From assembly GCF_907164915.1 (NCBI RefSeq), contig NC_061868.1, forward strand, positions 31,586,439-31,650,438: a stretch of 64,000 nt of DNA. Reading direction: 5' to 3'. The DNA comes from Impatiens glandulifera. Lineage: Eukaryota; Streptophyta; Magnoliopsida; Ericales; Balsaminaceae. This document shows positions 1 to 64,000 of this stretch, piece by piece; within the stretch, counting starts at the first letter, position 1, and each line of letters opens with the position of its first letter. The position numbers and the translations under genes were made by a program. The notes beneath the pieces are model-generated. The model was given only the letters and a program-made list of their open reading frames with translations. It did no database searches and was not told where the DNA came from.

Positions 1-145
1 TGACATACAAAATGTCATAATCGATAACAGCTAAATGCGTTTGCATCCTTATCTTCTAGCATTCAAAGTTTTATTTCGAGAACATATGGATTTGTTTACC
101 TCTCGACATGATTCGGGTTCTTGATGCTTGAGAATAGAAAATAGG

Positions 146-157
146 GCTCTGATACCA
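146..157 (-). promoter_or_regulatory. Primer-binding site for initiator tRNA-Met
   Basis: The minus strand reads TGGTATCAGAGC, the usual Ty1/copia PBS complementary to the 3' end of initiator tRNA-Met. It lies three bases from the LTR edge at 160. Confidence 0.85.
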
Positions 158-159
158 AT

Positions 160-1690
160 TGATAGGTTCGGTGTAATCAATAGAGACGGGGGGTCTGACT
201 ATTGATGACAACTTCGAAAAAACGGTTTGATAGAAATCTTGTTAGGGATTACTATGACTTTCTATTCTTCGTAAACCTTCACAAACACTTGAAATTCAAG
301 AGCTAAATTGTTTGTTTGAGTTTGAAACCTTGAACCAATGAATAATAAAAGACAGAAGGAAAGAACACAAAAAGATGTTTATGGATGTTCGAAGCTAATT
401 CTCCTACGTCACCCCTTCTTCCAACAACCGGAAGGATTTTACTAAACTTCTTGAATCAAATACAGTTCACTGATTAACTAACACTCTATTGAACAGAATA
501 GACTCTATTTAACTTACAATATGATTATGAATATCTCTCAGCTAAAACAGTGTTTTTGATTCTCTCTCTTGAATTTGAATATGATGTACAATCAGTAAGT
601 GCAAGAGTGATTCGTAATGTGAGCAGAGTAACTTGTAATTCTTCTGGCAGATTTATCCGTTGTTCTTGAGCAGCTAAATATAGTGGAAGGACACCAACGG
701 TCAAATCTTCTATATGGACACGTGGCACGTGCCCATAGGATGGCCGCCTAAGGAACATAGTACAATAGACTCTATGCTTCTAGAACGTGGCCGTACATAA
801 TGGTAGTGTACGGGATATCTTTCTGCAACTGTCCGGTACTGAACGAGTAGTGGGAGGAATATTTGCGTACGTGGCATTCATTCATTTGAAACAAGTAGCT
901 AACATACTGATCTGCAAGAGAAAGTGGAGCAGGAGTAACGTACATCTAGTTGATCGTGGGTAGACATATGCTAACTTCAGACGGATATTGAAGCGAGGCA
1001 TTAGATGTGCTCCATTAGACCACCAAGTCTAATAGAGTTAGACGCCAACGTCTATTAGAGAGATCAATTAGACTAACACGTCTAATGGAGTTAGACTGCA
1101 CCGTCTAACTACGCATCCCATTAGACTACCACGTCTAATAGAGTTAAACTGCAACGTCTAACCTTACATCACTTCAGACTAATCAGAAGGAGTTAGACGC
1201 CAACGTCTAACTTCGTGTCTATTAGACTTGCACGTCTAACTACGTATTAGTTAGACTGACATGTCTAACTACGTATCTGTTAGACTGACACGTCTAACTA
1301 CGTATCTGTTAGACTGGCACGTCTAACTACGTATCTGTTAGACTTACACGTCTAACTACGTATCTGTTAGACTGTCATGTCTAACTACGTATCTGTTAGA
1401 CTGACACATCTAACTACGTATCTATTAGACTTCCACGTCTAACTACATATATGTTAGACTAACACGTCTAACTTCGTATTTGTTAGATTGACACGTCTAA
1501 CTACGTATTTATTAGACTAACACGTTTAACTACGTATCTGTTAGACTGATACATCTAACTACGTATTTGTTAGACTAGCACGTCTAACTACGTAACATGT
1601 CTAATTAGCCTACTTAGACCACGTCTAATTTAGCCAAATCTGATGCACCTGTATAGAAACAATTAAACAACTTAGCTTTATTGATTCAAC
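160..1690 (-). repeat. 5' LTR of family X copy 1
   Basis: Long LTR-like stretch starting TGATAGG beside the PBS. It shares the order of sub-motifs with 46259-48080: a GTGACGTAGGAG block (minus strand, 401-415), a leader region, then many GTTAGAC/GTCTAAC palindromes. The distal end is truncated or diverged. Confidence 0.7.
1010..1615. repeat. 29-bp palindromic minisatellite inside the family X LTR
   Basis: From about 1217 to 1596 there are roughly 13 tandem units of about 29 bp. Each carries GTTAGAC, six bases, then GTCTAAC, so each unit can fold into a 7-bp hairpin; units are joined by TACGTATCT. Looser GTTAGAC/GTCTAAC pairs precede the regular part from about 1010. The same repeat recurs at 42404-42560 and 47100-47885. 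Confidence 0.9.
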
Positions 1691-1779
1691 TTTTAATCAT
1701 AATAAGTTTTACTCATACATCATCAAAATAACAATGATCAAGATAAATTTGACCCAACATATTGTTTGTTTCGGATTTA

Positions 1780-4733
1780 ACTCAAAATTTACTAAGTGTT
1801 GGGCAACTTATTCAAAATAGTGTTGCACTTTACTTCGATGATGATTATTTTAAAATTTTTGACAAAAAAATAGTAGAGAGTTGATAGCGGTTGTCAAGAT
1901 TGAGAGGAATTGAAAATTTCCTCTTAATCTTAAACTCGCAAGTTGTGTATCGATGAAGGTTGATGTTGAAGATATGTCATAGTTGTGGCATAATGGCTTG
2001 AACATGTGAATTTTGAGATCTTGAAATTGCTGAGCAGAAGAAATATAGTGTATGGGTTGCCAAATATTGATGACAAACATGATGTTTGTGAGGCATGTGC
2101 TCTTGGTAAAATCCATTGAGAGACGTTTCCAAAAGAGAAAGCTTGGAGAGAAAAAGCATTGTTGGAGCTCGTTCACACTGATATTTTGGTCCGATGTCCA
2201 CAAGTTCTCATGGAGGTAACTGATACTTTATCAATTTTATCAACGAATTTTGAAGAATGTGTTGGGTCTATTTTTTGAGGTAAAAATCGGAAGCACTTTC
2301 TGTTTTCAAGAGATTTCATAGAATGACCGAGAGACAAAGTGGTAAGGTGATTAAAATGTTGAGAAGTAATAGAGGATGAGAATACAACTCAAAGGAGTTC
2401 GAGAATTATTGTGAAGATATTGGCCTTGAAAGATAATTGGCGAAAAATTTTACGCAGAAGCAAAATGGCGTTGCTAAAAGAAAGAATCAAACAATTGTCG
2501 AAATGGCGAGAACCATGATGAATGCAAAGGGGTTACATTGACTTTTTGGGCCGAAACAACTTATACAGTAGTTTATTTGTTGAACCGATGTCCGACAAAG
2601 ACAGTTAAAAACAAGACACCATTCGAGGCATGGTCTGGGGGTAGAAAGTCATTGGTCAATTACTTGAAAGTGTTTAGATCCATTTGCTATGCTCATGTAC
2701 ATAAAGAAATGAGAAAAAACCGTGATGATAAAGGTGAAAAATATGTGTTTGTTGGCTATAGCACCAAGTCGAAGGGATATAATCTTTTTCGCTTGAAGAA
2801 AAACAAGGCGATCGAGAGTCGGGATGTGATCTTCAATGAAAACAAATGAGATTAGAAAGTGAAAAGTGTTGAAAATGTGCATATGCTGATTTTTGAAGAA
2901 GATTAGAGGGAAAATTGAGACGAGTCAATGAAAGTGGATATAAAGAAAGTGAGTATCAACGATCTCCAACAACACTACCTGGGGCGAGTTTATCCTCTTT
3001 AAGCTCTACTCCGATAAAAATGAAAATTTGAAACGACATATATGCTCGTTGTAATTTTTATGTTGTAGAACCCAAGAGTTTTGAACAAGTTATTCAAGAG
3101 GAGGTTTGGGTGAACATGATGGAAAAAGAAATCAAAATGATCAAAAAAATGAAACTTGGGAGTTAGTTGAGAATCCGGAAGAAAAAGATGTCCTTAGGTT
3201 GAAATGGATTTACAAGACGAAAATGAGTATGAGTCTCAATGGTTTGGTTAAAAAATGTAAGGAAAGATTGGTTGCAAAAGGACATTCTCATCAACCGGAA
3301 GTCGACTATCATGAGAAATTTGCACCGGTTGCAAGACACGAAAAGATATGGATGTTGATTGCATTAGCCGCTCACAAAGATTGGAAGCTTTACCAACTTG
3401 ATGTAAAATCTGCCTTCTTGAATGGAGTGTTGAAAAAAGAGGTGTATGTGGTAAAACCTCATGGCTTCAATAATGAAGGAGAAGAAGAAAAAGTATATAA
3501 GTTTAAGAAAGCATTGTACGGATTGAAGCAAGCACCTCGTTCATAGTATGGAAATATCGATGAGTACTTCATCAATAGAGAATTTTTTAGGATTCCTAGC
3601 AAGCCGATTCTCTACATCAAGCATGGTGAATCTGGTATGCTCATTGTCTCTCTTTATGTCGATGACTTGCTTTTTACTGGAAATGATGAAAAAATTATCA
3701 ATGAGTTCAAAAATAATATGAAGAAAAAATATGAGATGAATGATTTGGGCTTGTTACATTACTTCTTAGGTATTGAGATTGATCAAAATAATGGAGGTAT
3801 TTTTATTTGTCAAAAGAAGTATGCCCAAATTATTTATTCAAAATTAAAAATGGAGAATTGTAATCACGTGATGACTTTGTTGGTAGTAAATGAGAAGTTG
3901 GTGAAAGATGATGGTAGTAATGATGCCGATGCGGTGCAATATAGAAGTTTGATTGAAAGTTTATTGTACCTTGCTACTACGAGACTTGATATCATGTATG
4001 CTACATGATTATTATCTCAGTTTATGCATCGATCGAGCAAAATTCATTTTGGAGTTGCAAAGAGATTGTTGTGATTCATATAAGGGACCATGGAATATGG
4101 TCTCATGTTTGAAAGACATGATAGTGAAGATGTCGAGTTGTTTGGATTCTGTGATAGCGATTGGGATGGAAGCATGAATGACATGAAGTGTACGTCCGAG
4201 TATTATTTTTCACTCGGTTTTAGTATTTTTCATGGGCGCCGAAGAAGCAAGAGAGATTTGCATATTCCTCCGCCGAAGCCAAATACGTATTGGTAAACGA
4301 AACGACCAAATAAGTGGTTTGGTTACGGAAGATTTTAGAAGACATGGGGGAGAAATAAGACATGACAACGGTTCTCTTTTGCGAAAACAAATCGGAAATT
4401 GCTATGTCGAAAAATTTGGTATTTTATAGTCGAACAAAACACATCAACCTCAAGCATCACTACATTCATGAAGTGGTAGATGATAAAGATGTGATGATCA
4501 AACACGTAAATACCAGAGATCAACTTACATATATCAACTTATTGTTAGGCATGACCAATCAAAATATTAAGGGTAGTGTTGAAATTAATGTTTATTTAAT
4601 TAATAATAGTATTGATGAAGAGCATATGAAAGGTAACAATAATATTGATGAAGGGCATATGAAAGGTTGTGGTACGAATGTGAAGAGTTTATCTAGTTTA
4701 TATAATACCGAGGATGATATGGACAAGATATAA
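1780..4733 (+). pseudogene. Decayed Ty1/copia pol (integrase, reverse transcriptase, RNase H)
   Basis: Remnant of a copia polyprotein, broken by many stops and frameshifts. In order: a pre-integrase stretch (about 1790-2150, with a CEACALGK zinc-binding remnant near 2085-2120), the integrase core (2150-2560, with KQNGVAKRKNQT near 2460), integrase C-terminus (open at 2538-2849, including VGYSTKSKGYNLF), reverse transcriptase (open at 3106-3546, with [11 protein letters not shown] and [12 protein letters not shown]), the RT catalytic box YVDDLLFTGND near 3655, and RNase H (3953-4530, with FGFCDSDWDG and TKHINLKHHYIHE). Gag and both LTRs are not recognisable. The copia assignment is secure; the exact lineage is not. 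It lies directly right of the family X LTR in the opposite orientation. No function is expected. Confidence 0.9.
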
Positions 4734-4890
4734 CAAATAAAATAAAATATTTCCTTTCATATTTTATCTTCCCTATTTTTCTCTTTAATCCCATTAGGGT
4801 GTGATAAGGTGGGCTTAAGTACCTAAGCTTCATCCATATCAAGGCTTAAGTGACTATGTATATCATATTTTAATAATATTAAATAGGTAT
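4734..4890. other. AT-rich spacer after the copia remnant
   Basis: Non-coding, possibly the decayed 3' end of the copia element. It contains two GGCTTAAGT-like motifs (about 4812 and 4844). No LTR edge is recognisable. Confidence 0.4.
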
Positions 4891-5070
4891 AGGTGAAGGT
4901 GAAGGTGAAGGTGAAGGTGAAGGTGAAGGTGAAGGTGAAGGTGAAGGTGAAGGTGAAGGTGAAGGTGAAGGTGAAGGTGAAGGTGAAGGTGAAGGTGAAG
5001 GTGAAGGTGAAGGTGAAGGTGAAGGTGAAGGTGAAGGTGAAGGTGAAGGTGAAGGTGAAGGTGAAGGTGA
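4891..5070. repeat. Perfect hexanucleotide microsatellite (AGGTGA)30
   Basis: 180 bases of uninterrupted AGGTGA units, 30 copies, with no mismatch seen. Because the unit is six bases, all frames give open dipeptide runs (Val-Lys, His-Leu or Ser-Pro); these are artefacts, not genes. Confidence 0.98.
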
Positions 5071-5916
5071 TGATTCAAAATGCAAGACGCAAGATATGTT
5101 TTTAAGTTAATTTACTCTAATTACTCGAAAACAAAGTTGTAGATAGTTGTAGAGTTGTAATTTCACTGGTCAATTATAGACCAAGTAATCTTTTTTTTAT
5201 ATGTCAATCAATATCATCTTCATTTTAATTTGTTATTTAAAGACCACATTTTTGTTCTAAGAATCTCTAGAAACTTGTACTAATATAATTAATTTTTCCA
5301 AGATCAAAAATAAAATTTCTGATCATATATAATTTTTCAGAAAGAGGTTGACATACATATAGACAATTAAGTTTGTAATCATGAATAAAATCATCACATT
5401 AAAATTATTGTAATACTGTCTCATTCATCTTACTCATAATAAGATGAAAATTCAATTCTCTCCTCTTGGTTTATTTTTAAAATTAGCTTTCAAAATATCT
5501 CCATCTCTAATTATGATATTTTATAATCTTAATATTAATATTTTCACTTTAACTCAAATATCATGTTGTTTAAGAGATAAATCTATATACTTCCACCTTC
5601 ACAAAATTCAAGTCAAACAAGTCCTAATATATATATAAATCCATACAAACTTGTTGACCAAAATATTCCCAACGAACTAAACTATAATTGTGCACGAGCT
5701 AAAATTGGACATTCTTCGTCGGTTGACCCAAAAACGCGTTAAAAGTCAAAAGAGTTACCACCCGAGAAACTTGTGGCAGTGTGAGTTCAAGGCACTTGAT
5801 AAAAGGCTGTGGTCCACCAAAACAAGTGAACCTTGTACCAGAATGTTCAAAATACAACGTAGAACAACCCTGCACCAGCCTCACCCATCATTCACCTGCT
5901 ACAATACATGAGGTAC
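5071..5916. other. AT-rich intergenic DNA, no gene recognised
   Basis: Only short open frames occur (for example 5444-5638 and 5690-5911), with no recognisable motif. A moderately GC-richer patch at 5690-5900 looks different from its surroundings but I could not identify it. Confidence 0.5.
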
Positions 5917-6035
5917 GATGAAAGCCCGGTGTGATTTTGGGAGGTCAAATTGAGATAATCCAGGTTCCACTTGAAGGATGAAAGCCCGGTGTGATCTTGG
6001 AGGTCAAATTGAGATAATCCAGATTCCACTTGAAG
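5917..6035. repeat. 60-bp tandem duplication
   Basis: Two head-to-tail copies, 5917-5976 and 5977-6035, starting GATGAAAGCCCGGTGTGAT. They differ at about two bases and one single-base deletion. Confidence 0.9.
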
Positions 6036-6105
6036 GGAAGCATTGCTCCATATGACACCCATGACCTATCAAAATCAATGCATTTGAGTATACTACATGC
6101 ACAAA

Positions 6106-6387
6106 TAGGGCCGGCCCTAGGGTAAGCCCGACAACCCCTCAGGCTAGGGCAGCCCACTCCTTAGAGCAGCCCACTTGTTAACAATATTAAGGTATTTAGT
6201 AAAATCTATTGTAATTTTAAATGTAAAATGATGTAGCTTAACTTAAATTTTATATGGTTATAGGTTCAAACCTCACCAAGAACATTTTTTTTTATCAATT
6301 TTTTAAACTTGACCTAAGTTAACAAAAAAATATATCGACTTTTTTTCTATTGGGGCTGGGGCTGCCCAAACCTCGGGGCCGGCTATG
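6106..6387. mobile_element. Short non-autonomous DNA element (hAT-like MITE), 282 bp
   Basis: The left end begins TAGGGCCGGCCCTAGGG and the right end finishes GGGGCCGGCTATG, an imperfect terminal inverted repeat of about 16 bp. The 8-bp sequence TGCACAAA flanks both sides (6098-6105 and 6388-6395), the duplication length of the hAT superfamily. It has no coding capacity. The ends also contain G/C-rich blocks with GGGCAGCCC-type inverted similarity. Confidence 0.7.
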
Positions 6388-8849
6388 TGCACAAACCGGC
6401 CATTTCCTTCAATGCAGCACCATCGTAACACTCATTTTATAAATAATTAAACATCTTATATTCCTTTGTTTTTTATAAATAAATCTTTTAGATATCAATC
6501 TTACTAATGTTTCTATAATAATTGTTAAGATCAAAGAGCCATGAAAAACATCAAGAGTATATCTTCTCTTACAATTCTGATATTCATCGCATTTAGTTTG
6601 ACATTAATTACGACTTATATATGTCGTCAAGAAAAATGTCGAACCAACAAATGTGATGATACTGTTGCCCCGAATCTTTACGATACATAATGTTTCTTTA
6701 GAACATCACGCGACAATATTTTACATAAAAAGAGATTTGAAGGTCTCGTCAATTTAAAACTCTTTAAAGCCTATCCGCCAAATATAACGGGTTTATCACT
6801 TTTAGTACAAAAACTAACTATGAAATATTGTGTTTTAAATTATTATTATGTTCATTTTATTTATTATAGTTTATATTATACAAAGGTGAAATTGGGCACA
6901 ACACCCATAGAATTTAATGTTCAAGCAAAGTGTAGGATCAACACGAACCGACGCGATTCAATACGATATTAATACAAAATGACACGATACAATATTATCT
7001 CACTCGGGTCGTGGGTTGGACACGATACAAGCACGAGACGACACAATCACGACACGATTATGAACTTATACAATTGTAACACTCATTTTATAAATAATAT
7101 AACATCTTATTTAAAAGAATTACTCATATATTCTTTTGTTTTTTTTTATAAAAAATTCTTATTAAATATCACTCTTACTAATGTTTTTATAATAATTGTT
7201 AATATCAAAGAGGTATGAAGATCATCAAGAGTATGTCTTCTCTTAAATTTTATGATATTCATCGCATTTAGTTTGACATTTATTATTACTTATATCGTCA
7301 TGAAAAATGTCCAACCAACAAATATGATGATACCATTGCACCGGATCTTTACAACACATAATGTTTTTTTAGAAGAACTAAGATCACGCCACAATATTTT
7401 ACATAAAAAGAGATTTGAAGGTCTCCTCAATTTAAAACTCTCTGGAGCCTATCCGTCCAATATAACAGGTATATAACTTTTAGTATAAAATTTAACTAAC
7501 TATGAAATATTGTGTTTTAAATTAATATTTTGTTGATTTTATTTATTACAATTTATATTATACGAAGGTGAAATTGAGAACACCACCCCTAGAATTTAAT
7601 GTCCAGGTTAGAGTTGGACGATGAGTTGGATTAACACGAAATGACACGATCTAACACGATATTAGTACATAAAGACACAATACGATTTTATCTCACTCGG
7701 GTCGTGAGTTGAACACGACACAAGGACGAAACAACACGATCAAGACACAATTATGAGTTTATATGATCGTAACACTCATTTTATAAATAATATAAAATCT
7801 TATTTATAAGAATTACTCATGTATACTTTTATTTTATTTTATAAAATTCTTATTAGATATCAATCTTAAAGGTGCCATGAAGATCATCAAGAGTATGTCT
7901 TCTCTTTAAATTTTGGTATTCATCACATTTAGTTGGACATTGATTATGACTTATATCGTCTTGAAAAATGTCCAACCAAAAAATGTGATGATACTGTTAC
8001 ACCGAATCTTTACAGACACATAATATTTCTTTAGAAGATCAGGCAACAATAATTTTATAAAAAGAGATTTGAAGGTCTCGTTAGTTTAAAACTCCCTAGA
8101 GCCTATCCGCCCAATATAACGGGTATATAACTTTTAGTACAAAATTTAACTAACTTTGAAATATTGTGTTTCAAAATTATATTTTGTTGATTTTATTTAT
8201 TATAGTTTATATTATACAAAGTTGAAATTGAGTACAACACCATAAGAATTGAATGTCCAGATAAGAGTTGGGTAATATGTTGGAGTAACACGATCCGACG
8301 CGATCTAACATGATATTAGTATGGAACGAAAAGATACAATATTATCTCACTCGGGTTGTGGGTTGGACATGACACAAACACGAGACGATACGATTACAAC
8401 ACGATTATGAGTTTATACGATTGTAACACTCATTTTACAAATAATATAATAATTATTTTATATTCTTTTGTTTTTTTTATAAAAAATTCTTATTAGATAA
8501 CAATCTTACTAATGTTTCTATAATAATGGTTAATGTCAAAGGAACCATGAAGATCATCAAGAGTATGTATTCTCTTAAAATTTTGACATTCATCGCATTA
8601 AGATTAGTTTGACATTGATTATGACTTATATCGTCATAAAAAGTGTCCAACCAACAAATGTGATGATACCGTTGCACCGGATGTTTACAACACACGTAAT
8701 GTTTCTTTATAAAGAACATAGATCATGCGACACTATATTACATAAAAAGAGATTTGAAGGTCTCGTCAATTTAAAACTCACTTAAGCCTATCCATCCCAT
8801 TTAACAAGTATATAACTTTTAGTACAAAATTTAACTAACTATTAAATAT

Positions 8850-11800
8850 TGTGTTTTGAATTAATATTTTGTTCATTTTATTTATTACAGTTTATATTAT
8901 ACAAATCTGAAATTGAGCACACTACCCGTAGAATTAATGTTCATATTAGAATTGGACAATGAGTTGGATCAACACAAAATTACACGATCCAAAACAATAT
9001 TAGTACGGAACAACACAATATGATTTTATCTAACATGGGTCGTGAGTTGGACACGACACAAACACTAGACCACACGATCATAACACGATTATGTGTTTAT
9101 ACGATCATAACTCTCATTTTATAAATTATATAACATCTTATTTACAAAAATACCCTTATATATATTTTATATTTAAAAAAATTCTTATTAGATATCACTC
9201 TTAAAGGTGCCAAGAAGTTCATAATAGTACGTCTTCTATTAAAATTTTGATATTTATCACATTAAGATGAACATTGATTATGACTTATATCGTCATGAAA
9301 AATGTCCAACCAACAAATGTGAAGATATTGTTGCACCGAATCTTTACGACACATAATGTTTCTTTAGAAGATCACGCAACACTATTTTACATAAAAAGAG
9401 ATTTGAAGTTCTTGTTAATTTAAAACTCTCTGGAGCCTATCCGCCCAATATAACGGATATATAACTTTTAGTACAAAATTTAACATTGAAATTTTGTGTT
9501 TCAAAATTATATTTTGTTGAGTTTATTTATTATAGTTTATATTATACAAAGTTGAAATTGAGTACAACACCCTAAGAATTGAATGTTTAGATAAGAGTTG
9601 GGCAATATGTTGGAGTAACACGATCCGACGCGATCTAACATGATATTAGTATGGAACGACACGATACAATATTATCTCACTCGGGTTGCGGATTGAACAT
9701 GACACAAACACGAGACGATACAATTACAACACGATTATGAGTTTATACGATTGTAACTCTCATTTTATAAATAATATAATAATTATTTTATATTCTTTTG
9801 TTTTTTCATTAAAAATTCTTATTAGATAAAAATCTTACTAATGTTTATATAATAATGGCTAATGTCAAAGGAGCCATGAAGATCATCAAGAGTATGTATT
9901 CTCTTAAAATTTTGACATTCATCGCATTAAGATTAGTTTGACATTGATTATGACTTATATCGTCATAAAAAATGTCCAACTAATAAAATGTGATGATACC
10001 GTTGCACAGGATCTTTACGACACGTAATGTTTCTTTATAAGAACTTAGATCATGCGACACTATTTTACATAAAAAGAGATTTGAAGGTCTCCTCAATTTA
10101 AAACTCTCTAGAGCCTATCCGTCCAATTTAACAGGTATATAACTTTTAGTACAAAATTTAACTAACTATGAAATGTTGTGTTTTGAATTAATATTTTGTT
10201 CATTTTATTTATTACAGTTTATATTATACAAATGTGAAATTGGGCACACTACCCGTAAAATTTAATGTTCATATTAGAATTGGACAAAGAGTTGGATCAA
10301 CACGAAATTACACGATCCAAAACGATATTAATACGGAACGACACAATATGATTTTATCTCCCATGGGTTGTGAGTTGGACACGACACACACACTAGACCA
10401 CACGATCATAACACGATTATGTGTTTATACGATCATAACTCTCATTTTATAAATTATATAACATCTTATTTACAAAAATACTCTTATATATATTTTATAT
10501 TTAAAAATAATTCTTATTAGATATCACTCTTAAAGGTGCCAAAAAGATCATAATAGTATGTCTTCTATTAAAATTTTGATATTCATCACATTAAGATGAA
10601 CATTGATTATGACTTATATCGTCATGAAAAATGTCCAACCAACAAATGTGAAGATATTGTTGCACCGAATCTTTACGACACATAATGTTTCTTTAGAAGA
10701 TCACGCAACACTATTTTACATAAAAAGAGATTTGAAGTTCTTGTTAATTAAAAACTCCCTGCAGCCTATCCGCCCAATATAACGGGTATATAACTTTTAG
10801 TACAAAATTTAACTAACTTTGAAATATTGTGTTTCAAAATTATATTTTGTTGATTTTATTTATTATAGTTTATATTATACAAAGTTGAAATTGAGTACAA
10901 CACCCTAAGAATGGAATGTTTAGATAAGAGTTGGGAAATATGTTGGAGTAACACGATCCGACGCGATCTAACATGATATTAGTATGGAACGATACGATAC
11001 AATATTATCTCACTCGGGTTGTGGATTGAACATGAAACAAACACGAGACGATACAATTACAACACGATTACGAGTTTAAACGATTGTAACTCTCATTTTA
11101 TAAATAATATAATAATTATTTTATATTCTTTTGTTTTTTTATAAAAAATTCTTATTAGATAAAATCTTACTAATGTTTATATAATAATGGCTAATGTCAA
11201 AGGAGCCATGAAGATCATCTAGAGTATGTATTCTCTTAAAAATTTGACATTCATCGCATTAAGATTAGTTTGACATTGATTATGACTTATATCGTCATAA
11301 AAAATGTCCAACCAATAAATGTGATGATACTGTTGCACCGGATCTTTACGACATGTAATGTTTCTTTATAAGAACTTAGATCGTGCGACACTATTTTACA
11401 TAAAAAGAGATTTGAAGGTCTCCTCAATTTAAAACTCTCTAGAGCCTATCCGTCCAATTTAACAGGTATATAACTTTTAGTACAAAATTTAACTAACTAT
11501 GAAATGTTGTGTTTTGAATTAATATTTTGTTCATTTTATTTATTACAGTTTATATTATACAAATGTGAAATTGGGCACACTACCCGTAGAATTTAATGTT
11601 CATATTAGAATTGGACAAAGAGTTGGATTAACACGAAATTACACGATCCAAAACGATATTAATACGGAACGACACAATATGATTTTATCTCACATGGGTT
11701 GTGAGTTGGACACGACACAAACACTAGACCACACGATCATAACACGATTATGTGTTTATACGATCATAACTCTCATTTTATAAATTATATAACATCTTAT

Positions 11801-13430
11801 TTACAAAAATACTCTTATATATATTTTATATTTTAAAAAAATTCTTATTAGATATCACTCTTAAAGGTGCCAAGAAGATCATAATAGTATGTCTTCTATT
11901 AAAATTTTGATATTCATCACATTAAGATGAACATTGATTATGACTTATATCGTCATGAAAAATGTCCAACCAACGAATGTGAAGATATTGTTGCACTGAA
12001 TCTTTACGACACATAATGTTTCTTTAGAAGATCACGCAACACTATTTTACATAAAAAGAGATTTGATGTTCTTGTTAATTAAAAACTCCCTGCAGCCTAT
12101 CCGCCCAATATAACGGGTATATAACTTTTAGTACAAAATTTAACTAACTTTGAAATATTGTGTTTCAAAATTATATTTTGTTGATTTTATTTATTATAGT
12201 TTATATTATACAAAGTTGAAATTGAGTACAACACCCTAAGAATTGAATGTTTAGATAAGAGTTGGGCAATATGTTGGAGTAACACGATCCGACGCGATCT
12301 AACATGATATTAGTATGGAACGATATGATACAATATTATCTCACTCGGGTTGTGGATTGAACATGACACAAACACGAGACGATACAATTACAACACGATT
12401 ATGAGTTTAAACGATTGTAACTCTCATTTTATAAATAATATAATAATTATTTTATATTCTTTTGTTTTTTTATAAAAAATTCTTATTAGTAAAATCTTAC
12501 TAATGTTTATATAATAATGGCTAATGTCAAAGGAGCCATGAAGATCATCAAGAGTATGTATTCTCTTAAAAATTTGACATTCATTGCATTAAGAATAGTT
12601 TGACATTGATTATGACTTATATCGTCATAAAAAATGTCCAACCAATAAATGTGATGATACCGTTGCACCGGATCTTTACGACACGTAATGTTTCTTTATA
12701 AGAACTTAGATCATGCGACACTATTTTACATAAAAAGAGATTTGAAGGTCTCGTCAATTTAAAACTCTCTAGAGCCTATCCGTCCAATATAACATGTATA
12801 TAACTTTTAGTACAAAATTTAACTAACTATGAAATGTTGTGTTTTGAATTAATATTTTGTTCATTTTATTTATTACAGTTTATATTATACAAATGTGAAA
12901 TTGGGCACACTACCCGTAGAATTTAATGTTCATATTAGAATTGGACAATGAATTGGATCAACACGAAATTATACGATCCAAAACGATATTAGTACGGAAT
13001 GACACAATATGATTTTATCTCACATGGGTCGTGATTTGGACACGACACAAACACTAGACCAAACGATCATAACAGGATTATGTGTTTATACGATCATAAC
13101 TCTCATTTTATAAATTATATAACATCTTATTTATAAAAACTACTCTTATATATATTTTATATTTTAAAAAATTCTTATTAGATATCACTCTTAAAGGTGC
13201 CAAGAAGATCGTCAAGAGTACGTCTTCTATTAAAATTTTGATATTCATCACATTAAGATGAACATTGATTATGACTTATATCGTCATTAAAAATGTGGAA
13301 CCAACAAATGTGAAGATATTGTTGCACCGAATCTTTACAACACATAATGTTTCTTTAGAAGATCACGCAACACTATTTTACATAAAGAGAGATTTGAAGG
13401 TCTTATTAATTTAAAACTCTCTAGAGCCTA
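8850..13430 (+). repeat. Dimeric higher-order repeat, period about 1331 bp
   Basis: Within block 1 the short and long monomers amplify together. The exon-2 anchor GAAATTGgGCACACTACCC recurs at 8909, 10236, 11567 and 12897 (steps of about 1327, 1331 and 1330). The dimers look far more alike than adjacent monomers do; for example 10234-10452 and 11565-11783 encode nearly identical 72-residue frames. Confidence 0.85.
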
Positions 13431-13841
13431 TCCTCCTAATATAACGGGTATATAACTTGTTATACAAATTTTAACTAACTTTGAAATATTGTATTTTACT
13501 ATTATATTTTGTTCATTTTGTTTATTATAGTTTATATTATACAAAGGTAAAATTGAGTACAACACCTGCAAAATTTAATATTGAAATTAGAGTTGGACAA
13601 TCATTTGGATCAACAAGAAATGACATGATCCAACACGATATTAGTACTACACAATACGATTTTATCTCACTCAGGTCGTGAGTTGCACACGACATAAACA
13701 CGGAATAACACAATCACAACATGATTATGAGTTTAGACAATCGTAACACTCATTTCATAAATAATATAACATCTTATTTATAAGAATTACTCTTATATTC
13801 TTTATTTTTTATTTAAAATTCTTATTAGATATCACTCTTAA

Positions 13842-14256
13842 ATGTGCCATGAATATCATAAGAATACGTCTTCTCTTAAAATTTTGATATTCATGACATT
13901 TAGTTGGACATTGATTATGACATATATCGTCATGAAAAATGTTCAACCAACAAATGTGATGATACCATTGCACCGGATCTTTACGACACATAATATTTTT
14001 TTAGAAGAACTTAGATCACGCCACAATATTTTACATAAAAAGAGATTTAAAGGTTTTGTCAATTTAAAACTCTCCGGAGCCTATCCGTCCAATATAACGG
14101 GTATATAACTTTTAGTACAATATTTAAATAACTATGAAATATTGTATTTTAAATTAATATTTTGTTCATTTTATTTATTATAGTTTATATTATACGAAGT
14201 TGAAATTGGGCACACCACCCGTAGAATTTAATGTTCATATTAGAGTTAGACAATGA
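13842..14256 (+). pseudogene. Aspartic protease 5' fragment, best-preserved exon 1 plus start of exon 2
   Basis: One monomer shown as a representative. Exon 1 is open from 13842 to 14108: a hydrophobic segment near residues 13-33 (LKILIFMTFSWTLIMTYIVM) like a signal peptide, then a pro-region with PLHRIFTTHN, LEELRSRHNILHKKRF and KLSGAYPSNITG. A GTATATAAC donor follows (about 14100) and the acceptor TTTATTATAG ends at about 14183. Exon 2 then reads LYYxKxKLGTPPVEFNV (the x positions vary between monomers). This order matches the N-terminus of plant A1 pepsin-like proteases (LRxRDxxRHxRxL pro-region, then GLYxTKVxLGTPPxEFxVQxDTGS). The DTGS catalytic motif is replaced by RVRQ/RVGQ-like residues and the rest of the enzyme is absent, so it cannot be an active protease. 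A one-base slip near the ATG shifts this copy's original start. Confidence 0.75.
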
Positions 14257-17053
14257 GTTGGATCAACACGAAATGACACAATCCAAAACGATATTAGTAC
14301 GGAACGACACAATATGATTTTATCTCACTTGGGTCGTGAGTTGGACACGACACAAGCACGAGACAACACAATCACGACACGATTATGTGTTTATACGATC
14401 GTAACTTTCATTTTATAAATTATATAAAGTCTTATTTATAAGAATTACTCTTATATTTTTTTTATTATATAATTCTTATTAGATATCACACTTAAAAGGT
14501 GCCATGGAGATCATCAAGTGTATGCCTTCTATTAAAATTTTGATATTCATCACATTAAGATGAACATTGATTATGACTTATATCGTCATAATAAATGTCC
14601 AACCAACAAATGTGAAGATATTGTTATACCGAATCTTTACAACACATAATGTTTCTTTAGAAAATCACACAACAATATTTTACATAAAAAGAGATTTGAA
14701 GGTCTCGTCAATTTAAAACTCCCTAGAGCCTCCGCCCAATATAACGGGTATATAACTTGTTAAACAAAATTTAACTAACTTTGAAATATTGTGTTTTAAA
14801 ATTATATTTTGTTCATTTTTTTTATTAATAGTTTATATTATACAAAGGTGAAATTGAGTACAATATTTGTAGAATTTAAAGTTCAGATTAGAGTTGGGCA
14901 ATGTGTTGGAGTAACACAAACCAACGCGATTCAACACGATATTAGTACACAACGACATAATACGATATTTTCTCACTCGGGTTGTGAATTGGAAATGAGA
15001 CAAATACAAGACGACACGATCACGACACAATTATGAGTTTATACGATTGTAACACTTATTTTATAAATAATATAATAATTATTCTTATATTCTTTTGTAT
15101 TTTTTATAAAAAATTCTTATTAGATATCACTCTGACTAATAATTCTATAATAATTGTTAATGTCAAAGGATCCATGAAGATCATCAAGTGTATGTCTTTT
15201 CTAAAAATTTTTATATTCATCGCATTTAGTTTGGCATTGATTATCAATTTATATCGTCATTACAAATGTCCAACCAACAAATGTGATGATACTATTGCAC
15301 CGGATTTTTACAACACATAATGTTTATTTAGAAGAACTAAGATCATTCCACAATATTTTACATAAAAAGAGATTTGAAGGTCTCGTCAATTTAAAATTCT
15401 CTGGAGCTTATCCGTCCAATATAACGGGTACTAACTTTTAGTACAAAATTTAACTAACTATGAAATATTGTGTTTTAAATTAATATTTTGTTCATTTTAT
15501 TTATTACAGTTTATATTATACGAAGGTGAAATTGGGAATACCATCCGTAGAATTTAATGTCCAGGTTAGAGTTGGACGATGAGTTGGATCAACTGTAAAT
15601 TACACGATCTAACACGATATTAGTACAGAAAGACAAAATACAATTTTATCTCACTCGGGTCGTGAGTTGAACACGACACAAGGACGAAACAATACGATCA
15701 CGACACGATTATGAGTTTATACGATCGTAACACTCATTTATAAATAATATAACATCTTATTTATAAGAATTACTCATGTATACTTTGCCATGAAGATCGT
15801 AAAGAGTTTGTCTTCTCTTAAAATTTTGATATTCATCACATTTAGTTGGACATTGATTATGACTTATATCGTCTTGAAAAATGTCCAACCAAAAATTGTG
15901 ATGATACTGTTGCACCGAATCTTTACGACACATAATATTTCTTTAGAAGATCACGCAACAATAATTTTCATAAAAAGAGATTTGAAGGTCTCGTTAATTT
16001 AAAACTCCCTGAAGCCTATCCGCCCAATATAACGGGTATATAACTTTTAGTACAAAATTTAACTAACTTTGAAATATTGTGTTTCAAAATTATATTTTGT
16101 TGATTTTATTTATTATAGTTTATATTATACAAAGGTGAAATTGAGTACACCACCCGTATAATTGAATGTTCAAATAAGAGTTGGGCAATATGTTGGAGTA
16201 ACACGAACCAACGCGATCTAACATGATATTAGTATGGATCGACACAATACAATATTATCTCACTCGGGTTGTGGGTTGGACATGACACAAACACGAGACG
16301 ATACGATTAAAACACGATTATGAGTTTATACGATTGTAACACTCATTTTATAAATAATATAATAATTACTCTTATATTCTTTTGTTTTTTATTATAAAAA
16401 GTTCTTATTAGATAACAATCTTACTAATGTTTCTATAATAATAGTTAATGTCAAAGGAGCAATGAAGATCATCAAGAGTATGTCTTCTCTTAAAATTTTG
16501 ACAATCAATGCATTACGATTAGTTTGACATTGATTATGACTTATATCGTCATAAAAAATGTCCAACCAACAATTGTGATGATACCGTTGCACCGGATCTT
16601 TACGACACGTAATGTTTCTTTATAAGAACTTAAATCATGCAACACTATTTTACATAAAAAGATATTTGAAGGTCTCGTCAATTTAAAACTCTCTAGAGCC
16701 TATCCGACCAATATAATAAGTATATAACTTTTAGTACAAAATTTAACTAACTATGAAATGTTGTGTTTTGAATTAATATTTTGTTCATTTTATTTATTAC
16801 AATTTATATTATACAAAGGTGAAATTGGGTACACTACCCGTATAATTTAATGTTCATATCAGAATTGGACAACGAGTTGGATCAACACGAAATGACACGA
16901 TCCAAAAGAATATTAGTACAGAACGACACAATATGATTTTATCTCACATCGGTCCTGAGTTGGACACGACATAAATACTAGACCACACGATCATAATACG
17001 ATTATGTGTTTATACGATCATAACATTCATTTTATAAATTATATAACATCTTA

Positions 17054-17104
<51 letters not shown>

Positions 17105-18265
17105 ATGCTTAATTTTTAAAGTGTCCGGATTGCCGGGTCGAGAGCTGTGGTTAATTTGGATATATATGTGAGAGTAAATGAATAATTGGGTCGGATTGTG
17201 GGTTGACCCGCCCATAAACTTAAAACGTTTAAAAATAAAATTAAAAGTGCTATAGGTATGGTTCGAACTTGCAACCTAACAAAAACAAGTACAACTCTTT
17301 AACCAACTAGGCCAACAACACTTTATAATTAAGATTCAACACCAAATTTGATGAACGCGAGACATTATAACAATAAAAGTTCAAATTTTTAACTAACTAA
17401 TCTATATATATATATATATATATATATATAATGATGCTTAATTTTTAAAGTGTCCGGATTGCCGGGTCGAGAGCTGTGGTTAATTTGGATATATATGTGA
17501 GAGTAAATGGATACTTGGATCGGATTGTGGGTTGACCCGCCCATAAACTTAAAACGGTTAAAAATAAAATTAAAAATGCTATAGGTATGGTTCGAACTTG
17601 CAACCTAACAAAAACAAGTACAACTCTTTATCCAACCAGGCCAACAACACTTTATATTTAAGATTCAACACCAAATTTGATGAACGCGAGACATTTTAAC
17701 AATAAAAGTTCAAATTTTTAACTAACTAATCTATAAATATATATATAATGATGCTTAATTTTTAAAGTGTACGGATTGCCGGGTCGAGAGCTGTGGTTAA
17801 TTTGGATATATATGTGAGAGTAAATGGATACTTGGGTCGGATTGTGGATTGACCCGCCCATAAACTTAAATCGGTTAAAAATAAAATTAAAAATGCTATT
17901 TTTATGTTTCGAACTTGTAACCTAACAAAATAAGTACAACTCTTTAGCAAACTAGGCTAACGACACTTTATATTTAAGATTCAACACCAAATTTGATGAA
18001 CGCGAGATATTTTAAAAATAAAAGTTCAAATTTTTAACTAAATAATCTATATATATATAATCATGCTTAATTTTTAAATTGTCCGGATTACCGGGTCGAG
18101 AGTTGTGGTTAAATTGGATATATATGTGAGAGTAAATGGATATTTGGGTCGGATTGTGGGTTTACCCGCCCATAAACTTAAAACGGTTAAAAATCAAATT
18201 AAAAGTGTTATTTGTATGTTTCGAACTTGCAACTTAACAAAATAAGTACAACCTTTAACAAGTGT
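17054..18265 (+). repeat. Four tandem Helitron-head units of about 316-347 bp
   Basis: Each unit shares GTGTCCGGATTGCCGGGTCG, a GGGTTGACCCGCCC block and a TTCGAACTTGCAACC block. Read on the minus strand, the first two show a Pol III-like A box (TGGCCTAGTTGG, 17303-17314; variant at 17632-17643) and B box (AAGTTCGAACC, 17260-17270 and 17589-17599). Long TA tracts (17056-17102, 17403-17430) mark the heads. The last unit is cut short. Confidence 0.85.
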
Positions 18266-18642
18266 TATTGAGATGTGATTTGCCGAGGGATAATAAGCCG
18301 GTATCATTTGAAAATGGTTAAACAAATATGAATCAAATATTTGATTGACCAAAGTGTGAGGTCACGATGCTAATTTTTAAAAAATACGAATGAAATATTT
18401 GATTGACAAAGTGAAAGTGTAAAGTCACGAGATGAGAGATTCATTCGGAAAAAATATGGTATGAAACATGTGAGAAAATAAGTTGTTTTTCCGAATTGAA
18501 TAAAATGTGAATGAGCGTTCTATTTTTATTTAAATATATTATTCGTAATTTATTAAAATTGTAAATATTGAATACATATTATTAAAATTTTTTAATTTAT
18601 TTTGTTTTTATTCTTATCTGTGTGCATCCGAAATTTTCCTGG
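17054..18642 (+). mobile_element. Helitron-like element inserted in the array
   Basis: It begins TCTATATATA after a host A and ends TTTTCCTGG before a host T, the A|TC...CTRR|T arrangement of Helitrons. The host monomer rejoins exactly when it is removed (ACATCTTA + TTTATAAG), with no target duplication. It contains four successive units, each starting TCTATA(TA)n and GATGCTTAATTTTTAAA (17054, 17401, 17730, 18046; periods 347, 329 and 316), then a unique 3' part. No Rep/helicase gene is present, so it is non-autonomous. I found no convincing GC hairpin just before the 3' end, which lowers confidence. Confidence 0.6.
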
Positions 18643-19999
18643 TTTATAAGAATTACTCTTATATATATTTTATATTTTATAAAATTCTTATTATATATCA
18701 CTCTTAAAGGTGCCAAGAAGATCATCAAGAGTACGTCTTCTATTAAAATTTTGATATTCATCACATTTAGATGAACATTGATTATGACTTATATCGTCAT
18801 GAAAAATGTCCAACCAACAAATGTGAAGATATTGTTGCACCGAATCTTTACGACACATAATGTTTTTTTAGAAGATCACGCAACACTATTTTACATAAAA
18901 AGAGATTTGAAGGTCTTGTTAATTTAAAACTCCCTGGAGCTTATCCTCCCAATATAACGGGTATATAACTTGTTAAACAAAATTTAACTAACTTTGAAAT
19001 ATTGTGTTTTAATATTATATTTTGTTCATTTTGTTTATTATAGTTTATATTATACAAAGGTGAAATTGAGTACAACACCTGTAGAATTTAATATTGAAAT
19101 TAGAGTTGGACAATGATTTGGATGAACACGAAATGACATGATCCAACACGATATTAGTACTACACAATACGATTTTATCTAACTCAGGTTGTGAGTTGCA
19201 CACGACACAAGCACGGGACAACACAATCACAACATGATTATGAGTTTATACGATCGTAACACTCATTTTATTAATAATATAACATCTTATTTATGAGAAT
19301 TAGTCTTATATTCCTTTCTTTTTAATTTTATAAATTTCTTATTAGATATCACTCTTAAAGGTGCCATGAATATCATAAAAGTATGTCTCTTAAAATTTTG
19401 ATATTCATGACATTTAGTTGGACATTGATTATGACATATATCGTCATGAAAAATGTCCAACCAACAAATGTGATGATACTATTGTACCGGATCTTTACGA
19501 CACATAATGTTTTTTAGAAGAACTTAGATCACGCCACAATATTTTACATAAAATGAGACTTGAAGGTCTTGTCAATTTAAAACTCTCCAAAGCCTATCCG
19601 TCTTCTAATATAACGGGTATATAACTTTTAGAACAAAATTTAACTAACTATGAAATATTGTATTTTAAATTAATATTTTGTTCATTTTATGTATTACAGT
19701 TTATATTATACGAAGTTGAAATTGGGCACACCACCCGTAGAATTTAATGTTCATATTAGAGTTAGACAATGAGTTGGATCAACACGAAATGACACAATCA
19801 AAAACGATATTAGTACGGAACGACACAATATGATTTTATCTCACTTGGATCGCGAGTTGTACACGACACATGCACGAGACAATACAATCACGACACGATT
19901 ATGTGTTTATACGATCGTAACATTCTTTAAATAAATTATATAACATCTTATTTATAAGAATTACTCTTATAATTTTTTTATTATATAATTCTTATTAGA

Positions 20000-22900
20000 T
20001 ATCACTCTTAAAGGTGCCATGAAGATCATCAAGTGTATGCCTTCTATTAAAATTTTGATATTCATCACATTAAGATGAACATTGATTATGACTTATATCG
20101 TCATAATAAATGTCCAACCAACAAATGTGAAGATATTGTTACACCGAATTTTTACGACACATAATGTTTTTTAGAAGATCACACAACAATATTTTACATA
20201 AAAAGAGATTTGAAGGTCTCGTCAATTTAAAACTCCCTGGAGCCTAACCGCCCAATATAACGGGTATATAACTTGTTAAACAAAATTTAACTAACTTTGA
20301 AATATTGTGTTTTAAAATTATATATTTTTTATTTTATTTATTAATAGTTTATATTATACAAAGGTGAAATTGAGTACAATATCTGTAGAATTTAATGTTC
20401 AGATTAGAGTTGGGCAATGTGTTGGAGTAACACAAACCAATGCGATTCAACACGATATTAGTACACAATGACACGATACGTTATTTTCTCACTCGGGTTG
20501 TGGATTTGAAATGAGATAAGAAAAAGACGACACGATCACGACACGATTATGAGTTTATACGATTGTAACACTCATTTTATAAATAATATAATAATTATTC
20601 TTATATTCTTTTGTATTTTTTATAAAAAATTATTATTAGATATCACTCTTACTAATAATTCTATAATAATTGTTAATGTTAAAGGATCCATGAAGATCAT
20701 CAAGTGTATGTCTTCTCTTAAAATTTTTTATATTCATCGCATTTAGTTTGGCATTGATTATGACTTATATCGTCATTAAAAATGTCCAACCAACCAACAA
20801 ATATGATGATACTATTGCACCGGATTTTTACGACACATAATGTTTTTTAGAAGAACTAAGATCATGCCACAATATTTGACATAAAAAGAGATTTGAAGGT
20901 CTCGTAAATTTAAAACTCTCTGGAGCCTATCCGTCCAATATAACGGGTATGTAACGTTTAGTACAAAATTTAACTAACTATGAAATATTGTGTTTTAAAT
21001 TAATATTTTTTTCATTTTATTTATTACAGTTTATATTATACGAAGGTGAAATTGGGAACACCACCCGTAGAATTTAATGTCCAGGTTAGAGTTGGACGAT
21101 GAGTTGAATCAACCGTAAATGACACGATCTAACACGATATTAGTACATAAAGACACAATACGATTTTATCTCACTCAGGTCGTGAGTTGCACACGACACA
21201 AGCACGAGACAACACAATCACAACATGATTATGAGTTTATACGGTCGTAACATTCATTTTATAAATAATATAACATCTTATTTATGAGAATTACTCTTAT
21301 ATTATTTTCTTTTTAATTTTATAAAATTCTTATTAGATATCACTCTTAAAGGTTCCATGAATATCATAAGAGTATGTCTTCTCTTAAAATTTTAATATTC
21401 ATGACATTTAGTTGAACATTGATTATGACATATATCGTCATGAAAAATGTCCAACCAACAAATGTGATGATACCATTGCATCGGATCTTTACGACACATA
21501 ATTTTTAGAAGAACTTAGATCACGCTACAATATTTTACATAAAAAGAGACTTCAAGGTCTTGTCTATTTAAAACTCTCCGGAGCCTATCCGTCCAATATA
21601 ACGGGTATATAACTTTTAGTACAAAATTAACTAATTATGAAATATTGTATTTTAAATTAATATTTTGTTCATTTTATTTATTATAGTTTATATTATACGA
21701 AGTTAAAATTGGGCACACCACCTGTAGAATTTATTGTTCATATTAGAGTTAGACAATGAGTTGGATCAACACGAAATGACACAATCCAAAACGATATTAG
21801 TACGGAACGACACAATATGATTTTATCTCACTTGGATCGTGAGTTGGACACGACACAAGCACGAGACAACACAATCATGACACGATTATGTGTATATACG
21901 ATCGTAACATTCATTTTATAAATTATATAACATCTTATTTATAATAATTACTCTTATATTTTTTTTATTATATAATTCTTATTAGATATCACTCTTAAAG
22001 GTGTCATGAAGATCATCAAGTGTATGCCTTCTATTAAAATTTTGATATTCATCACATTAAGATGAATATTGATTATGACTTATATCGTCATAATAAATGT
22101 CCAACCAACAAATGTGAATTTATTGTTACACCGAATTTTTACGACACATAATGTTTCTTTAGAAGATCACACAACAATATTTTACATAAAAAGAGATTTG
22201 AAGGTCTCGTCAATTTAAAACCAATGGAGCCTAACCGCCCAATATAACGGGTATATAACTTGTTAAACAAAATTTAACTATCTTTGAAATATTGTGTTTT
22301 AAAATTATATTTTGTTCATTATATTTATTAATAGTTTATATTTTACAAAGGTGAAATTGAACACAATTTCTGTAGAATTTAATGTTCAGATTAGAGTTGG
22401 GCAATGTGTTGGAGTAACACAAACCAACGCGATTCAACAAGATATTAGTACACAACGACACGATACGATATTTTCTCACTCGGGTTGTGGATTTGAAATG
22501 AGATAAGAAAAAGACGACACAATCACGACACGATTATGAGTTTATACGATTGTAACACTCATTTTATAAATAATATAATAATTATTCTTATATTCTTTTG
22601 TATTTTTTATAAAAAATTATTATTAGATATCACTCTTAATAATAATTCTATAATAATTGTTAATGTCAGAGGATCCATGAAGATCATCAAGTGTATGTCT
22701 TCTCTTAAAATTTTTTATATTCATCGCATTTAGTTTGGCATTGATTATGACTTATATCGTCATTAAAAATGTCCAACCAACAAATGTGATGATACTATTG
22801 CACCGGATTTTTACGACACATAATGTTTTTTAGAAGAACTAAGATCATGCCACAATATTTGACATAAAAAGAGATTTGAAGGTCTCGTCAATTTAAAACT

Positions 22901-25900
22901 CTCTGGAGCCTATCCGTCCAATATAACGGGTATGTAACGTTTAGTACAAAATTTAACTAACTATGAAATATTTTGTTCATTTTATTTATTACAGTTTATA
23001 TTATACGAAGGTGAAATTGGGAACACCACCCTCATAATTTAATGTCCAGGTTAGAGTTGGACGATGAGTTGGATCAACCGTAAATGACACGATCTAACAC
23101 GATTTAGTACATAAAGACACAATACTATTTTATCTCCCTCAGGTCGTGAGTTGCACACGATACAAGCACGGGACAACACAATCACAACATGATTATGAGT
23201 TTATACGGTCGTAACACTCATTTTATAAATAATATAACATCTTATTTATGAGAATTACTCTTATATTCTTTTCTTTTTAATTTTATAAAATTCTTATTAG
23301 ATATCACTCTTAAAGGTGCCATGAATATCATAAGAGTATGTCTTCTCTTAAAATTTTAATATTCATGACATTTAGTTGGACATTGATTATGACATAGTCC
23401 AACCAACAAATGTGATGATACAATTGTACCGGATCTTTACGACACATAATGTTTTTTTTATAAGAACTTAGATCACGCTACAATATTTTACATAAAAAGA
23501 GACTTGAAGGTCTTGTCAATTTAAAACTCTCCGGAGCCTATCCGTCCAATATAACTGGTATATAACTTTTAGTACTAAATTAACTAACTATGAAATATTG
23601 TATTTTAAATTAATATTTTGTTCATTTTATTTATTATAGTTTATATTATACGAAGTTGAAATTGGGCACACCACCTGTAGAATTTAATGTTCATATTAGA
23701 GTTAGACAATGAGTTGGATCAACACAAAATGACAAAATCCAAAACGATATTAGTACGGAACGACACAATATGATTCTATCTCACTTGGGTCGTGAGTTGG
23801 ACACGACACAAGCACGAGACAACACAATTATGACACGATTATGTATTTATACGATCGTAACATTCATTTTATAAATTATATAACATCTTATTTATAATAA
23901 TTACTCTTATATTTTTTTTATTATATAATTCTTATTAGATATCACTCTTAAAGGTGCCATGAAGATCATCAAGTGTATGCCTTCTATTAAAATTTTGATA
24001 TTCATTACATTAAGATGAATATTGATTATGACTTATATCGTCATAATAAATGTCCAACCAACAAATGTGAAGATATTGTTACACCGAATTTTTACGACAC
24101 ATAATGTTTCTTTAGAAGATCACACAACAATATTTTACATAAAAAGAGATTTGAAGGTCTCGTCAATTTAAAACTCAATGGAGCCTAACCGCCCAATATA
24201 ACGGGTATATAACTTGTTAAACAAAATTTAACTAACTTTGGAATATTGTGTTTTAAAATTATATTTTGTTCATTATATTTATTAATAGTTTATATTTTAC
24301 AAAGGTGAAATTGAACACAATATCTGTAGAATTTAATGTTCAGATTAGAGTTGGGCAATGTGTTGGAGTAACACAAACCAACGCGATTCAACACGATATT
24401 AGTACACAACGACACGATATGATATTTTCTCACTCGGGTTGTGGATTTGAAATGAGATAAGAAAAAGACGACACGATCACGACACAATTATGAGTTTAAA
24501 CGATTGTAATACTCATTTTATAAATAATATAATAATTATTCTTATATTCTTTTGTATTTTTTATAAAAAATTATTATTAGATATCACTCTTACTAATAAT
24601 TCTATAATAATTGTTAATGTCAAAGGATCCATGAAGATCATCAAGTGTATGTCTTCTCTTAAATTTTTTTATATTCATCGCATTTAGTTTGGCATTGATT
24701 ATGACTTATATCGTCATTAAAAATGTCCAACCAACAAATGTGATGATACTATTGCACCGGATTTTTACGACACATAATGTTTTTTAGAAGAACTAAGATC
24801 ATGCCACAATATTTGACATAAAAAGAGATTTGAAGGTCTCGTCAATTTAAAACTCTCTAGAGCCTATCCGTCCAATATAACGGTATGTAACGTTTACTAC
24901 AAAATTTAACTAACTATGAAATATTGTGTTTTAAATAAAAATTTTTTTTCATTTTATTTATTACAGTTTATATTATACGAAGGTGAAATTGGGAACACCA
25001 CCCGTAGAATTTAATGTCCAGGTTAGAGTTGGACGATGAGTTGGATCAACCGTAAATGCCACGATCTAACACGATATTAGTACATAAAGACACAATACGA
25101 TTTTATCTCCTTCAGGTCGTGAGTTGCACACGACACAAGCACAGGACAACACAATCACAACATGATTATGAGTTTATATCATTTTATAAATAATATAACA
25201 TCTTATTTATGAGAATTACTCTTATATTCTTTTCTTTTTAATTTTATAAAATTCTTATTAGATATCACTCTTAAAGGTGCCATGAATATCATAAGAGTAT
25301 GTCTTCTCTTAAAATTTTAATATTCATGACATTTAGTTGGACATTGATTATGACATATATGGTCATGAAAAATGTCCAACAAACAAATGTGATGATACCA
25401 TTGCACCAGATCTTTACGACACATAATGTTTTTTTATAAAAACTTAGATCACGCTACAATATTTTACATAAAAAGAGACTTGAAGGTCTTGTCAATTTAA
25501 AACTCTCCAGAGCCTATCCGTCCAATATAACGGGTATATAACTTTTAGTACTAAATTAACTAACTATGAATTATTGTATTTTAAATTAATATTTTGTTCA
25601 TTTTATTTATTATAGTTTATATTATACGAAGTTGAAATTGAGCACACCACCTGTAGAATTTAATGTTCATATTAGAGTTAGACAATGAGTTGGATCAACA
25701 CGAAATGACACAATCCAAAACGATATTAGTACGGAACGACACAATATGATTCTATCTCACTTGGGTCGTGAGTTGGACACGACACAAGCACGAGACAACA
25801 CAATCATGACACGATTATGTGTTTATACGATCGTAACATTCATTTTATAAATTATATAACATCTTATTTATAATAATTACTCTTATATTTTTTTATTATA

Positions 25901-26429
25901 TAATTCTTATTAGATATCACTCTTAAAGGTGTCATGAAGATCATCAAGTGTATGCCTTCTATTAAAATTTTGATATTCATCACATTAAGATGAATATTGA
26001 TTATGACTTATATCGTCATAATAAATGTCCAACCAACAAATGTGAATTTATTGTTACACCGAATTTTTATGACACATAACGTTTCTTTAGAAGATCACAC
26101 AACAATATTTTACATAAAAAGAGATTTGAAGGTCTCGTCAATTTAAAACTCAATGGAGCCTAACCGCCCAATATAACGGGTATATAACTTGTTAAACAAA
26201 ATTTAACTAACTTTCAAATATTGTGTTTTAAAATTATATTTTGTTCATTATATTTATTAATAGTTTATATTATACAAAGGTGAAATTGAGTACAATATCT
26301 GTAGAATTTAATGTTCAGATTAGAGTTGGGCAATGTGTTGGAGTAACACAAACCAACGCGATTCAACACGATATTAGTACACAATGACAGGATACGATAT
26401 TTTCTCACTCGGGTTGTGGATTTGAAATG
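20000..26429 (+). repeat. Trimeric higher-order repeat, period about 1954-1987 bp
   Basis: Three successive monomers amplify as a unit. A 65-residue frame starting MSLYDCNTHFINN recurs at 20549, 22536 and 24490, and again at 40097 beyond the inserted retrotransposon (MSLNDCNTHF in the 24490 copy). A 64-residue exon-2 frame recurs at 22312 and 24266 (step 1954). This differs from the dimer period in block 1. Confidence 0.85.
26425..26429. repeat. Target-site duplication AAATG of element Y (left copy)
   Basis: AAATG at 26425-26429 is repeated at 40057-40061. Uninterrupted monomers read GATTTGAAATGAGATAAG at this point, so the duplication is unambiguous. Confidence 0.97.
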
Positions 26430-27649
26430 TGTTAGATAAAATTAGATCGGTTAAATAAAACTTAACAAAAACAAAACTTGTGTGCAAGAACAAGCATCTA
26501 AATCGACCAGAAACATGACCGCACAAGAAATTCAAGATCGGTCAAAAATGAATGCTGGAAACAATAGACAGTCGGTCATTTGGAAGCCAAGGAATAACCG
26601 GAAGTCATCCGGTTAACACACATAACCGACTAGCATAAAAAGACACTTCGGGTATCTTTTAAGAATGATACCAAAGGAACAGACTGAACACTGCTATATT
26701 CATACAAGTCTGAGGATTGTCTGCAGGCTGCAGAAGATAGTACTACAAGATCTTTCTACTTCAGGATAAATCAGAAAGGCAATCTTCCAAGTACAGACAA
26801 CTGTCTAACCGACAGTTACCACATTGAGTAAAAGACAAACCTAGCCGGTTTGTCCTACACACTGGAAGACTAGACCAAAGATTAGACTGCCAGGTCTGAA
26901 TCACTGAACCTCTGCTCAGCCAATCAGGTTCAAGGAAATGAAATGTGACCGTTGGCACATTTCACCTATAAAAGAAGCAGCTGAAGAGGAGTAAAGGCGG
27001 CCACAATCTTACCAGCTCTGTGATTAAAAGTTCTGAGAGTCCTCTATAATATAAGTCACAAATTGCATTTCATCTCTTTAAGATTAAGAGTTCAAGTGTG
27101 TATTTGAAGTTAGATTACTACTTCGGTTAAAATTGTACGAGTATTATCGAGCAGGAAATAAGTCTCGATCGGATTGTATTATCGAGCAGGAAATAAGTCT
27201 CGATCAGATTGTGTGTATTCCTTAGTGAATATCCTTCTTGCGGTTTCGAGAGGAAGGGGTGACGTAGGAGTTTTATCTCCGAACATCCATAAAAACCCGT
27301 CTTGTTACTTGCTTTCTGCTTACTTTACTTTATAACCGATCTGCATTAATCTACTAATACCGTCCTAACCAACTCAACCTTACCCAAACCGAATCATCAA
27401 GCTCCAAAAACTGACACAACAATTTCCAAACCTGTCTTACTCAAAAACCAGTCATGCCTATCTTATGAGTGTGCTGCTTCAACCTGAAACAAACCTCTTC
27501 TGCGCTTGAACCTAGTTCAAGGGTTTGTGACAGTTTGTGTAGTATTGAAACCCCGGTGTTAATCTTTAACCGGATTAATCACCACCCTTTGAGTGAAGCG
27601 CGCTAACCGGACAGACCCCGGTCCGTCAACCTCGACCTAGATCTTAACA
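26430..27649 (+). repeat. 5' LTR of element Y (1220 bp)
   Basis: Starts TGTTAGATAAAATTAG and ends GATCTTAACA. It matches 38800-40056 along its length but lacks a CCGGTCAAAG-rich segment of about 55 bp near its start and about 20 bp further in. It contains CCAAT (26920-26924), a TATA box, a duplicated ATCGAG...CTCGAT palindrome (27143-27212) and the GGGGTGACGTAGGAG block (27256-27270). Confidence 0.95.
26966..26974 (+). promoter_or_regulatory. TATA box of the element Y LTR
   Basis: CTATAAAAG lies about 45 bp after CCAAT, the usual plant promoter layout. The identical motif is at 39412-39420 in the 3' LTR, and on the minus strand near 43530 in the related LTR. It should drive the genomic transcript. 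Confidence 0.75.
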
Positions 27650-27651
27650 AG

Positions 27652-27663
27652 TGGTATCAGAGC
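27652..27663 (+). promoter_or_regulatory. Primer-binding site of element Y
   Basis: TGGTATCAGAGC, complementary to initiator tRNA-Met, two bases after the LTR end. Confidence 0.93.
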
Positions 27664-27688
27664 ATTTAGTTTCAATACTCAAGCAAGC

Positions 27689-29398
27689 ATGTCGTTCGAT
27701 AGGCCCCCAATACTAGAAGGTGATGACTTTGCTAACTAGAAGGCACACATGCATCTACACTTAATCACCATGGATGACGAAGTGTAAATGCAGTTCATCA
27801 TAGCTGAAGGACCGATAATCATTGACAAAGACAGAAAAGACTGGACAGCTGAAGATAGGAGAAAAAACAATCTGGATAACCATGCCAGGAACCGCATCTC
27901 AAACAGTTTGGACAGAAACACCTATTGCAAGGTCAGAGATTGCAAGACAGCTAAGGAAACATGGGAAGCGGTGATTCAGATTCATGAATGAATTGAAAGA
28001 ACCAAGGAAAACAAGATTATGGTGGCCACTCAGAAGTTTGAAAACATCAAAATGAAACCAGGAGAAACAATGAGAGAGTACAGTGACCGGTTCACAGGTG
28101 TGATAGACGAGCTAACAATTCTTGGCTAGAGGTATGACAATAAAGAAGTAATAATGAAAGCTTTAAGATCTCTTCCAAGTGCATGGGACATAAAAACAAT
28201 GGTAATGAGAGAATCAAACTGCCTGAGCAAGATGAAACTACACGATGTATTCGAAGATCTTAAGGCATGTGAGTTTGAAATGAGATCTAGGACTGAAGAA
28301 GAAGTCTCAGCCTCAACCTCAACTAGAGCACTGATCACATCCACAGAACCGGTTGCTCCTGCACCGATCAGAACCGCTGAATAGTTCACCGAGGATGCCA
28401 TGGCAATGCTTGCACAGAAATTCGGCAGATTCATGAAAAGAAGCCAACCGACAAACAACTACAACTACGGTGATAAATCTAATGTAAGATGTTATAACTG
28501 CAACTGTTTGGGACACTTCAAGTGGGAATGCAGAAAACCGAGAAGAGATGACCGGAAACTGGACAATCAGAATAACCGAAGTAATTATCTACAAACCGGT
28601 GAAGGAAGTGAAGTTCAGAAAGCACTGATAGCCGATGATGGAGGAAGCTTATGGGCTCACAGTGACAGTGATGATGAACTCACATGCCTCATGGCAAATG
28701 AGGAATAGGTATTTGACTCTCCCTATGAAGAATTTACTAAAGATGAGTTATACAATGCATTAAATGATATGGTAGCGGAGTATAAGAACCTATTAGCCTT
28801 ATTACCTAAGCAACCCAACTTTAGAGTCGACCTTATAGTACCCATCTTGACCGAACCAAAGATCATACAACCAGATAAAACTCTTGATGAAATCCATACC
28901 TTAGAAACCGAGAAAACACCTGAACTATCCTTTGAGACCGAACAGCTCAAGGAGCCAGTTCAAGAGTTGACCGAGGAAGAGAATGCCCGACTCCATTATA
29001 GAATGGCCGCATGGAAAAGATCTAGTGAAATGGTAAGCAAAATGTGTAGTTATAAAAGACACCCTTTTTGCATGTTTAGTCTAGGATACAAAAACGATAG
29101 ATCCAAAAGCCAAAAACACTTAGACAAAGTAAGACTCACAAAGGATAATCTTCCCTTTGTAAGTTTTGTCAAAAGTTCCTTAACCGCTGAAGAGGAATTA
29201 ACTGCCTATTATACGGAAGACAAACTAACCTATGTAAGTCCAACTGATTCTGAGAAGTGGCTTGATCCTGAGAAAAGGAAAGCCAGTCTGCTCAAAATTA
29301 AGAAAGCCAATCAGTCCAAAAATAGGCAAACCAACCCACGGCCGCATAGGAAAAACCAAAGATCACCACCACATAAGGCCTTCTTAGGAAAGCAGTAA
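27689..29398 (+). pseudogene. Gag of element Y, six in-frame stops
   Basis: One reading frame runs from the ATG at 27689 (MSFDRPPILEG) to TAA at 29398, about 569 codons, interrupted by six stops (near 27734, 27785, 27988, 28126, 28382 and 28706) but no frameshift. The N-terminal part resembles the copia Gag capsid family (WTAEDRRKNNLDNHA, SLPSAWDIKTM). A CCHC zinc knuckle, CYNCNCLGHFKWEC, for nucleic-acid binding is at about 28492-28533. The C-terminal 210 residues (28769-29398) are a charged extension typical of Sirevirus gag. Several stops replace an expected Trp or Gln (for example in FAN*KAH and DEV*MQF), consistent with C-to-T or G-to-A change. Gag would form the cytoplasmic virus-like particle; this copy cannot. 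Confidence 0.9.
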
Positions 29399-29531
29399 GA
29401 CTCAAAACCGAGTGCTAGAAAGATAGTTAAGACATTAACCAGGAAAGCTGTCTGGCTTGTCAAAGTCTGGGTACCTAAAGGACTAATCACGTGTAGACCC
29501 AAGTAAATGTGGGTACCAAATAGTTGTAAAT

Positions 29532-32500
29532 ATGTACACTCTACAGGAAATGAAGAAACGGCTAGGAAACTCTGAATGGTACTTGGATAGTGGGTGCTCC
29601 CGACATATGACCGGAAACAATCACCTTCTAACCGACATCAGAATAGAAATCGGTGCATTAATCACATTCGGTGACAACTCAAAAGGTAGAACCGTGGGCA
29701 AGGGTAAGATTGTCCATGGCAACTTAACAATTGATAATGTACTCTTAGTTGAAAACCTACGTTTTAACCTGCTAAGTATTAGTCAAATGTGTGATGCTGG
29801 ATACACTGTAGAATTTCTTAAACATGCATGCTTAGTTAAAAACTCTCAAGGTATCATACTACTAACCGGAAATAGATTAGGAAACCTTTACAAAGTAGAT
29901 TGGAAAACTAAAGTAGAATATCATGTCTGCATGATAGCTAAAACCGATCAAACCTGGCTGTGGCATAAAAGACTAAACCACTTAAACATGAAAACCTTAA
30001 ACTATATCCGCGGTAAAAAGTTAGTTGAAGGAGTTCCTGACATAGTGTTTAATAAGGATAAAGTTTGTTCAGCATGTCAAATGGGTAAACAAACTAGGTC
30101 AACTTTTAAGAGTAAAGGAAACATTCAATCTAACCGATGTCTAGATCTTCTTCACATGGATTTATTTGAACCGATTAGGGTCGTCAGCCTAGGAGGCATG
30201 CTTTACACTATGGTAGTTGTTGATGACTATTCTAGGTATACATGGGTAATATTCTTGCCATCCAAACGTGAAACCGCATCAAATTTGATTAAACATTTAC
30301 AAAATGAAAAATCAACACGCATTAATAGCATTAGAAGTGATAGAGGTACCGAATTCACAAACAGCGCTCTAAATGCATTTCTTGATGAATCCGGTATTAG
30401 ACACGAGTTGTCTAGTGCTAGGACTCCTCAACAGAACGGCCTGGCCGAGAGAAGAAACCGAACTCTCAAGAAAGCTGCAAGGTCCATGATAGCCGATTCG
30501 GGTATTGCTCAGAAATTTTGGGCTGAGGCTATTAATACTGCATGTTACACACAAAACCGGTCTCTGATTAATAAGTTTCACAACAAAACACCTTATGAGG
30601 TATATTTTGATAGGGTTCCTAATCTTAGGTACCTTAAAATTTTCGATTGTAAATGCTACATTCATATAAATGGCAAAACCTATTTATCTGCTTTTGATGC
30701 AAAATCTGATACCGGGATCATGTTAGGTTACTCAGCAGTAAGTAAAGCATATAGAGTGTATAACAACAGAACTTTAACCGTGGAGGAATCACTTCATGTT
30801 ATTTTCGATGAATCGGTTGAAAGTAACACTGCATCATGCTTTGATCTACACAACAGATTGGAAAATAACAATATCCATTCTGACAGTGAAGATGAGATTC
30901 CGGTCTTCAGGCGATTTGTCCATGACCAAATGGGTAATGATGAAACCCAGCCGGATCAAGCTGTCCCACGACAGGAAGCTGACACTTCGGTCCAAACTGA
31001 GGAAATCAGTCGGTCTGAAACACATGTTCAGCCTACCGATATGTCTAGCCTTGATCAAGTAAACGGTGATTTGGTAGACATTCCTGAACCGAACCTCAAA
31101 AGGAACACAAAACATCCTCCTGAGCTAATCATAGGTGACCCTTCACAACCCGTTCGAACTAGGCGACAAATCCTAGAGGAATACTTTAATTCCGCTTTCA
31201 TATCCCAGATTTAGCCGAAAAGAGTGGATGAGGCATTGTCAGATCCGGACTGGATCTTGGAATGCAAGAAGAATTAAACCAGTTTGAGAATAATAAAGTC
31301 TGGTACCTAGTCCCTAGACCAAAAGATCAACCGGTCATAGAAACAAGATGGGTATTTAGAAATAAACTCAATGAAGATGGTTTGGTCACGAGGAACAAAG
31401 CCAGATTAGTGGCACAAGGATACAAACAGGAAGAAGGCATTGATTTTGAAGAATCATTTGCCCCTGTAGCTAGGATTGAAGCTATTAGGATTTTTCTAGC
31501 TTTTGCTGCATTCAAAAATTTCAAAGTTTTTCAAATGGATGTTAAAAGTGCATTTTTGAATGGTGACCTGCGTGAAGAAGTGTACGTTGAACAACCACCC
31601 GGTTTCAAAAATGCCGAACTACCCAACCATGTATATAGGTTAAACAAGGCACTATACGGTCTAAAGCAAGCTCCTAGAGCTTGGTATGACACACTAACCG
31701 CATTTTTACTAAAACATGATTTCACCATCGGTTCGGTGGACAAAACACTTTTTAAATTTGAGAAGAAGGAACATATTATACTTGTTCAAATATATATAGA
31801 TGATATCATCTTCGGTTCAACCGATCCTAAGCTATGTGACAAATTCTCAACCCTGATGACTAACAAATTTGAGATGAGTATGATGGGAGAATTAAGCTTC
31901 TTCCTAGGTCTTTAGGTTAAGAAACTCGAAAAGGAACTTTCATAAGCCAACCCAAATACACTAAGGAACTTCTAAAGAAATTTGGGATGGACACATGCTC
32001 TTCGGCCGCTACTCCAATGAGCTCATCGGTCAAACTAGACAAGGATGATGAGGGTCAAGCAGTAGACCTGACCGCTTACAAAGGCATCATCGGTTCTCTC
32101 TTATACCTGACATCAAGTAGACCGGATATACTATTTGCGGTCGGAGTGTGTGGTAAATTCCAGGCCAATCCAAAACAATCTCACTATACAACCGCAAAGA
32201 GAATCTTGAAATATCTAAAGGGAACTCCTGACGTCGGTTTGTGGTATCCAAAGGATTCATCCTTTAACCTGACAAGTTATTCAGATGCAGACTATGCCGG
32301 TTGCAAGGTTGATAGAAAAACACCAGCGGAACATGCTAATTCCTAGGAGATCGGCTTGTTTTATGGCACAGCAAGAAACAGACGTCAGTTGCCACATCAA
32401 CCATAGAAGCTGAATACCTGACAGCCGGAAGCTGCTGTTCACAGCTTCTTTGGATCCAACAACAACTGAAGGATTTCTGCATCACAGCCGAAGAGTCTCC

Positions 32501-32756
32501 AATCTTTTGTGATAACACAAGTGCCATAGATATCACCTACAATCCGGTTCTACACTCCAGAACCAAGCACATTGACATAAGGCACCACTTCATTCGGGAA
32601 CATGTCATGCTGAAGCATATACGACTGGAATACGTACCGACCGATCAACAAGTAGCCGATATCTTCATAAAGCCTCTGTAGGAAGCTAAGTTTTCTCAAT
32701 TCAGACTTACACTTGGTTTAACCGATATTAGTCAGATTATCCCTAAAAATGCTTAA
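29532..32756 (+). pseudogene. Pol of element Y (protease, integrase, reverse transcriptase, RNase H), broken
   Basis: Order as in Ty1/copia. Aspartic protease: WYLDSGCSRHMTG near 29577. Integrase zinc region: HKRLNHLNM...CSACQMGK (about 29965-30085). Catalytic core: DDYSRYTWV (about 30220) and an AERRNRTL region (about 30445). The first frame is open for 560 codons (29532-31214). RT in the next frame (31262-31915) has [27 protein letters not shown] and the catalytic [10 protein letters not shown]. RNase H spans 31987-32756. Damage seen: a TAG at 31212, a frame change near 31258, a TAG at about 31915, frame changes near 31946 and 32330, and a TAG near 32682. Gag and pol are in different frames, separated by 130 bases. 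Activity is not expected. Confidence 0.93.
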
Positions 32757-33271
32757 AAAGGGAAATCGGTTCAGACAGACAAAACCGATAGCTCCTCCTA
32801 AACTGTCGGATTCCAAGTTTACCAAGGTATTTATGGAAGATCCGCATTGTCTTTTAGTTAGAGTAAACCGACCAGTTACTTAGTGCACGCACCAATTAAC
32901 CGCATCGGAACGAACAACTGAAAGCCAACCGGTTTGGAAGTAGTTTACTTCGGACTACTTGGTTTCCAAACAAAAGTGGAATAACTATATGTGTTTAAAA
33001 GTATCTGTTCTGAAAAATTGCCTTTTCAAAATAAAATAAGGTCACACCTCAAAAGACGTGAAGATATGATATTTTTTACAGTCCAGGCCTATGACCAACA
33101 TCCCAGGCTACAGACATACTTATTTTATGCAAAATATTTTATCCTATGGTTAATAGACATCATTACCTGTACTACACTGGATAATAAGATCATCCCTTCA
33201 CTAATATATAAGTTAGGCCAACCTTAAACAAAACATTCACAAGATATAACCTATTCTCTCACTAAGACATA
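32757..33271 (+). other. Spacer between pol and the first cargo ORF
   Basis: No motif-bearing ORF. It contains repeated ACCGA/CCGGT words typical of this element, and near its end a TATA-like TATATAAG (33205-33212), 60 bases before the next ATG. Confidence 0.5.
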
Positions 33272-34027
33272 ATGTCTCAATTTCCAAATATCCTTCAAGT
33301 AGACTTCAAATCTACTCTTAGCACTGAACACTATGATATCTTCAAGATGATCAAATCACTTGAAGATACCGGACTTCAACACTTCCTAGATGACAAACAT
33401 GTCATCTATCCTGTATTTGTCCTGGAATTCTTCCAAAATGCTAGAGTCTACCGAGGAACCCCCCATTTTGACACTCATATCCAGTCCAAAGTGGGAGGAA
33501 TCGTATTTGACTTCACCAAAAGCGATTTCGGGAGATGCTTCGGTTTACCGAAGCAAGGGTTAACTGATCTAAATGTTCCGGCCGACCTAAAGGCCGAAAT
33601 CGCTCTAACCTTTGCTCGGTCCAACCAACCCGTTGATGACCATGGTGCTAAGTCAATGCTGATGGCTGAATATCAGCTCCTCAATGACGTGATCGGTCGA
33701 AGCATCCTAGGAAGGGATGTGACCAACACCTACTGTACTGCAGCATTCAATATGATGACCGCCATTACCACGGGTACGCCGGTCAATTGGTCAAGGGTGT
33801 TGTTCGACGTCCTGATCTGGATGATCGGCGTCCAAACGATCGGTCTGGTTCCTCAAATAAGCTGTTTACTCTTGGAGCTTGGTGTACCACCCTGTCCAGA
33901 CGAAGGGTTAGGCCAAGCCCAAGTGCTCACCAAAGAAGTAACCGACTCATTCTTTGAGCGGTTTGAGAAGGCTTGGAAGAGGAATCAGCGACGCGTCAAC
34001 TCTCATGGTCACTCCCACGGGCTTTAA
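33272..34027 (+). CDS. Cargo ORF A of element Y, intact 251-residue protein of unknown function
   Basis: Open from MSQFPNILQVDF to the stop at 34025-34027, with no break. It is the intact member of a family of three in this element (with 34512-35213 and 35817-36490). Shared features: an F-x-x-DF start, a TGLxxFL motif near residue 35, FFxNARV near residue 55, a VGGIVFDFTKSDF then FGLPKQG block near residues 75-95, and TPVNWSRVLFDVL near residue 172. I see no signal peptide, membrane segment or enzyme motif; the C-terminus is short and basic, with His repeats. The pattern resembles a domain common in plant retroelements that databases label 'putative plant transposon protein', but I cannot verify this. 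Function unknown. A TATA-like box precedes it and an AATGAAAA motif follows at 34200. Confidence 0.75.
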   Translation: MSQFPNILQVDFKSTLSTEHYDIFKMIKSLEDTGLQHFLDDKHVIYPVFVLEFFQNARVYRGTPHFDTHIQSKVGGIVFDFTKSDFGRCFGLPKQGLTDLNVPADLKAEIALTFARSNQPVDDHGAKSMLMAEYQLLNDVIGRSILGRDVTNTYCTAAFNMMTAITTGTPVNWSRVLFDVLIWMIGVQTIGLVPQISCLLLELGVPPCPDEGLGQAQVLTKEVTDSFFERFEKAWKRNQRRVNSHGHSHGL

Positions 34028-34423
34028 GCTACTCCCTTCCACAACCGGTTATTTTGTTGCACGTACCGGTTGTATCTCTGTTAAACTCTTTTATGATCAT
34101 TTCGGCTTTGTTTATGTTATCTTCGGTCCTTGGTTGTAACTCCGGTCACTTATGTTATTTTCAATTTCAATCGGTTACTTTTCTTATAACATTCGTCATT
34201 AATGAAAAGTAACATTCAATTAATTCAGTAACTCCCAACTACATGAATAATTACTATCCAACTAACTTGGTTAGTTTTGAACTAGATTCTTACCTCGAGA
34301 TCCGTAACCGGTCAAAAGTAACCTCTTCCCAATACATCTTGAAACCATAAATATTCTCTTCATTAATAAGGCAAAACTGATATTCCACATTAAATGCTGA
34401 TATTTTCCCTCCAAAATCAGATC

Positions 34424-34433
34424 TATATAAGGA
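34424..34433 (+). promoter_or_regulatory. TATA-like box before cargo ORF B
   Basis: CTATATAAGG lies 79 bases before the ATG at 34512 and is followed by a pyrimidine-rich, CT-repeat leader (34485-34497), like a plant core promoter and 5' UTR. Confidence 0.45.
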
Positions 34434-34511
34434 ACCTCCCCCTAATCAACTTAACACATCTCCAAACAAAAATTTCTTGAACTCTCTCTCTCTCTTAGCA
34501 AAGTTTGAAAC

Positions 34512-35213
34512 ATGGTAAGCCGAACTCTACCAAACTTCCTAAGCATTGATTTTGACTCATGCCTGGAGATCGATGATCAAGAAACCAAGGAGCTCTTGTT
34601 TGAGTCCCTCATTGACACCGGTCTTCGCACCTTTCTCGAAGAATCCGGACTCATTCTTCTTCCGGATGTCAAGACTTTCTTCAGAAGTGCCTGCATAAGA
34701 GGAAACTACATTGTTTCCACAGTGAGAGATCACACCTTCTGGCTGGATGAAAACGAGTTTGCTCAAATGTTCAACCTGCCCACCGAAGGGTTTTCGGACT
34801 TCCCGACCCGGGAGGACAAAGCCGCAGAATCTTATGTTTGGATGTTCTCCAGAACCGGGGTGCCGGTGGAGAACAACGGGCTAAAGACCTGCCTTCGCTA
34901 CCACATCCAGCTTCTCCTTGAAATTGTCAATCGCTTCTTAATCTGCCAATCCCCCAACTAGCGCTACTCCAAGAGGGTGTACGACATGATGACCTACATT
35001 ATGAGTTATGCACCCATAAATTGGTCATCAGTCATATTCAATAACCTGAAAACTATGGTTTTGACCAAAAGAGGTCTCGGTTATGCTCCTCATATCAGTC
35101 GGCTCATTTTCAAGTACCGTCCAGAATTTGGACCGGGTACACCGGCATCTCCTTCGAACATTCTTGATGTGGATGGGGTGGAGGACAAGTTCTCTAGGAT
35201 GGTTATTGCATAA
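34512..35213 (+). pseudogene. Cargo ORF B of element Y, one in-frame stop
   Basis: Paralogue of ORF A. One frame runs from MVSRTLPNFLSIDF to the stop at 35211-35213, 233 residues interrupted by a single TAG at 34959-34961 just after the FLICQSPN segment. It keeps the family features: TGLRTFLEESG, FFRSACIRG, FAQMFNLPTEGF and PINWSSVIFNNLKTMV. Sequence identity to ORF A is low by eye, so the duplication is old, while the reading frames are nearly intact. It is followed by TTCAATGAAAATC near 35294, a possible poly(A) signal region. Function unknown. Confidence 0.7.
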
Positions 35214-35693
35214 GTTGTATCGTTATCTTTTTTGTATTCCTTTTTATATTTTCAAACCGATCCATATATCGGTTTCTATCTTGTAACTTTCTTCAATGAA
35301 AATCTATTTCAGTTTAAATAACCGGGTCAAAAATCGCAAATCTGAAATATCCATTCATCCAACTAACCGGTCAATATTAATAAATCACTTCGTCTTCTTT
35401 GAACAATTCGGTCAAAATCAAAAACCGTATCATCGCGACTAACAATCCGCTTCCTGAATAAATGGTTAACAAGGAGAACCGATTGATCACCGGTTACATA
35501 ACCATACTTAAAAGACCGCTCATAATCTTTGGAGGGAAATTTCCCACCTTTAAATTTCCCGCTCTGTTTCCTCGCCCAAAGCTTGCCGCCCATGGTTTGC
35601 CGCCAATGGCTTGCCGCTCAATACACTTGGAGGGAAAATTCCCGCATAAAAGTGATGGGACGGTTTGCGACGGTTGGGATTCCAAACCGCACC
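35214..35693 (+). other. Spacer before cargo ORF C
   Basis: Non-coding. At 35527-35665 the GGGAAATTTCCC and GGCGGCAAACC words repeat in both orientations (TTGCCGCCCATGG, TTGCCGCCAATGG, TTGCCGCTCAAT), giving hairpin potential just upstream of the TATA box. I see no gene. Confidence 0.5.
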
Positions 35694-35702
35694 TATAAAT
35701 AG
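35694..35702 (+). promoter_or_regulatory. TATA box before cargo ORF C
   Basis: TATAAATAG, a canonical plant TATA box, lies 123 bases upstream of the ATG at 35817, followed by a CT-rich leader. Confidence 0.55.
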
Positions 35703-35816
35703 GGCCCTTGGCCATTTTATCTCATTCTTACGCGAATCGGCTTTCTCTTTCTAGATCTCAAATCTCTCAAAATCTCTCAAAACAGTTGTCTTGCTCTCTC
35801 GACTCGATCATCAACA

Positions 35817-38440
35817 ATGGGTCGCGATTCTGCACTATTCAAACACATTTTCCAGGTCGACTTTGAAGAAATCTGGGCAAACGGTTCGGCTTAGGCTAAG
35901 CAAGTCCTATCTTGGATCTCCGAGTCCGGCCTCGAATATTTTCTGGGCGGTCCATTTATCTTATACCAGGAAGAGGTTAACGAGTTCTTCCGAACCGCAT
36001 CTCTCACCGGAAGAACAATAACCGCAATCGTCGGCGGTCAACAGTTCGAATTAACAGAAGAATCGGACGCTGAAATCCTACGATTACCATCGGAAGGAAG
36101 CAACATCGCGGCGGATCTAGATAAAGAGACCTTCGAGACGGCTTTCCAAGTTCTCTTGCAACCACGGCTCCTTTCGAAGTCTCCGGGAAGAAAACATCAC
36201 TACGCCCGGAATACAGACCGCTATGTGACATCTTCACCAAATCGGTTCAAGCGAGAGGGGGAAATTATGACAGTCTCATCAAGGAAAAGATTGAGATGCT
36301 AGCCGGTTTACTCAACGGCATTCATATAAACTGGGCTAGGGTTATTTTCAACAACCTAAAGGAAATGGTGAAACCGAATTCACCCCGGTCATGGGAATAT
36401 GCCATCCCGCTGGGAAAGATTATGCTCCACCACAACATCAACACCGGTCCAGGTGTTATCCTTCCTTCAAGAAAAATCATAAGATCTTGACAATTCTTGG
36501 AAAGGAAGAGCAAAAAGAAGGCCTCCGGTTCTACGGGTGGCCGACGACAGAAAGTAAGCGCTAAGAAAGTAGTTCCGGTCAAAGAGAAATCCGGAAGCAA
36601 GAAAAACAAACAACCGATCGACTCTGCTGATCTACGGTCCGAAACGCCAAATGAGGAAGATTCGGCCTCCAGCTCTGAACGAACAAACTCATACAATACC
36701 GAAGAAGATCTGTCCGGTAAAGGGGAAGACCGGATAAGCGAGGATCAATCGGTCAGTCTTAACAATGCTGATACCGGTGCAGACGGCCCTGGGGAAGAAA
36801 ATGTTTCTGCTAACGACAACATCCAGGAGATGGTCGTAAACATTGTGAGCAGAATCATGGAAGAAATCAACCAGCATGGTCGCGAGGCGTCCGAAGCATT
36901 CTGTCAGTGGTTCCAGCACCAGAATAAAATATTCTACAAACAAATGCTAGCGGGTCTAACCGCTGGACAGAAATTCGAAAAGCTGATGGAGATAGAGGAG
37001 GAAGTCATCAACCTGACAAAAGCTCAGGATCCCGACGAAGCCTTGGACCGACACGCATTAATAGAACCGCGTGCTCGGTTACAAAAGTTAGCCGAACACA
37101 TTCAATGCCTCAGAGAAAAGCACACTCCGGAAACACCGAATTCCCAATTACAACTCTTGGTGTTGGAGTTGTTTACGGTCCAGGAAAGGGAGCTGACCGA
37201 TGAAGTGGCACGGCTTGAAGTGGTGTCCGAACATAATGATACAACAAACACACCGCCCCCTGAGAATGTTGACAGTCAGAATCCGGGAGATGCAGAGTTA
37301 TCCTCTTCTCCAGCGGACCAGACCATCCAAATGACCGACGAGAGAAAAGAGACACCTCTCACCGACACACGCGCATCTGATCAACCGGGGGATTCAGAAC
37401 CGGTCATTACGGAAGAGAAGGTCATATATCTCATCGAAGAATTTGCTAACAACATGGTTCGACCTTGGAAGAAGAAAGTTAAGAAAGCCGCGATCCAAGC
37501 GGTCAAGATAGCCGAGACAACAAAGGATGATCTTGGCAAGACGCTCGAGCGGATCACGTCGGTCGAAACCAACTACGGTCAAGCCGATGTACTGTACAGC
37601 GCTCATCGTAAGCGGACTATAGCCTTGGAGGATATGACTCCTAAGTTGGTGGATGACATCGAGTCGGTCAGCCAAAGGGTAGCAGAGATAGAACAGTCTC
37701 AAGAAAAGACCGATGAGGACCTGAAGCGGTCAAGTGCCCAAGCCGGTTCAACACTTGACAAGGTCATAAGACTTGAAGAGAAGAATGCAAGTCTTGAGGA
37801 CAGAAACACCAAGCTTGAGGCCGACCTCAAGGCGGTCACCGAGCAGGTGACTAAGTTAATAAAGGCCAAACTTGCCGCGGATAAGGCAATTGAGGAGGCG
37901 AATGCCCTCGCGGCCCGGCAACTTCAAGAGGCGCTGGACGAGGAGACACGTAAAAAGAAGGAGGCAGCATGGTCTGATGCGAACATAGCCAAAGTAAGGG
38001 CCAAAAATCCGGAACTCGTAAAAATCATAGCGGCCACACAAGCAGAAGATGCTAAGCGGCTACGAGCTCAGAAACAACAGTACGAGGAATATGCCAAGAT
38101 TCACAGAAAGTCCCAGGCGGTTGTCTCCTCTTCGGCTCCGGCCACACGAAAAAGGAAAGCTCCCTCAAAGAAGGAGCAAGTCAACATACTGCTGCACAGA
38201 ATCACCGAGACAGTTGTTGATCCTCCTCTCAACCCGGCTACGCAAACCGAGGATGACTTCGAAGAAGATCTTCAACCACCACTTAGAAGACAGCGGGTTT
38301 TCGATGCGACTCCAATCAGTATGATCGGTCAACCTCAAACCGGAACGTCGGGCGGTCAAGGTCCCTCCTCCAGACCGGCTAAGGGACAACCCACAGATGC
38401 AATGATGGAACAATTCCTGCCGTCCAGAGCGAAGAAATAG
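35817..38440 (+). pseudogene. Cargo ORF C of element Y: paralogue of A/B fused to a long coiled-coil tail
   Basis: The start MGRDSALFKHIFQVDF matches ORFs A and B, and so do SGLEYFLGG, FFRTASLTG, ILRLPSEG and INWARVIFNNLKEMVK (about 36330). There are three breaks: TAG at 35892-35894, a frame change around 36160-36170, and TGA at 36488-36490. Beyond the TGA the same frame continues open from 36497 to 38440, 647 codons. This tail is basic (KKKASG, KKVVPVKEKSG), then acidic, then a long heptad-rich helix (about 37560-38100, for example RLEEKNASLEDRNTKLEADL), ending in a proline-rich basic segment (TRKRKAPSKKEQ). A role like the Sirevirus 'envelope-like' ORF was considered, but I see no membrane segment. 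Function unknown. Confidence 0.7.
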
Positions 38441-38799
38441 GGGATCTCTTTACTTTTATTTTCGGTTATTTATATATATATATATATATATATAGTCTTT
38501 TGCCTTAGTGTCTTCATCTTAATATATATAAAGTGATTTTTGAAATCGGCCTATATTTCAACTATTACTTGGTTTTGAATATTTTAAATAAAATAATCAA
38601 AAAGGGAGAAATTGATAAGATAATAAGATAGAATTTTTCAAAATTCTTCTCAAAATTTTCCAAAATTTTTCGAAAAATTCTCCCAAGCTAGTTTCCAAAA
38701 ATCCGGCCAAATAAACTTCTTCAAAAACGAAACCGGCCTACATTTGCAATCTTACAGGATTTTGAATATTTTAAATAAAATAATCAAAAAGGGAGAAAT
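38441..38799 (+). other. 3' untranslated region with TA microsatellite and two polypurine tracts
   Basis: A (TA)n run lies at about 38470-38494. The block TTTGAATATTTTAAATAAAA + TAATCAAAAAGGGAGAAATTG occurs twice (about 38572-38613 and 38761-38801). The second copy abuts the 3' LTR and is the functional polypurine tract for plus-strand priming; the first is an upstream duplicate. Confidence 0.85.
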
Positions 38800-40056
38800 T
38801 GTTATATAAAATTAGATCGGTTAAATAAAACTTAACAAAAACAAAACTCGTGTGCAGGAACAAGCAAAGGACCAAACCGGTCAAAGTACTAAACCGGTTA
38901 AGAAACTCAACTGATCAAGCATCTAAATCGACCAGAAATATGACCGCACAAGAAATTCAAGATCGGTCAAAAATGAAAGCCGGAAACAATAGACAGTCGG
39001 TCATTTGGAAGCTAAGGAATAACTGGAAGTCATCCGGTTAATACACATAACCGACCAGCATAAAAAGACACTTCGGGTATCTTTTAAGAATGATACCAAA
39101 GGAACAGACTGAACACTGCTATATTCATACAAGTCTGAGGATTGTCTGTAGGCTGCAGAAGATAGTCCTACAAGATCTTTCAACTTTAGGATAAATCAGA
39201 AAGGCAATCTTCCAAGTACAGACAACTGTCTAACTGACAGTTACCACATTGAGTAAAAGACAAACCTAGCCGGTTTGTCCTACACACTGGAAGACTAGAC
39301 CAAAGATTACACTGCTAGGCCTGAAAAGTTGACCGCCAGGTCTGAATCACTGAACCTCTGCTCAGCCAATCAGGTTCAAGGAAATGAAATGTGACCGTTG
39401 GCACATTTCACCTATAAAAGAAGCAGCTGAAGAGGAGTAAAGGCGGCCACAATCTTACCAGCTCTATGATTAAAAGTTCTGAGAGTCCTCTATAATATAA
39501 GTCACAAATTGTGTTTCATCTCTCTAAGATTAAGAGTTCAAGTGTGTATTTGAAGTTAGATTACTACTTCGGTTAAAATTGTACGAGTGTTATCGAGCAG
39601 GAAATAAGTCTCGATCGGATTGTATTATCGAGCAGGAAATAAGTCTCGATCGGATTGTGTGTATTCCTTAGTGAATATCCTTCTCGCGGTTTCGAGAGGA
39701 AGGGGTGACGTAGGAGTTTTATCTCCGAACATCCATAAAAACCCGTCTTGTTACTTGCTTTCTGCTTACTTTACTTTATAACCGATCTGCACTAATCTAC
39801 TAATACCGTCCTAACCAACTCAACCTTACCCAAACCGAATCATCAAACTCCAAAAACTGACACAGCAATTTCAAACCTGTCTTACTCAAAAACCGGTCCT
39901 GCCTATCTTATGAGTGTGCTGCTTCAAGAGTTTGTGACAGTTTGTGTAGTATTGAAACCCCGGTGTTAATCTCTAACCGGATTAATCACCACCCTTTGAG
40001 TGAAGCGCGCTAACCGGACAGACCCCAGTCCGTCAACCTCGACCTAGATCCTAACA
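38800..40056 (+). repeat. 3' LTR of element Y (1257 bp)
   Basis: Starts TGTTATATAAAATTAG and ends GATCCTAACA, followed by the AAATG duplication. The fifth base pair of the TG...CA end differs from the 5' LTR (TGTTAGAT versus TGTTATAT). Confidence 0.95.
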
Positions 40057-42403
40057 AAATGAGATAAGAAAAAGACGACACGATCACGACACGATTATGA
40101 GTTTATACGATTGTAACACTCATTTTATATATAATATAATAATTATTCTTAAATTCTTTTGTATTTTTTATAAAAAATTATTATTAGATATCACTCTTAC
40201 TAATAATTCTATAATAATTGTTAATGTCAAAGGATCCATGAAGATCATCAAGTGTATGTCTTCTCTTAAAAATTTTTATATTCATCGCATTTAGTTTGGC
40301 ATTGATTATGACTTATATCGTCATTAAAAATGTCCAACCAACAAATGTGATGATACTATTGCACCGAATTTTTACGACACATAATATTTTTAGAAGAACT
40401 AAGATCATGCCACAATATTTGACATAAAAAGAGATTTGAAGGTCTCGTCAATTTAAAACTCTCTAGAGCCTATCCGTCCAATATAACGGGTATGTAACGT
40501 TTAGTACAAAATTTAACTAACTATGAAATATTGTGTTTTAAATTAATATTTTTTTCATTTTATTTGTTACAGTTTATATTATACGAAGGTGAAATTGGGA
40601 ACACCACCCGTAGAATTTAATGTCCAGGTTAGAGTTGGACGATGAGTTGGATCAACCGTAAATGACACGATCTAACACAATATTAGTACATAAAGACACA
40701 ATACGATTTTATCTCACTCAGGTCGTGAGTTGCACACAATACAAGCACACGAGACAACACAATCACAACATGATTATGAGTTTATACGGTCGTAACACTC
40801 ATTTTATAAATAATATAACATCTTATTTATGAGAATTACTCTTATATTCTTTTCTTTTTAATTTTATAAAATTCTTATTAGATATCACTCTTAAAGGTGC
40901 CATGAATATCATAAGAGTATGTCTTCTCTTAAAATTTTAATATTCATGACATTTAGTTGGACATTGATTATGACATATATCGTCATGAAAAATGTCCAAC
41001 CAACAAATGTGATGATACCATTGCATCGGATCTTTACGACACATAATGTTTTTTTAGAAGAACTTAGATCACGCTACAATATTTTACATAAAAAGAGACT
41101 TGAAGGTCTTGTCAATTTCAAACTCTCCAAGGCCTATCCGTCCAATATAACAGGTATATAACTTTTAGTACAAAATTAACTAACTATGAAATATTGTATT
41201 TTAAATTAATATTTTGTTCATTTAATTTATTATAGTTTATATTATACGAAGTTAAAATTGGGCACACCACCTGTAGAATTTAATGTTCATATTAGAGTTA
41301 GACAATGAGTTGGATCAACACGAAATGACACAATCCAAAACGATATTAGTACGGAACGACACAATATGATTTTATCTCACTTGGATCGTGAGTTGGACAC
41401 GACACAAGCACGAGACAACACAATCATGACACGATTATGTGTTTATACGATCGTAACATTCATTTTATAAATTATATAACATCTTATTTATAAGAATTAC
41501 TCTTATACTTTTTTATTATATAATACTTATTAGATATCACTCTTAAAGGTGCCATGAAGATCATCAAGTGTATGCCTTCTATTAAAATTTTGATATTCAT
41601 CACAATAAGATGAATATTGATTATGACTTATATCGTCATAATAAATGTCCAACCAAGAAATGTGAAGATATTATTACACTGAATCTTTACGACACATAAT
41701 GTTTCTTTAGAAGATCACACAACATTATTTTACATAAAAAGAGATTTGAAGATCTCGTCAATTTAAAACTCCCTGGAGCCTATCCGCCCAATATAACAGG
41801 TATATAACTTGTTAAACAAAATTTAACTAACTTTGAAATATTGTGTTTTAAAATTATATTTTTTTATTTTATTTATGAATAGTTTATATTATACAAAGGT
41901 GAAATTGAGTATAATTTCTGTAGAATTTAATATTCAGATTAGAATTGAGCAATTTGTTGGAGTAACACAAACCAACGCGATTCAACACGATATTAGTACA
42001 CAACGACACGATACGATATTTTCTCACTTGGGTAGTGAATTGTAAATGAGACAAGTACAAGACGACACGATCACGACACGATTATGAGTTTATACGATTG
42101 TAACATTCATTTTATAAATAATATAATAATTATTCTTATATTCTTTTGTATTTTTTATAAAAAATTCTTATTAGATATCACTCTTACTAATAAGTCTATA
42201 ATAATTGTTAATGTCAAAGGATCCATGAAGATCATCAAGTGTATTTCTTCTCTTAAAATTTTTATATTTATCGCATTTAGTTTGGCATTGATTATGACTT
42301 TTATCGTCATTAAAAATGTCCAACCAACAAATGTGATGATACTATTGCACCGGATTTTTACGACACATAATGTTTCTTTATAAGAACTTAGATCACGCGA
42401 CAA
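40057..42403 (+). repeat. Protease-derived tandem array, block 3 (about 3.5 monomers)
   Basis: Resumes exactly where block 2 stopped. Anchors lie near 40434, 41097 and 41740, and a fourth monomer stops at 42403 within exon 1. Exon 1 is open at 40919-41161 (80 residues, MSSLKILIFMTFSWTLIMTY to PSNITGI). The last monomer (42084-42383) retains the full ATGAAGATCATCAAG start and signal-like segment. Confidence 0.95.
40919..41161 (+). pseudogene. Aspartic protease exon-1 fragment, second well-preserved copy
   Basis: 80 codons without a stop: hydrophobic LKILIFMTFSWTLIMTYI, then PTNVMIPLHRIF, LEELRSRYNILHKKRLEG and KLSKAYPSNITG. It ends at the intron donor GTATATAAC. Exon 2 follows near 41237 (LYYTKLKLGTPPVEFNV-like, with a one-base difference). 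It lacks the catalytic DTGS and everything downstream. It was probably copied as part of the satellite rather than kept by selection. Confidence 0.7.
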
Positions 42404-42758
42404 TATCTGTTAGACTGACACGTCTAACTACGTATCTATTAGACTGCACGTCTAACTACATATTTGTTAGACTGACACGTCTAACTACATATCTGTGAAA
42501 CTAGCACGTGTAACTACATATCTGTTAGACTAACACGTCTAACTGATAACACGTCTAATTAGCCTGCTTAGACCACGTTCAAGTTAGCCAAATTTGATGC
42601 ACCTGCATAGAAAAAATTAGACGACTTATCTTCGTTCATATCTAAACATCATCAAAACTCAATTGATTAATATTTAGTATTTTTTGTTAATTAACTCTTT
42701 ACTAATTTTTTCCAAAAAAATTCTTCTAAATTAATTAACTCTTAATTTTTCCCAAAAA
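42404..42758 (-). repeat. Truncated 3' LTR of element X
   Basis: Matches the outer 300-odd bases of 46259-48080 (AGCCTGCTTAGACCACG, GATGCACCTGCATAGAAA, ACATCATCAAAACTCAATTG). It begins with about five 29-bp palindromic units. It ends next to the polypurine complement ATTTCCCCATTTTTGATG. Confidence 0.8.
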
Positions 42759-42870
42759 TTTCCCCATTTTTGATGATTTAAGCTAATTAATCAAAATCAA
42801 TTGTGTTCATTTAATCTCAAAAAATTTCCCTTTTTGATGATGTTATAACTATGCAATCTTAAATAAAATA

Positions 42871-42875
42871 GTGTA
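42871..42875. repeat. Target-site duplication GTGTA of the nested Sirevirus derivative
   Basis: GTGTA at 42871-42875 recurs at 44749-44753, immediately outside the TGTTAG...TAACA ends. Confidence 0.85.
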
Positions 42876-44660
42876 TGTTAGGATCTAGATCGCGGCTGGC
42901 GGATCGGGGTCTGGCCGGTTAGCGCGTCTCACTCAAAGGGTGGTGATTAATCCGGTTAAAGATTAACACCGGAGTTTCAATACTACACAAACTGTCACAA
43001 ACCCTTGAACCAGGTTCAAGCGCGGAAGAGGTTTGTTTCAGGTTGAAGCAGCACACTCACAAGATAGGCAGAACCGGTTTTGAATAAGATAGGTTTGGAG
43101 TTTGCTGGGTCGGTTTTGCAACTCAGTAAGTCGGTTTAGATGGTGTTGAATCGGTTAGAGCGGTATGAATAGGTTAGTACAGATCGGTTAGAATGTAGAA
43201 CCGGCGGAAAGTAAATAACAAGACAGGTTTTTATGGATGTTCGGAGATAAAACTCCTACGTCACCCCTTCCTCTTGAAACCGCGAGAAGGATATTCACTA
43301 AGGAATACTCACACAATCCGATCGAGACTTATTTCATGCTCGATAACACAATCCGATCGAGACTTATTTCCTGCTCGATAACACCCGTACAATTTTAATC
43401 GAAGTTGTAATCTAACTTCAAATACACACTTGAGCTCTTAATCTTAGAGAGATGAAACACAATTTGTGACATAGGTTGTAGAAAACTCTCAGAACTTGTA
43501 ACCACTGCATTCATTCCTCTTCAACACCTTCTTTTATAGGTGAAATGTGCCAACGGTCACATTTCATTTCCTTGAATCTGATTGGTTGAGCAGAGGTTCA
43601 GTGATTCAGATCTGGAGGTCAAATCTTCAGACATGACGGTCAAACCGGCTAGGTTTGTCCTTTACTCAATATGGCAACTGTCGGTTGGACAGTTACCTGC
43701 ACTTGGAAGGTTGCACCTCTGACTTATCCCAGAGTGGAAATATCTCTTTAGGCAATCTTCTGCAGCCTGCAGAGTATCATCAGACTTGTATGGATATGGC
43801 AATGTCACAGTCTGATCATTTAATGTTATCTTCTGTAGATACCCAAAGTATCTGTTTGCACCGATTTGTAAGCTGTACTTAGTTTGATATTCTTGACTTC
43901 TTTCTCTAAGTAGTATTCTCATCGGTTTTCCGGTTGGATACTATATTTCGGTTTAGGATGTCTACCGGTTGTTCATGGCTTCAGGTTAACCGGATAACTT
44001 CCGATTTCGGATACATACTTTGCTTCTTCTTCTAATCGGTTTGATTACTTGACCGGTTGGATTCTTGACCGGTCAGATTCTTGACCGTTCCTCATAACTT
44101 CAGGTTTGTTTATTTGCTTTCTTCTTGCCGGTTTGATATTCAACCTGATAACTTCAGGTTTGTTCATTTGCTTCTTCTGGCCGGTTTGATATTCTGACCT
44201 AATAACTTCAGGTTTGTTTATTTGCTTCTTCTGGCTGTTTGATATTCTGACCTGATAGATTTCTTGACCGTTCTTTCGGTTTAAAACTCAACCGGTCCTG
44301 AACTTGAACCTGTCCGGATTTTTGCACATAGGTTGAACCTGTCCGAATTTTTGCACACAGGTTGAACCTGTCCGGATTTTGAACTTCTTGACCGAACGCT
44401 TTGACCGAGCTTCTTGACCGAACTCCGGTTGACTGAGCCGGTATACATTGTCGAGCCGATCTTACCTATAGGTAAATTTCAGATTTTGCTCAGCTTCCCT
44501 GAAATAGCAAAACTTTAAATATTATTTGCAGTCGGTGAGATTTGATCCTTGGTCACCTGTGTGACAGGCATGGGTGTTTACCACTACGCTACAGCACCTT
44601 CTTGATATATTTAAACCAATTAATATACTTGATATGACTTAACGGTTTATTTTTCTAACA
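42876..44660 (-). repeat. LTR of the nested Sirevirus derivative (about 1785 bp)
   Basis: The minus strand shares with the element Y LTR the ACCGTTGGCACATTTCACC-TATAAAAG promoter block (near 43530-43565), the duplicated ATCGAG...CTCGAT palindrome (43318-43388), the GGGGTGACGTAGGAG block (43253-43267) and the terminal GATCCTAACA-like end. Its first 700 bases are unlike Y: they are rich in repeated CCGGTC, AACTTCAGG and TTGACCG words (43920-44450). Confidence 0.85.
44529..44602 (-). repeat. tRNA-like (SINE-head-like) sequence inside the LTR
   Basis: The minus strand contains an A-box-like TAGCGTAGTGG (44591-44581) and a B-box-like GGATCAAATCTC (44548-44537) at tRNA spacing. A short stem CCTG/CAGG lies between them. 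It could be a tRNA-derived SINE head or a captured tRNA relic. The acceptor stem does not pair well, so it is not a functional tRNA gene. Confidence 0.5.
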
Positions 44661-44885
44661 ATTTCTCCCTTTTTGATTATTTAGAATAAATATTCAAAAC
44701 TTGTAATCGTTGGCCAGTTTAAAATTGACTTACTTAATTTTTCTAACAGTGTAAACACCCATCAAATATGATTGAAATCAAAATAGGGACTTGTTTGAGT
44801 CATTGCTATCAAATCTTAAACAGAATTTATATCTGACAGGCTTCAACAGACTAATCTGATATTTGACAGCTTCTCTAGACCTTGT

Positions 44886-46208
44886 TCAAGAATTTATAAT
44901 GTAGGTTAAACGTTGGTTTTCAGAAGAGAGGATTTGAATCTTTTCTTTGAGCATTTCATTCTCAGATGAAAGCTCATCCATGTTTTCAAAAACTTTTGAC
45001 TCGAAGGTTTGAGAAAAAGGCGGTTCATCATTTTCAAATTCTGAACTTTTTTTTTTGAGATTTTCACAGTTTTTATACTCCGAGACTATATCATTTAGTA
45101 CAGCCACTACTTCATCTCGTGAAAAATCCTCTGGAGAGAGATCCAATACCTCAGATTCCTCAGATTATTCCTCTTCTCTTTCCATGAAGCAAGCAACCTC
45201 TTCATCATCACTATCGCTGGATGATGAGTAATCTGAGTCGCTTTGCATCCATTTGGCCTTGCTGTCGGCCGCAATGAGGGCCTTCAACTTGCCTTCATTG
45301 TCTTTCTTCTTCTCATCACGTTTCGGTTTTTTGCACTCCGACTTGTAATGACCTAGAATACCACAGTTCAAACACGTAACATTATCTTTTGATTTAGCTT
45401 TATCATCATTGGTGTTATTTGAAGAGCTTGAGTTAGGAATGCTCTTCTTCATGTATTTCTCGAATTTCTTCACGAGAGGAGCCATTGCGTCGCTGCTGAG
45501 CTACTTGGCAGACGCCTTTTCTTCATTGGCAACAAATGACTCCTCGGAAGACACCAAAGCCTTGGTAATGATAGCAGATGTGGGGTGCTCCTCTTCATTC
45601 CTCGAGTTCAACTCAAACTCATAGGCCTTCAAATCGACAAACAAGTCGAAGAACTCCATCTTATTAAGGTCTTTGGACTCCCTCATCGTCATAGTCTTGA
45701 TGTCCCACTCCCTAGTTAAAGCTCGCAGGACCTTTATATCAATCTCTCTGTTGCTGTAGGTCTTGCCAAGGATGGATAGGGTGGTGACAATATAACTGAA
45801 TCTTGCATCAAACTCAGTCATCGTCTCTTCTGGACGCAACTTGAAGTTGTCAAACTATTGGGTGGCAACCGTGATCTTGTTCTCTTTAGTTTGCACGTTG
45901 CCTTCACAGAGTTGAGTGAGTCTGTCCTAAATTTCTTTGGTAGACTCGCAAGAAATGATGTAGTTTAACATGCTGTCGTCAAGGGATCTGTACAAGATGT
46001 CCATGGCCAAGTTGTCGAGGTTGTTCTTCCTCTGATCTTCAATTGTCCATTCAGATTTTTCTTTGTCGATCTTGATGGGTCCTTTAGTGACAACACTCCA
46101 CATGTCATCGTGCAAGGAAGCAAGATGGGCACAAACTCTTTTCTTCTACACCATGTAGTTTTCTTTCGAAAATATAGGAATCTTGGAGGAACTGGCATCT
46201 TTCGACAT
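44886..46208 (-). pseudogene. Gag of element X, five in-frame stops
   Basis: One minus-strand frame of 441 codons from the ATG at 46208 (MSKDASSSKIPIF) to the stop at 44886, with five internal stops but no frameshift. It resembles the gag of element Y: TIEDQRKNNLDNLA versus TAEDRRKNNLDNHA, and REWDIKTMTMRES versus SAWDIKTMVMRES. The capsid-like region is followed by a CCHC zinc knuckle CLNCGILGHYKSEC (about 45383-45342) and an acidic Ser/Asp-rich segment. The C-terminal frame (45146-44886) is a predicted coiled coil (SSENEMLKEKIQILSSENQR). Gag would package RNA into particles and could use pol supplied by a related Sirevirus; that is inference. Confidence 0.9.
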
Positions 46209-46245
46209 GATTTAGGTTCTTGTTGCTTGAGAATAGAAAACAAAG

Positions 46246-46257
46246 CTCTGATACCAA
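46246..46257 (-). promoter_or_regulatory. Primer-binding site of element X
   Basis: The minus strand reads TGGTATCAGAGC, next to the LTR edge at 46259, identical to the other PBS sites here. Confidence 0.9.
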
Positions 46258-46258
46258 T

Positions 46259-48080
46259 TGATAGGATTGGTGCAATCAATAGAGACGGGGTTTTTACTAT
46301 TGTTAGAAACTTCAGATAAACGGATTGATAGAAATCCTGTTAAGGATTAATATCACTTTCTATTCTTCGCAAACCTTCACAAACTCATGAAATGATTCAA
46401 GTGCGGAGCTGTTTGTTTGGGTTTGAAGCTTTGAACCAATGAATGATGAAAGACTGAAGGTAAAGAACACAACAAGTTGTTTATGGATGTTCAGAGCTAT
46501 CTCTCCTACGTCACCCTTTCTTCCAACAACTAGAAGGATTTCACTAAACTTCTTTGAATCAAATACAACTTACTAAATAGCTAACACTTTGTTAAACAGA
46601 ACACACTATGTTCAACTTACAATATAATCAATAATATCTCTCAGCAAGACAGTGTTTTTGATTCTCTCTCTTAAACTTGAAAATGATGTACAATTAGTAA
46701 GTGCAAGAGTGATGAGTAAGATTGTAGGAAATGAGCAGAGTAACCAGTGATTCGGTCGTTGTCCTTGAGCATTTATTTGTAGGAGAAGGACACCAACGGT
46801 CGAATCTTATTCATGGACACGTGACAATCGCCCATTGGAAAGCCTCCATAGTACAAGAGTACAATAGACTCTATGCTCATGGATCGTGGCCGTAATGAAT
46901 GGTAGTGCACCGGATATCCTTCTGGAACTGTCTTGTACTGAACAAGTAGTATGAGGGATATCTGCGTACGTGGCGTTCATTCGTTTGATGCAAATAGCTG
47001 GCGTACTAGTCTACAAGAGAAAGTGGAGCAGGAGTAGCGTACAACTAGTTGAATGTGGGTAGACGTAAGCTAACATCAAACGGCTACTGAAGCGAGGCAA
47101 TAGACGTGCCCCATTAGACTTTCAAGTCTAAGGGAGTTAGACGCCAATGTTTAACAGCGAGTTCCACTAGACCACCAAGTCTAATGGAGTTAGACTACCA
47201 CGTCAAATGGAGTTAAACTACATCGTCTAACTACATACCACTTCAGACTAATCTGAAGGAGTTAGACGCCAACGTCTAACTACGTGTCTATTAGACTTGC
47301 ACGTCTAACTACGTATCTGTTAGACTGACACGTCTAACTATGTATTTGTTAGACTGGCACGTCTAACTACATATCTGTTAGATTGGCACGTCTAACTATG
47401 TATCTGTTAGACTTGCACGTCTAACTATGTATCTGTTAGACTGGCACGTCTAACTACATATCTGTTAGACTGACACGTCTAACTACGTATCTGTTAAACT
47501 GGAACGTCTAACTACGTATCTGTTAAACTAACACGTCTAATTACGTATTTGTTAGACTGACACGTTTAACAGATAACACGTCTAATTATCCTACTTAGAC
47601 CACGTCTACGTATCTGTTAGACTGACACGTCCAACTATGTGTCTGTTAGATTGGCACGTCTAAGTACATATCTGTTAGATTGGCACGTCTAACTATGTAT
47701 CTGTTAGACTTGTACGTCTAACTATGTATCTGTTAGACTGGAACGTCTAACTACGTATCTATTAGACTGACACGTCTAACTACGTATCTGTTAAACTGGA
47801 ACATCTAACTATGTATCTGTTAAACTAACACATCTAATTACGTATCTATTAGACTGACACGTCTAACTGATAACACGTCTAATTAGCCTGCTTAGACCAC
47901 GTCTAAGTTAGCCAAATCTGATGCACCTGCATAGAAATAATTAGACGACTTAGCTTCGTTCATATTTAAACATCATCAAAACTCAATTGATTAATATTTA
48001 GCATTTTCTGTTAATTAACTCTTTACTAAAATTTTCCAAACAATTTGTTCTAAGTTAATAACTCTTAATTTTTCCAAACA
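46259..48080 (-). repeat. 5' LTR of element X (1822 bp)
   Basis: The minus strand starts TGTTTGGAAAAATTAAG at 48080 and ends with CCTATCA at 46259. It contains two blocks of 29-bp palindromes (47280-47580 and 47600-47885, the second a partial duplication of the first) and the GTGACGTAGGAG block at 46503-46517. Confidence 0.85.
47100..47885. repeat. 29-bp palindromic minisatellite, third locus
   Basis: About 20 units of GTTAGAC, six bases, GTCTAAC joined by TACGTATCT, in two blocks separated by ATCCTACTTAGACCACG. Confidence 0.9.
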
Positions 48081-48540
48081 GATCATAACACTCATTTTAT
48101 AAATTATATAAAATATTATTTATAAGAATTACTCTTATATTCTTTTTATTTTATTTTATAAATTTTTTATTAGATATCACTCTTAAAGGTGCCATGAAGA
48201 TCATCAAGAGTATGTCTTCTCTTAAATTTTTGATATTCATCACATTTAGTTGGACATTAATTATGACATATATCGTCATGAAAAATGTCCAACCAACAAA
48301 TGTGATGTTACTGTTGCAGTAAATCTTTACGACACATAATGTTTCTTTAGAAGATCACACAACAATATTTTACATAAAATAATATTTGAAGGTCTCGTCA
48401 ATTTAAAACTCTCTAGAGCCTATCTCCTCAATATAACGAGTATATAATTTTTAGTACAAAATTTAACTAACTTTAAAATATCGTGTTTTAAAATTATAAT
48501 TTGATTATTTTATTTATTACAATATATATATATATATATT
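48081..48540 (+). repeat. Protease-derived tandem array, block 4 (partial monomer)
   Basis: Resumes in the leader segment (TAACACTCATTTTATAAATT), runs through an exon-1-like segment (ATGAAGATCATCAAGAGTAT at 48194) and the intron, and stops at the ACAATATATA acceptor region, where a TA microsatellite begins. Confidence 0.95.
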
Positions 48541-49831
48541 GGGAAAAACGACTTAGCGTCATTTCATTAAAAATTCCCAAAAATAGGAAAAAAAACCAAA
48601 AGTTTAAGAGATCATTCTAGACAGGCCTAGAATGATTTTGAAGTCGTAACATTCTGAATAAAAGCTAAAAATGTAAATGAGTTATCTGTTTCAAATGTTT
48701 TCAATTCTAGTGAGTTTAAAAAATAGTAAACTCCAGTTACTGCAGATATTCTAGTTATGCTCCGTGCTTGGAATTCCTCTTCACGTTCTCGCGAGGGCGC
48801 TACAATCCTATACAATATCTTTCCATAACTCGTCAATGCTCCTGTGGGTTTTGTCATATACCCTTGCATTCCGTTCTTGCCAAATGTTATACACCACTAC
48901 TCCAAAGACGCACTTGAATACACTTGTTGTAAATCTATTTCCCTTGGCTTTTAGTAGTGTTGCTTCCTTGATTTCATTCCATTCGCTCGGGAAACTAATC
49001 AACTCCAGGCTTTTATAGAATCTGTCCCAAAGTTCTGAAGCAATACAGTAGATCCCGAATATGTGATCTATGACTTCTTCTATTCATATGCATAGAAGAC
49101 AACTCGCGTCCGAGATACTCATATACTTGCTGATACGATCACGAGTGATGATTCATTCCCAAAAAGAGAGCCATAGGATGAACTGGTGTCGAGGGATAAT
49201 ATTCGTTGACCATACAAGAGGAGCCCATTCTACTTTCTGCGCCTTTTCCCAGATTACCTCCCCTATTTTCTTCAATACCAGTTTCCCATTGTCCTCAGCT
49301 TTCCATTCATGAATATCCGTTTTGTCGTGTAGTTGTATGTTACTTATATGATCAAGTATCCTCTTTCCTTCTGGAATTCTTCTCAAGAGCAAGTTCCAAT
49401 TCCCGTCTTTGATGTCTCTGATTTTCGCTTTTGCGTAATCCCTTCTGATACGGGTATTTTGAAACTCATCCTTGTCGATGATAGACTGGTTTTCGAACCA
49501 GGGGTCGTGCTAGAATAGAGTGCCTTTCCTGTCCTCTAGTCGGATGTCATAAAGATCTGCAATATCGCTTCTTAGTTTAAGAATCTTTTTCAAAGACCAG
49601 CTCATACCTTCGTGAATTTTGCAGGTCTAGATGCCGGTTTCGTATTTCATAAACCTCGTATGCACCCATTTGATCCATAGTGAATCCTGATTGCGCTCCA
49701 AAGCCCACATATGCTTGAAGGTTAGAGCCTTATTCCACTCGATACAATTCTTCAAGTCGATGCCTCCCTCGTCCTTCAGTTTGCAGAGAACGGTCCATTT
49801 GACTTTCTTTCCTCCTCTTCCACTACTACCC
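48541..49831 (-). pseudogene. LINE (L1-type) fragment, 3' part of the RT protein, minus strand
   Basis: Minus-strand frames, interrupted by stops, give a plant LINE RT C-terminus: KVKWTVLCKLKDEGGIDLKN and NKALTFKHMWALERNQDSLW (49833-49627), then EWAPLVWSTNIIPRHQFILW (about 49230-49170), the start of the zinc-binding RT domain, and VVVYNIWQERNARVYDKT near the end (48890-48840). The element is 5'-truncated at 49831 and its 3' end meets a (TA)n run at about 48522-48539 in the array. It is dead by truncation and stops. Confidence 0.8.
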
Positions 49832-52800
49832 ATACAAAGGTGAAATTGGACACACCACTAATAGAATTTAATGTTCAAATTACAGTTGGGCAATGGGATG
49901 GATCAATACGAACCGACGCGATCCAACACGATATTATATCACTCGGATTGTGGGTTGGACATGACACAAGCACGTGACGATACGATCACGAGTTTATACA
50001 ATCGTAACATTCATTTTATAAATAATATAATAATTACTCTTATATTATTTTATTTTATTTATAAAATATTGTTATTAGAGATATCACTCTTACTAATGTT
50101 TCTATAATAATTGTTAATGTCAAAGGAGCCATGAAGATCATCAAGATTATGTCTTCTCTTAAAATTTTGACATTCATCGCATTTAGTTTGACATTGATTA
50201 TGAGTTATATCGTCATGAAGAATGTCCAAGTAAAAAATGTGAGGATACCATTGCATTAAATCTTTACAACACATAATGTTTCTTTAGAAGATCACACAAT
50301 AATATTTTACATAAAATAATATTTGAAGGTCTCGTCAATTTAAAATACTCTAGAGCCTATCTGCTCAATATAACGGGTATATAACTTTTAGTACAAAATT
50401 TAACTAACTTTAAAATATTGTGTTTTAAAATTATAATTTGATCATTTTATTTATTACAATATATATTATACAAAGATGAAATTGGACCCATCACCAATAG
50501 AATTTAATAGAATTTAATGTTCAAATTACAGTTGGGCAATGTGATGGATCAACACGAATCGACGTGATCCAACACAATATTATATTACTCGGATTGTGGT
50601 TGGACATGACACAAGCACGAGACAACACGATCACGAGTTTATACGATCGTAACACTCATTTTATAAATAATATAATAATTACTCTTATATTATTTTATTT
50701 TATTTTTATAAATTTTTTTATTAGATATTACTCTTACTAATGTTTCTATAATAATTATTAATGTCAAAGGAGTCATGAAGATCATCAAGAGTGTGTCTTC
50801 TCTTAAAATTTAGACATTCATCGCATTTAGTTTGACATTGAGTATGAGTTATATCGTCATAAAGAATGTACAACTAACAAATGTGATGATACCATTGCAC
50901 CAAATCTTTAAAACACATAATGTTTCATTATAAGAACTTAGATCACGCAACAATATTTTTCATAATATTTCTTTAGAAGATCACGCAATAATGTTTTACA
51001 TATAAATAGATTTGAAGGTCTCATTAATTTAAAACTCTTGAGAGCCTATCCGTCCAATATAATGGGTATATAACTTTTAGAAAAAAATTTAACTAACTTT
51101 GAAATATTGTGTTTTAAAATTATATTTTGTTCATTTTATTTATTACAATATATATTATACAAATGTGAAATTGGGCACACAACTAGTAAATTTATATTTA
51201 GATTGAAGTTGGACAATGTGTTGGATTAACAAGAACCGACGTGATTCAACATGATATTAGTACAGAAAGACACAATACAATATTATTTCACTCATGTTGT
51301 GGGTTGGACATAACACAAGTACGAGACGACACGATTATGAGTTTATACGATCGTAACACTCATTTAATAAATAATATAATAATTACTCTTATATTCTTTT
51401 GTTTAAAAAAAATTATTATTAAATATCACTATTACTAATGTTTTGATAATAACTGTTAATGTCAAAGGAGCCATAAAGATCATCAAGAGAATTTCTTCTC
51501 TTAAAATTTTGATATTCATCGCATTTAGTTTGACATTGATATGACTTATATCGTCATGAAAAATTTCCAACAAGCAAATGTGATGATACCATTGCACCAA
51601 ATTTTTACAACACATAATGTTTCTTTATAAGAACTTAGATCACACGACAATATTTACATAAAAAGAGATTTGAAGGTCTTGTCAATTTAAAACTCTCTAA
51701 AGCCTATCCGTCCAATATAACAAGTATATAACTTTTAGTAAAAAATTTAACTAACTATGAAATATTGTGTTTTAAATTAATAATTTATTCATTTGATTTA
51801 TTACAGTTTATATTATACAAAGGTGAAATTGGGCACACCACCTGTAGAATTTAATGTTCTGGTTGAGTTGGACAATGAGTTGGATTAGCACAAAATGACA
51901 CGATCTAACATGATATTAGTAAGAAACGACACATTATGATTTTATCTCACTCCGGTCGTGAGTTGAACACGACACAAGCACAAGACAACATGATTATAAG
52001 TTTTTACGATTGTAACACTCGTTTTATAAATAATATAATATCTTATTTATAAGAATTACTCTTATATACTTTTATTTTATTCTATAAAATTCTTATTTTA
52101 TATCACTCTTAAAAGTGTCATGAACATCATCAAGAGTATATGTTCTCTTAAAATTTTGATATTCATCACATTTAGTTGGACATTGATTGTGACTTATATC
52201 GTCATGAAAATGATCAACCAAGAAATGTGATGATACTATTGCACCAAATCTTTACGACACATAATGTTTCTTTAGAAGATCACACAACAATATTTTACAT
52301 AAAAAGAGATTTGAAGGTCTCGTCAATTTAAAACTCCATAGAGCCTATCCGCCCAATATAACGGGTATATAACTTTTAGTACAAAATTTAACTAACTTTA
52401 TAATATTGTGTTTTAAAATTATATTTTGATAATTTTATTTATTATAGTTTATAATATACAAAGGTGAAATTGAGTACAACACCTGTAAAATTTAATGTTC
52501 AGATTAAAGTTGGGCAATATGTTGGAGTAACACGAACCGACGTGATCCAACACGATATTAGTACGGAATGACATTATACAATATTATCTCAATTGAGTTG
52601 TGGGTTCAAATGACACAAGCACGAGACGACACGATCACGATACGATGATGAGCTTATACGACTGTAACACTCCTTTTATAAAAACATAAAAATTAATCTT
52701 ATATTCTTTTGTTTTTTTTATAACAAATTCTTATTAGATATCACTTTTACTAAGTTTCTATAATAATTGTTAATGTCAAAGGATCCATGAAGATCATCAA

Positions 52801-55672
52801 GAGTATGTATTCTCTTAAAATTTTGATATTTATCGCATTTAGTTTGACATTGATTATGACTTATATCGTCATGAAAAATATCAAACCAACAAATGTGATG
52901 ATACCGATGCATCGTATCTTTACGACACATTATGTTTTTTAATAAGAACTTAGATCACGCGACAATATTTTACATAAAAAGAGATTTGAAGGTCTCGTCA
53001 ATTTAAAACTCTCTAGAGCCTATCTGTCCAATATAACGGGTATATAACTTTAAGTACAAAATTTAACCAACTATGAAATATTGTGTTTTAAATTAATATT
53101 TTGTTCATTTTATTTATTACAGTTTGTATTATACAAAGGTGAAATTGGACACACCACCCATAGAATTTAATGTTCTGATTATAGTTGGACAATGAGTTGG
53201 ATCAACACAAAATGACAAGATCCAACACGATATTAGTACGGAACGACACAATATGATTTTATCTCACTTGGGTCGTGAGTTGGACACGACACAAGCACGA
53301 GAAAATACGATCACGACACGATTATTAGTTTATATGATCGTAACACTCATTTTATAAATAATATAACATCTTATTTATAAGTATTAATTTAATAATCTTT
53401 TTATTTTATTTTATAAAATTCTTATTTGATATCACTCTTAAAGGAGGTGCCATGAAGATCATCAGGAGTATGTCTTCTCTTAAAATTTTGATATTCATCA
53501 CAATTAGTTGACATTGATTATGACTTATATCGTCATGAAAAATGTCCAACCAACAAATGTGATGTTACTATTTCACTGAATCTTTACGACACATTATGTT
53601 TCTTTAGAAGATTGCACAACAATATTTTACATAAAAAGAGATTTGAAGGTCTTGTCAATTTAAAACTCTCTAGAGCCTATCTTCCCAATATAACGGGCAT
53701 ATAACTTTTTATACAAAATTTAACTAACTTTGAAATATTGTGCTTTAAAATTATAATTTGAACATTTTATTTATTACAATATATATTATACAAAGGTGAA
53801 ATTGGGCACACCAATAGTATAATTTAATGTTCAAATTACCGTTGGGCAATGGGATGGATCAACACGAACTAACACGATCCAACACGATATTATCTCACTC
53901 GGGTTGTGGGTTAGACATGACTCAAGCACGAGACGACACGATCATGTGTTTATACGGTCATAACCCTCATTTATAAATAATATTATAATTACTCTTATAT
54001 TCTTTTAATTTTATATAAAATATTCTTATTAGATATCACTCTTATTAATGTTTCTATAATAATTGTAAATGTCAAAGGAGCCATGAAGATCATCAAGGGT
54101 ATGTCTTCTCTTAAAATTTAGACATTCATCGCATTTAGTTTGACATTGATTATGAGTTATATCGTCATGAAGAATGTCCAAATAACAAATAGATGATACC
54201 ATTGCACCAAATCTTTACGACACATAATGTTTCTTTATAAGAACTTAGATCACGCGACAATATTTTACATAAAATATATTTGAAGGTCTCTTCAATTTAA
54301 AATTCTCTGGAGCCTATCCGTCCAATATAACAAGTATATAACTTTTAGTACAAAATTTAACGAACTATGAAATATAACTTTTAGTACAAAATTTAACTAA
54401 ATATGAAATATTGTGTTTTAAATGAATATTTTGTATTACAGTTTATATTATACAAAAGTGAAATTGGGCACACCACCCATAAAATTCAATGTTCAAATTA
54501 GAGTTGGATAATGAGTTGTATCAATACGAAATGAGATGATCCAACACGATATTAGTACGGAACGACACAATACGATTTTATCTCACTCGGGTCATGAGTT
54601 GGACACGATACAACACGATCACGACATAATTATGAATTTATACGATCGTAACACTCATTTTATAAATAATATAACATCTTATTTATAAGAATTACTCTTA
54701 TATTCTTTTTATTTATTTTATAAAATTCTTATTAGATATCACTCTTAAAGGTGTGATTAAGATCATCAAGAATATGTCTTCTCTTAAAATTTTGATATTC
54801 ATCACATTTAGTTAGAGATTGATTATGACTTATATCGTCATGAAAAATGTCCAACCAACAAATGTGATGATACTGTTGCACCGAATCTTTATGAAACATA
54901 ATGTTTCTTTAGAAGATCACGCAACAATATTTTACATAAAAAGAGATTTGAAGGTCTCGTCAATTTTAAACTCTCGAGAACCTATCTGCCCAATATAACG
55001 GGTATATAACTTTTAGTACAAAATTTAACTAACTTTGAAATATTGTGTTTTAAAATTATATTTTGTTCATTTTATTTATTACAATATGTATTATACAAAG
55101 ATAAAATTGGGCACACCACTAGTAGAATTTAATGTTCATAGTTGAGCAATATGTTGGAGTAACACGAACCGACGCAATCCAACACGATATTAGTACGGAA
55201 CGATACGATACGATATTATCTCACTCGAGTGGTAGGTTGGACATGACATAAACACAAGACGATACGATCATGACATGATTGTGAGTTCATACGATTTTAA
55301 CACTCTTTTTATAAATAATTACTCTTATATTCTTTTGTTTTTTTTTATAAAAAATTCTTATTAGATATCACTCTTACTAATATTTCTATAATAATTTTTA
55401 ATGTCAAAGGAGCAAGGAAGATCATCAAGAGTATGTCTTCTTTTAAAATTTTGATATTCATCGCATTTAGTTTGACATTATTATGACTTATATCGTCATG
55501 AAAAATGTCCAACCAACAAATGTGATGATACAGTTGCACCGGATCTTTACAACACATACCTTTTCTTTATATGAACTTACATCACAAGACAATATTTTAC
55601 ATGAGAAGAGATTTGAATGTCTCATCAATTTAAAACTCTTTAGAGTCCTTCCGTCCAATATAACATGTATAA
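49832..55672 (+). repeat. Protease-derived tandem array, block 5 (about 9 monomers, most diverged)
   Basis: Anchors lie near 50324, 51012, 51667, 52312, 52983, 53639, 54280, 54949 and 55610. Monomers are more diverged from one another than in blocks 1-3 and carry local duplications (for example 50930-51000 and 54350-54400). The array ends at about 55672, at the exon-1/intron boundary (GTCCAATATAACATGTATA). Confidence 0.93.
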
Positions 55673-57300
55673 ATAATTAATAAATAATTATATATAAATA
55701 ATTAATAAATTAAGAAAATAAATATTTATTGAGAAATTAAGAAAAAAGTCAATAATAAATAATAAAGAGAAAGAAAATAAAGAATGAAAATATTCATTAT
55801 TATTTTTTTATTATTAATAATTAAAGAATAAATAAATAATTTCAATAACTTTTTTATAATATTTATCAAGAATTAAGAAAATTAATAATTATTCTCTTAA
55901 TTATATTTGGATGAATTATTATATTAAACATTCATATATAAATATATATATTTGCATATTTAGGTCTTTATGTATATATAATGATATTAAGAAATCCTTG
56001 AGTAATAAGTAAAATCACAATTATTTGTTTTGTGATATACATATATGGAATTTATGCATTTTTTTAATATTAATAACATATTCAAAATTTGGTACAATTT
56101 TAGACCCACTTAAATTTGTAATTATGCGGTTGTTAATTGGCCCAAAGGAATATTAATAATTGGTCGTATTACAAATTTAAATAATGTACAAATTATTAAT
56201 TTATAAAATATATTTGTTTTATAAGATTAAGACGGTTGTGTTTGTAACTATGCGGTTATTAATCGGACAAAATGAAGTTTAATAATTGGTCGAGTTACAC
56301 ACTTATAGTATGTACATAAGTTATTAGTTTATTAAATCAATTAATTGAAGCAACATCCTACCAATGTAGGCTCTCTTGTGTAGGTTAATATATTTTATAA
56401 ATTAAGAAGGTAGTGTGTATGTAATTGATGCGGTTATTTAATTGGCCCAAAAGGAATAACATTATGCACATGTGGTAATAAATATGTAACAATTATTTGG
56501 TGTGTCATGTGAGTAATTGGACTATCCAAAGATAACCAATTGTTTGACATGAATTATTTTTAATATTTGATTACTAATAAAGAGTATCGTGTGCAAGTTA
56601 ATATTTAATGTTCAAATGCTACATATTAATATTGTGTTTAGTATCTTATGAAGAAACGTAACATTATTTTGAATTTATGTGATTATTAATTTTTTGTGAG
56701 TATGGTTGTTCATTTTTTTTTTGTTATCTAATTAAGTTAATACTTTTGTTTATACGATTTTCTTATCAACATCTTAAGTTAAATTTATATGATAAAGTTT
56801 TAAAGTTTATTTAGAATTTGATTTTTTTTAAGAGTTATATCTAAAAATGTTAAAATTGCTAAGGGTATTATTTGAATAAATATATCATAAGAAATATACT
56901 ATAATATATGTTTCATTTTGTTTCAAAATTAAATTCATTAAAGTTAGAGTTACACTAATGTATTCTCATGCATCCAATTTGAATTTTGTTATTCATACTT
57001 AAGTTAATTGATATGAATTACAGTTGTATAAAGGGAGACTTAGTCTCTATATGAACTCACATCATATTGTGTGTAAGAAAATAAAAGATTGAAACAAAAA
57101 TAACATAAATAGTGTTCACTTAATAAATACTTTAAAAGATAATAAAGTAATGAAGTTGTAAGAATTATAGATGTTGTAGCTAAAAAAATTACTAAAGAAA
57201 ATGATGCATAAAAGAATATATATTAAAGTTTTTTTTGTTCTAAGAGTAATTTAACTTCGTTACTCATATACATTTGATGTCTAAAGTAATGTGTTGATGT
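55673..57300. other. AT-rich non-coding DNA with weak tandem repeats
   Basis: I see no gene. A degenerate repeat around TATGCGGTTNTTAATTGG occurs near 56119, 56243 and 56419, partly followed by AATAATTGGTCG. The remainder is simple AT-rich sequence, perhaps old retroelement DNA. Confidence 0.5.
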
Positions 57301-57306
57301 ACGGTT

Positions 57307-57540
57307 AAGTTAGTTGTCAAAAGTCAATTGATGGTGAAAGAAACATCGGCGTAGGCATTGATAATTCAAATTAAAGATGAGAAAATCAAGAAATATTTTA
57401 TATACTCTTTATTTGAAGATTGAGTTAGTTGTCAAAAGTCAATTGATGGTGAAAGAAACATCGGCGCATGCAATGACAATTCATATTAAAGATGAAGAAA
57501 TAAAGAACTACATCAAATACTCTTTATTTGGAAACAAACA
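57307..57540. repeat. Tandem duplication of about 117 bp
   Basis: AGTTAGTTGTCAAAAGTCAA and the following 100 bases occur twice (from about 57308 and 57425), with small differences. Confidence 0.8.
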
Positions 57541-57599
57541 TTTATGATTTATTTGGAAAGAATAATTAAGAACTACAACTTATATACCGAATAAATTTT

Positions 57600-58875
57600 C
57601 AACTAAAACAACTAGTGAATTCTTTTGGGGTTGTCCAATTAAGGTTAGGCCTTATAGGTCCAAAGAATATAAATTGGACTAAAGAATTATTAGATGTTAA
57701 TTGTTGGATATTCTAAAAGATCTAAAGAGAAATTTAGTTTCATAAGTACTTCAAGATTAGCTTTGAAAATAAAATACAAAAGACTCCTTAAACAAAAGTT
57801 TAATGTACGCTCAAAATCATATGAATCAAGAAATTAAGTATATTTATGATGTTAGACAAATACTTGAAGGATCCTAGTTTAGATCATTAAGAAAGCAACC
57901 AAACAAGTAATGTGACATTTTAATAACAAAACATTACATACTCATATAGTGAAATCGAATCAGATAGAGATCATTTGGTATTTTGATTCGAATTTTGTTG
58001 GATACACAAAATAGTCGGAAATTCGTGCCACATAATTTTTATTTAATTATTAGTTGAAAGAATTTATTCTTGTAAGAGTGTTAAGAAGACACTAGAATTA
58101 TTTCAACATGATGGTAGAATTTATTTTGTATTTTGTGACATCCATTTGAAGAATCTAACTACAAAATTTTGTCACGAGGTTGCAAATTATGAATGATATA
58201 TAGAAAGACTACTAAAGATATTACATGACAATAATCTACTGTTCTTTTACTTTAAGAGTAATATGAGTTCGACTAAGTCGAACTATTTAGAAAATAAAGA
58301 ATTCAGAATGTTTAGTTATCTATTGAGCATATTTGGACAAACTCTTAAATTACGGATCAGTTCTCTAAGTATTTTCTATCTGAGGTCTTTCCTGAACATA
58401 TTGTTCATATATATGAATATTGCATATTTAGATGATATACATTTTTAGTGGGAGTTTGTATTGTGATGCTTGTATAATATAATTTGAAATTTATGTGCAT
58501 ATTAAAGATTCAGTTTCTAAAAAAATTAAAGATTCAGTTTTAAATAAATCAAGATTATAAAATTATTCAAATTGATCTATATAAAGAATAAAGGAGAACT
58601 AGTTGGTATTAGACATGTTAAAGATCACACTAATGTTAATATCCACACTATACACCCATGTTTAATCTATGTCATTTGATTGTATTGACATATGTGACTA
58701 TTGAGGGTTTAGTTACGAACTAATGTAACAAAAATCGCTTTAATCCTATATTTATATAATTGCTGGACGAGATTGATATAGATGTATTTGGAAATGATAA
58801 CAATATTTTGAAGTCTTAAGATTATAATATACAATTGAAGAAAATATATATATATATATGACCGATGTGGGAGAT
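57600..58875 (+). pseudogene. Heavily decayed copia pol (integrase end and RNase H) before a 3' LTR
   Basis: Fragments in different frames keep copia order: WGCPIKVRPYRSKEYKLD (about 57627-57680, integrase C-terminus), YLKDPSLDH (about 57870), then FDSNFVGYTK (about 57985), all consistent with the RT end and RNase H, and IEHIWTNS...VFPEHIVHI (about 58324-58410), the usual RNase H C-terminus. A GTGGGAGAT polypurine tract (58868-58875) abuts an LTR start. Most of RT, gag and the 5' LTR are missing. No function is expected. Confidence 0.75.
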
Positions 58876-59120
58876 TGTTGGAATTATTTCCAATATTTGA
58901 GTACATATATTATTTAGTAATTGTGTATTAGTTGTTATCATATAAAGATTAAAAATTCAATTAAAGTGTTCTATTAAAGTATAAAGATTATGGGCTTATT
59001 ATTCATCTATAATAAATATGGGGATATATTTGTGTAGAAGTAGGAATATCATTTATTATTTCGTTGATGAGCCGAATAATAAATTGGTATATTAGGTCTA
59101 GGTCCACAACCCATATAGAT

Positions 59121-59128
59121 AGTCTACC
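59121..59128. repeat. 8-bp target-site duplication AGTCTACC of the hAT element
   Basis: AGTCTACC at 59121-59128 is repeated at 62631-62638. Eight bases is the hAT hallmark. Confidence 0.96.
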
Positions 59129-62100
59129 CAGTGCTGTCAAAATCGCGAGTCAACTCGTAAACTCGTCCGAGTTTGCGTTTTTACTTAAAGAAATCGAGTC
59201 ACGAGTCAAAAGAAATCGCAAAAGTGTAAAATCGAAGCTAACTCGCGTGTTGACTCGGTCAAACCGTTGAAAACGTTAAAAACGAAAAAATCGGTAAGTT
59301 TTATTATTTCTACTTTTCCTCATTTTCAAATATCAAAATTTAAACCAATATTACCTCAACTACTTCGTATTAATGAAGACTCCTCGACTTCTTCAAAATA
59401 ATTGCATCTTTTGTTTGAATCTAAGCTTGACAAATCGTAAACATATTTCTTTTTTTTCATCAATGGAAGATAATGAAGAACTTAAAGGTTTCTCTCTCTA
59501 AAACACTACCACCGACCGTGCTCTTCTTCCTTTCTTGACCGTGCTCTTCTTCCTTTCTTCTTCTAAATATCAGGTAATATCTATTTCTTTCATTCTTCAT
59601 TGTATCTTTACTTTTACTTTATTGTTTTTTACCGTTAGATGGTGATAAGTTCCAACTCACACATATCACAAGACAAGTCATTGTCAATGAATCAGAGTGT
59701 TGTCTTTTCAACATTGTCCTAGACATTGCCCTATTATCTATATAGTATTATTTTATTAATAATAAATCCTAATTTAGTTACTTCAACTATTCTTATCCTA
59801 ATTTAGTTAGACATTTTAGTTATAATTTCTTTAACTAAATAGTTATCCTAATTTATAAAAGTTAATTATAAACTTATAATCTCCTTTATCATTTGAAAAT
59901 GTCCACATAAACAACAATAAAAATAATATATGATTATTTACATTACATACATTTTATATCATTTATTAATTAATACTAGATGATAAATATATTTGACATA
60001 TCTAATTTATTAAAATATTATTGTTTTATATTTTGCAGAGTTGGTCTAACTTATAAAACAATGTCATTATCGGGTTATGTTGCTCATAAGTAAAGTAAGA
60101 ATAAACCGGGAAATAGATCTGATATTGGTTGGGAGTATGGAATTGATGTTGATAGCAATTCTAAGAAAGTTAAATGCAAATTTTGCTCTAAAATATTCTC
60201 GGGTGGAATATATCGTTTCAAACATCATTTAGCTTGTACACACAAAGATGCTGAGCCTTGTATTAGTGTTCCTGATGATGTGAAATTAAAGGTTAGAGAA
60301 TTTTTATCGAAAAATGATGAGGCAAAACAAAGAAAAAGACAAAAAGATATTTATGAGAATGAAGATGATGAAGGAGAGGATATGCAAATTGTTTCAAAAT
60401 AATTTGACAAAGGTGCGAGACAATCTTTTATAAAGAGATCAAACGTACAAAAAACAGTGAGTGAAATATTTAAGAAAGATTTAAGGGAAGATGCTTGTCA
60501 AATGATCTCTCGTTTTCTCTATACTAGTGCCATTCCTTTCAATGTTGTGAAAAATCCTTATTTTGAAAAAGCGCTTGAGATGGTTGCTAGACATGGTCCA
60601 GGATTTAAGCCACCTACTTATCATGAAGTACGAGTGAAATATCTAAAGAAAGAGGTGGAACTAACACACGAGTTGTTAAGAGATTTTAAGATAGAATGGA
60701 GAAAAACAGGTTGCTCAATTATGTCAGATGGTTGGACTGATAAGAAAAGACGTTCTATATGCAATTTTTTGGTTAACAGTCCTAAAGGAACATTTGTTTT
60801 TAACTTCCATTGACACTTCTGACATTTCTAAGACAGCGGATAAGATATTTCAAATGTTAGATGCAATTGTAGAAGAAGTTGGAGAAGAGAATGTTGTTCA
60901 AATAGTTAGTGACAATGCTGCTAATTACAAATTAGCTGGTGAATTGTTGATGGAAAAAAGAAAAAGGTTATATTGGACTCCTTGTGCTGCCCATTGTATT
61001 GATCTCATGTTAGAAGATTTTGAGAAAAAAATACATGTTCATACCTTGACAATTCAGAGTGCCAAAAGCATAACAAGGTATATATACTCGAGAACTCTAC
61101 TTATATCTATGTTACGACATTTTACTGATGGAAGAAACTTGATTAGACCGGCAAAGACAAGATTTGCCACTGCATATCTCACATTAGGGAGTTTTATTAA
61201 TTTAAAAGTTCCACTAATGACTATGTTTAGTTCAAGAAATTGGAAATCAAGTTCATTCTCGAGTACGGTTGATGGAAAGAAAATTGAGGCAATGGTTATT
61301 GGTAGTCGATTATGGTCAAATATAATTACATGTCTCAAAGTTGCGAGACCTCTAATTAAAGTACTTAGAATGGTGGATTCAGATGTGAAGCCTGCCATGG
61401 GTTTTATTTATGAACAAATGGATGAAGCTAAAGAAAAGATTAGAGTCAACTTCAACAATATAAAGAGAAAGTAAGTAACATACTAACATTTGTATTTTTA
61501 TTGATTTTTATTATATAAAATATTCATTTATCTATGTATTCATAATATATTGTTTGTCTTCATTTTAGTTATGAACTTATTTGGAAGATCATTGATGAAC
61601 GATGGGCAATTCAACTCCACAAACCCTTACATGCTGCTGGTTATTATCTAAATCCTCAATATCATTATAGTTGTGATTTTAAATCTAATTTTCAGATTAA
61701 AAAGGGTTTATATAGTTGTATTGAAAGGATGATAACGGATGAAAATATGATAAGTAAGATAGATAGTCAGCTTGAATCATTTAAAAATGCAAGAGGATTA
61801 TTTGGTTCTAAATTTGCAAAAATGGCAATAAGCACAAAGTCTCCAGCTGAATGGTGGGATTCTTATGGTGATGAATGTCCAGAGCTACAAATGTTTGCTA
61901 TTAGAATACTTAGTCTTACTTGCAGTTCATCTGGATGTGAACGGAATTGGAGTGCATTTGAAATGGTATATTTATGTTTTTACATATATTAAATTTTTTT
62001 TGTTTACCTAATTATTCAAAGTTTAAAATTATAACATTAATATTCTTCTTTGCCTATAGGTGCATACAAAGCGTAGAAATTGTCTACATCAACAAAAAAT

Positions 62101-62630
62101 GAATGACTTGGTATTTGTCATGTACAACATGAAGTTAAATGACACGCAAGTATTAAGAAAATACGTTGAAGATGTTTCTTCTGATGATGAGTGGATAACT
62201 GAAGAAAATGATGCGTATAATTCATCGTCATCTCAAACACGTTTATTTATAGATAGTACTGAATCTAGAGAAAACGAAGAAGAAATATGCGAGGAAGATG
62301 GTGAAAAAGAAGGAGTAGAAAGAGATGATGATGATGAAGTTGATGATGATGTTGAAGTTGATGATGCTATGGATGATTTAGACAATTTTGATGTTAACAA
62401 TGAGATAAATGTTGATGATTTAATTTCTTGATTTAAAAGTTGGTTATGAACAATTTATTAAGTATTTTGAATGATTTTTATTTATTAAGTTTAAAATATT
62501 TTGAATGATTTATAATTTAATAGTTAATATTATTTATAAGTAAACTCTTACGAGTTTACGATTCGAGTTTACGATACGAGTTTACAATGGTCTAACGATT
62601 TTACGTAAACTCTCGATTTTGACAGCCTTG
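59129..62630 (+). mobile_element. hAT DNA transposon, 3502 bp, ends intact
   Basis: Terminal inverted repeats: CAGTGCTGTCAAAATCG at the left and, read inward, CAAGGCTGTCAAAATCG at the right. Subterminal repeats of CGAGTTTAC/GTAAACTCG occur at both ends (59150-59175 and 62540-62600). The transposase gene is broken, so it could only move with help from another copy. Confidence 0.95.
60061..62431 (+). pseudogene. hAT transposase (BED zinc finger, DUF659, hATC), broken
   Basis: Starts at MSLSGYVAHK. The BED finger CKFCSKIFSGGIYRFKHHL is at about 60175-60235. A DUF659-type core follows: SIMSDGWTDKKRRSICNFL (about 60718), IVSDNAANYK (about 60903) and WTPCAAHCIDLMLEDF (about 60975). The hATC dimerisation region is SSGCERNWSAFEM|VHTKRRN. 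Two introns with GT/AG ends are inferred: 61471-61568 and 61966-62059; both restore the frame. Exon 3 ends at 62431 after a long acidic tail. Breaks: TAA at 60091, TAA at 60400 and a one-base shift near 60795-60815. A 5' UTR intron is possible (59574-60038). The protein would act in the nucleus on the terminal repeats. Confidence 0.92.
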
Positions 62631-62936
62631 AGTCTACCTATTATGTTTCTTTAATCAGACAAAAGGTAGAGGTTGTTCATCTCTCAAGAACACTCAATGG
62701 CTATCGATAGAGGGTTGAAAGACTTAAACCCCACCCACATCAGATTTTTTGATCCAGGTCCAGATCCAGAACTAGAAGATTCGATATTGAGAGAAGATTC
62801 AAAGAACAACTTAATGAACCGTTCTTCATTTCAGATTCATGTATGTTTCCGCAGTTTATGTTTGTCTTAATTTATCGACATAGAGTATTAAGAATATAGA
62901 CTTAAGGAATAAAAAATTAGACTAAAGATTCTAACA

Positions 62937-63665
62937 ATATCTACTCAAGTTCAACTAAGTTGAACGAGTAGGGACCAATTTTCTATCGTCGTCCACTATC
63001 GTCTAGAATGTGGAGCCTCGCTCATAAAAATAAATACAAAATGCGATTTTCGTGACCATTTTGATTATTTCCTTTTGCAATTTTGTTATTTATCATTTAT
63101 GCTATTATTCTTGAAAAATCTGGATTTGTTTCTTTATCGAAACGTGTCGAATTTCGAAATTATTAGAACAAACTTAAGTAGCATAAATGATAAATAACAA
63201 AATGTTACATGAGCCCCATCTCTTCTAAGAACAACTCTAACCTCTTAAAACTGACAGTATACTTGTACACCATCATATGTCAAACTCATTCCAATTCCTA
63301 AAATCGAGTTCATCTCGAAACCGTTATAACTTATGTTGTTATCTCGCTCGTTTCTTAATCAAAATAGCTAATTTTGGATAGATTTATCGGTGAGGAACTC
63401 TCAAATATCGGCCAGAATCTTTATCATCAAATCGAAAGTCACTAAAAACGATTGTAAGTATTTTTTCTGTATTAATATCTCAAAGAACATTTAGTAATAA
63501 TAATACGTTGATTGGTATATTTGGATTAAAACATATTTTCAAATGGATAAGATCTAAACAAAAGTAGGACCATACAACCATCAACATGTGGTAACCAAAC
63601 ACGCTCACAAACACTAGCTTTACACCCCTCTTCTTTCTCCTCTCCACCATGCCTGCAACTTTACC
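62937..63665 (+). other. Upstream region of the cyclophilin gene
   Basis: No gene is seen; the short minus-strand frame at 63480-63722 overlaps the start of the cyclophilin gene and has no recognisable feature. The region immediately before the ATG is CT-rich (CCCCTCTTCTTTCTCCTC), as in plant 5' UTRs. An ATG at 63649 in another frame is followed by a stop after 52 codons and would overlap the main start. Confidence 0.5.
63081..63202. repeat. 23-bp perfect inverted repeat with a 76-base loop
   Basis: 63081-63103 (TTTTGTTATTTATCATTTAT plus GCT) is the exact reverse complement of 63180-63202. It could be a small MITE relic or a hairpin; no target duplication was identified. Confidence 0.9.
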
Positions 63666-64000
63666 ATGGGCTGTTCCTCCAAGCTCCCACCTTCCCTCCT
63701 CCTCCCCACCCAAAACATTCATCTCTCCCGTCGCATCCTCCTCTCAACATCCGCCATTTCCCTCTCTTTCCCCCTCTCCTCCTCCGCATCACCCCTACAA
63801 TCCGCCGCACCCGACACTACCATAACCGACCGTATCTTCATGGACTTCAGCTTCTGTCCTAGCTACTTCTCCAATCGAACTCTAGGAGGAGACGATTTAA
63901 CCCTCTGTCCCGACTCCGAGCATCTCGGTCGCCTCGTCCTCGGTCTCTACGGAAACCTTGTCCCTGTAACAGTCGCAAATTTCAAATCTTTGTGCACCGG
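63666..64000 (+). CDS. CYP28: Chloroplast (thylakoid lumen) cyclophilin-type peptidyl-prolyl isomerase, CYP28-like, 5' end only
   Basis: Open from MGCSSKLPPSLLL to the window end (111 codons, incomplete). The first 50 residues are Ser/Leu-rich and end in SRRILLSTSAISLSFPL...ASPLQSAA. This looks like a chloroplast transit peptide followed by a lumen signal with twin arginine, a hydrophobic core and an A-x-A-like cleavage site. The mature start DTTITDRIFMDFSFCPSYF, then LGRLVLGLYGNLVPVTVANF and KSLCTG, is the N-terminus of a cyclophilin fold (the usual F-D-x-S, G-R-x-x-x-x-L-Y, P-x-T-x-x-N-F, C-T-G pattern). The ITDR-F-DFS-CP-YF wording matches my memory of plant CYP28; CYP26-2 is the main alternative. 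The catalytic Arg/Phe residues lie beyond the window. The gene is GC-richer than its surroundings and appears intact so far. Confidence 0.8.
   Translation, partial: MGCSSKLPPSLLLPTQNIHLSRRILLSTSAISLSFPLSSSASPLQSAAPDTTITDRIFMDFSFCPSYFSNRTLGGDDLTLCPDSEHLGRLVLGLYGNLVPVTVANFKSLCT

Follow-up and report, generated by a model that had tools for sequence, protein, structure and literature searches.

A satellite-like array in Impatiens glandulifera resembling a protease gene start joined to a transposon end

The origins of new satellites are usually reconstructed from transposons alone. Satellites have been described to grow from short arrays inside transposons or from transposon ends (PMC12628747), as in the satellite that grew from arrays or ends of Tetris, a foldback element of Drosophila virilis (PMC4079207). 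Plant satellites have also been traced to the rDNA spacer and to retrotransposon repeats (PMC2679016, PMC7004042). The main texts of two reviews (PMC12628747, PMC9659126) contain neither "gene fragment" nor "exon". Within the literature covered by our search terms and library, we found no description of a plant satellite made of the start of a protein gene and a transposon end.

Here we analyse a window of 64,000 nucleotides from Impatiens glandulifera (contig NC_061868.1, positions 31,586,439 to 31,650,438), which holds a tandem array. We call this contig C7 and the contig of chromosome 5 C5. The repeated unit probably combines the 5′ end of a protease gene with the end of a hAT-like transposon, and probably arose by insertion, tandem duplication and expansion on C7.

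Extent and layout of the array

A search of the window with a single monomer (nhmmer, E≤1e-5) yields 45 segments of a unit of ~655 bp, arranged head to tail on the plus strand between positions 6428 and 55671. Of these segments, 33 are at least 600 bp long. Monomer sequence adds up to 26,552 bp, and by our own count there are ~42 monomers once pieces of the same monomer are joined. These values are close to the preliminary description, which put about 41 monomers and about 28 kb over 49 kb. At a looser cut (E 1e-2, monomer profile) there are 46 plus-strand matches and 15 short, weak minus-strand matches. The latter all lie within plus-strand monomers and originate from a partly self-complementary stretch.

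The blocks of the array are listed in Table 1. Block 1 contains a dimeric higher-order repeat at 7772-13092, in which two classes assigned from a tree (a-b) occur four times in succession. The last three dimers are 97-98% identical, the first dimer 91-95%. When higher-order copies are compared, those of classes B, C, a and b are K 0.017-0.036 apart and those of class A 0.019-0.064. Several monomers of block 4 are rearranged, and one is split by an insertion.

Table 1. Positions of array blocks, insertions and monomer parts in the window, and of the mini-arrays on C5
Feature	Positions	Strand	Remarks
Array block 1	6428..17016	+	16 monomers (15 reach 600 bp); nhmmer
Array block 2	18698..26425	+	12 monomers; trimeric higher-order repeat (B-C-A) from 20568 on
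Array block 3	40058..42409	+	trimer in register (B C A B) past the copia-type insertion
Array block 4	48088..55671	+	13 segments, more diverged monomers (83-91% to nearest)
Array insertion	17017..18697	.	329-bp tandem repeat (17086-18259)
Copia-type retrotransposon	26426..40057	+	13.7 kb, extra long ORFs; inside A-class monomer; aligned LTR parts K = 0.027
LTR-like element	42404..48078	.	352-bp direct terminal repeats (K = 0.10); holds 29-bp GTTAGACT tandem repeat
Smaller insertion	48529-49816		splits one block 4 monomer
Example monomer (20568-21243), stretch before ATG	20568..20689	+	mostly presumed 5′ flank, judged from position
Example monomer, exon-1 remnant	20690..20946	+	ATG at 20690; frame broken here
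Example monomer, intron-1 remnant	20947..21029	+	GTATGT...TTACAG; position and phase as in protease loci
Example monomer, first 57 bp of exon 2	21030..21086	+	LYYTKVKLGTPPVEFNVQ in consensus plus two Ile-codon bases
Example monomer, hAT-like terminus and subterminal part	21087..21243	+	TAGAGTTGG..., ACACGA-rich; consensus-to-monomer mapping
C5 mini-array 1	6,835,886-6,843,466		gene/transposon unit with ~300 bp of transposon
C5 mini-array 2	13,238,795-13,240,754		gene/transposon unit with ~300 bp of transposon

The array is interrupted by a copia-type element, an LTR-like element and two smaller insertions. By blastn, which counts indels, the LTRs of the copia-type element are 92% identical. 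Their K80 distance is like that of many higher-order copies, and therefore gene conversion across the element after its insertion need not be invoked. The best 120 of 4685 matches to the ORF of this element come from Tanacetum, Primulina, Citrus, Centaurea and others, at 37-61% identity.

Across the genome, a pattern search that allowed up to three mismatches, in an assembly that may be incomplete, gave 39 matches, 35 at the C7 array and the other four at two sites on C5. By this search the unit occurs at one locus (C7) and in two mini-arrays (C5). With head-to-tail monomers and homogenised higher-order sub-blocks, a dimer and a trimer, the array has the structure of a satellite. The large abundance of a satellite, in the form of many or long arrays genome-wide, was not found. 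The label "giant satellite" is too strong, because the matches are confined to these three places.

The protease gene start and its coding state

Over its first three quarters the unit is similar to the beginning of an intron-rich gene for a plant A1 aspartic protease. In a database search the only match among 51 candidates was an annotated aspartyl protease (E 1.3e-3, database size 5.8 billion), which carries TAXi_N, TAXi_C and Asp domains. It is 45% identical to the fragment over 69 aa (pairwise E 2e-14), and the alignment ends at NVQI/DTGS. With the fragment alone as query, neither Pfam nor PDB yielded a match, even at E 10, because too little of the domain is left. The features of a working enzyme, the catalytic DTG motif and a Pfam TAXi/Asp domain, are absent from the fragment.

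The majority consensus of the monomers is 655 bp long. Its exon 1 is open over 84 codons (MKIIKSMSSLKILIF...LEELRSRNNILHKKRFEGLVNLKLSRAYPSNIT) and is followed by an intron-like stretch of ~83 bp and then by LYYTKVKLGTPPVEFNVQI in another frame. Mapping this consensus onto one monomer gave the boundaries of the example in Table 1. The exon-2 part ends directly before the catalytic DTG codons. Among nine protease loci fetched from the same genome, seven (L047, L048, L050 and L052-L055) have intron 1 in the same place and phase, at ...GG/GT...AG/N followed by (L/I)Y; the other two loci are L049 and L051. L048 has the donor GG/GTATATAA in common with the monomer and is 63-64% identical in DNA to the intron/exon-2 region (E 8e-11, in a comparison of nine short sequences).

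One G is missing at the consensus donor, ACGGGTATAT, and therefore splicing there would shift the frame. This fourth donor G is present in three of four C5 copies (GCGGGG/T, in the phase of the protease genes) and absent in one. The splice acceptor is damaged in some C5 copies.

These comparisons support an origin of the gene part from a plant A1 aspartic protease gene, of which it keeps exon 1, intron 1 and the first part of exon 2. The homology is significant, so the outcome that the preliminary description named as refuting, a lack of any significant match to A1 peptidases, did not occur. The preliminary description, which proposed the start of an A1 protease including its intron and leader, thus holds for the protease match and the intron. 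The flank upstream of the ATG, about 100-120 bp in the unit, is presumed from its place. A close parent gene was not found: away from C7 and the two C5 sites, exon 1 is covered only by matches of 27-38% identity, the best of them (E 0.0017) at C5:3721522. A protease cluster lies at C5:3.5-4.2 Mb.

The C7 monomers have the look of pseudogenes. None of the 33 full monomers has an open exon 1, and on these grounds we reject a coding function of the array. Any effect of these monomers would be a putative one through chromatin or RNA.

The transposon end in the last quarter

The last 155-160 bp or so of each unit, about a quarter of the monomer, begin with TAGAGTTGG and contain ACACGA motifs. They are the end of a dispersed transposon. 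With up to two mismatches, TAGAGTTGG is present in 31 of the 33 full monomers. We searched for this terminus with a query that included five gene bases before TAGAG. There were 1270 first-look candidates, of which 40 were scored, and 24 of these lie outside C7, on seven contigs including C5. Similarity starts exactly at the T of TAGAG in 15 of the 24 and within the five preceding gene bases in nine. Four copies were fetched and aligned; read by eye, the alignment shows similarity that begins at TAGAG in all four, with nothing evident shared upstream.

The sole copy that we read to both ends is 1807 bp long. It has short terminal inverted repeats (TAGAGTTGG...CCAACTCTA), which we take to be of the form of hAT ends, and a perfect 8-bp target duplication, GTACCAAG, on both sides. 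From the duplication and the ends of this one copy, the transposon appears to be non-autonomous and hAT-like; we linked no transposase to this family. The hAT-type transposase ORFs in the window have different candidate ends, CAGTGCTGTCAAAATCG. We also considered the CCAACTCTA sites in the C5 loci as outer transposon ends and rejected them, since some of them, at least, lie within the subterminal region.

The preliminary description read the unit as purely genic, stopping exactly where DTGS should be. The data contradict this reading: the gene part stops there because the end of the hAT-like transposon begins. Where a repeat ends exactly at an active site, the boundary can be without functional meaning and simply mark an insertion.

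Probable history of the unit and comparison with known systems

The TAGAGTTGG terminus adjoins the gene after the second base of the Ile codon directly before Asp-Thr-Gly. From this exact terminus we infer that the transposon inserted in exon 2 and broke the protease gene; the intact gene would be expected to read GTTCAGATTGA at this place. A tandem duplication would then have fused the gene's 5′ flank to a point ~300 bp inside the transposon. The resulting unit of roughly 720-800 bp would be the one that survives in the two C5 mini-arrays. A derivative shortened by ~100 bp or more of transposon sequence and by one donor G may have reached C7. There the unit expanded to ~42 copies, among which the dimers and trimers stand as higher-order repeats. 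Such repeats usually come about by unequal exchange, which may be their cause here too. The gene half beyond the transposon was not found: the predicted other junction, transposon end plus duplicated target plus the rest of exon 2, gave one match in 654 Mb at two mismatches, against one for the reversed control.

We weighed this history against four others. The unit could be part of a mobile element of 15-20 kb, for example a Helitron, which carries short internal arrays and gave rise to the C7 array by rolling-circle amplification. Arrays inside elements, especially Helitrons, that grow into satellites are a described route (PMC12628747). On C5 the mini-arrays, which hold two units and a partial one, lie in two loci 6.4 Mb apart, and around them the loci share ~14.7 kb, in nine pieces that are roughly collinear and 77-96% identical. 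The two loci may stem from a segmental duplication, or they may be a single large mobile element. However, much of the shared block consists of nested copies of the same small transposon, and by eye its ends showed us neither terminal repeats nor target duplications. Moreover, the C7 window with 10 kb on each side holds the monomer alone and no other part of the block (E 1e-10). We consider the larger element unlikely. Relatives of the 17017..18697 insertion occur near copy B on C5, outside the shared block.

A satellite that grew from the start of the protease gene alone, its 3′ part being decayed gene or spacer, would account for the gene homology and the intron position, both of which are real. 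Yet the 3′ part is dispersed, as the terminus search showed, and begins at a transposon terminus; past the Ile codon, a Forsythia protein aligns to the monomers only with stops or mismatches. This makes a purely genic origin very unlikely. Capture of the gene fragment by a Pack-type transposon, which then spread it, would fit the fusion of gene fragment and transposon end at three loci. Here, however, the gene is not inside the transposon, whose outer edge is TAGAG and whose ACACGA subterminal region extends away from the gene. In addition, we found the gene part nowhere but at C7 and the two sites on C5, whereas the transposon end is dispersed, and we regard capture as highly improbable. Finally, the array could be a tandem cluster of short functional genes for secreted peptides, derived from the protease. 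The open consensus exon 1, two C5 copies with open frames of 111 aa, and a slightly higher divergence at third codon positions (0.069, 0.064 and 0.080 for the three positions) point in this direction. Against it stand the frames of the full C7 monomers, all broken, and the lack of short relatives of the 104-aa unpadded query among database proteins. We give such a cluster almost no credence.

The history by insertion, duplication and expansion suggests a route from a transposon-broken gene to satellite-like DNA. In this one genome the transposon, short arrays and an expanded array with two kinds of higher-order repeats occur together with relatives of the donor gene, so the order of events is directly testable. 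The monomers presumably carry the gene's own 5′ flank, and a bank of transcription starts is therefore one role that the array may have. We are evenly divided on whether the exon insertion was the founding event of the satellite, with broken gene half and transposon end amplified together, and the array such a bank.

Plant A1 aspartic proteases have been classified, including an intron-rich group II (PMC9937552), and from its intron richness we would assign the gene part to this group. As in group II (A36/A39 side) and in the multi-exon loci of the same genome, there is a pro-region, an intron before (L/I)YYTK and a GTPPxEFNV strand. Unlike these proteases, the monomers lack the catalytic DTGS and everything beyond, and the C7 copies are frame-broken. 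The transposon resembles non-autonomous hAT elements in its 8-bp duplication (one copy), its short inverted ends starting with TAGAG and its dispersed copies. It differs in that each monomer holds one end only (~160 bp) and that we linked no transposase to it.

Like the satellites from rDNA spacer or retrotransposon repeats, as far as these are described (PMC2679016, PMC7004042), the array is a known genomic sequence made tandem. Its source, in contrast, is a protease gene with a DNA transposon end, and it lies at one locus. With the transposon-derived satellites in the accounts given (PMC12628747, PMC4079207) it shares the transposon end within the monomer, and the presence in one genome of both short arrays (C5) and an expanded array that stands alone (C7). 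Unlike theirs, its monomer derives to about three quarters from the 5′ end of a protein-coding host gene, intron included.

Protease origin of the gene part

The repeat unit of the C7 array contains the start of an A1 aspartic protease gene, as the preliminary description had proposed. Both a database match and the place and phase of an intron at seven of nine genome loci bear this out. As protein query we used a 104-aa consensus, padded to admit full-length proteins as candidates. Among 51 candidates scored, the padded consensus has a single match, an annotated aspartyl protease from Forsythia ovata (E 1.3e-3, 5.8 billion sequences) with the domains TAXi_N, TAXi_C and Asp. Pairwise, the two are 45% identical over 69 aa (E 2e-14). 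The alignment stops at NVQI, and the protease continues with DTGSD. The suggested protein search recovers a protease; the 104-aa fragment alone matches none of the Pfam families and PDB chains searched. An unpadded protein search found no short relatives of the fragment.

The Forsythia protein has at least 97 matches in the genome (best 86 of 525 candidates scored), and nine loci with separate exons were fetched. Seven of them (L047, L048, L050 and L052-L055; L049 and L051 are outside this count) have GG/GT at the end of exon 1 and AG/N, then (L/I)Y, at the start of exon 2. Their intron 1 is in phase 2, at a place identical to that of the monomer intron. L048 (C5:3.53 Mb) has GG/GTATATAA in common with the monomer and is 63-64% identical to its intron/exon-2 region at the DNA level (E 8e-11, nine short sequences compared). 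The proteins that score highest against one of the C5 units are L047 (157) and L048 (141); the remainder score 89-117. The direct parent gene was not found among the 140 genome matches to the protein consensus, for which all 131 candidates were scored. Exon-1 matches beyond the C7 array and the two C5 sites are 27-38% identical (best E 0.0017). L047-L051, five loci whose A1 protease exons are of the monomer's type, lie within 0.65 Mb at C5:3.53-4.17 Mb, on the contig that also carries both mini-arrays. Intron-rich A1 proteases form groups I and II in the part of PMC9937552 that presents its classification.

A transposon end at the gene boundary

The genome query was the 3'-terminal ~155 bp of the monomer, extended by five gene bases on one side and by seven bases over the following junction on the other. 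The best 40 of 1270 first-look candidates were scored: 16 lie on C7 and 24 elsewhere (C1, C2, C3, C5, C6, C9, C1040). Among these best 40, the 24 copies outside C7 are 88-91% identical to the query; in 15 the similarity begins precisely at the first base of TAGAG, and in the other nine it begins inside the preceding five gene bases, the limit of the query. No shared sequence 5' of TAGAG is evident in four fetched copies. One copy, read end to end, measures 1807 bp from TAGAGTTGG to CCAACTCTA and is flanked on both sides by GTACCAAG. It is built like a non-autonomous hAT element, the 8-bp length of the duplication being that seen in this one copy. Its termini fit the hAT family rule for ends. 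With at most two mismatches, TAGAGTTGG is present at the gene/transposon junction in 31 of 33 full monomers.

The gene therefore gives way to a transposon end after the second base of the Ile codon preceding Asp-Thr-Gly. The unit had been described as stopping exactly where DTGS should be. The junction does lie directly ahead of Asp-Thr-Gly, but the boundary is a transposon end, and the last ~155 bp are not gene. A transposon could also have captured a gene fragment, but then the gene should not sit outside the transposon, as it does here. This argues for insertion of the transposon into the gene.

After such an insertion, tandem duplication would have followed, and the unit would then have been transferred to C7. 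The stretch before the ATG, judging by its place, is probably the gene's own flank. A second junction is predicted, in which the transposon end would be followed by the duplicated target and the remainder of exon 2. It was not found in the genome; the search gave one match at two mismatches, and the reversed control also gave one.

Array structure and genome distribution

A monomer-seeded nhmmer search (E 1e-5) of the window (C7:31,586,439-31,650,438; genome 654 Mb, 1110 contigs) finds one repeat in 45 plus-strand segments at 6428-55671. They sum to 26,552 bp, and 33 are at least 600 bp long; the monomer consensus is 655 bp.

Features interrupting or neighbouring the array (window coordinates)
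Feature	Position	Remarks
Insertion with 329-bp tandem repeat	17.0-18.7 kb	Interrupts array
Copia-type element, 13.7 kb		Interrupts array; Pfam rve, gag_pre-integrs and others at 29.5-31.2 kb
Extra ORFs of copia-type element, 3' of integrase ORF	33266-38440	One weakly Transposase_32-like, below Pfam cut-off; another 649 aa, without Pfam match
LTR-like element	42.4-48.1 kb	Interrupts array
1.3-kb piece	48.5-49.8 kb	Interrupts array
29-bp tandem repeat (GTTAGACTGACACGTCTAACTACGTATCT)	1011-1594, 42403-42544, 47261-47868	Two of three places at or adjoining ends of one LTR-like element
AGGTGA hexamer	4891-5070	Perfect, x30
Likely separate hAT element	59129-62630	DUF659 and Dimer_Tnp_hAT ORFs, frame in pieces; CAGTGCTGTCAAAATCG / CGATTTTGACAGCCTTG is one of four candidate pairs of ends, its 8-bp duplication being AGTCTACC

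Monomer classes were assigned by reading a tree by eye. Classes a and b alternate four times at 7772-13092, and the order B-C-A runs through 20568-42409, keeping register across the copia-type insertion. Compared copies diverge by K (K80) 0.017-0.036 in classes B, C, a and b and 0.019-0.064 in class A. The copia-type element has a K of 0.027 between its LTR parts; against the class values, the trimer amplification is therefore about as old as the insertion, or older. Divergence is greater in the right block of the array. Exon 1 is open in none of the 33 full monomers. Divergence at codon positions 1, 2 and 3 is 0.069, 0.064 and 0.080, a sign of coding constraint that is faint at best.

A 26-base exon-1 pattern (up to three mismatches) has 39 matches in the genome, its reversed control one. 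The scale of a 'giant satellite' is not borne out: 35 matches lie in the C7 locus, two at C5:6.84 Mb and two at C5:13.24 Mb. Each C5 locus holds two units and one partial. A fourth G is present at the donor in three of the four C5 units, and the exon-1 frame is open over 111 aa in two. Their transposon part (~300 bp) is longer than in the C7 monomer. The two loci (L009-L016; C5 6.82-6.84 and 13.22-13.24 Mb, 6.4 Mb apart) have about 14.7 kb in common, in nine roughly collinear pieces of 77-96% identity. Copies of the 1.8-kb hAT-like element, nested and in both directions, make up much of this block. On C7, within the window plus 10 kb on each side, only the monomer recurs and the rest of the block is absent (E 1e-10). 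The C5 block may be a segmental duplication or itself mobile.

Comparison with known satellites

The array is real, although smaller than first supposed. In a literature search limited in its library and terms, we found no description of a satellite made of a gene start and a transposon end; 'gene fragment' and 'exon' are absent from the main text of a satellite review (PMC12628747). In our view the C7 array is genuine and instructive, a new variation on the birth of transposon-linked satellites. PMC12628747 describes satellites that grew out of short transposon-internal arrays, as well as tandemised plant Helitrons. The C7 array adds a gene start to a transposon end.
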